From Mesostigma viride (taxonomy: Eukaryota; Streptophyta; Mesostigmatophyceae; Mesostigmatales; Mesostigmataceae): DNA of 64,000 nt. Of the stretch, positions 1 through 64,000 are shown piece by piece (positions within the stretch are counted from its first letter, which is position 1; each line of letters begins with the position of its first letter). A program made the position numbers and the translations under genes. Below the pieces are notes generated by a model. The model saw only the letters and a program-made list of their open reading frames with translations, ran no database searches and was not told where the DNA came from. The stretch covers positions 844,143 to 908,142 of the forward strand of contig RPFO01000103.1 in NCBI GenBank assembly GCA_009746045.1, read 5' to 3'.

Positions 1-175
1 TGTGTGGCTGCGTGGCTGCGTGGCTGCGCTGCTGCGTGGCTGCGTGGCTGGCTGGCTGGCTGGCTGGGGGGGGTGCCGGGTGCGTGGATGCGTGGATGTG
101 TGGCTGGGTGGGTGCGTCACTGCGTGGCTGGCTGGCTTTGTGGCTGCGTGGGCGGCTGGATGGCCGGGTCAGCGT
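1..175. repeat. GGCTGCGTGGCTGC-type minisatellite at window edge
   Basis: Degenerate tandem array of short G/T/C units (GGCTGCGTGGCTGC, GGCTGGCT) running from the left edge. Open frames across it code only for Trp/Gly/Cys/Ala-rich peptides, as expected of a repeat. It lies upstream of a probable splice acceptor at about 251-253, so it is probably intronic. Confidence 0.8.
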
Positions 176-253
176 GGCTGCGTGTTCAATGGGATGCTAA
201 TATGTTGTTGCCTTTGGATGCCACAATTCATGGATTCTTTTGTTCACATGCAG

Positions 254-333
254 GTGCTGCCGTCTTCCCCATCGACGTCGTCAAGACCGATGTCGCCAAG
301 AAGGATGATGCAATCACTCTCGGCCATGTTTAA
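254..333 (+). CDS. Probable 3'-terminal exon of an unknown gene (partial)
   Basis: After a plausible acceptor (ATGCAG ending at 253) a short frame reads AAVFPIDVVKTDVAKKDDAI followed by TLGHV and a TAA stop at 331-333. The composition is like an ordinary soluble protein, unlike the repeat-coded peptide upstream in the same frame. Only about 25 residues are present and I do not recognise the family. The rest of the gene would lie left of the window. It could be a chance open frame; the acceptor, composition and stop are the only support. Confidence 0.35.
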
Positions 334-739
334 CTCATGTGGGCCTTCATGGCCACGGGGGAAATATGATTGAATCAGTTCTTTGACACTGAGTTGGCAC
401 TAGACGCAACACCTTTGATGCACATGAGTGCAGGGCGCATGTGTTGAAACCATGCAACCATGGCGATCCCTCAAAAAGTTTGGTTATGTAATAAGTGAGA
501 CAATTATTCCGGACGTATGATGGCCCAACGTCCTGTAAGGTTGAGTTGTCTTATTCAATTGGCATAAGTTGTCTTATTGATGTTGTCTCATTGCCTTAAT
601 GGGTCAATTGTCTTAGTTTATATCATGTATATCTTGGGAAACTCATTGCTTCAATAAAATGCATGTTAGGCGCAATCAACCCCCTCAAACACATCTGAAA
701 ACTGCACAGTGCATCAAATGTATCCTAAACAAAAAAATG
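334..739. other. Intergenic stretch, no gene seen
   Basis: AT-rich sequence with no supported coding region. Positions about 490-537 resemble 47,265-47,318 (shared AAGTGAGACAA, then related GGACG and CCAACGTC blocks), so part of this is a dispersed repeat. Confidence 0.5.
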
Positions 740-1714
740 TATCCTAATCCGGTAAAACCACCCGGCGCGGATCTGAATGCGAGGATGCCACCGTCTGTAG
801 TCCAAGGTTGTACAAGTGCTGCCGTCTGGGGCTTGAGCGGAAGTGCACGTTTTTTCCGTCCGAGAGCTGTGATCGGAAAAATTACGTTTGGTGGGCACGT
901 GGACCCGAGGACTCCTGGTCTGCCCGCAATTGTGCTTTCCAGTCCGAGCGGGCGCTTGGATCTCGTGGGATGCCTCCTGGGTGCAAAGGGCCTGGACGTT
1001 AATGCCTCCGGAGAATGTTTCCATATGGCCGTGTATTTGCTGGCATGAGCAGCAGCAGCCATGCACAATGAGACCGATACGTGGATGGGACGGCTCTACT
1101 TCTGTCACTCCAGGGGGGTCACTGGGACGTCGTGACGCCCTCCTTGAGGCTGGTACGTGCAGACCCCAGCATCAAGGTGGTGTGGAGGGGGTAAAGGCCT
1201 TAGTCAGCAAGGATGCCGTGCAGATGTTTCAACGTTTGCTGAAGCATGGGCTGAATGTTGCGAACTTGGGCCCATCCCTCCATTAGCAGCAGAGCAAGGG
1301 TCCCTCGCTTTTGTCAATGCACTCTTAGATGCATGCATGGACGTCAATGGCTGCAAGATAGTGAGGGATGGCTATATTGACTACATTGAGTCGGCACTTT
1401 ATGCTGCCATTAAGGCGCAGCATCTCGTCGTTGTGCAGCGACTGGTGCAAGCAGGTGCTGATGTCAACATCATCCGTACTGGTGCTAGGATAAGCCAATC
1501 AGGCATCCCTCATTCTTCAAGGGAGTCAGCTCTTTATGCAGCCGTCTCAACTCAACGGCTAGACATTGTGAAGTGCCTTGTGGATGCGGGAGTGCATGTG
1601 GATAGTCGATGGAATGGTTACACCATAATGGGGGCTCAGTGGGGCAGTAGCAAGGACCAAACAATCCTTCAACTGGCATCCCCACAGCCTGGCAATGAAT
1701 CAAGGCAAGTGCTG
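740..1714 (+). pseudogene. Ankyrin-repeat protein gene, frame-broken
   Basis: Three stretches in different plus frames read as ankyrin repeats. About 910-1,045 contains SGRLDLVGCLLGAKGLDVNA. About 1,090-1,170 contains GGHWDVVTPSLRLVRADPSI. About 1,200-1,714 contains ALYAAIKAQHLVVVQRLVQA and ALYAAVSTQRLDIVKCLVDA, each followed by G-x-D/H-V. Ankyrin repeats are about 33-residue helix-turn-helix modules used for protein binding. The frame must change near 1,050 and again between about 1,170 and 1,290, with no convincing introns to explain it, which suggests decay. A possible donor (CTG then GTAAGT) sits at 1,714/1,715, so the last stretch could still be a real exon. Assembly indels are the alternative to pseudogenisation. 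Confidence 0.6.
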
Positions 1715-2178
1715 GTAAGTGCAGTTGACAATCGATATAGATCATGCATGGCGCGGACTTGCCTGATCATGGCTAGCTGTAGCATGTACGTGCTGCTGTG
1801 GCTTTCATCCAGCCAATCTCTGCATGGCTGCATTGCGTGGGCCTATCTGACTCGTGATTATTTATCTCTTATGGGTTCACGTGTCTATTAATTAATTAAT
1901 TATGGGTTCATCCATTACTGTGACAACTTTAATTTCACGGATGGCATATGGGCATGAAAGTATGGCATTGGCGTGGGGCTGTCAGCCGGCCATCATCAGC
2001 TGCTACTGCAGTAGCGGGAAAACAACGGGTCGTTTGCCTCCATTGTCTCTCCAGCAGTAAACCAGTGCCCGAGACAACCAGTATCGCATGGGCGCGGCAT
2101 GCTAAATCCACTTCCCTCGCACGACATAGACTGTTGTCAGAGTACATCTAAAGTGCAAAGCCGCTCTGGGATCATGGC
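1715..2178. other. Intergenic, no gene seen
   Basis: Contains a TTAATTAATTAATTA tract near 1,888-1,902, the same tract that marks mobile-element relics at 31.6, 33.0, 43.8 and 48.0 kb. No coding region is supported. Confidence 0.5.
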
Positions 2179-5100
2179 TCAGCATAGGTACGACCCGAGG
2201 GCCAACCACAGGCCGAACTGGGTGTACAGACCGCACGCGTCCCGCTCCAAGTGGGGCAGCTCGGATTCGGGTGTATCCAGAAACTGCTTGCCCAGCCGCC
2301 AGAGCCGCGGGCCGGTTGCGAGCGGCAGCAGCACCCACATGGTGGACACGTGGTTCCACGTGAGGTGCAGCAGGGAGGCCACGGCGCCCACAAGTAGCGC
2401 GCACAGCCAGACCTGGGCGGGGATGGGTTGCATATGTGGTTGGGGTTGGAGGTTGGCATTGGGTTTGGGGTTGGGGGTTGGGATTGGGGGTGGCGTTGGG
2501 GTTGGGAGCAGGCAGAAGGTGACAGCAACAGGCGTTCAACGGAAGTGAGGACGGCAGGCAAAACCGCCGCGCGACAAAGGGAAAAAGTCCATGATGAAGG
2601 AGAGATACAACCGATGGAAAAAATACCAATGAGCACAACCACAACGGTGCAGGATATGCCAGTAAGACAATGAGCACTACGACTGGGCACATACCCGGCT
2701 GTTCCAGGGGTGCAAGCGCGAGATATCCTATTACATGTGTCTGAGTCAACCCTATCCATTTAGTACAACAGTAGTATGTTAATGCTGTACCGTGCCACCC
2801 ACCCGACTATTCCCACACGTTACAAGCCTTCCCCTACCTTACCCTCTTCCACCCGATATCGATGAGACAACCGGCGCAGGCCAGAAATAGGGAGAACAAG
2901 AACAAGCGATATGCTGGTTGAAAATGACAAAATTAATACAGCATCAACAACAAGGAGGATGTGTTGTAAGCTGTCACCTACATGCCCGGCTAGTTACCGT
3001 ACCGTAGGGCATTCCTCATACCCTTATTATCCTATACCGCCCTGTCGCCCGTCACGCTTAAGATCCTATAATCCCACTACACCAAACTGACTTGTCTACC
3101 ACGTCCCGTACCCGGCTGTTCCATCATGGGTGCACCCGCGCGCTACGCTACTACACACGCATAAGTCCACCCATACTGAATCTATCTACAACATACTCTA
3201 TCTACGTGCTGAATCTATCTACTACATACTAAATCTATCTACATACTCTATCTACATACTGAATCTATGTACTACATACTAAATCTATCTACATACTCTA
3301 TCTACATGCTGAATCTATCTACTACATACTCTATCTACACACTACTACTAAATCTATCTACATGTTTACATAGTGCTACCCCACGACACCTACCCGGCTG
3401 TTCCAGGGGTGCACCCGGGAAGCCACCGTCGCATGCCCATTCCGCTGGTCATCCGCCAGGTGGCACGCATTGCCGGCGTGTTTGGCCGCGACGGCGAGCA
3501 GGCCGAGGGGCAGGCCCAGCAGCAGCAGGCTGTGCCAGTAGACGGCGGCCGACTGTGGGTATCATAGATAGGATGTGCAAAGTGAGCAGGATGTGGGCAT
3601 AGTAAATAGGGTGTGCATAGTGAATAGGGTATGGGCATAGTGAGTAGGGTGTGGGCATAGTAAATAGGGTACGTGTGCATAGTGATTAGGGTGTGGGCAT
3701 AGTGAGTAGGGTGTGGGCATAGTAAATAGGGTGTGCATAGTGAATAGGGTGTGGGCATAGTGAGTAGGGCGTGGGCATAGTGAATAGGGTGGATAGAGCA
3801 GACTGTGCCAGTAGGCGGCCAACGACTATGGAAACGGGCAGGGCAGGATTGACGATACACTCGGGCCTTGTGAGGTGAGCATGGTGGGTGGTGTGGCCAT
3901 GGTGTGGCTTGGGCATGGATCGTAGGGTGGGCACTGTCAGTGGGGCGGGCAGAGTGGATTGGGTGGGCAAAGTCGATCGGTTAAGTATCCCAGCCCCCAG
4001 GTAGGGGTGGGTGTAGTGGATAGTTTGCGCCTATTGACTCGGAGCGATTCTAGCGACCGTCCCAAAGTGGCGATGAGTGGTGGCCCGTTCATCCATGACG
4101 ACATGGCAAGGGTGCATCCGTGAGTTACACGCACGCCACCCCTGTGCACTACAGATAAGAATTCACTTCCCCCCGATTGATAGCCATGACTGGCAAGGGT
4201 GAATCCGTGCGTAGTTCACATACAACCCCTGCGCACTATAAGCACACACTCCCCAACTTGCCAGCGTTGACCGAGGAAAGGTGCGACATTCCCGTAGATT
4301 AGCGCGAGAACATGAGCGTACTCACCGCCACTACCATACCTGCATGTAGTCAAAGAGCAGAAACTGTTCACGAGAGACAACTGGAGTGCAGCTGCTCGTG
4401 GTAGCTAAGCCCCCCCCCCCCCCCCGCCCCCCCCCCCCCCCCGCCCCCCGCATCCATCCCCCCCGCCCCCCCTCCCCCCTGCCCCCCGCCCCCCCGCCCC
4501 CCCGCCCCCCCGCCCCCCCCCCCCCCCCTTGCCCACACAATTATACCACGCCCGACGAAAGACAACACGGTCGTACCTGCGCGTAATAGATGAGCGCCAC
4601 GGGCAGAACTCCGCAGTCCATCACGCGCGCACACTCCCACAGGAGCACCGGCAGCAGGCCACCTGGCAGCCGCAGGGGCACCCACGAGTTTGCGGCCAGG
4701 AAGAGGGTCGAGAGCACGCACAGCATGGCCGTCTGTGTGTGTGTGTGTGTGTGTGGAAGCGATAGGTGGACAGAAAAGATTCATATAGATGGTAAAGACA
4801 TAGAGGGGGTGGCAGCAGCACAGGGATGAGCACGCAATGCATGGCAGTTTGGAGGCAGAGACTGCGACGGGGATGTGGCACGCGGACGAAAGTAATGAGA
4901 ACCAAACGGTGGGGGTGTCAGACAATAGTAATCACGGGTGGGAGCATGATCACATGCGTGGGCAAGGACGAGGACGGAGACGGGGCCGTGGCATGTGGGC
5001 AAGGACGGAGACAGAGACGGGGATGTGCCACGTGAATCATGACCAGGACGCAGGACAACGGCCACTGGACCCTGATCCTTAGACCTTGATCCTTAGACCT

Positions 5101-8100
5101 TGATCCTTAGACCTTGATCCTTAGACCTTGATCCTTAGACCTTGATCCTTAGACCCTGATCCTTAGACCCTGATCCTTAGACCTTGATCCTTGTACCCTG
5201 ATCCTTAGACCTTGATCCTTGGACCTTGATCCTTAGACCTTGATCCTTAGACCTTGATCCTTAGACCTTGATCCTTAGACCTTGATCCTTAGACCTTGAT
5301 CCTTAGACCCTGATCCTTAGACCTTGATCCTTGTACCCTGATCCTTAGACCTTGATCCTTAGACCTTGATCCTTAGACCTTGATCCTTAGACCTTGATCC
5401 TTGTACCCTGATCCTTAGACCTTGATCCTTAGACCTTGATCCTTAGACCTTGATCCTTAGACCTTGATCCTTAGACCCTGATCCTTAGACCTTGATCCTT
5501 GTACCCTGATCCTTAGACCTTGATCCTTAGACCTTGATCCTTAGACCTTGATCCTTAGACCTTGATCCTTAGACCTTGATCCTTAGACCTTGATCCTTAG
5601 ACCTTGATCCTTGTACCCTGATCCTTAGACCTTGATCCTTAGACCTTGATCCTTAGACCTTGATCCTTAGACCTTGATCCTTAGACCTTGATCCTTGTAC
5701 CCTGATCCTTAGACCTTGATCCTTAGACCCTGATCCTTAGACCTTGATCCTTGTACCTTGATCCTTAGACCTTGATCCTTAGACCTTGATCCGTAGACCT
5801 TGATCCTTGTACCCTGATCCTTAGACCTTGATCCTTAGACCTTGATCCTTAGACCCTGATCCTTAGACCCTGATCCTTGACCAAGGAGACAAGACACAGG
5901 GATGTGCTGTCAAAGGTGTGCTAAATTATTTCTTTTCGGTCATCATTTCTTTTCGGTCATGCCAAACTAGAAGGGATCAGGACCCATGTCTGGTTTTCAT
6001 TGGTCACATGAACAACGATGCCCGTGGCCATGACTGGCAGCACCCAACGGAAACCGCCATACCCTCGATGATGCCCACGATGAGCAGCATAGGTGTTTTG
6101 CACCCCGTGCCGACCACTTGCAAAAAGTAATAATAGCGAGAGTAATGATGCTAATAATAACAACGATAAAAATAGCATCAGAAGAAATTAAGAAGATAAA
6201 ATAATGATTTGAAAAATATTAAAAGGCTTAAGGGCCGAGCGTACCTTCTTCCCCGTCACCAGCAGCACCAGCACCGTCGCGGAGAAGTACAGCAGCACGC
6301 CAGTCGCTCCCATGAGAGGGAACCATGTACCGCTGCCAGCCGCCCCGCTTCCACTGCCCCCCTTGGCCCCCCCAATGCCACCACTGTTCCCATACCAGGA
6401 GCCGTACGGGGTCCGGTCCTCGCCCTGGGAGGACCCAGGCCCCTGCAGGGGGGAGGCGGCCTTGTGGGGGACCTTCCACGAACGGCTCGCGGCCTGGTCG
6501 GCGGGGCTCTCGGACACACGTGGGGAGGGGGAGGGGGGTTGGGCGGCGGGCTTTCGGGACAGGAGCGTCCATCGGTCCTCTCCGATCAGCAGCAACGATA
6601 TCTGCACCGCCAGGGACGTAGGGGCAGTGAAGGCAGCGGGGCTGATAGAGCAGGTTAACGGGCAGTGTAGGCAGGGGGGCTTATAGAGCCGGTTAAAGGG
6701 AACCAGCAATAACAGCAACAGCTCCGCGGTCTTCCACGGCAAGCAGCGACAGTATCGGAATACTATTACAGTGAATAATTGGGATATAAGAAAACGGTTT
6801 ATTACAGTGAATAATTGGGATATAAGAAAACGGTTGATTACAGTGAATCATTGGGATATAAGAAAACGGTTGATTACAGTGAATCATTGGGATATAAGAA
6901 AGCGGTTGATTACAGTGAATAATTGGGATATGAGAAAACGGTTGATTACAGTGAATAATTGGGATAGAAGAAAACGGTTGATTACAGTGAATAATTGGGA
7001 TATAAGAAAACGGTTAATTACAGTGAATAATTGGGATATAAGAAAACGGTTGATTACAGTGAATAATTGGGATATAAGAAAACGGTTGATTACAGTGAAT
7101 AATTGGGATATAAGAAAACGGTTGATTACAGTGAATAATTGGGATATAAGAAAACGGTTGATTACAGTGAATAATTGGGATATAAGAAAACGGTCGGCAA
7201 GGGTCAGGAAACGACAGGCAAGGGGCGTTGTAGACAGGGAGGGATGACACAACAGTAGTTTAGATTTAAGGCATCGGTCGGTAGTCTTCCTCGATCAACA
7301 GCGATGACATCTGAAATTAGGGGAAATAGGGGCAGGGTTGAGTTGAGTTGAGTTGAGTCCCGCGCCGGTGGTTCGACAGGGCTATTAATAGGGGGAGGGT
7401 AGGCAAGGAGATATGGCAAAAGCAGCAGCAAGGGTCTTAATTGGGTGGTCTTCCGAAATGAATAGAGATGTAAGGGAACCAGGGGCATTACAGGCCGCGC
7501 AACAAGGGGAAGTGCCGGCAGGACCGTGTAATTCATGCAGGTTTGCGTGTGCGTGTGTGTGCGTGTGTGTGTCTTCTGGGGGGGAAAGGGCTAAAACGAT
7601 GGGAGACCAAACCACAAAACTCCTCCCAAGCGACTACAGAATGTGCTCCGCAAGACAACGATACCACTTGCTCCACAAATTGCCTTTTGTGCACATCAAA
7701 ATGGCCAACAAGTGCAAAGGCATGGTCAAGCTTCCTACCTTCCCACTTCCATCATCATCGTCACCACCGCCACTAACGATAAGACAAACAAGAAAAACAC
7801 TAGATGCTTGCACACCAGGAAAAACAGGTGGGCCAGGACACAAAGTGAGGCCCCGGGCACGACACCAACGAATCTGGACCCTCCTCCACCGCCACCAAAA
7901 AGTAAAGAAACAATTATGATGATGATTAAAGAAACAATCATGATAATAACAATAATATAAAATAACCACCTGAGTGCACAGTAGGAAGCAGACGATGGCC
8001 AGGAACCGCAGCGGCGCAATCTCGACGTCCCTGGCTGCCAGCGCGAGTCCCAGGAGAGAAGGGACCAGCACCGACGTGAGCGGCTCCAGCCCCCGCTGTG

Positions 8101-8984
8101 ACGGGTGCGGAGGAGGACGAGGAGGGTGAGGCGGTTGGCCCTCGCCTTGCTGCTGCTGGCTGTCACTCCCACCACTCGCCCCGCCACTGCCGAGGCTCCT
8201 GGCGGCAGCCGCCTGCCAAGCGGGCCCCTTGGCAGCTCCCGATCCTGCTCTCGCTCCTACTTGTCCTCCGGGCATGGCGTCGAGGTCTCCTGCACGCTGG
8301 CGGCTCTCAAAGGCTGAGTAGCCCCCGTAGGCAGGGGACGAGGAGGGGGGAGTATACTTGATGCCGCTCTGCGAGGGGTTGACCCCAGGGGGTGCTCCCT
8401 CACGCGGGGGCCACCGGCGGCGCCTCCCCGCCCAAAAACTCCATGACGATGATGACAACGGAGAAGAATCCTGCCTGTCATCTAGGCTGTCATAGCTGTT
8501 GTTGTTGCTACTACTGCTGGAACTGGCAGCGGACGCCGTGGCACGCGCTGGGCCCACCCCCGCCTTCCTGCCCAGTAAAATCACCCTAGTGCCAGTTAAA
8601 CCTGCCTTACGGCCCAGTACAATTGCCCGACTGCCCAGTAATCTTGCCCGACTGCCTGGACAAAGCGCCCGACTGCCCGGTAGGCAGCTGCCGGGCCTGG
8701 CCACGTGGCTGCATCGCCCCAAGCCAGCTGGTGGTGACAGTTTATGGGCGTTTCCACTCCAGGACTGCCCGCCCTTGCGCAGCGGTTGGCAACTTTTTCT
8801 GCCCACAGCGGGGAGCTCCAAGTCCAAATCTGTCCCACTGCTCTGCAATGCGGGGGCTCTGAGGGGACGTGAGCTGGTGCCCCAAATAGACTGCATCGAG
8901 CTGCCGCTGGTTCTGGCGGACGTCACGCGGTCACTGTAGCAGCATGGGTCACTGTGATCGTGGCTCCTGGGCTGACGTGGAGAC
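2179..8984 (-). CDS. Multi-pass membrane protein of unknown family (5' end not found)
   Basis: Five minus-strand exons, all joining in phase 0: 8984-7970 (which itself begins mid-codon), 6601-6245, 4732-4577, 3552-3394 and 2412-2179 (stop). Each junction has an AG acceptor and GT donor. About 639 residues are visible. The first exon codes a Ser/Pro/Arg-rich low-complexity region and then hydrophobic segments (VLVPSLLGLALAA, FLAIVCFLLCTQISLLLIG across the junction). Exon two adds GVLLYFSATVLVLLVTG. Later exons add about four more, including LLLLGLPLGLLAVAA and VWLCALLVGAVASLLHLTW. About seven membrane spans are expected. I do not recognise the family. The start codon should lie upstream between 9 and 11 kb; the gene diverges from the katanin gene. 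Introns hold minisatellites and copies of exon edges (2,690; 3,106; 3,803; 7,268). Confidence 0.6.
3170..3365. repeat. AATCTATCTAC minisatellite
   Basis: Irregular tandem repeats of AATCTATCTAC(T)ACATACT in the last intron of the membrane-protein gene. Confidence 0.85.
3592..3795. repeat. GGTGTGGGCATAGTGAATA minisatellite
   Basis: About eleven copies of an 18-20 bp unit (variants GGTGTGCATAGTGAATA, GGGTACGTGTGCATAGTGA) in the intron between exons 4732-4577 and 3552-3394. The long minus-strand open frames here are repeat translations. Confidence 0.9.
4411..4528. repeat. C-rich homopolymeric tract
   Basis: Over 100 bp almost entirely of C with single G, T or A interruptions, close to the donor of exon 4732-4577. 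Run length is likely to be unreliable in assembly. Confidence 0.95.
5069..5880. repeat. 14-bp CCTTAGACCTTGAT minisatellite with a TTGTACCCTG variant
   Basis: About 58 near-perfect copies of a 14-bp unit fill roughly 810 bp of intron. Variant units containing CCTTGTACC recur at about 5,190; 5,330; 5,400; 5,500; 5,610; 5,695; 5,750 and 5,805, giving blocks of several units each. This is compatible with higher-order duplication. Confidence 0.95.
6767..7195. repeat. 36-bp minisatellite (ACAGTGAATAATTGGGATAT...)
   Basis: About twelve copies of a 36-bp unit containing ACAGTGAATAATTGGGATAT and AAGAAAACGGTTGATT. Because 36 is a multiple of three, all frames stay open as 12-residue repeats, which gives false genes on both strands. 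It lies in the intron upstream of exon 6601-6245. There are no spacers, so it is not a CRISPR array. Confidence 0.95.
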
Positions 8985-11201
8985 CTGCCGGTACAAGCAC
9001 GGTACAACGTTCCTAGCTTGCCATGTCAAAACAGGCAGGTGAATAAGGGCATCCATCGTGAACAGGGAGGACGTAGGCAAGCAGTGTAGCGAGCAGTATT
9101 CTGATGGGCGGCTGATAAAGGCAGCTCCCTCAGACAAGGAGGGGTGATGAGGAGGGTGGTGAGGAGGGTGGTGAGGAGGGTGGTGAGGAGAGGTGATGAG
9201 GAGGGCGAGGAGGGGTGATGGGGATGATGATGACTAGGGTGACGAGGACAGGAGCCCAAGAGAGCATGATGGAGGAAACGAAACGTAATGCGCCCTGCGT
9301 GGTTTGATGGCATCATGGACACCTGCCTGGTAATGTGCTCCTGCCAGTACTTCTTGCATCCGCTCCGTGCAGGTTTCCTGACCTGACTCTCTCAACACGA
9401 ATGAATGAATGACTTTATGAATGGATGGATGGATGGGTGGATGGGTGGGCGGGCGGGCGGGTGGGTGGGCGGGTGGGGTGTGGTGTGGTGTGGTGTGTGT
9501 GTGTGTGTGTGTGTGCGTGTGTATGGGTGGGTATGTACAAACCAGTAAAAGAAAGGGTTGCCCTTACCAGCTCAAGCATCCGTTCAGCCCGTTCATAAGT
9601 GTCTGTCGCTCTACTGCCCCCCGCCAGTTACTAGCATGACGGTGGCTGCGAGATGCATGCGGTGATGCACTTGGTCTGATGATTCCGCCAAACAACTGCG
9701 ACTGGCAGGTAGGTAGAACTGGTATAGCATGGGGAGACGGAGCAGCAAAACAACAGAACGGCAGCGCGAGGTCAGCGGATTATGTTGATATGGAAACCCC
9801 GTACGCATCACGATCTAAAATCGTCTAAAAATCATATTTCATTCCAGGAAGGCACAACGCCTACACTCTTACAATAATTTGGAAGGCAGAAAAGACGGCA
9901 CCGAGACGGACAAGAAGCAAACTAGTAACAGCCTGACGCGTGGCGGTCACGCACCAGCAGACAAAGCCATTCAGGCCTTCACCAAGAGTAGACGCCAGAA
10001 AGGCCGTGCACGATTAGCTTGCACCCAGTGGAGTGTCCGTTGGTTGATAAAAAATCCCTGCGGTCAATCATTCCTGAGCTGCAGATAATGAGCCAATATA
10101 ACCGAAACTGTAGTCTACGTATTGGCTCCAATTTAAGATTCTCCTTGGAACCATAGAGAATCCATCACCGTGGTACCACAGGTTTGGTGCTAACATTGTA
10201 TATAGCTGCATCCCGGGTTTCCCACGCGTGGAACACCTGCCAGGGCCACCATCACATCAAGCCCGTGAAGCTTAGTCGATTTCGTTCAATCTCACGGGCA
10301 ATGAGACCGGCATCAGACCGGCGGCCAGCAGGTTCCATGGATTTCAAATGTAGGACCTCATCCACATGCATGTGCAATGGGACGCACACTACGATACAAG
10401 TTTCCGTCAGGCATTCCGAAGAAGCTCCAAAGGTAGTGAGAATGAATGTTGGGGAGCAATAGAAAGGGGCGAAGGAACGCCAAACAGGAAGGCGGATTTT
10501 AATATGTCGCTGTCGTAAAACCAAATATGTTACGGGCGACTACGAGCGTGCGACCGGCAGTTTGAGCGCATGCAAATGCGCGGCTAACTGCCAAAATGCA
10601 AACGTAAAAAATTCCTGCCCGCTAGTATACCGTACGAGAAGTATGGTAGTTGATAGTTTATGCGTATTAAAAGCGTCTCCTTTCATCACGCAAGTGATTA
10701 GAAACTACGAAATCTATTTAGTAGTAAGATACTAGTAGTAAAAGCCTGTATCATTATCCGGGTAATCACGACCAGGGTCCAGCATTAAACATCGGTCAGC
10801 AAAAGCCAAAACTCGGTGTCTCGGTCCATAATCTTAATTTGTCACCGGCTATGGAGACAGGATAACCAGAAAACAATATTATTTAAACGACGCCCTTACA
10901 GGAAACAGTTGAAATGTAACTTGCTGCACATTTACTCCAAGGGAGAAATACGTCAGGGTCTCGAAAGGCAGACGGGCTTGGCCAGTGCGTGCTAGTACTT
11001 ACGTAGGCCTCTGACTCGTGTCGTAGGCTAGGAATGTTAGAGCTTGATGCCATGCGTACTAGGTGGCCTCTTTTCTTAACTCTTGTTAAATGGTATAGCT
11101 ATCCAAAAGCGTCTTATGCGCCCGGTATCTGAAAATTTGGGCGCTTGTAATTCGTGCTTGAAGTTTGTGAGAATTTCATAGTCACACAAAGGGTTTCCGA
11201 A
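8985..11201. other. Region between divergent genes; no gene firmly supported
   Basis: This should hold the 5' exon(s) of the minus-strand membrane-protein gene and the promoter region of the plus-strand katanin gene. It contains a GGTGATGAGGAGG repeat (about 9,140-9,220) and a GGAT/GGGC and GT repeat (about 9,418-9,515). A minus-strand open frame at 10,252-10,524 (90 codons) has ordinary composition, but I could not connect it to a splice chain. Confidence 0.4.
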
Positions 11202-30640
<19,439 letters not shown>

Positions 30641-31650
30641 GCAGGGCACGCAGCTGCAGGATGCTTTAAGTCGACCTACCGAATCGACGTACACCCTGCA
30701 TTAATTAATTAATTAAGAACATACCTTCGTGGGGAGGATATGTAACACATATCCCTGAGAACCTGGGGCATATGGTTTTTAATACATTCTAGGCGACAAC
30801 CTGCAGGTGGTGGGTGTAAACTGCCACCAACTCGGGGTGCACAACTGAGGTGCACCTGCACCGCCATGTATTCCAGCATCTATGCTAAGTTGCGGACATG
30901 GGGTGGAGGATGATCATGGCGGCTAAGCAAAGGCTAGGGCATGATGGCGTCTCAGCAGAGAGTGGCTCTCTGCATGGGCAAAGACACCCTGCATGCATGA
31001 CTACATCAAATTGTGCCGCGTAAATCGTCATCCGATGGTGGATGATGATAGCCCTTTCACGGTGCGCAGGCATCAAGGCCGCTTCTGACTTCAGATGCTT
31101 GCTGGAAAACACAGTTGTATTGTGAGGCTCAGCCAGCAGCAGCCACATGCCTCGATGAAAACGATATGGTCATGCAGCAGAGCAATGTCATTGTATCCGT
31201 GTGTGCCCCCCAATGATTAAGCACTCGCATGATGTCCTTTGTAAGGCAAAAATGTACCAGTTCACCCTAGCCATCAATAACATCTTCAAGCCGCATTTCA
31301 GCAGCCCATTCCTGATTCTTACTCAGTTCAGACTGCCTCATAAATTGCCGCTTGATCAATGTCAATGCATAGATGCAGAGAATTGCAGTCACTCATGTAC
31401 CCGTCATGGCAAATCAGTAACTTACAAGTGCGTGAACATGCACTGAAGGTATGCCACGGAGTACCCGACGAGGCCGTACTTTTCTACGTGGATACTTCAC
31501 CCGCGAAGGCAAGTGACGCGCGACTCACTCGCCCAGGTCTGGAGTCACAGATAGCAACTCCGCATCATCCGGACTACCCAAGACAACTGTACGCTCTGCC
31601 ATGATTACGGGTGTGGGGGTAGGTTGCATGCTAACCCCCGATAGCCCAGG
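30641..31650. other. Intergenic downstream of KATNAL2, no gene seen
   Basis: Starts with a copy of the last coding bases of KATNAL2 (GCAGGGCACGCAGCTGCA, stop side) at 30,641-30,662, then a TTAATTAATTAATTAA tract near 30,702. No coding region or recognisable RNA. Confidence 0.5.
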
Positions 31651-32085
31651 AGAATTAATTAATTAATTAATCAGACTCGTGTTCCCGTTGGGGAGTCACG
31701 GAGCATTAACCCCGATGGATGGATTAATTAATTAATTAATAGACACGTGACTGCGTCACGTGAGTAAGTCCTCAGTGGGAGGGGAACATGGGATGGAATG
31801 GATGGTATAAGCTATCTAGGTCCTAGTTACAGGGGTGTGGGCACCGCGGCCCGAATCGCTATGAATGCCATACTTGGTCACACGCGGAGCCCCCACAGGC
31901 TTGGGGGTGGTCTCCTTCATCACTACTTGCCATATATCCTTGCGCACCATCTGCCTCCATCTCAGGGGGATGGATGGATGGATGGGTGCAAACAGTCCTA
32001 CTGGTCTAATCTATCTACATCAGCTACCTACAACATCTATCTAAACAGCATCACTAACTACAAACATCTATCTAAACAGCATCAC
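31651..32085. mobile_element. Relic of the Penelope-like element's 5' region, interrupted by a second repeat
   Basis: 31,651-31,721 matches 48,047-48,116 (TTAATTAATTAATTAA, GACTCGTG, CCCGTTGGG, CACGGAGCATTAACCCCGAT, GGATGGA). 31,975-32,080 matches 48,117-48,225 (GGGTGCAAACAGTCCTAC, CTATCTACATCAGCTACCTA). About 250 bp that is absent from the 48-kb copy separates the halves. Confidence 0.75.
31722..31914. repeat. ~190-bp dispersed repeat with an 8+8 palindrome, copy 1
   Basis: Begins with TTAATTAATTAATTAA and CACGTGACTGCGTCACGTG (perfect 8-bp arms around TGC), and ends near GGCTTGGGGGTGGTCTCC. It is nearly identical to 33,083-33,279 and lies inside the element relic at 31,651-32,085. Confidence 0.8.
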
Positions 32086-33007
32086 GCCCAGGAGAATATC
32101 AAGGCTTATCCCGGATCCATCATGGAATATGTGCTACATGACCTCCCCAGCCTAGGGGAATACAGCAGTAGTGTAGAATAGTTAGACAGTGGCCTTGTAC
32201 ATGCCCGCCTACTACAGGCACTATACCAGCTTCGGCCTAGCCTTTTTAGTCATGTACATGTGTGCCTATGATGAGCCACCCTCCAGATGATACCTAGCTT
32301 TATTTAATTATGCCGTGCCCATGCAGGGGGTCAATCCCTGCTGAAAAGCCATGCCCTAGCTTTTGTATAGCTGTGCTGATCTTCCCCACCTATGACAGGC
32401 TCCCCTTAGCTGGGTGTTGCCTGAAACTCTGGGTGGTGCAGGTGCCCTAGTGCACCTAGAGCAAGTGTTGTTTACATTCCCACCCTTGCAGGAAGTAGCT
32501 TAGAATGTATGATAGGCCATATGCCCCTTCTCTGGGCTATGTGCTACATATACTCCCAACGGAGTTATGTTACAATTCAATTCAATTCAATTCAATGACC
32601 TCCCCACGGAGGCATGTTATAATTTTTTTTTTTTTAAATCCCGGATCGACTGGAGCCTGAGGGGTTTTAGGGGCATTAAAAAAAATAAATTAATTAAATT
32701 TAGGGGCATACCCAGGGTTCACCCACAAAAACCAAAGATCGATCACATGCATGTGCACCCAGCATATGGTCTGTGAATGCTGCATGTGTGCATGGATTAA
32801 ATTTAAGCATGTACGTAACCGCTTTCACGTGCATGCATGGTCAATACTAGCACAGAGCCGATCGACTAGCCCAGTACAGCGCAATGTACTAGCTTGCATG
32901 GGCCTTCCTTTGGACCTCATCGGGTACTCCGTGGCATGCCTTCAGTGCATGTTCACACACTTACTTTACTAGGCTTTCCCAGGCGGTGTATGCAGCTTCA
33001 CATTAAC

Positions 33008-33375
33008 GAATTAATTAATTAATTAATATACGCGTCACTGCGTCACATGAGCATAAGTGGACTCAGTGGGAGGAGGACTTGGGATTAATTAATTAATTAA
33101 TAGACACGTGACTGCGTCACGTGAGCATAAGTCCTCAGTGGGAGGGGAACATGGGATGGAATGGATGGTATAAGCTATCTAGGTCCTAGTTACAGGGGTG
33201 TGGGCACCGCGGCCCGAATTGCTATGAATGCCATACTTGGTCACACGCGGAGCCCCCACAGGCTTGGGGGTGGTCTCCAGGACATGGGATGGAATGGATG
33301 ATGTTAGCTATCTAGGTCCTAGTTACAGGGTTGTGGGCACGTACCCGTACGGCCCGAATCGCTATGAATGCAGCT
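33008..33375. repeat. Second and partial further copies of the palindromic dispersed repeat
   Basis: 33,083-33,279 repeats 31,722-31,914. A shorter relic precedes it at 33,008-33,080 (palindrome decayed to CGTCACTGCGTCACATG). A tandem partial copy follows at about 33,285-33,375 (ACATGGGATGGAATGGATGA ... GAATCGCTATGAATGC). Confidence 0.8.
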
Positions 33376-33814
33376 CCACACATGCTGATTGGCACCCCTG
33401 GGATCGACTGGCAGCTGGCGCGCATGCATGTGTGCAATCGTGCGAATAGTAACTTTTTAATTGGGGCATCTTCTGTGAGGCTACATAATGTGCTGCATGA
33501 TGAAGTACTCGAATTCTGTAGTTTTCTACCTCGCTGGCCATATAGAGCTTTGCCATATCTGTGGGTACGCATTACCAAGGAAAAAGCCAGAAAATAGGTT
33601 TCTTTCAGTCAATTTTTCGCGTACGCCACCCGTTGATATCGCTCTCCAGTGCTCACTATATACAGCAACATATCACCCGACTGCCAATTGAATGTAATCA
33701 TCCGCCCGACCAACTCCTGAGTGTAGTGAAAAAGATCCTTAATAAACACTTGACACGGTATAAGACGGTCAGTTCGAGCGCTATACTAGGGTGGTTCTAC
33801 TAGCAGGGCAAACA

Positions 33815-36800
33815 TCATCCTACGTGCTCTGCCTCCCCCTCCTCCCCCTCCCCCCCCTCCTCGCCCTCCCCCTCCTCCCCGTACTCCTCCTGCCCAGCCA
33901 CCGAGGCCACTGCGGCCCCATTCTGGCCCCCGGCACGCCCCCGGCCCCCCCCAGCCGCCAGCTTCTCCCTAACCGCCGCGCGGATCTCCCCCAACACCCC
34001 CTGGTTCTCGATCAGGTACGCCCGGGCCTTATCCTTGCCCTGTGCGATATTATTTCCCTGGTAGCTGTACCAGCTGCCCGATTTATCCATCACACCCTCG
34101 CGGACTGCTAAGTCTATCAGTTCGGACTCCTTGGAGATGCCGCGCCCGAACTCGATGTCAAACTCGACAGTGCGAAAGGGGGGGGACAGCTTGTTCTTGG
34201 CGACCTTGACGCGCACGGTGTGGCCGTACACCTGGAAAGAGGTGTGGACGGGTGTGGGTGTGGGTGTGGATGGGTGTGGAGAGGGGGGGGGACACAAGCG
34301 GGGTGAGGTGTTTGTATCAAAGGATTTGAAATGCATTTCTGAACAGTTCTACACGTATGGCAGAATAACCATCTACCATCTACTGGAAGCACGGGTAACC
34401 TTGACGTGAATGGTGTGGCCATGCACCTGGCAAAGAGGGACTTGTGGGTCAGGGAGTGGGGGTTTGGGACATTAGGGGGGGCTAGAGATGACATACCATA
34501 GTGGCTTAAAGCAATTTCGAAGAAGCAGTTTTCGAGCCAAATCTTGGCCACTATGGTACAGCAACTACAAACATGCAGTGGTACAGTGACGAGCAGACTG
34601 TATCACTGTTATGAACTTCCCCATGCGCAACTAGGTAAGGTTCCAGTGGGTCATCGTCGATGGGATGCGGGCATGAGGCATTCGCTGCCAAGCCTGCAAC
34701 CACGCCAACGCCTCGCGAGGCTGACGCTGATGATTTCGGTTCACTTTTCAAAGGAAAAATTGTTCATATAAACGTTGTTCATTTTGTCTTTTTAAAATTG
34801 TAAACCACGTGCATGTGTGCCTGTATCATGTGCGTTGCGTAATGCATACCTCCTTGGTGTAGTCGATCCTATTGTAGTGCTGCAGTAGTAGAATATGATC
34901 GACTGTTACTACAGTGACACTACTGTGGTATTACATGTAATCGAATGTCTCACATCATAGAGCAGCAAGCCTTTGCTGCCACGGGAAAAACAATGCTATA
35001 CAAGCAGCCATTGCAAGAGCAGCCCCGATCGACTAATAAATTTGTGGCCACTTTGCCGAAAAAAAAAATGCAGCGATGAGCGAGAGGTGACCCTGGGATT
35101 CGAGGCCCCCCTCGCGAAAAGAAAGCAGCAACAGGCGAGCGGCAGCTAAACAACCCCCCCCCCCCCAAAAAAAAAAAACCAACAACGATACAATAGCCGC
35201 CCACGTGGCATGCGATACAAGTCTTCACAAGAGAGCCCGGGGGGCTTCGGCAAACATGGTGTACATTCAGGGTGACATTGGTACGTATTATAGGAGAAGA
35301 AAGGAGTAATACGAAAAGGATAGGGCGATGAGCTCCCCTGCTGCCCCTGGAGTGAGGAGAGCTTGAGCTGTTGATAGGGGCATCAATAAACACGGATGTG
35401 GGAAGGAAAAGGGCGATCCGCTCCCCTCCCCCTGCGGTGAGGAGAGCTTGAGCTGTTGATAGGGGCATCAATGAACACGGATGTGGGAAGGAAAAGGGCG
35501 ATCCGCTCCCCTCCCCCTGCGGTAAGGAGAGCTTGAGCTGTTGATAGGGGCATCAATGAACACGGATGTGGGAAGGATAGGGCCATCCACTCACCTCCTC
35601 CCCCTGCGGGGTGGAGCGCTTCAGCTGGCTGATCTTGCGGATGTCCAGGCGCACGCTGGCGTAAAACTTGAGCGCGTTGCCGCCCGACGTCACCTCGGCG
35701 GGGCCAAAGCTGCCGAAGGACGCGATCTTCGAGCGCACCTGCCGTCACAAGTACGCAATGGTGGCCGTTGTTTGTTCCCATGTCTATTTGTTAGTGAGTC
35801 TGTTTGTCGTGAGCCGCCAAAGGACGCGATCTTGGATCGCACATGCTGTTCGAAGCACATAATGGGGCGGTTGTTCCCTATTCTATTTGTCAGTTAGTCC
35901 GTCAGAAGTTCATAAAGGGGCGGATGTTCGCGCTTCTATTTGTTAGGTAGCCGGTCAGAAGTTCATAAAGGGGCGGTTGTTTGGTCCCATTCCTAGAACC
36001 TATTGAGTCCGTATGTAGTACGAATTGGGGCAGGAGTTTCCATACCTTTGTGTCAGTAAGTCCATTTGTAGTGAGCTGCTGAAAGAGGCGCCCTGGGAGC
36101 GCATCTCCAGAGAGGGCAGTAGCTATAGAACACTAATATGACTTGGCTCTCATCGCAGACAACTGTGGTGACTACCCAGTTACAATGGTGGCTGCCCCAT
36201 GGTGCCGTACTGCACGATGACCTTATCAGTTACCGGTTGTCAGGTTGCGCTCCGAAGGCATGTCCTTCGGCAGCCCATTTTGGGGCTCGTGGACAGATGT
36301 ATAGCTGGATTCCACTGCCCCATTTTCCCGGTGCACTTGAAGGCCGCCTTATTGGACGTGGCTCCTGGGGCGTCGGGGTAGTATGAACCTATGCCCTATG
36401 ACGCATTCCTGAGCTGGGATGCTTCTACTTGTCCAGTGCAGTGGCTGGTTGATAAGCACATCCCCAGGGGTTGATTTAAGTACCTGTTGTCATCACTACA
36501 CCACCCCAACACACTTAGTGTAGAGGGGGGGGAACATATCCCCCTATATCATTAGCTGGGCGCGTGAGAAGCAAAAGAGCTAGGTTTCCCAACTTCCTGT
36601 CATTACCACACAACCCTACCTGCTTGACGGACCCCTTTCTTGAACCTCAACAGGGGGATGTACCTGCTTGACAGACACCAGCGTCGTCAGTGTCCTGGAC
36701 AGCGCGCGTGACCTCTTGCCGCAACTCATGCACCACGTATAGATTCACAGCTGTCAGTGCAGTGCCTACGTTACACTTCACAACCCACCAGATGGATGAA

Positions 36801-39800
36801 CACCAGCATCATCGCCGCCTTGGCGAGCGGCCGAGCGTGCGCACCCCCTTGCCGCAACCCGTGCGCCATTAACCGTCACAGATATCAGTACAGCATGTAC
36901 ACGCTATATAAACCAGCATAGTGCTCACTAATAGTAGTATCAGTACAGTATGTACACGCTATATAAACCAGCATAGTGCTCACTAATAGTAGTATCAGTA
37001 CAGTATGTACATGCTATATAAACCAGCATAGTGCTCACTAAAAGTAGTATCAGTACAGTATGTACACGCTACATAAACCAGCATAGTACTCACTAATAGT
37101 AGTATCAGTACAGCGAGCACACTGTTACCACAGAGCGACTACGTCACGGTTCATGGCCCACCTGGTTGATGAACACGAGCGTCGTCTGCGTCTTGGCCAG
37201 CGCGTGCGTCAGCTTGCGAAGGGCCTGGCTCATCAGCCGTGCCTGCACTGCCATGTGGGCATCCCCCATCTCGCCCTCCAGCTCTGCTTTAGGGACTAAT
37301 GCCGCCACCTGTCACAACCGGGAGTCCGGGACACAGCAGACACGCCGCGATGGACGCAGCGTGCATGCAAGCAAGTCATATGTTAAGTCACATTAAGTAT
37401 GTTATGTCAAGGAAGGGAGCAGCTGCCTGTTTAAAGTAGGGCGCTGGTGCCGCCATCTCTTCGCCACGACCCATTTGAGTCAGCACCCCCTGTCCCAGCG
37501 GACCAACCAACACCCTGTCCTAGTATGCAGAACATCCACTTCATTAGGGATGCATGCACAGCCCATCTGGCCTTGGCCGCAGCACCAGCCCACGTGTGCC
37601 GAAAATTCCCACAAGCAACAACGGGAATTACCATTTAATGCGACAAAGACACGCGTGTGCACCACCCTCCCATCCACAGGGTCATCTCCACCTGTGTTGC
37701 ATCCACCCTCGCGCCCACGTGCTCCTGACCTCCCCATGCGTGTGTGCTGCACCCTCCCATGCACAGCGTACGTTGAGAATTTGTGTGTGTGTGTGTTGCG
37801 TCCACCCTCACATCCACACGTTGCACCTCTCTTTTTTGAGGGGGGTATTTATCAACTTGTTCCCTTTATGCACTAACTTCCTGAAATGCAAACTTGTTCT
37901 ACTACTATTAGTGGTATATATACTGGAGCTATGAGCTAGCTACATCACACGAGCCCACTCACGCTGTCTACCACGATGACCGACACGGCGCCGCTCTTGA
38001 CCAGCGTGTCGACCAGCTCGAGAGCCTGCTCCCCGCTGTCCGGCTGCGCCACATACAGGTCGCGCGTGGCCACGCCCAGCGCCTGCGCGTACGAGTAGTC
38101 CAGCGCGTGCTCCGCGTCGATGAACACGCAGTGGCCTGGGAGGCGGGGAACGGGAAGGGGCAGTGTGTATAGGGAGATTGAAGAAAAGTTAGGCTATGAA
38201 TGGCAGCGGTTGATGCTCCGCGTTGATGAAGACATAGTGGCCTGGGGGGACAAGCAGAGCAGAGGAGTGACAGGGGGGGAGGGGGGGGGGGCAAAGACAC
38301 GATGTAAGCAACAAGCACGCGCGCGTATGTCGTCCAGCGCGTGCTGCGCGTCGATGAACGCGCAGTGGCCTGTGCCGGGTCGTGGGTATTATATCGTGTC
38401 GTACAGTAGTATAGTAGCATAATAGTATACATACAACAGGTTACAGGTGGTGTATATGTAGTGCCAATCTCACCTCCGTAATTCATAATTATCCATGAAT
38501 ATGTATAGTGTTTATACTACTATCATGTTCTTATTTAGTGGCATGTACAGCAGAGGTTTTGCAGGAGTTGGTATCACAATATGGAGTCTTTTATTATAGT
38601 GGTGTTTATAGTGAGTACTTGAATGCAGGAGTTCGTATCACAATATGGAGTCTTTTATAGTGGTGTTTACAGTGAGTACTTGAATGCAGGAGTTCGTATC
38701 ACAATATGGAGTTTCTTATAGTGGCATTTATAGTGAGTACTTGTATGCAGCAGCTCGTATCATAATATGGAGTTTTTTATAGTGGCATTTATAGTGAGTA
38801 CTTGTATGCAAGAGTTCGTATCATAATATGGAGTTTTTTATAGTGGTATGTGAGTACTTGTATGGGGGTGCTAGGCAAGCCAAGGCAGCGGGGGGGAACA
38901 CAAAAAGATGGATGAGCGAGCACGATTGCAGTCATCAAGCGTGTGCTCATAGCGATGAACCCAGCAGTGGCCTGGGAGGGGGGAAAAGGGAAGGGGCAGT
39001 ATCTGTTTAGTGGTAGGGAAAATTGCGCTCTAATTCTGGCGCCTGTCTCATTCCCGTCATTCATCATTTTCTATGAATATATATATATATAAGGTGATAG
39101 AAGACGTGTCCGGGCACGCATAGCAGCAATACTTTGCGTTGATGAAGACGCAGTGGCCTAGGGGAAGATGCAGGGCAAAGGCTTGACAGGGACAAGCAGA
39201 GCGAAGGCGTGACAGGGGCAAGCAAAGCATAGGCGGGGAAGAAGCAGGGCAAGAGATTGGCAAGGGGGAGAGACCGCGCCAGCAATTATGGCACGGGGGA
39301 TGAAATGAAGGAAGCGAAAGGGGGAGGGTTGGGTCAGCACCAGCTGTCACCGTGGCCTATCGCGTGCTCTGCATCCAGTATCAGGCAGCCAGCACCTTAC
39401 CCCCGTCTGCTGGGATTTGGCGATACCACGCTGTAGCCCGTCACTTTCTCGGATCGAGCTCGATCAACGAACAGAAGGGGAGAAAAGAACAAGGGGCAGA
39501 GCACGTACCCCCCATCTGCTGCGCTTCTGCGATCACGTGAAGCGCCAGCGTGGTCTTGCCGGACGCTTCGGGGCCGTAGATCTCGATCACACGACCCTGG
39601 CACGCGACAGACCAGGGACCAGGGACCAGCACTAATTAATTGATGTGATGTGTGTGGACCACGGACGACCTCTTGAGCCTTGTTGATCGCACGCGACGTA
39701 CGGCGTCACGCAATGGATGGGTGGAATTGGAAGGGAGCGCCTTCCCTAACCTCGATCAAGGAGTTCAGTAGGAGCGTGTCAAGGAATGCAGGTACCAGTG

Positions 39801-41823
39801 GGACCGGGCATGGCATCCGTGGGTTGGGCGCATCCACTGTCACGGCCACGGTGTGGGGCCAGGATGGCATCCATGGGTTGGGCGCATCCACTGTCACGGC
39901 CACGGCATGTGTGGAAAGAAAAGGGAAGCAGCAACATTGACTCGACTCCATGCCTGTGGATGACAACAAGGTGCCCCGCAGGGGACGTTGCGGCGACAGC
40001 ATACCCTTGATAGCTTGCCAAACTAGTGAGTAGAATACTTCAAACACTAAAACTAAAAAATAAAATAAAATAATAAATAAATAAAAATACTAACAACACC
40101 AGTACCTACAAAACTAGTCAGTACTTTGCCACACAAAGAGATGAATTCATCATTTCCTTACCTGCGGAACCTTCCCCCATTCCAGGCGTAAACAACCCTC
40201 ACCAAAAACGCAGTAGCGTGCAGAGACGCACATAGAGGCAGCTGGTACAATCAGATAGGAGATGAGAGATAGGAGATAGGAGGTAGGAGGTAGGAGGTAG
40301 GAGGTAGGAGGTAGGAGGTAGGAGATAGGAGATGGGAGATGGGAGATGGGAGATGGGAGATAGGAGATGGGAGATGGGAGATGGGAGATGGGAGATGGGA
40401 GATGGGAGATGGGAGATGGGAGATGGGAGATGGGAGATGGGAGATGGGAGATGGGAGATGGGAGATGGGAGATGGGAGATGGGGCATGGGGGATGGGAGA
40501 TGGGAGATGGGAGATGGGAGATGGGAGATGGGAGATGGGAGATGGGAGATGGGAGATGGGAGATGGGAGATGGGAGATGGGAGATGGGAGAGAGCGGAGA
40601 TAGGAGAGAGAGCGGAGAGTGGAGAGCAAAGAGCGGAAAGCGAATAGCAAATGGCGAATAGCGGATTGCGATTAATACAAGCAGCACCCCTCCGAAACCC
40701 AACACAGCATCCTAACAAATAACACGGTAGCATGATCAAAAGAAGATACACTACGGTACAATAGAAAGCAAAACTACAAGTAGAAAGCAACACTACAGAT
40801 AGAAAGCAACACTACAGTACAATAGAAAGCAAAACTTACCTTTGGCACCCCTAAAATGCCCAGCGTGCGATTCCTAACAAAAACATGAGACCGTGACTCA
40901 ACCAAACTCATGACTAAACCTAAAACATGACCAGACCAAAACCATGACCAGACCAAAACCATGTCGAGACCAAAATCATGACGAGACCAAAACCATGGCG
41001 AGGCCAAAACCATGACGATACCAAAACCACTACTATAGCGAGACCAAAACCATGACTAGGCCAAAACCATGACGATACCAAAACCACTACTATAGCTGCC
41101 ATCACAAATGACGAAACTCACCAGGGGCATATCCCCAGCGTGCATACTCTAACAGGCAACACGGCATTGCTACAGTATCATGATGTGAAAACGGCACACA
41201 GCGATGTTAAAAAGGAAAGCATGAATGTATCACCTGCGGCACCCCCCCGATGCCCAGCGCGACATCCAACGCGAGAGACCCCGTGGGAATCGCCGGCACG
41301 GCCGCATGCCCCGTCCCCCCCTCCTCCCCCAGCCGCATGATCGTCCCCGCGCCATAGATAGAGTCGATCTGGTCCAGCGTGGCCTTGAGGGTGGCAGCTC
41401 GCTGCTGGCGCTCGCGTTCCCTTGCTTGCTCGGGGGTCGGTGTCCCGCTGCTGCCGCCGCCACCGGCACCTTTGGTCTTGGAGGCTCGGCTCTTGACTTG
41501 GGGTGGGGGAGAAGGGAGGGGTTAAAGGAAGACAAAGAAGGTGATTAAATAAAAACAAAAGAAGAAGAAAAAAGTAGGTGGTCAGGGACGGGGGAGATAT
41601 TGGGGGCATGGGGTGGGAAATTGGGATGGGGGAGGGGGTGGAAGGTATTTGGGTGGGCAGGGAATGGGGGGAGGAGGCGGAATACGAGGGATGGGGCATC
41701 CAGGGAAAGGAAGCGAAGATTTATCAAATCGCGGTTCTGGAAAAGAGGTGGGTGGGCGGAAGGCAGGTTTATGAGAGCGGAAGGCAGGAGTTCAAGGTAT
41801 AGCAGACATAAGTCTTGGGGGCA

Positions 41824-41862
<39 letters not shown>

Positions 41863-44800
41863 GGAGGGAGGGAGGGAGGGAGGGAGGGGGAGGGAGGGAG
41901 GGAGGGAGGGAGGGAGGGAGGGAGGGAGGGAGAGGAGGGAGGGAGGGAGGGAGGGAGGGAGGAGGGAGGGAGGGAGGGAGGGAGGGAGGGAGGGAGGGAG
42001 GGAGGGAGGGAGGGAGGGAGGAGGGAGGGAGGGAGGGAGGGAGGGAGGGAGGGAGGGAGGGAGGGAGGGAGGGAGGAGGGAGGGAGGGAGGGAGGGAGGA
42101 GGGAGGGAGGGAGGGAGGGAGGGAGAGGGAGGGAGGGAGGAGGAGGGAGGGAGGGAGGGAGGGAGGGAGGGAGGGAGGGAGGGAGGGAGGCAGGCAGGCA
42201 GGCAGGGAAGGGCGGGAGTAAGCTGTTGAGAGGACAAAGGAGGGGGCGGCAATATATAGGGGGGAGGGACCGCGCCGAAGGTAGAAGTCATGATGAGGAT
42301 AGCGCTCATAGGGCACCCTAGACTGCAGCAACAAACTAACCAGGAATTGATTATTAGGTTGTACAAGATACCTGAATAAGCTTCATCACGGAGTGTAGCA
42401 GCAATCTAATCAAACTATTGATATGATTGGAGCTTGTCAACCCATCATGCGATTAACCCGATTCCAGTATGTGCAGTAAGCCATGGTTCATAGATGGTAT
42501 CATTAAGTGATTAGTTAGGTATAAGAGGTAAGAGTCAGGTATGAGAGGTAAGAGTTAGGTATAAGAGGTAAGAGTCAGGTGTACGAGGTAGGTATAAGAG
42601 GTAAGAGTCAGGTATGAGAGGTAAGAGCTAGGTATAAGAGGTAAGAGTCAGATATAAGAGGTAAGAGTCAGGTGTAAGAGTTAGGTATAAGAGGTGCGAA
42701 TCAGATATAAAAGGCAAGAGCTAGGTTTGAGAACACCAGGCAACAGGAGGTAAAAACTACCAACACACAGGGTGACCCGAAGGTAGACACACTCTGTGTG
42801 CAGCATTATTGAAGCCGTAGTGTGTGTGTATGTGCGTGTGCGTGCGTGTGTGTGTGTGTGTGCGTGCGTGTGTTCAATAAGGTACTATAATTATCAGTGT
42901 GTCAGTCGGGAGTCAGTGTGTGCGTGTATATACGTGCTTGCACGGTGCTAAAACGGAACCTTGCTATGGCTAGGATCCGAGCGATGCAGGAGGGCTGTTA
43001 CCTGACCAGCCGTGGATGTTGTTAACAGCTACGTAAATTAATTAAGCCAGCTGTGGATGCTGTTAAAGGCTACTATCAATGAAAGGACTTCGACCTTGGG
43101 GGGGACAACAAAGCTGCATAACCCCAGGACGTCCACCCCAAACACGGCAAGGGGAAAACATCGGGACCAGTTTGTGACGCTGTGCGAGCGCAGCCTCATC
43201 GCCCAACCCACGCACGCTTGCCCGCCCCCAACTTCACACCGTTGCAACCCTGCATGGCACACTTGCCTACCTCTCAACAAGGCAACGTTGCTAGGCACCA
43301 TGGCGAAGGGCATGCTAACATAGGTCGCAACTCGTCCTCACCTTTCACAGTCGCAAACTCGCGCCGTGGTGGCTCCTGGGACCACCCGCTACTGGCACCA
43401 CCCTGCGGAGTGATGGCCCAGGGTAGAACAAGAGCACATGGGAGTGGAGCATGCCCATCAACATACAGCACGGACGTATCCACCAATATATAACATGTAC
43501 ATGTCCATCAATAAATAGCACGTACATATCCACCGATAAATAGCACGTACATATCCACCGACAAATAGCACGTACATATCCAGTAATAAATAGCAGGTGC
43601 ATATCCAGTAATGAATAGTACGTACATATCCACCGATAAATAGCACGTACATATCCAGTAATAAATAGCAGGTGCATATCCAGTAATGAATAGTACGTAC
43701 ATATCCACCGATAAATAGCACGTACATATCCAGTAATAAATAGCACGTGCATATCCAGTAATGAATAATACGTACATTAATTAATTAATTAATAGACACG
43801 TGACTGCGTCACGTGAGCATAAGTCCTCAGTGGATAAGTACGTATACATCCACCGATAAATAGCACGTACACACAAATATCGTATCAGAATGCGGCACAA
43901 CATATCCCATGTATGGGTGGGGCACATTCCGCGCAGCAGAACATACATAACCGTGGCTCTATCCGTAGCACCTTCTCTTATTACTGTATCAGCATGCAGC
44001 ACAGGGGGGTCTAGCGGGGACACAGGGGGGAACCAGGGGGGGGCGCAAAGGTTCACGAGGGCGACCCCTCCCGGAAGGGGTTGTGTTCCACAGATCTAGA
44101 AAAGTGACCCATTACCGTGCCCATGCTAGAGACCACGACCGTAACATATTCTATCCAGATTCTCGAGGGTGTCCCCACTGGTGAGAAGACCCCATCCCCA
44201 TCCATGCAGCAAGCCCCTAGTAATGATCATGGGTGGTAAGAAGAGGGGGGGTTGAGGGTTGGGGGGCTAATGGCGGTAAGGAGGGGAAGGGGGCAGGGGG
44301 CTAATTACACTCTTCTACATAGGCGCAAGCAACGTAAGCCAGCAACGTTTCCAGTGATGTAGTGACTTCACCAAAACACTTGGAAGCCGGCCACTTATAA
44401 GGGTTGCATTGAGCGAAGCGGTAGATTAGCTGCTCGGCTGGCGATGGGCACACGATCCAGCAACGAACGCGGTTTACACAGCTATTATTATGCACGGAGG
44501 GGTCTAAGTAAGAAAACGAAATTCACTTGCGACACACGTATGTTATGGCTAACAGCAGAAAGAAAAGGCCTTGAAGCAGGGACGGGGGGGGCGGGGTGGG
44601 GGACCGGGGTAAAAAGTGGGATTTAAAACACTAAAAAAGCGAGTCCAGGGTTCACCTATGACTTCCCAAAATGAAAACAGGATGGCACGTAGCCATATGC
44701 ATCGCTAGACCGTGTCGTAGTCAAACAATAAATAGTAAACTACATGCTGCATCGTTGTGCGTTGTGTGCACAGCTCGAGAGATTTGCGACACAGGAAGGT

Positions 44801-45093
44801 CAAGGCACCAGGTTGGCAATCGTCGGGCATAGCTGATAGGGATGACAGCAAATAAGGCTCTACATCAAAACTATTCTACAGGGGTGTTTTAATTGTCGAG
44901 ATTTCCGGGGCAAACTTTATTTTTCCCCAACAGCACTTCTGGGAGTGCCATTACGTACCTGCTGCAACCATGGAAGAGCAATTGGCGAAGGCGCTAACAA
45001 GTTTGTTGATTGTGACCATCTTCCGCCACGCCCTGGCTCTAGTAATCTTCGCCGCAACAAGCAACACGCGCTTCTACCGGCGCGGGCAGCCAT
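33815..45093 (-). CDS. RECA: RecA recombinase, mitochondrial-type, nuclear-encoded, complete
   Basis: Bacterial-type RecA: ATP-dependent strand exchange on single-stranded DNA, expected to act in organellar DNA repair. Eight phase-consistent exons (5' to 3'): 45093-44959, 43402-43342, 41496-41234, 39596-39509, 38135-37963, 37308-37162, 35738-35595, 34231-33815. Total 1,428 nt, 475 aa plus stop. Residues 1-45 are Arg-rich with one acidic residue ([20 protein letters not shown]), a typical mitochondrial presequence; plastid targeting is not excluded. The core starts near [19 protein letters not shown]. Walker A is GPEASGKT (161-168), the catalytic Glu is in FIDAEHALD (E191), Walker B ends VIVVDS (about 235-240), and the L2/DNA-binding region is [20 protein letters not shown] then [14 protein letters not shown]. 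The C-terminus is a Gly/Glu-rich acidic tail. Exon 2 is short and predicted from splice sites and phase only. Divergent from the IF1-like gene. Introns carry exon-edge copies. Confidence 0.94.
35321..35545 (-). repeat. 86-bp ladder of RecA exon 7 donor-edge copies
   Basis: The exon 7 3' edge and donor (plus strand CTCACCTCCTCCCCCTGCGG at about 35,590) recurs at about 35,321, 35,409 and 35,496 inside three tandem units. The units share GGAGAGCTTGAGCTGTTGAT and AACACGGATGTGGGAAGGA. The unit ends pass directly into the real exon. Confidence 0.88.
36657..36868 (-). repeat. Two copies of the RecA exon 6 donor edge
   Basis: 36,657-36,740 and 36,786-36,868 resemble the real exon 6 end at about 37,155-37,235. 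They share GATGAACACCAGCxTCxTC-like sequence, GCC/TTGGCxAGCGxxCGxGCGTG and CTTGCCGCAA against CTTGCGAAGG. Confidence 0.75.
36885..37120. repeat. Four to five ~60-bp direct repeats
   Basis: Near-identical units containing AGTATCAGTACAGTATGTAC, CTATATAAACCAGCATAGT and CTCACTAATAG, in RecA intron 6. Confidence 0.9.
38213..39395 (-). repeat. Five decayed copies of the RecA exon 5 acceptor edge
   Basis: The real edge (plus strand GCGTGCTCCGCGTCGATGAA, CACGCAGTGGCCTGGG at 38,105-38,140) recurs at 38,213-38,250 (GCTCCGCGTTGATGAAGACA), 38,321-38,376 (GCGTGCTGCGCGTCGATGAA), 38,931-38,985 (GTGTGCTCATAGCGATGAAC), 39,134-39,165 (GCGTTGATGAAGACGCAGTG) and, more weakly, 39,350-39,395. All but the last keep AGTGGCCT, the complement of the acceptor AG and first exon bases. 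The intron has no other reason to hold these. Confidence 0.88.
38560..38850. repeat. Five ~60-bp direct repeats
   Basis: Units with TCGTATCACAATATGGAGT, TTTATAGTGGTGTTTA and AGTGAGTACTTGAATGCA, in RecA intron 4. Confidence 0.9.
40159..41150 (-). repeat. Three copies of the RecA exon 3 donor edge
   Basis: The real edge (plus strand ATCACCTGCGGCACCCCCCC then GATGCCCAGCGCGA, 41,230-41,262) recurs at 41,118-41,150 (CTCACCAGGGGCATATCCCC, AGCGTGC), 40,836-40,872 (CTTACCTTTGGCACCCCTAA, GCCCAGCGTGCGA) and 40,159-40,192 (CTTACCTGCGGAACCTTCCC). Each keeps the complement of a GT donor. Confidence 0.82.
40260..40595. repeat. (GGGAGAT)n minisatellite
   Basis: About 330 bp of the 7-bp unit GGGAGAT, with GGAGGTA and GGAGATA variants at the left end, in RecA intron 3. 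All open frames are artefacts. Confidence 0.97.
41827..42210. repeat. G homopolymer and (GGGA)n purine tract
   Basis: About 35 Gs followed by about 320 bp of GGGA with GGA slips and a short GGCA end, in RecA intron 2. Length is probably approximate in the assembly. Confidence 0.97.
42525..42735. repeat. AGAGGTAAGAGTCAGGTATA repeat
   Basis: About nine irregular copies of AGAGGTAAGAGTCAGGTATA in RecA intron 2. Confidence 0.9.
43490..43775. repeat. ACGTACATATCCACCGATAA minisatellite
   Basis: About eleven copies of a ~25-bp unit (ACGTACATATCCACCGATAA, ATAGC and the ATATCCAGTAATGAATAGTA variant), alternating in blocks. A 55-bp palindromic dispersed repeat (TTAATTAATTAATTAA, CACGTGACTGCGTCACGTG) is inserted at 43,777-43,832, followed by one more unit. 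Confidence 0.92.
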
Positions 45094-45937
45094 TCCACGA
45101 GCGCGGACAATTTGCTACGCTCGCCCAGAAATATATAAACGAAACCACGACTAAAAAAAATTAAACCACGACTTCGTAACTGGCAAGTGCCATAGCATTC
45201 CCTAAGCTGCAGAGCCTCGTCTACCGCACCTCAATGTTTCCGGAGGGATCCGTAGTAAGACGTAAACCGCCATGGCAATCATAGCCAGCTACACCCAACT
45301 ACGATATTTTACAAATTAAATCGCGCACTCGATAACACGATATCTCACGATAACACGATTCCCGATAAGGCGATAACACAATATCTCTGCGGCATGTTGA
45401 CGCTAGCCAAAACCAATGCTGCCATCTTAACCTGCTGCCACTTGGGTGTTGCTGCCATTTGTCACGTCGTCTTCTTGTCAGGACGCCGGTGTACGTCAGG
45501 GGCTCAGGCCTCAGGGCCATGACGACTGCTGTACTGTGATAATAAATTTGGGCCCATCGGCCGACGACGGTTTGAAGCTTCTACATCTTGCCACAAAGGT
45601 AGTCCGTTTGAGCGATACGGATCTGATCAAGGTAGTACCAACTAGTTGTATCTTCGTATTAACAGTAATATTTCAAAAGTTAAAACTAAGTACAGACTAC
45701 AGACATGTCATTTCAAACAATGACCGTACACCCTTCCATGCAGGCATGCAGCCATGAGTCATGGGGTGCATAATGGGGAAGACGACCGTGACGCCTCGAA
45801 ACGAGCGTGGATGATATTTTACTGTCAGAGCCAGCAGCAGCTTCGTCGGCCATAACCGCGCTGCTTTGTGCCTAGACCGCAAGCACAAAGTTTCTCGCGA
45901 AGGCTCGATCGCTTTTTGCATAAACAGCTAGGATACT
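45094..45937. promoter_or_regulatory. Shared intergenic region between divergent RECA and IF1-like genes
   Basis: About 845 bp separate the two predicted start codons, which point away from each other. Both products are predicted mitochondrial. It contains short ATAACACGATAT-like repeats at 45,330-45,390. I see no certain TATA box or binding site; the promoter role is inferred from position only. Confidence 0.45.
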
Positions 45938-46817
45938 ATGGCTGCTAACGCGTCACTGCGTGGGGCGAATTCCCTTTTTAGGGCGGCCCGCACCCGGCTG
46001 TCTTCTCATGCCAAGAGGAACTTTTCCGTGGAGAACACATTTAGGGACAAGGAAAAGGCGGTCGAGGATATGTGGATTAGGCAGCATGAACATGATGCGA
46101 TCGTTGCGAGTCTGAAGAGGGAAGCGGAGAAGGTCAGTTTTTTGTCCTGGCGAGCTGGTTAACCTTTGATTGGTCATGTTGGTCAGCATATCGTGGGATG
46201 CACACCTCTTTGATTTTATGATGCAGGGCATTGACCCCCCCAGAAAATTGCCACGTTGTTTCGTTAACAACCTTGCAGGCCAAGGCTGCCCAGGAGGCAG
46301 CGCACAAGGTCGCTGCTGAGGTCCACAAGGCAGCTGCTACTGCGGCTCACCACGATGGGCACGGCAAGTCCGTCCAAGTTGGGCTGGTCTTCGCGGTTGG
46401 AGCCATTGGTATGTCTAGAAAGTAGAAGCCCTTCAATCATGAACTTGTAGAATGAAGCTCATTTGCTTTTCCCATGCTGTATCCGCGGAAGTTGACGTGC
46501 AAGCCTGAAGCATGTGATGTTAGTTTCTTTTCACGCTACATCTGGTGGAGCAAGGGGGAAATGGTGCCCCTTGCGGTAGGCGAGGAGTACGAGAAGCAGC
46601 GTTTGGATCTCAGTTTAATGTATCTCAGGCGTACATCTCAATATGTCTTATTAGATTCGATGTCTGGCATGACTGTAATATTGTATGGCAAGGCTTCATT
46701 CCTTGCATATCATGGCTCTGATACTTCCTCCCCTCACTTCTCTTTTCTTGGTTGACAACTGCTTATCGAAATATCTGCGTGGCAGGCGGCTACCTGATCG
46801 GATCGACGGGGAAGTAA
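45938..46817 (+). CDS. Mitochondrial F1-ATPase inhibitor (IF1/IATP)-like protein with a hydrophobic C-terminus
   Basis: Three phase-consistent exons: 45938-46132, 46279-46408, 46786-46817; 118 aa. The first ~30 residues (MAANASLRGANSLFRAARTR then LSSHAKRNFS) form a mitochondrial presequence. Residues 33-70 (TFRDKEKAVEDMWIRQHEHD and on) resemble the inhibitory helix of IF1, which binds F1-ATPase and blocks hydrolysis when the proton gradient fails. An Ala/Lys/His-rich helix follows. Unlike usual soluble IF1, the chain ends with VQVGLVFAVGAIGGYLIG, long enough for one membrane span. It could be a membrane-tethered IF1 relative or a different small inner-membrane protein that shares the charged helix. 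Divergent from RECA. Confidence 0.72.
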
Positions 46818-48046
46818 AGGCTTGCGGTACCTCGTAACCAACTCCAAGTTTTTGACAGCGGAGAATGGTCATCAGAGGAGGACGATCTACGAAGTGCCTT
46901 GGGCTGTTTGTATCAAGTGAAACAACAGCCTTTCGTGTGTGTATATTGGCCAGCACATCCTGTATGATTGAACCATAGTCTGTTCCAATGTGCATCAGGT
47001 GGGACCTCGGCCGAAGAATGTGGTTCAGGTCAGGCCGCCCCTGTTCACTCGCAGTCTTCGCTGTCATGGCTGATGTTTCATAGTGGCGATTAATCATGGC
47101 ACACAGGGAGAGGTTGCAGCCATGCCCGCAGCGGCCTCTTTTTTTATGATTATTGATATGATATAATGGACTTCTACGGCTATGCTCGACCTCGAAAGGT
47201 TCCGGGCAGAGTGGCCCCCTTGCCCCTATACATGAATGAACTGCGACTTGTCCTTGGATTTTATTAAGTGAGACAACAATGCCTGGACGCGTGGCGATCC
47301 AACGTCGTGGAAAGACTAGGGTAGTTGTCTGAGAGGAAAGACGCGAAGACCGCGGTGGCTATCTGTAGGAAGACCTGCAAGGAGGGAGACAGATGGTAAC
47401 AAACAAAAAAGTTTATAGAAAAACCAAAACTAGAGAGGAAAAAGAGCACACACACACAAAGGGATGTTTGCATGTGGTCACAACTCAGACCACATTATAT
47501 CATAAAAGTAAATTAAGTAATATGTGAAAATTCTGTGAGGTACACATCACTATGTGACATTGGCCATTTGTGTGCCCGAAATACACGCGATGTGGTTGCA
47601 AATGGTTATAATGGACCGAGCTTTGCTCTTTGAATGAATGCATGGTATTTGCATGAAGTTGGCTGGTATCCACCACGTACGATGACCAGTTCGGACTTCG
47701 CTCGCAAGCTAGAGTTCGAGCAAGTATATGGGTAACACTGTTTGGCCGGCCGGATGGATCGATCGCTTGGCCATGTTACCAACATTGACATTACCACGTA
47801 CATATCGATCGAGACGTCGTACCAGCGCAGGCTGGCCGGTCTGCAATCGGCATGCTCATCCAGCTAGCTAGGGAAATATTGGAAGGAGAAAATTGACACA
47901 CTCAGGGAATCGGCCCATTCCCGCTGGGGGCAGCCGGACCGTGCTGGTAGCACGTCGAACGGCACCGGCCTTGCCTGCATGCGAGGTGCCACATATACAG
48001 CGAGCTTGCCGAGATTCTGGCGGGTGTGGCTGCATGTCTTGCCGGG
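46818..48046. other. Intergenic, no gene seen
   Basis: No supported coding region. About 47,265-47,318 resembles 490-537, so it carries a dispersed repeat. Confidence 0.5.
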
Positions 48047-49873
48047 ATTAATTAATTAATTAATTAGACTCGTGCTCCCGTTGGGTCCGACTCACGGAGC
48101 ATTAACCCCGATGGATGGATGGGTGGGTGCAAACAGTCCTACCGGTCTATGCTATCTACATCAGCTACCTACGACATCTATCTAACAGCATTACTAACAA
48201 CAACATCTATCTCCACATCACTGCGCAAATTCTGCAATGCCATGTGCACGGACCTACAGCTTGCTCCCCTTGCCATGGAACCGTGGTTTCGCGCCGTCAT
48301 TCACGAATGCAATGCACGTCTCACCAGGCTTGATTACCGTCTCCAGCAGGTCCACCGCACCACCTGGCTCAACACCACAGATAAAGCACTTCTTGACCAA
48401 GTGCTTCAAGCAGGACTTTATCATCACGTGTGTTGACAAGAGTGCCAACAACTTTGCTTTTATATGCAAGAAGCACTACCTTGCTACTTTGCAACACGAG
48501 TTGGCGTCCAGCCCTACCTATGTTCAGCGTGCACAGTCCACCGCCAGTATCACTGCTGCTCATCGGGCTTTTCTGCACAGCCAAAACATTTTTGCTCGGG
48601 CATTCCTTAAGCGGCAGCGACGCGCCACCACCACTACGTTCCCATATCTGTATCTCACTCTTAAGCTGCACAAAACTCCTGTTGCTTTGCGCACCATTGC
48701 TGCGTCGCATTCAGCCCCACTGATGCCTCTCTCGAAACTCATCTGCCATGCTTTGAATGCTCTTCTCCCCGAAGCCAATGCATTATGGGTGGAGGTGCTT
48801 TCGAATGCCGGGTATCAGAATGCGCTGGTAGTTGGATCGTCATAGACTCAGCCCAAGTACGCCTACGCCTTGCCGCCCTTAGCCGTTCTAAGACAGCAGC
48901 AGAGAAACGTATACCTATGCCCATAGCCACCTATGATTTCACCACTCTATATACCACACTAGATTTGCACGATTTGAAAGCTCGTTTAGATAGCCTCCTT
49001 ACTCGTCTGTATGCACGTAGGCCTCACGGGCGCAACCACCTGCACGTGCGTGTTTCTCAGACCAAGCCCACGGCAACGTGGCTCTCAGGGATCGCGGCAG
49101 GTGCTATCGTGCGGGATGGTTATAATTATATTATCACGAAGGCTGACCTTGTTCATTGGATCTCTTATCTTGTTGATAACACCTTCATCTGTTTTGCGGG
49201 CAATGTATACCAACAAGCTATCGGCATCCCTATGGGCACTAACTGTGCCGGGCTCCTTGCAAACCTCTATCTATACACTTATGAGCTTGCATTCATGGAG
49301 AATCTCATTGCCTCAAACGATGATGTTCTCATCAGGCGTTTTATCCATACATGTCGATACATTGATGATGTCATCGCTTTCGACAACCCTGATTTCGCAA
49401 CCCATTTGTATATCACCGCTGGTCTGCCTGGCATCTACCCGCAAGCGTCCCTCACATTAAAGCTCACGTCGGAGGATACTCATTGCAATTACCTCGATCT
49501 TAACATTACCCATAACAAGAAGGGCTGGCGTACGGCTGTCTATGATAAGCGCAAGGATCCTAAATACCAGCAAATTCCTTTTATTCGTTACCCCGATATT
49601 CACAGTCTCCTTTCCCACACAGCAAAATATGGTGTTGTTCTTTCTCAGTTACATCGTTTTTCCCGTCTTTGTTCTTATCGTGTTGATTTCATCACGACTC
49701 TTGTTGAACTCTTGCAGCGTTTATTGGTCAAAGACTATGACCGAGCCATTATGCTCCGTCAAGTCCGATGTTTTTTGCAACGTCACCCACATCTGTTCGG
49801 TGCTGCCCCTTGGCACAAGCTCTACAAACAGGTCGTGGACCGGCTGGATCGCATAGTATCTCCGCACATCTGA
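48047..49873 (+). mobile_element. Penelope-like retroelement (5' region plus reverse transcriptase)
   Basis: The left part (48,047-48,225) matches the split relic at 31,651-32,085, which marks it as repeated DNA. Coding follows in two overlapping frames at 48,237-48,845 and 48,785-49,873. No GIY-YIG endonuclease motif (GIY...YIG) is seen after the reverse transcriptase, so this is either an endonuclease-lacking lineage or a truncated copy. The 3' end is not defined. Confidence 0.85.
48237..49873 (+). pseudogene. Penelope-like reverse transcriptase, one frameshift
   Basis: Copies element RNA into DNA. The first frame (48,237-48,845) carries the N-terminal part, with CVDKSANNFAFICKKHYL and the fingers region YLYLTLKLHKTPVALR. 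The second (48,785-49,873) carries motif A (YDFTTLYTTL), motif B (AIGIPMGTNCAGLLANLYLY), the catalytic RYIDDV (motif C) and the thumb. GIPMGTNCA with YIDDV is characteristic of Penelope-like enzymes. The frames overlap by about 60 bp, and a single indel near 48,820-48,845 would join them in SWIVIDSAQV. The element was therefore recently intact. It ends SPHI-stop, about 360 codons after the second start, without an endonuclease domain. Confidence 0.85.
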
Positions 49874-50884
49874 ACCCTGTGATGCCAGATCTCCTTTGCG
49901 GCCGTTCCGAGCTTGGCAGTGGATTCGTTGTCCACATCGTCGCGTCGCTGCCGCAACACGATGTTTTCTGGCATCCGCGGGCTTTTGGTTCCCGCCGCAC
50001 ATTTGAAAGTGCTGTCCTCCGGCTTTTTGCCTTTGCACCGTGTGCAGTTCTTGGACGTTTGGAATCATGGCATGGCTAACGTGATGACTGACTAGCTAGA
50101 CCTTTTCAGTGGTTTTCCATTTGCGGGTATTTCCTCGTAAATGGTGGGAGAGCGATCGCAGCAATGGTGCTCACCACTAGACACTCCCGGCCAGTTAGGC
50201 TCGAAACACATGCCCTGATCAAGCATGCTGTTTCCGGCCCCACCGTCTAGGTCATCTAGTCGCTCCACACGTAAGCCAGCCATAATTTCAATGCACAAGG
50301 ATACACATTTCCATCACCATTCGGGCGTCCCCAACATCTACTGCTCCAACCTAGGGCCATTGCTGGTACTTTTGACGTCATGAAAGCAGCGTTTTGGACT
50401 AGTGGAATATGATTTTACAGCATAAAAAGTCCATTTTATCATGAATGAACATGGCCAACAACCCCAAGTGCCCCTAAATTTCTCAATATTTGTAGATAAA
50501 TGCTACTTCTCATAAGCTAAACCTGCACAAATGCACAATTTGGGGCATGCATGTGAAAGTTTGAAGTACAAATTCGCAATAAGGTTTTACATTTTTCAAT
50601 TAATAATGGTATCTCATTCTTCAATCAATCAATTTGCAATCGTCCAAACAATTTATTCATTTCATACATGTCCGAATATGTTTAAAGAACACATGCAAGT
50701 GCTCAATCAGCGTGGATCCCCTTCGACGCGCCGCACCATATATACATTCGACACGTCAACCCTTCTACTAAACTGCCACTTCCAGAAGTCGCGGTCACTG
50801 ATCGAACTACTATGTACATCTGCATTTCTGAATGTTGCGGTGGGCAAACGTGCAAAACGCGACTTCGTGCAAAGTCCTTGCCCA
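49874..50884. other. Intergenic, no gene seen
   Basis: Possible 3' tail of the retroelement, then AT-rich sequence. Open frames on either strand are antisense shadows or lack protein-like composition. Confidence 0.45.
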
Positions 50885-53800
50885 TCATCGCTTGCCAGGT
50901 CGATGTGAAGGAATGTTGTCCCAGCTGGCGCCTTCCTTCAGGAGAGTAACATGTTCGCTGGCGAACTTCAGGGGGAAACGAAACCTTCTCTCGCTCTCAT
51001 CACTCCGACCGAGTTCGTACCCTTCATCAAACCATCTGATCACCACCTTCTCCTTCTCGCGGCCCAGGAGGGTGCCAAAGAGCAGAAAATCTTCCTTTTT
51101 GGGGTACTTGTGCTGCCAGTTTAGCCACATGTCCTCTACCCATTTCGAAGTCCAACCTCCGCGACCCAGTTTCGCGCCATCCATAAAGCGCATCCGGACG
51201 TCTGGCTCAACGTCCCTGATTGGGTCGACCGCTGTGCAAACCGCCCCCTTTTCCGCAACTGGCAGCCCCCCACCATCTCTGCCCTGACCACCACCCTTCT
51301 GCGGCTGTGAAGGTTCGTCGGCACCCTCCGTCTCCTGCCCCGCCCCTCGCCTGCCCCCTCCCCGACGTTTTGCCTTCTGCCCCTGCGCAGCCGCCGCCTC
51401 TGCCATCAACTCTTCGTACGTTTTTTCTGGCTGACCGCACGGTAAGGGTGGTGCGTGGGGTGCGTTGGGTGGGAGGGAGGCCCCTCCCGCCCCCGGTTGT
51501 GCAACTGGTGCGCCGACCGCGGCCTGGCCAACAACACGGCCGGCCTCTCCGGACACAGTCCCAAACGCGGATCCACGGGGAAACCGAACTGGAGTTTCTT
51601 CTTCGCCTTTCCCTGCACGTAAGCACATGCCAATTAACATGAATACGGAAGGGTCGTGTGAGAAATCAATGAAGCCATGGACTGATGCAAAAAAACTTAT
51701 GTAGAAATATATTAAGGTACTTATTAAACTCGTTTATTGAAAATGAAATTTACCGGCCGAATGTACCGTTGGAGCGTGGAAGGGCATCCTTGTTCGATCG
51801 AAGATATCCGTCAATGCGGTCAACGGTGCGTTCGATGTCCCTGGCGGCGCCTCAACATCGACCACCTCAGTCGGGCGCATCAATCCGGCAAACGCCGGCC
51901 CTCCACCTGAGACTGTCGGCGGACCCTCCACGTTACGAGCCTCCAATACCCTCTTCTGCAGTGGGGTGCTCGCAACAAAATCCGTGTCAGCCGACGGGAC
52001 CGGATCGTCATCCTCATTCAGCAGTATCGTGTCCGGGCATTGCTCCATCCCCGTCGGGCGGGGGGGCAAAGTCATCACAACCGTCCTTCCTGACGACGGT
52101 ACGGGATCGTCATCCATACCCAAAGAAACCGAGGCGAGGGCGGGGGTCCCCTCAACCGGGGGTCCCCATGAATCCTGACGAGGCCTCATTCCCATCTGTC
52201 GGACACGACCGCCTCCCGTAAATCGGGAACGCCCGCCGGCGCTACCAGTAACAGGCCGCGAGCCTGCTTCCTGCTGGCGATCCCCATCCTCATCACAGAT
52301 ACGCCCGCCGGCGTTACCAGTAACAGGCTGCGAGCCTCCTTCCTGCTGGCGATCCCCCTCCTCATCACAGATACGCCCGCCGGCGTTTCCAGTAACAGGC
52401 CGCGAGCCTCCTTCCTGCTGGCGATCCCCCTCCTCATCACAGATACGCCCGCCGGCGTTTCCAGTAACAGGCCGCGAGCCTCCCTCCCGCTGGCGATCCC
52501 CCTCCTCATCACAGATACGCCCGCCGGCGTTTCCAACGACAGGCCTCGAGTCTCCTTCACCAGCACGCTGGCGCTTACCTCCCCCCCTGTTGTCTTCATC
52601 CCCCCCCATTGTCTCATCACGCGAGCCTCCATCATCCCGACTGCGCTTTTTCCCTCCCCTTCCATCTCCTCCCCCGTCCCTCTCCCCCCTCCCCCTCCTC
52701 CTCCTCCCCATCCCCTTTCTCCCCCTCCGCCTGCCCCCACCCACCCGGGCGGGTGCCCCTCAGCAATATCCTCCTCCTCCTCCTCCTCTCCTCCTCCTCT
52801 CCTCCTCGTCCTCCTCGTCCTCCTCGTCCTCCTCATCCTCCTCCTCATCCTCATCCTCATCCACCTCCCCCACTTCCTCCTCCCCCTCTTCCCCCTTCTC
52901 CGAATCATCATCCTCATCAGACGAAGAATCGTCGTCGGCAAAGTAGGCGAGGTCTTCCCACCCATCTTCAACAAGCCAATATTTGATAAGGCGGACCAGG
53001 CGCTTCCACCGGCGGATATGGGCGGGCTCCCCGAACACCAGCAGAACTCTGCAGGGTCCCCTAAAAAGGGCGTTGGTCATCTTGTCAACCACATCCCACA
53101 CGACCGGGCTCAAATGCGAGGAGGGTTTGGGAATGTGGCGCTCCTCCGGAATGCAGTCTGGGTCCCACTTGCGCAGGTTCCTCCACTTCTCGTTGCTGTC
53201 AGCTGCCAGGTCCAGCACAGCAAACGCCTGGTCCTTCAGCGACCGAGGAATTTTGTCAGACCCCGTGCACAACTCGTCCACCACCTTCGTCACCACCAGA
53301 TCCTTTCTTTTTTCGTTTTCCTTCCATGTCATTGTCCTGTATGCGATCCAGTCGGATCCCATCCTCACCCCCTTCCAATCGCTGTAGGCTTCCAACCTGT
53401 CCCGCCACCCCTTCTTGGCCTTGGTAGTCCCCTCCTCCGCCGCCTCCTCGACCTCCTTCTCGACCTCCGCCGCCGCCTCCTTTGGCACACCCAGCAGATG
53501 TTTGGTCTTCACCCCCAAATCGTCATACAAATGACGGGGGTGGGAAGCGAGCAGCCCTCTCGGGAACTTCCAGTCCTTCTGGTCGACCACTTTCCTTTTA
53601 GCCGGCGGAAGGTCCCTCAGCGTGAGAATGATCGCCCTCGTGGCCGTGACGACCACCCGCCAAAAGTCTCTGGTCAGGCGGCAGTCGGCGATGAACTTGT
53701 CGAGGTCCGTGGCGAAGGTGCCCTTCAGCTTCACGCCAAACACGTGCTCCCTCACCAATACGGGGTTGAAGGTCCCGTCTAGTTGTTTGCAAGCGGCCAT

Positions 53801-56800
53801 CAGGGGGGGTTCTCCAGGAACTTGATGTGGGCGAATTGCACGGCCGCCTCTTTCAAATTCTTGGCGACTTCCATTATTTTTATCAGGTTGCTGGGAGGGG
53901 CCTCACAGGACATGATCGGCGCTTGGATCAGGCTGTCGAAGTACTGGAAACTCGCAAGTTCCCGATGCGCGGTGAAAATGGACAGTTCGTGCGCCTTGTC
54001 TTTAGGGCGCGCGTCAAGGAAGTCTTGCCGAGCCGCGATATCCTGTGCGATCGCCGGCTTGCCGTCGACAACGGGCTTCAAAGGGTCCTCACACCAGAAC
54101 AGCCAGCGCTGCATGAAGTTCTTCTGGTCCGGCCCCCACTTGTCGGTCTCTTCAGCCCCCCTGCCTTGTCGCCGGCGCCGTCCCCTTCGGCCTTGGCTTG
54201 CTCTCCTTTCTGCCAAAAGGGCTTCACAATCGCCCAGATCTTGCCGTACAGAGGAGTTGGGAGAGACACGCCCTTCCCTCTCTTGACGGGTCCATATGCC
54301 TGGTAGGCCCGGTGCACATCCCCCAGCGCTGAGCCCCACGTTGCCTTGGCTTGGGCTGTGTCCTCCGCGTTCATGGCGTTCCCGAGCTGCCTGACAATGC
54401 CGATCATCTCGCCGACTCGTTCGGAAACCTGCATCGCCGTATGGCAAAAACGCGCAGAGACACATCGACAGTCCTCCCAAATAAGCACAACTCAACTGAG
54501 AACAATAAAGCGACTCACAGAAACGCCGGCGGTCGCATCTTGACCAAAATATGGTGGAACATGAAAACCCCTTATAGAAACGCCGGCGGTCGCATCTTGA
54601 CCGAACTAATGGCATACTGAAATTAACACAAGAAAACCACTTATAGAAACGCCGGCGGTCGCAACCTGGCTTACCTTCTGTTCACGGATCTGCCACCAGG
54701 TCGGCAGGATGGTCTCACCCTTGAGCATCTGCACGTCCACCCCCCCGAAATTCGTCCAATCAGTTGCCCACTCCTCCAGCTTCGCCGCGGCCACGGTCTT
54801 CGTGACCTCCTGCTCCTTCCCTCCCCGCGCAACGACCCTGAGCTTTTCCGCCTTCATGAAACCATTCAGCATTGCCTTGTACCACACAGATCTTTGGTCC
54901 ACGGTCATATTTGGGGTGACCAGTTCGAATTTCACCGATTTGATGAGTGTGGTAAAGTGGTTCCCGTCCAGCACGAGAAAGCCGCAAATGGCTGGCGGCA
55001 ACGGTGGCTTTCTCTCGAGTGGAGCCATCTCCCAGGCGGACTTGCACAAACTGTCCAAAAGCGCGGCCTTTCTCACGTCCACGGGCTTAAGATCGTCCAG
55101 AATATCGGCCGGTCCTGTCAGAACCGCGGTGGAAGCAGCTTCGGCCATCTCCTTGGCCGAGCTCGTTCGCAGGTAGATATCAATCTCTTTGTCAGTCATT
55201 GCGCGAGCGTAGCCAGCCTTCATTGTCCGTGCCCCCCCCATCTCCCCGAAGAGTTGCGCGAGCTGACGCTGGGTACCTTCCTTTTTCGTCCATTCATGAA
55301 AACTGTTCGGGCACCGGTCAGCCAAAAACTGGAACGAGTACCGCCACACAGGAATCACCAGCTTGTCGTGGCCGTAGTCGGACTCCGAGTTTGCAAAAAT
55401 GGTGGCGTTCTGCTCGGCTCTAGACAGATGCAAGTCTCGTGCGAGGAGCTTCTGAGGCCCAACGAACAGGTTCCTTGTCCACACCCGATTTCGATGCACC
55501 AAGGCCTTGGACATGTCATCGAGGTCCCGAGGCTGAACGGCAAGCTGCTTCCGCAACCGTTTGCCCTTCGCGATCTCATCGTTCACATCCAGAATGTCAT
55601 CATCATCCTGCGACACCGGGGCCTTCTCCCATTTCTCAAGCAGAGACACGGGAGCATCCGCAACCTCCACCTCCTTTCCTTTCCCCTTTCCCTTCAGCGC
55701 CTTCCCCTTGTGGGTCGCAAGTGCTTCGGAGAGTCCCTTCTGGAATTCGTCGACGGCAGCAGTCCACGTACTCGCTACTTCCACATCCGAGCTGCGCGCG
55801 TGCTGGTCGAGGCTGATTGAGTACAGGATGGCCGCGTGGGTCGCCCTCTCGGCCTGCACGTACTGCAGTGATGCGAAACAATCAGGAAAGCATAACCAAA
55901 AGGAAAAAGTAAATGTCACACTTGAGAAACGCCGGCCGTCGCAACCTACATGAAACCTGAACCTCAACATCAAAGCCCCCCTCACAACAGAGGTACACTT
56001 GGCTCATTTCCCTCAACCGTGATGCGAAAAAATCAGGAAAACATAGTCAAAAGGAAGTGTCACACTTAAGAAACGCCGGCCGTCGCAACCTACATGAAAC
56101 CTGGATCTCAAGAAGCCCCCTCACAACAGAGGTACACTTACCTCATTCCCCTTAACAATGATAGGAAAAAATCAGGAAAGCATAACCAAAAGGAATAAAG
56201 TAAATGTCACACTTGAGAAACGCCGGCCGTCGCAACCTACATGAAACGTGGACCTCAAGAACAAAGACCCCCTCACAACAGAGGTAGACTTACCTCATTC
56301 CCCTCAACCGCTGCTGCTTCAGCCGCTTTCTTCGACCCCTTCGCGGTCTTCGGAGACTTGTCCCGGCGGGCATCGTGTTCCTTCAACATCTTGATCAGAG
56401 TCTTGGCGTCCGCCATCGTCACCGTCAACAGTTTACACTTCCTCTCCTTCGCTTTGCCCTCGAACAGGTTCTCCTGCATCCACTTTATCAAGGCCTTGGC
56501 GCTCGGGATCTCCTCAGGCTGTGTGGCGCCATCGGGCGCGCACGCATTCTTCACGATCAACTCAGCGACTTGATGGAGAGTCATCATCTGGTTCCGTACC
56601 TCAGGTGGGGCTGTTTCCGTTCTCACCTCGGCCACAACCCGCTTTGCCAACGTCCTCAGTTTATAAGCATCCGCTTGCTCCTTAAAGCGTGTCATTTTCG
56701 CAGTATCGCCGTCGCTTCCACCCACGCCCTCTGACACAGGCTCACCGACAGCGATAGCCCCCTCTCCCTGGAGATTTGCCCCACCCTGACGACCGGCTTC

Positions 56801-57350
56801 CTGCAAGAACATTATCAACGGAAGATCAAATAATGTAAGAAAAGTGTAAAGAAACGCCGGCCGTCGTAACTCTGTCCATTGAGGACGAACCTAAACTTTC
56901 GATTTAAGTCAACGGTAACTTACCCTTCCCCCCTCTGCAGTGGAACCACCGTAAGATCCACTTCCCCTCCTCTCACCGCCCTCCTGCTGCTCGAACGGAC
57001 TTCCCTGTAAAAATAGCAAACGCGATTGTCCATTCACAAGAAAAAAATTACTACAAAAATAAACAAGGATATACGCACGCAAACCATTTCATTACAAGTA
57101 AACTGCGGAGAGGAATCTGACGCACTCATGTACCTGGGTGCTTCCCGCCATTGAGCGGGCTTCTCTTGCACCCACATCCTCTTGCCGGCCCTGCGAACAT
57201 TTCAACGGAAAGTAAAAATCCGCTTAGTTGTCGGAAATGACATGTCTGGCGAATATTGCAAAAAAATGCTTATTGTATTTCACGACATCAATTAAATGGG
57301 CAGAGACTTACGAAGATCGGCCCGCCACCTTCCAAATTGCCCGGCGTCAT
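50885..57350 (-). CDS. Large multi-exon gene of unknown function, with frame breaks
   Basis: Minus-strand exon chain: 57350-57312 (MTPGNLEGGGPIF), 57190-57134, 57004-56924, 56800-56294, 55862-54675, 54428-51754, 51612-50885 (stop). All junctions agree in phase. The product is largely soluble, charged and low-complexity, with a Glu/Asp tract (52,800-52,930) and an in-frame 24-residue repeat (52,240-52,550). The end is rich in Trp (WVEDMWLNWQHKYPKKEDFL). I do not recognise a family. Within exon 54428-51754 the frame breaks near 54,168 (G6 run), at 53,800-53,810 (C7 run then TGATGG) and near 52,760-52,800 ((GGA)n). A one-base addition at each of the first two sites restores the reading. The upstream open frame 57,985-57,347 overlaps the start by ATGA and may be the true N-terminus. 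Confidence 0.6.
52240..52560 (-). repeat. 72-bp coding minisatellite containing an inverted copy of the cluster motif
   Basis: Four to five 72-bp units (sense: GAAACGCCGGCGGGCGTATC plus GTGATGAGGAGGGGGATCGC, CAGCAGGAAGGAGGC, CGGCCTGTTACTG) coding a 24-residue repeat (ICDEEGDRQQEGGSRPVTGN). The GC core is the reverse complement of the motif found between genes and in introns of the same cluster. Confidence 0.85.
54520..54670 (-). repeat. Three ~55-70 bp intronic units carrying the GTTGCG...GGCGTTTC motif
   Basis: Within the intron between exons 55862-54675 and 54428-51754, three units carry GATGCGACCGCCGGCGTTTC or GTTGCGACCGCCGGCGTTTC in the sense direction, followed by TATAAG and TTTTC. Confidence 0.85.
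55863..56293 (-). repeat. Intron built of three ~146-bp units, each with a copy of the exon edge
   Basis: The intron after exon 56800-56294 holds three tandem units. Each contains the complement of GTTGCGACGGCCGGCGTTTC, GTGTGACATTT and CCTGATTTTTTCGCATCA. The outer two are bounded by copies of the exon edge and donor (plus strand ACTTACCTCATTCCCCTTAA at about 56,138 and ACTTGGCTCATTTCCCTCAA at about 55,998; the real edge is ACTTACCTCATTCCCCTCAA at 56,289). Confidence 0.88.
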
Positions 57351-57985
57351 TCGAAAACATCGAGGTCTTCCCCTCCATCGACCCCCTTCCCCCTTCCCCT
57401 TGGCCGCGGCGGGGGCATATCGCCCGTCGCGACCGGCTTGGAAGTCGCGGGGGGATCCCTTGCGGTTGAGGGCACTGCGGCCGACTCGTGCACACTCTCC
57501 CCCCTCTTTTGGGCTACTGCGGCAGGCGCGGCATGGGAGGGCGCGGCGGCTAGTGTCTCTGGCGCATTCTGAGCCAACCGACGCAACCTTAGCTCCTGCT
57601 GGAGCAGGGTTTCGAAACGAGGCATGAATGTGCGCTTGGAGGTATAAGGCACCTTGGCGACTTCAGGTTTGTCATTAAGGATGTCTTGGTACAGCGCGAA
57701 TTGCTGTTCACGAGTGCCATTCGCGAGTCGCTCAAACCGCTCAATCTGAATCCGCTTAACCGGATCGTCCACCATCTCAAGACCACCGTGGTACTCATCC
57801 TTCCCAGTGACCGCGGCAAAGCTGACACCAGATTCCACCATTGGGGGCGGCGTCCCCTCCCTTGCACGCTTGTGAGGAGGCTGTTGTGAGGAGGCGCCTT
57901 GGGCCTGAACTGCTTGCCCTTCAGACGCTTCCCCCCTAGGGGGAGAGTCGCCGACCACCTGCGATGTAGGGCCGCCCTTTTCCAT
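57347..57985 (-). CDS. Hypothetical protein, 212 aa (possibly the 5' exon of the large gene)
   Basis: Open from ATG at 57,985 to TGA at 57,347. The start codon directly follows a splice-acceptor-like TTTTGTTGTTGCAG. The protein has a Pro/Ala/Gln-rich N-terminus with a KRAREG basic patch, a middle section with regular charged helices (VKRIQIERFERLANGTREQQ ... LLQQELRLRRLAQNAPETLA) and a Pro/Arg/Gly-rich end. No family is recognised. It either ends at 57,347, overlapping the next start by four bases (ATGA), or a missing G in the run near 57,385-57,400 hides a continuous reading into the downstream exons. The second is the simpler view for a eukaryote. Confidence 0.55.
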   Translation of the reverse strand: MEKGGPTSQVVGDSPPRGEASEGQAVQAQGASSQQPPHKRAREGTPPPMVESGVSFAAVTGKDEYHGGLEMVDDPVKRIQIERFERLANGTREQQFALYQDILNDKPEVAKVPYTSKRTFMPRFETLLQQELRLRRLAQNAPETLAAAPSHAAPAAVAQKRGESVHESAAVPSTARDPPATSKPVATGDMPPPRPRGRGKGVDGGEDLDVFE

Positions 57986-58208
57986 CTGCAACAACAAAAC
58001 ACAAAAATTGGAAAAATCATACGAGTCAGCAGGAAGATGCGCCCCACGTCGCAACTCAATACAAAGAATGCATCATTATGTCAAGGTACAAACAACGTTA
58101 TAATTCAGAAAGAACAGAGATTCATAACAAGAGAACGACGCACTAAAAGATGCGACCGCCGTCGCAACTTTCGTCAATTCACTCACTATACAAACAACTC
58201 TATGTCCC

Positions 58209-58943
58209 TCATAAAGAATCATTTGGCAAGGAAATGCAAAAAATTTCGGTTACCAACTCCGTCGACCGATCGGTGGTTCGCGAATGGGAAATCGCTGCTG
58301 ATTTTCGGTCGGGCCCTTCATGGTATTTTCGAAATCTCGAGGCAAGGTTGCGCGGAAGAGGGCCCTCCTTAATCATGCGTGCGATCGGACTGGCCATGGA
58401 AAGGGATACCTGGTTCCTGGACTGCCTTGCAAGGTCAACCATCTTGAAACTTCCCCTAAGAAGGAAATCAGACGTCAGACGGTTGAATATGCGTACGTCA
58501 AGATTTGACCAACCCATCATCCATTCAACCACCTTCTCCGCTGCATCATGGAAGACCTGGCTCTCATCCGCCATTCCTCCAGACCCAAACAAACAATCGG
58601 CCGTGTTGTCGTCGTGCCTCCTAAGGCGAATGTTCACGTCCTCTTTGTCATCATCCATTTCCGACAGCCGAATTACAGCCCTTTTGGCTCCGTCCACTCC
58701 ATCCTCAAGAAGGACGTCCATCTGCGCCCCTCCCACACAATTGTTGTCAACGTATTGTTGCAGATGACGGGAAATCATGTCCTTTCCGAAAGCTACGATG
58801 TGTTCCCCACACAGACCCATGTCGGTAATTGACAGCTTTTTACATTTCCTATCCCGGCACTTCTTTTCGGGATCCTTCTCAAAAATCCGGAAAACAGCGT
58901 CCTGATATGGACGTCCCCTTATGTCGACCGTCAGACTGGACAT
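58209..58943 (-). CDS. Unknown protein with a half-MYND-like C-x4-C-x10-C-x2-H finger
   Basis: 244 aa, single exon. Residues 29-48 (CRDRKCKKLSITDMGLCGEH) form a C-x4-C-x10-C-x2-H metal-binding motif, the same spacing as the first half of the MYND finger encoded at 62,270-63,025 and identical to that of the protein at 59,224-60,090. The rest is soluble, with an acidic stretch (SEMDDDKEDVN) and no further motif I recognise. ATG follows a GTTTCGCAG acceptor-like sequence directly. A motif copy (AGTTGCGACGGCGGTCGCAT) lies about 45 bp past the stop. Likely a protein-binding or regulatory role by analogy to MYND; function unknown. Confidence 0.65.
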   Translation of the reverse strand: MSSLTVDIRGRPYQDAVFRIFEKDPEKKCRDRKCKKLSITDMGLCGEHIVAFGKDMISRHLQQYVDNNCVGGAQMDVLLEDGVDGAKRAVIRLSEMDDDKEDVNIRLRRHDDNTADCLFGSGGMADESQVFHDAAEKVVEWMMGWSNLDVRIFNRLTSDFLLRGSFKMVDLARQSRNQVSLSMASPIARMIKEGPLPRNLASRFRKYHEGPDRKSAAISHSRTTDRSTELVTEIFCISLPNDSL

Positions 58944-59223
58944 CTGCGAAACCAGAACATACCGGCCGCGAGTAGTTTATATTATTAAAAAAAACTGGCA
59001 TTTATTAAGTCATTTTCATCTATTTATGCGAGCTAAAATTTGAAGAAAATGCAACAAAGAAACGCCCTGGGGCGCAACTTCCTCAACAACCACTTTCTAC
59101 GTACAAACGAATGGCAATCATATCGACTACGATTGTCACTACATACGAATGTCCAGACAATATAATGTGTATGTAGAGGGGGGGCATTCAAAACCAGAGA
59201 AACGCCGGCGGGCGCAACTCATA

Positions 59224-60090
59224 TCAATATAGACTGTCCCGCGACTCGTTCCACTCTCTGCAGGTTTTGCAACAACCGATCGAGCGAACTCTCGGAACCT
59301 CTTTCGCCGCCATTTCATCGACACGAGCGAACATCTCTTCTTTGGCGGCCACCAACTTTGCCTCCTTGTTGCCGGTGTCAGGATAGATTTCGGACCTCCT
59401 AGTCTTCATCGGGGCCACTCTCTCCAAATACTCTGCACACAGAGAATCCTGCTCCTCCTCCACAATCGCCTTCACGCCGGATACAATCGCTTTGGCTTTT
59501 GTTTCCACGCGAAAATCGAACTCTCGTTGAGTTATCAGCGGAATGTCGGCGAGTGCAAAACACATACGCCGATAAAGTTCGCTTACATCCGTGTCACGCG
59601 AGTCGGCAAAAGGTGTCGTCATCAAAAAGCATCTCAAGCTACTCCAACCATTTTCTTGGGCGCCGGCAACGTAGCCTCCCTTTGCCAAGTCCGCACCTGT
59701 CGCGGAGTCTTTGACTATCCAATCTTCAAGGAAATACTCGTCTCCCCTGGTGAAATCAAAATTTACACCCAAGACCTCTCCGACAGTCATGTCCAGGCGA
59801 AGTCGCAAGGCCCCCCCCGCCAATCCAGGTCCGAGGGCGCCCGCCATTCCAAGTCCGCGACTGAGGGCATTTTCGATGTGACGAGAATGTTCTTCGTGCT
59901 TTCGGCAATACAAGTCAAATCCGAGAGCGGTTTTCTTGCAAGTGGACACATCACACTTGCGCGGCGCCCCTATTGAGCGAGCAACACTCTGAATGACAGT
60001 GGCAACCGCTTGGTGTTGTTGAAGTCGTTGCCAATCCTCCATCAGGAGGTGACTAGACGAATCGGACGAATCTTCCGTCGAACCGGACAT
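59224..60090 (-). CDS. Unknown protein with a half-MYND-like C-x4-C-x10-C-x2-H finger
   Basis: 288 aa from the ATG at 60,090, chosen because it directly follows TTGTCGCAG, the same context as the start of the gene at 58,943 (GCAGATGTCC in both). An in-frame ATG three codons upstream is possible. Residues about 46-65 (CDVSTCKKTALGFDLYCRKH) give C-x4-C-x10-C-x2-H. CxxC-like pairs near the C-terminus (GCCKTC) may bind a second metal. The N-terminus is Ser-rich. The motif GTTGCGCCCGCCGGCGTTTC starts only about 5 bp after the TGA stop. The 1.7-kb TTAA-flanked element lies about 85 bp upstream of the start. Confidence 0.65.
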   Translation of the reverse strand: MSGSTEDSSDSSSHLLMEDWQRLQQHQAVATVIQSVARSIGAPRKCDVSTCKKTALGFDLYCRKHEEHSRHIENALSRGLGMAGALGPGLAGGALRLRLDMTVGEVLGVNFDFTRGDEYFLEDWIVKDSATGADLAKGGYVAGAQENGWSSLRCFLMTTPFADSRDTDVSELYRRMCFALADIPLITQREFDFRVETKAKAIVSGVKAIVEEEQDSLCAEYLERVAPMKTRRSEIYPDTGNKEAKLVAAKEEMFARVDEMAAKEVPRVRSIGCCKTCREWNESRDSLY

Positions 60091-60176
60091 CTGCGACAAG
60101 TTACGATAACATACCGGCCCCGGAAAATAAAATTCAAAAAACGTTTTGAAATTTTTTTATTGTACTTGTTTATTAA

Positions 60177-61890
60177 CTCGTCGTCTGTCCCAACTCAGTC
60201 CTCACAGGAGGACTGAGTTGACAATTTTCAACCGCGTGTAGCGACTAGGTGGGGGGTCCATCCCAAATGTTTTGATGTGGATCTGGGGTGTACTAGATAT
60301 CATTTTGTTGGCAAAAAATACTGCATATGTGAAAACTTGACCCGAACACCTGAAAATTACACGGACGTTGGGCGCCCCTCGCGAATTTGCATTTTTCGGG
60401 ATGAGAACGAGTGGGAAAATTTCAATCAAATCCTGGTGCATGAAGAAAAATATAGGCATGTAAACAACATAGTTCTTGAAGCGTGGCAAAAAACTGGGCT
60501 CCATTTGGCCACTGCAACTGCCTGAAACAATTAAAAAACTCTCAGTCCTCAGGAGAGGAATGGGGCTTTTGCTAACTTTGCTAGCATGTAAGTGCGGTCA
60601 TACTACATCACCGTGGCCACCAACCATCCCAATCAACTCATTTCCCTTCAAGCATTACAGGACAACACACTTGCATCATCATACTTCAGGTATATCATAC
60701 CTTATCATGTAGTGAGAGCCTATGCATGCATGTAGGGAATGGGCTTGGATACCTACCAACAAAAGGGTTATGTTATAAGTGCCAACCACCAATATAATGG
60801 GTAGGTTAAGCATATTTCCATTGTTTCAAACAACAATAGATATGGCTATAACTGTGTTGCTTTGCCATGATGTGGCCAACATAGTTGCTGGCACATGATG
60901 GCAGTGGTTTGTCACCAAGACTTTTCACTCACCCGTAAAAGCTTGAATGCACCCTTGACGCAGCCCGTGGCCACACAATCATGCAGTATGAACGTAGCAA
61001 AAGAATAACTAACATCTATGAAGGTGTTTAAACCTGCACAGCTCCTAAAACCCTGCACAACTACACTGGGTTAAGGCAAATGCCTGCTAACATCATCTGA
61101 AAAGGGGGTTTTAGAGAGGGGCAGGCAACGGTCAAGAAAGAGCATCAAGACTTGAACCTGACAACGCCTCGCAAGCTTAAACTCATGTACGAACATCAAG
61201 GAACGAAGAGGCAACGATTATCCGGCTTTACCTGGCACGGCTGGCGTTACCTTGGCCCAGGCGGTGCCCGCAAAAGTGGCACTTTGCGGCACATAGACCA
61301 TGACGTGACAGAATGGTCGAGATCATCAAATCTATACTGTCACTCAATATATTCTAATACAATTCATGTTAAAATGTAGAAAGAAACCTATCAGCCATTG
61401 AAATTGCGCCGGAAAGCAAGCGCAGTAATCAATTCCGTCGACCTGCCTTATCGCAGTTTTTTCCAGCAAGAACAGTGCCGACACCGGGTAAATCGCATCC
61501 CCGCGAGCTAAAAATTGATTTATATCATCTTTAGGGCATGTTAAATCTATTTACTGAGTTTGGACGGCTAAATCGTCCGCAAACGTAAACTGCATGCATG
61601 GGCGCGAGCCGCCATGGCTAGGTCGTGCATTTCCGGAACTCGCGTTTCACGTGGAAAAGTACCCTTACCACCTGTACTTTGACCGTACATTTAGCCGCTC
61701 ATACCAAATCCAAAAAATCCCAAAAATATGTCCAAGAAAGATCTTTTCACGTAGTATTTGAATCAATTTTGAGAGAAATTTTTTGTCAAACATTCTGACC
61801 GGGGCGAATTTTCTACGAAACCCAAAAACTCGGTCCTCTAGAGAGGACTGAGTTCAACTCAGTCCTCCAGGACCAGGGACAGACGACGAG
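60177..61890. mobile_element. 1.7-kb inverted-repeat DNA element with TTAA target duplication
   Basis: TTAA at 60,173-60,176 and 61,891-61,894 flanks perfect 15-bp terminal inverted repeats (CTCGTCGTCTGTCCC). Subterminal inverted GGAGGACTGAGTTGA blocks follow inside both ends. The left end also has a hairpin (CTCAGTCCTC/GAGGACTGAG), and the right end has two such hairpins. TTAA duplication is the hallmark of piggyBac-type transposition. The interior (for example open frames at 60,277-60,525 and 61,152-61,379) shows no transposase I recognise, so it is probably non-autonomous. Confidence 0.85.
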
Positions 61891-61972
61891 TTAATACGAA
61901 GGTTTAAATTTGGCGCAAAGAAACGCCCCAAGGCGCAACTTGTCGAACAGCAATATGGCGATAAAACATTAT

Positions 61973-62173
61973 CTATTCAATGTGCGATTGATGTGCTGAA
62001 ACCTTCCAGACTTTGACACTGTCCGGTATCACCGGACTCGGACGAGGAGTCGAATCGGAAGCGAGCCAGTAATCCTCGACTATTTTTTTGATGTACAATG
62101 GAAGACTCCTTCCATTATGTCGAAGTGTGTCGGTCCTTTGCCTTTTGGCCAAACTCTCCTTAACCTCCACCAT
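61973..62173 (-). CDS. Small hypothetical protein, 66 aa
   Basis: ATG lies three bases after an acceptor-like TTTTCCTCCTACGCGCAG and 97 bp downstream of the MYND gene's stop. The peptide has ordinary composition (SLAKRQRTDTLRHNGRSLPL ... IVEDYWLASDSTPRPSPVI) with no recognised motif. It could be a separate small gene, or a further exon of an alternatively spliced MYND transcript. A GTTGCGCCTTGGGGCGTTTC motif follows about 35 bp past the stop. Confidence 0.4.
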   Translation of the reverse strand: MVEVKESLAKRQRTDTLRHNGRSLPLYIKKIVEDYWLASDSTPRPSPVIPDSVKVWKVSAHQSHIE

Positions 62174-62269
62174 TTCCTGCGCGTAGGAGGAAAATGATAC
62201 GTTATAACATTAATTTATTAAAAATAACATCATATATAACAAGTTATTACTCTACATTTCAAGTTTTTT

Positions 62270-63025
62270 CTAAGAGGCAGAGCCGTCGTGGAAGTTGAAG
62301 GAGAAGTCGACATCAGACCCCATAGTTTTATCCAGTATCGTCGTCACGTTAACCCCCCACTTCACCCCTGCCAGCACCTCCCTCGCTTGCCTCAGACGTT
62401 CGCATCTATCCTTATGCCTACTCCAGTCCGCACGCTGGCACTCCTCACTGCAATATCTGGCATCCCTACATCCTCTACACCACTTGATATGAGGTCCTGT
62501 TTCGCACCCACACCCCTCCTTGGAGCACTTTCGCGTACTACGCATGCGATCCCCATCCCTCACGATCGGGTCAGAGAGCAAGAAAAAGTTCATGTTGAGG
62601 GGTACTGCCCCTACACATGCATCAGCCCTCACGCGCAGAGAATGCGTAACATTCGGGTAAAATGCGCGCCCGTAGGTGCACCCAAGCTGAGCCCCTTCCT
62701 CTTCCCCCAACTCTATCTTTGGCCCCTTTGTAATGAACGACACCAAAAGGCGGAACTCCGTCCTTGGGTCTATGGGCACTCTTAGATCCATCTGTGGTCT
62801 GAAAAAACCCTCTTGAATACAGAAGTTCATATCAGCTAGCTGGGCGTACATAATTCTCTCCATTTGGCTGAACGAATCAAACGCCAATAAAACGGCCAAG
62901 TGGCGGCCTGTCCTCTCCTGCGCGACTCGAACTTCCTCGAATATGACACGCGACAGGAAGCGAACTTGTTTGAAAACGTTTTGAAGGACGCTTCCGTAGA
63001 CTTCATTCACGATCTCGGACTCCAT
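62270..63025 (-). CDS. MYND zinc-finger protein
   Basis: 251 aa from the ATG at 63,025; an in-frame ATG eight codons upstream is less likely. Residues about 167-208 form a full MYND finger: C-x4-C-x10-C-x2-C-x5-C-x3-C-x7-H-x3-C (CSKEGCGCETGPHIKWCRGC then RDARYCSEECQRADWSRHKD, RC). MYND fingers bind two zinc ions and mediate protein-protein contacts, often in regulators. There is no SET domain, and the N-terminal 160 residues match nothing I know. Being the only recognisable domain in the cluster, it anchors the reading of the related half-fingers at 58.2-60.1 kb. Confidence 0.72.
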   Translation of the reverse strand: MESEIVNEVYGSVLQNVFKQVRFLSRVIFEEVRVAQERTGRHLAVLLAFDSFSQMERIMYAQLADMNFCIQEGFFRPQMDLRVPIDPRTEFRLLVSFITKGPKIELGEEEGAQLGCTYGRAFYPNVTHSLRVRADACVGAVPLNMNFFLLSDPIVRDGDRMRSTRKCSKEGCGCETGPHIKWCRGCRDARYCSEECQRADWSRHKDRCERLRQAREVLAGVKWGVNVTTILDKTMGSDVDFSFNFHDGSAS

Positions 63026-63140
63026 CTTTTTCAGGGAAAAAACGAACAAAAAAATTCATAAACATTAATTTATTATTTTATAATAACAAGTTACTATTCC
63101 TCGGAATAGTTTTTTTTTATCCATTCCACAAACGCGTTTG

Positions 63141-63332
63141 TCACAAACACCTTCCATGCTTTCTCAAGAACTTGTCCCCCTGATGTTTTGAGTATTCAAA
63201 CTCGTCATCCGAAGAAACCAACTCCGGCACATCCTCCGAGAGGGTCTCTAAATTGTCATCGGCTTTCCTTTTGCGCTTGTGGTTTCCGAAGCATTTTTTT
63301 GGTTCTTCTTCTGACATTTGTTCTGCAACCAT
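63141..63332 (-). CDS. Small acidic/basic hypothetical protein (58-63 aa)
   Basis: Open frame with KKCFGNHKRKRKADDNLETL (basic, nuclear-localisation-like) followed by an acidic stretch (SEDVPELVSSDDEFEY). GGTTGCAG lies just before AACAAATG, so MSEEEPKK is a possible start. Spacing to the MYND gene is 115 bp, like other gaps in the cluster. Too short for confidence. Confidence 0.4.
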   Translation of the reverse strand: MVAEQMSEEEPKKCFGNHKRKRKADDNLETLSEDVPELVSSDDEFEYSKHQGDKFLRKHGRCL

Positions 63333-63434
63333 GGAGTCATTTCGAGGGGGTGTGGTTTAACGGGTGCAGATTTAAAGTAATTTGTTTTAGGTGAACGATG
63401 GTAAAACTTCATTAGATATTTTAAACGAACGAGA

Positions 63435-63850
63435 AGCAACAGAAACGACGGCGGGCGTAACTATCATGGGAAACTTTGATATCACAAGATCACAATGGAC
63501 ACGAACGCGCTGCAACTTTCACGACATATTCTTCGACATCGAAAATAAAAAGAAACGACGGCGGGCGTAACTATCATGAAACATTGATCTTACAAGAAGC
63601 TGACGGGGATGCAACTTTCACGACAAACACTTCGACATCGAAGATGCAAAAGAAACGACGGCGGCGTAACTATCATGGAAAGATTGAGCTTACAAGATGA
63701 CAAGTTAACTGACGGGGTGCATCTTTCACGAGATATATTTCGACATCGAAAAGGCAAAAGAAACGACGGCGGGCGTAACTAGCACAACCAATGTTGGTCA
63801 TGTGCTCTTCCAGTAAGACAAGAAACGACGGCGGGCGTAACTATCACACG
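63435..63850 (-). repeat. Array of five GTTACGCCCGCCGTCGTTTC units
   Basis: Plus strand copies of AGAAACGACGGCGGGCGTAA at about 63,440, 63,552, 63,653 (one base short), 63,761 and 63,821. The first three intervals are about 100-110 bp and also share AACTTTCACGA and the inverted repeat TTCGACATCGAA. It is the densest occurrence of the cluster motif and lies upstream of the leftward genes. Confidence 0.9.
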
Positions 63851-63887
63851 GTCCAGGAAGAGTGACGTTGGCAGAATTATGGTGTTT

Positions 63888-64000
63888 GTAAAAGGGGGGG
63901 GGGGTGAGAGAGAGAGAAGAGAGGAGAGAGGAGAGGGAGGGAGATTGAGAGATAGAAAATAGGAGAGAGAAGGGGTGAGGAGAGAGGAGGAGAGAGAGAG
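63888..64000. repeat. G run and (GA)n microsatellite at window edge
   Basis: GGGGGGGG followed by GA-rich repeats to the end of the window. Confidence 0.9.

Follow-up and report, generated by a model that had tools for sequence, protein, structure and literature searches.

Exon-edge copies in the adjoining introns of Mesostigma viride genes and their probable origin in local tandem duplication

The window analysed here is a stretch of 64,000 nucleotides from Mesostigma viride (contig RPFO01000103.1, positions 844,143 to 908,142). It contains a RECA gene, the exons of which are matched by Pfam RecA and RecA_C (five exons scanned, exon 2 left out), and the C-terminal part of an AAA gene that we take to be KATNAL2. 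In the latter, Pfam AAA matches 27543-27701 and, just below the curated cut-off, 28436-28537, and AAA_lid_3 matches 29454-29675; its first and last exons were placed by presumed homology together with GT-AG. Two further loci contain repeats.

33818..41521, minus strand: RECA gene, six exons with GT-AG borders
41234-41521, 39509-39596, 37963-38135, 37162-37308, 35595-35738, 33818-34231, minus strand: RECA exons
26309..30640, plus strand: KATNAL2-like gene, C-terminal part, GT-AG borders
26309-26393, 27541-27701, 28436-28537, 29454-29676 and last from 30501, plus strand: KATNAL2-like exons
2677..3831, minus strand: repeats of a membrane-protein gene, true edges not set by homology
54490..56310, minus strand: mobile-element copy in the 50.9-57 kb locus

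The introns of RECA and the KATNAL2-like gene carry copies, here called echoes, of the neighbouring exon edges.

40681-40716, 40838-40865, minus strand: weak copies of the RECA exon 1 donor edge (41233), scores 33 and 32
39384..39437, minus strand: copy of the RECA exon 2 donor edge (39508), 74% identity
38930-38985, 39136-39162, weak 39352-39388, minus strand: decayed copies of the RECA exon 3 acceptor edge (38135)
38329-38372 (93% identity), 38214-38249, minus strand: further copies of the exon 3 acceptor edge
36777-36829, 36662-36706, minus strand: two copies of the RECA exon 4 donor edge (37161)
35812-35849, 36074-36106, minus strand: copies of the RECA exon 5 acceptor edge (35738)
35322..35627, minus strand: 85-bp tandem array (TRF), its unit including the RECA exon 5 donor edge (35594)
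35496-35545, 35411-35460, 35323-35375, minus strand: copies of the exon 5 donor edge inside that array
34398..34438, minus strand: copy of the RECA exon 6 acceptor edge (34231), 85% identity
26208-26237, 26098-26136, 25927-25947, weak 25388-25412, plus strand: copies of the KATNAL2-like acceptor edge 26309
26373-26579, plus strand: 59-bp array (TRF) with the KATNAL2-like donor edge 26394
26433-26467, 26484-26528, 26544-26586, further 26633-26649, plus strand: copies of donor edge 26394
27372-27423, 27271-27322, plus strand: two copies of the KATNAL2-like acceptor edge 27541, identities 0.72 and 0.69
28019..28050, plus strand: copy of the KATNAL2-like donor edge 27702, 81% identity
28318..28357, plus strand: copy of the KATNAL2-like acceptor edge 28436, score 31, equal to the threshold
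28607..28622, plus strand: short copy of the KATNAL2-like donor edge 28538, 16 identical bases, score reached by 1 of 200 shuffles
29762-29814, 29970-30025, plus strand: two copies of the KATNAL2-like donor edge 29677

The RECA exon 4 donor copies match by eye in both their exon and intron halves, and a 55-bp minisatellite lies between them. As the original prediction had it, copies fall on the intron side of the border in both genes.

Each edge, represented by 45 exon and 15 intron bases, was aligned to its adjoining intron, and an echo was called at a score of at least 31, which 0 or 1 of 200 dinucleotide shuffles attained. A copy in the own intron was found at 14 of the 19 exon edges of the two genes; the five whose own intron gave no echo are RECA A2, D3 and A4 and KATNAL2 A4 and A5. 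Non-adjacent introns of the same gene matched in 1 of 68 comparisons and the introns of the other gene in 1 of 85. Segments of 60 bases from exon interiors matched in 1 of 39 cases in the window genes and, at a score of at least 31, in none of 263 in chaperonin genes. In the window the identity of copy to edge is mostly 0.69-0.94, apart from one perfect copy of 16 bases.

The copies can be seen at all four loci of the original prediction; two of these loci only, RECA and the KATNAL2-like gene, are anchored by homology and tested against chance, and in them each echoed edge has one to five copies at a score of at least 28. The claim of four unrelated genes is not supported.

3376-3420, minus strand: edge-like segment of the membrane-protein gene, with copies at 3099-3138 and 2677-2721
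3524-3558, minus strand: edge-like segment of the same gene, with a copy at 3797-3831
55868-56310, minus strand: roughly 150-bp array in the mobile-element copy, with an apparent exon end (56294) and GT donor
54490-54668, minus strand: 69-bp intronic array in the mobile-element copy

The membrane-protein repeats agree at 80% over 45, 82.5% over 40 and 82.9% over 35 bases, and their border pattern is without a homology anchor. The supposed gene at 50.9-57 kb belongs to a repeat with hundreds of copies; being multicopy, it provides no independent evidence for border echoes and was rejected as a fourth case. Among 100 places listed for this element, 18 copies have the 150-bp site with three units (13), two (3) or four (2), a spread consistent with gain and loss of units.

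A sample outside the window comprised 68 edges of chaperonin, kinesin, NFU1-like and riboflavin-synthase-like genes. Nine chaperonin regions were taken, L030 being left out as it has no usable intron, and one of six kinesin junctions was omitted for a poor model. The NFU1-like and riboflavin-synthase-like genes were chosen by coding score from 200 kb of the same contig, and all their modelled junctions were kept (three and six). Their exon order follows what we take to be that of the corresponding proteins, and Pfam (Nfu_N, NifU, Lum_binding) backs six of the seven scanned exons, with two of the three Lum_binding matches below cut-off and no match for L005:1673-1777.

Outside the window an echo was present at 17 of the 68 edges, a count to be read with the caveat that echo-like peptides were visible in the NFU1-like and riboflavin-synthase-like reading frames before scoring. 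This is a lower rate than in the window (13 of 18 edges with complete introns; Fisher P 0.0005), which is an ascertained sample, reported since the pattern stood out, and is not typical. The rate was low in chaperonin genes, possibly through selection against decoys. Echoes are not confined to the window and occur on several contigs, which supports the original prediction in this respect. A telomere motif gave 5 overlapping matches, clustered on a single contig, that carry no information on the placement of the host. Over all sets, leaving out KATNAL2 edge A1, whose intron is incomplete at its 5' end, own introns matched at 30 of 86 edges and mismatched edge-intron pairs in 15 of 3612. The presence of echoes in the sequence is therefore confirmed.

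Most echoes cross the border: on the intron side 27 of 30 extend for 2 bases or more, and on the exon side 29 of 30 for 12 or more. They lie 33 to 673 bp from the edge (median lag 132; 20 of 30 between 40 and 250). The predicted tandem duplication across exon-intron borders is borne out by the arrays with units of 59, 85 and about 150 bp, which include both edge and donor, and 11 of 30 echoes match over 0.6 of the lag or more, which is what direct tandem copying predicts. In the other 19 the match covers less than 0.6 of the lag, and therefore decay, insertions or non-tandem copying must be invoked. The RECA copy at 38329-38372 matches the exon side at 93% but runs only about 3 bases into the intron; plain tandem duplication explains it only with a breakpoint at the AG.

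A strict boundary-centredness, as first proposed, is not supported. Intron duplications are everywhere, with 16-57% of intron 60-mers, by gene set, having a second copy in the same intron. Outside the window 15 of 68 true edges have border-spanning echoes, against 10.6 expected from pseudo-edges, which are matched points inside the same introns. This overall excess is small, and a simulation that was blind to boundaries and kept exons under constraint covers it: there the edge to pseudo-edge ratio was about 0.8-1.9 over all settings run. Strict centredness as a special mechanism was rejected after this comparison with pseudo-edges and simulation, in which the excess was slight as a whole and greater for old copies and donors.

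Our main reading, to which we give a probability of roughly 0.8, is that the echoes are ordinary local tandem duplications that chance to cross a border, of the "mirage" type discussed below. Local, adjacent-only, border-crossing copies in several genes have been shown here, and duplication within introns alone is plentiful. Intron DNA in this genome would often be duplicated in tandem, by slippage, unequal exchange or end joining as the probable mutational act. A duplication straddling a border would place a second exon end and splice site on the intron side, while the proximal copy would stay in use and splicing would presumably ignore the echo; the spliced product being unchanged, such a duplication could persist and decay. 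Later duplications, minisatellites and deletions may push the copies apart. Duplications inside exons would alter that product and be purged, in keeping with the 0 of 263 exon-internal matches, and the pattern would therefore look centred on borders. Old border duplications would also remain recognisable longer than intron-only ones, because selection holds the exon copy.

Old copies and donors nevertheless exceed the boundary-blind expectation, which gives an outside chance to a process that duplicates exon edges by preference, and donors most of all, for instance through breakage coupled to transcription or splicing, through R-loops, or through repair with splice-site regions as template. 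Outside the window, old echoes (identity below 0.9) occur at 12 of 68 edges against 5.1 expected (P 0.004); their ratio of about 2.4 and rate of 0.18 exceed the simulated 0.8-1.9 and 0.07-0.14 for old copies. Of the 34 donors there, 11 have spanning echoes where 5.1 would be expected (P 0.003), whereas acceptors show no excess (4 of 34 against 5.4). Echoes of any kind were found at 20 of 43 donors and 10 of 43 acceptors over all sets (Fisher P 0.04), and at 12 and 5 of 34, respectively, outside the window (P 0.09). The window genes have 11 of 18 against 3.0, but this sample is ascertained; chaperonin and kinesin edges alone give 8 of 50 against 5.2 (P 0.12), and constrained exons alone lift the detectability of edges in most simulated settings. 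That intron growth here is a border-linked, donor-biased duplication that keeps making intact decoy splice sites at a large share of exon edges seems unlikely.

The predicted decoy splice dinucleotides are indeed there, GT or AG being intact in 22 of the 26 echoes whose alignment spans them, against 64-72% expected from column identity. Retention by selection as decoy or regulatory splice sites would account for this, but the choice of alignment favours intact anchors and echo identity spreads widely (0.69-1.0), and we consider it improbable. Slightly less probable still is that the echoes are what is left of duplicated whole exons (mutually exclusive exons or pseudo-exons): partial and whole copies of short exons are hard to separate once decayed, but best matches start from one edge and cover a median of 34 exon bases, and exon interiors lack matches of at least 31. 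An assembly duplication artefact, which the original prediction had named among its possible refutations, is scarcely credible given the imperfect identities and the several contigs involved, and no sign in its favour was seen.

Should the outside sample be a fair guide, with roughly one exon edge in four bearing a border duplication, this genome would offer a rich natural record of intron lengthening and of the tolerance of splicing to near-identical decoys beside true sites. With countable mirages, age, donor/acceptor asymmetry and dependence on expression could be tested; if the border-linked, donor-biased process were true, dated border duplications would number many thousands within a single genome.

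Among known systems, introners are reportedly copy-based intron sequence dispersed between genes (PMC9860276). The echoes are likewise copy-based, but are restricted to the adjoining intron; edge queries, as opposed to whole introns, matched other introns in only 15 of 3612 pairs, and a dispersed-element origin was rejected. Tandem genomic duplication across AGGT is a reported route of intron gain (Rogers, cited in PMC3087553), reportedly exemplified by potato RdRp (PMC4974935). It resembles the echoes in that the duplication carries splice signals, and differs in that no new intron was seen in the Mesostigma viride genes sampled. Birth of these introns by tandem duplication was rejected, since their ends are non-homologous: donor and acceptor windows of the same intron reached a score of at least 28 in 0 of 43 introns, and unrelated pairs in 5 of 1806.

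The closest parallel is in amphioxus, where Canestro 2002 is reportedly the Adh paper. The accessible parts of two papers describe, gene by gene, "mirages" in Adh3, the globins BflGb6 and BflGb9, TnC and PGBD5: minisatellite-like tandem duplications with units of roughly 10-160 bp that take in the end of an exon together with its splice site, at 5' as well as 3' borders, with AG/GT signals in many though not all copies, those of PGBD5 being mostly old and imperfect (PMC3087553, PMC3902484). Undisturbed normal splicing and a length that varies between haplotypes are further marks of mirages. Going by those parts, mirages are the same thing, and the earlier impression that no such system had been described is mistaken. 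The Mesostigma viride units likewise span the border, occur at donors and acceptors and keep AG/GT in many copies; they differ in that the copies are, as in PGBD5, mostly old and imperfect. The regularity itself is thus already described, and what is new here is the host lineage and a first estimate of its rate over sampled genes.

Good models were obtained for two genes in the window, which belongs to a genome of 439.9 Mb: minus-strand RECA, with the Pfam families RecA and RecA_C, and an AAA ATPase gene on the plus strand, with AAA and AAA_lid_3, which we take to be KATNAL2-like. In both genes, exon edges are repeated as decayed copies, or echoes, in the adjacent introns:

RECA exon 3, acceptor edge: five copies, four of them clear and one weak, all upstream
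RECA exon 4, donor edge: two copies, downstream
RECA exon 5, donor edge: within an 85-bp array
KATNAL2-like gene, donor at 26394: within a 59-bp array

The pattern is real and striking. When edges (45 exon and 15 intron bases) were aligned to their own introns, 14 of 19 scored at least 31, and each score was matched by at most one of 200 dinucleotide shuffles. In the controls, matches were found for 1/68 pairings with non-adjacent introns of the same gene, 1/85 with introns of the other gene, and 1/39 exon-internal 60-mers. The original prediction that introns carry copies of their neighbouring exon edges is thus borne out for these two genes.

The gene at 50.9-57 kb had been put forward as a further, unrelated case, a status that it loses. 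With at most one mismatch, its intron motif has 2214 matches in the genome, against 6 in a backwards control. In the 100 matches listed, the layout is mostly fixed, with units spaced by about 150 bp, then about 1.28 kb, then units spaced by about 69 bp. From this count and recurring layout it follows that the gene belongs to a multicopy repeat family, with several hundred copies estimated at about 6 matches per copy. Within the family, both intron arrays and the intervening exon retain their spacing, and the arrays of this gene were inherited together with the element; the 150-bp site holds 2-4 units across 18 element copies among the matches listed. This part of the window comprises:

48198-49873, plus strand: ORFs that appear reverse-transcriptase-like by eye, presumably Penelope- or DIRS-like
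50900-57000, minus strand: one copy of the repeat family
62273-63055, minus strand: MYND zinc finger protein (Pfam E 2.5e-7), adjoined by ORFs without Pfam families

ORFs scanned in the 50.9-60.2 kb interval yielded no Pfam family, nor did 48665-49873, part of the reverse-transcriptase-like stretch. Across the window, mini- and microsatellites are very dense (101 TRF rows per 64 kb, overlapping rows counted).

Outside the window, 20 chaperonin introns were modelled from 8 of 9 regions fetched, and 5 of 6 kinesin junctions were retained. Two genes on the window's own contig, which we take to be NFU1-like (3 introns) and riboflavin-synthase-like (6 introns), were added; 6 of their 7 scanned exons have Pfam support, 2 below the curated cut-off.

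Edges with an own-intron score of at least 31

RECA: 7/10
KATNAL2-like: 6/8
NFU1-like: 4/6
Riboflavin-synthase-like: 5/12
Chaperonin: 7/40
Kinesin: 1/10

Overall, 30/86 edges match, versus 15/3612 mismatched edge-intron pairs. Edge copies are common in at least part of the genome and are not confined to the window. Their rate is uneven: 22/36 on the window's contig versus 8/50 in the chaperonin and kinesin genes, in a small sample from few contigs. The difference is seen in introns of 600-1000 bp (7/12 versus 6/26) and above 1000 bp (15/22 versus 1/8), and may reflect a regional or expression-level effect.

As to the sampled regions themselves, chaperonin exons show strong codon bias (GC3 0.857, versus 51.5% GC in the window). 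Regions L012, L016 and L017 contain clusters of long, GC-biased ORFs, one helicase-like by eye and one common to L012 and L017 on opposite strands; the clusters possibly represent a large integrated element. On the window's contig, L002, L014 and L015 entirely, L013 mostly and 120 bases of L016 are N runs, possibly gaps.

Of the 30 best echoes, 27 cross the border and continue for at least 2 bases on the intron side; the median length is 34 bases on the exon side and 14.5 on the intron side. The splice dinucleotide is intact in 22 of the 26 covering it. The lag has a median of 132 bp (range 33-673); by length, 11 resemble direct tandem copies and 19 are too short for their lag.

The introns are rich in local duplication: depending on the gene set, 16-57% of intron 60-mers recur within their own intron. 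In the available text of PMC6947507, a genome of 441.85 Mb is given for the streptophyte alga Mesostigma viride, with introns averaging 1142 bp and repeats occupying 30.1% of intron space. Outside the window, spanning matches occur at 21-22% of pseudo-edges (all intron points), versus 11/34 donors and 4/34 acceptors. With expected counts balanced by intron, 15/68 edges have spanning echoes versus 10.6 expected (P 0.07). The excess at borders is thus small for all edges together; it is larger for old copies, of less than 90% identity (12/68 versus 5.1, P 0.004), and for donors (5.1 expected, P 0.003), and absent for acceptors (5.4 expected). The window genes give 11/18 versus 3.0, in a sample picked out by the pattern itself. 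The weaker acceptor signal could result from selection, since an upstream acceptor copy would meet the splicing machinery first.

Blind tandem duplication was simulated with a simple, unfitted model in which selection preserves the exons. The edge-to-pseudo-edge ratio was about 0.8-1.9 across all settings run, a range that includes the value of 1.4 observed for all edges outside the window. Simulated old copies gave edge rates of 0.07-0.14 (ratio 0.8-1.9); those observed lie above, both outside the window (0.18, ratio 2.4) and pooled (22/86, 0.26, ratio 3.2). Because the simulation is so simple, this excess is taken as an open remainder. A border-directed mechanism is unnecessary for most of the pattern, and the edge copies do not demonstrate such a special process; the excess of old copies and of donor copies is left unexplained by blind duplication.

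A type of event that is already known accounts for the edge copies. Among the best-matching literature of a limited search, which is no proof of absence, no report of mirages outside amphioxus was found. The original prediction knew of no described system, yet mirages, the border-spanning tandem duplications of amphioxus, are already on record: the available parts of PMC3902484 describe imperfect mirages in PGBD5 and mention TnC, and those of PMC3087553 cite earlier work on the Adh3 mirage.
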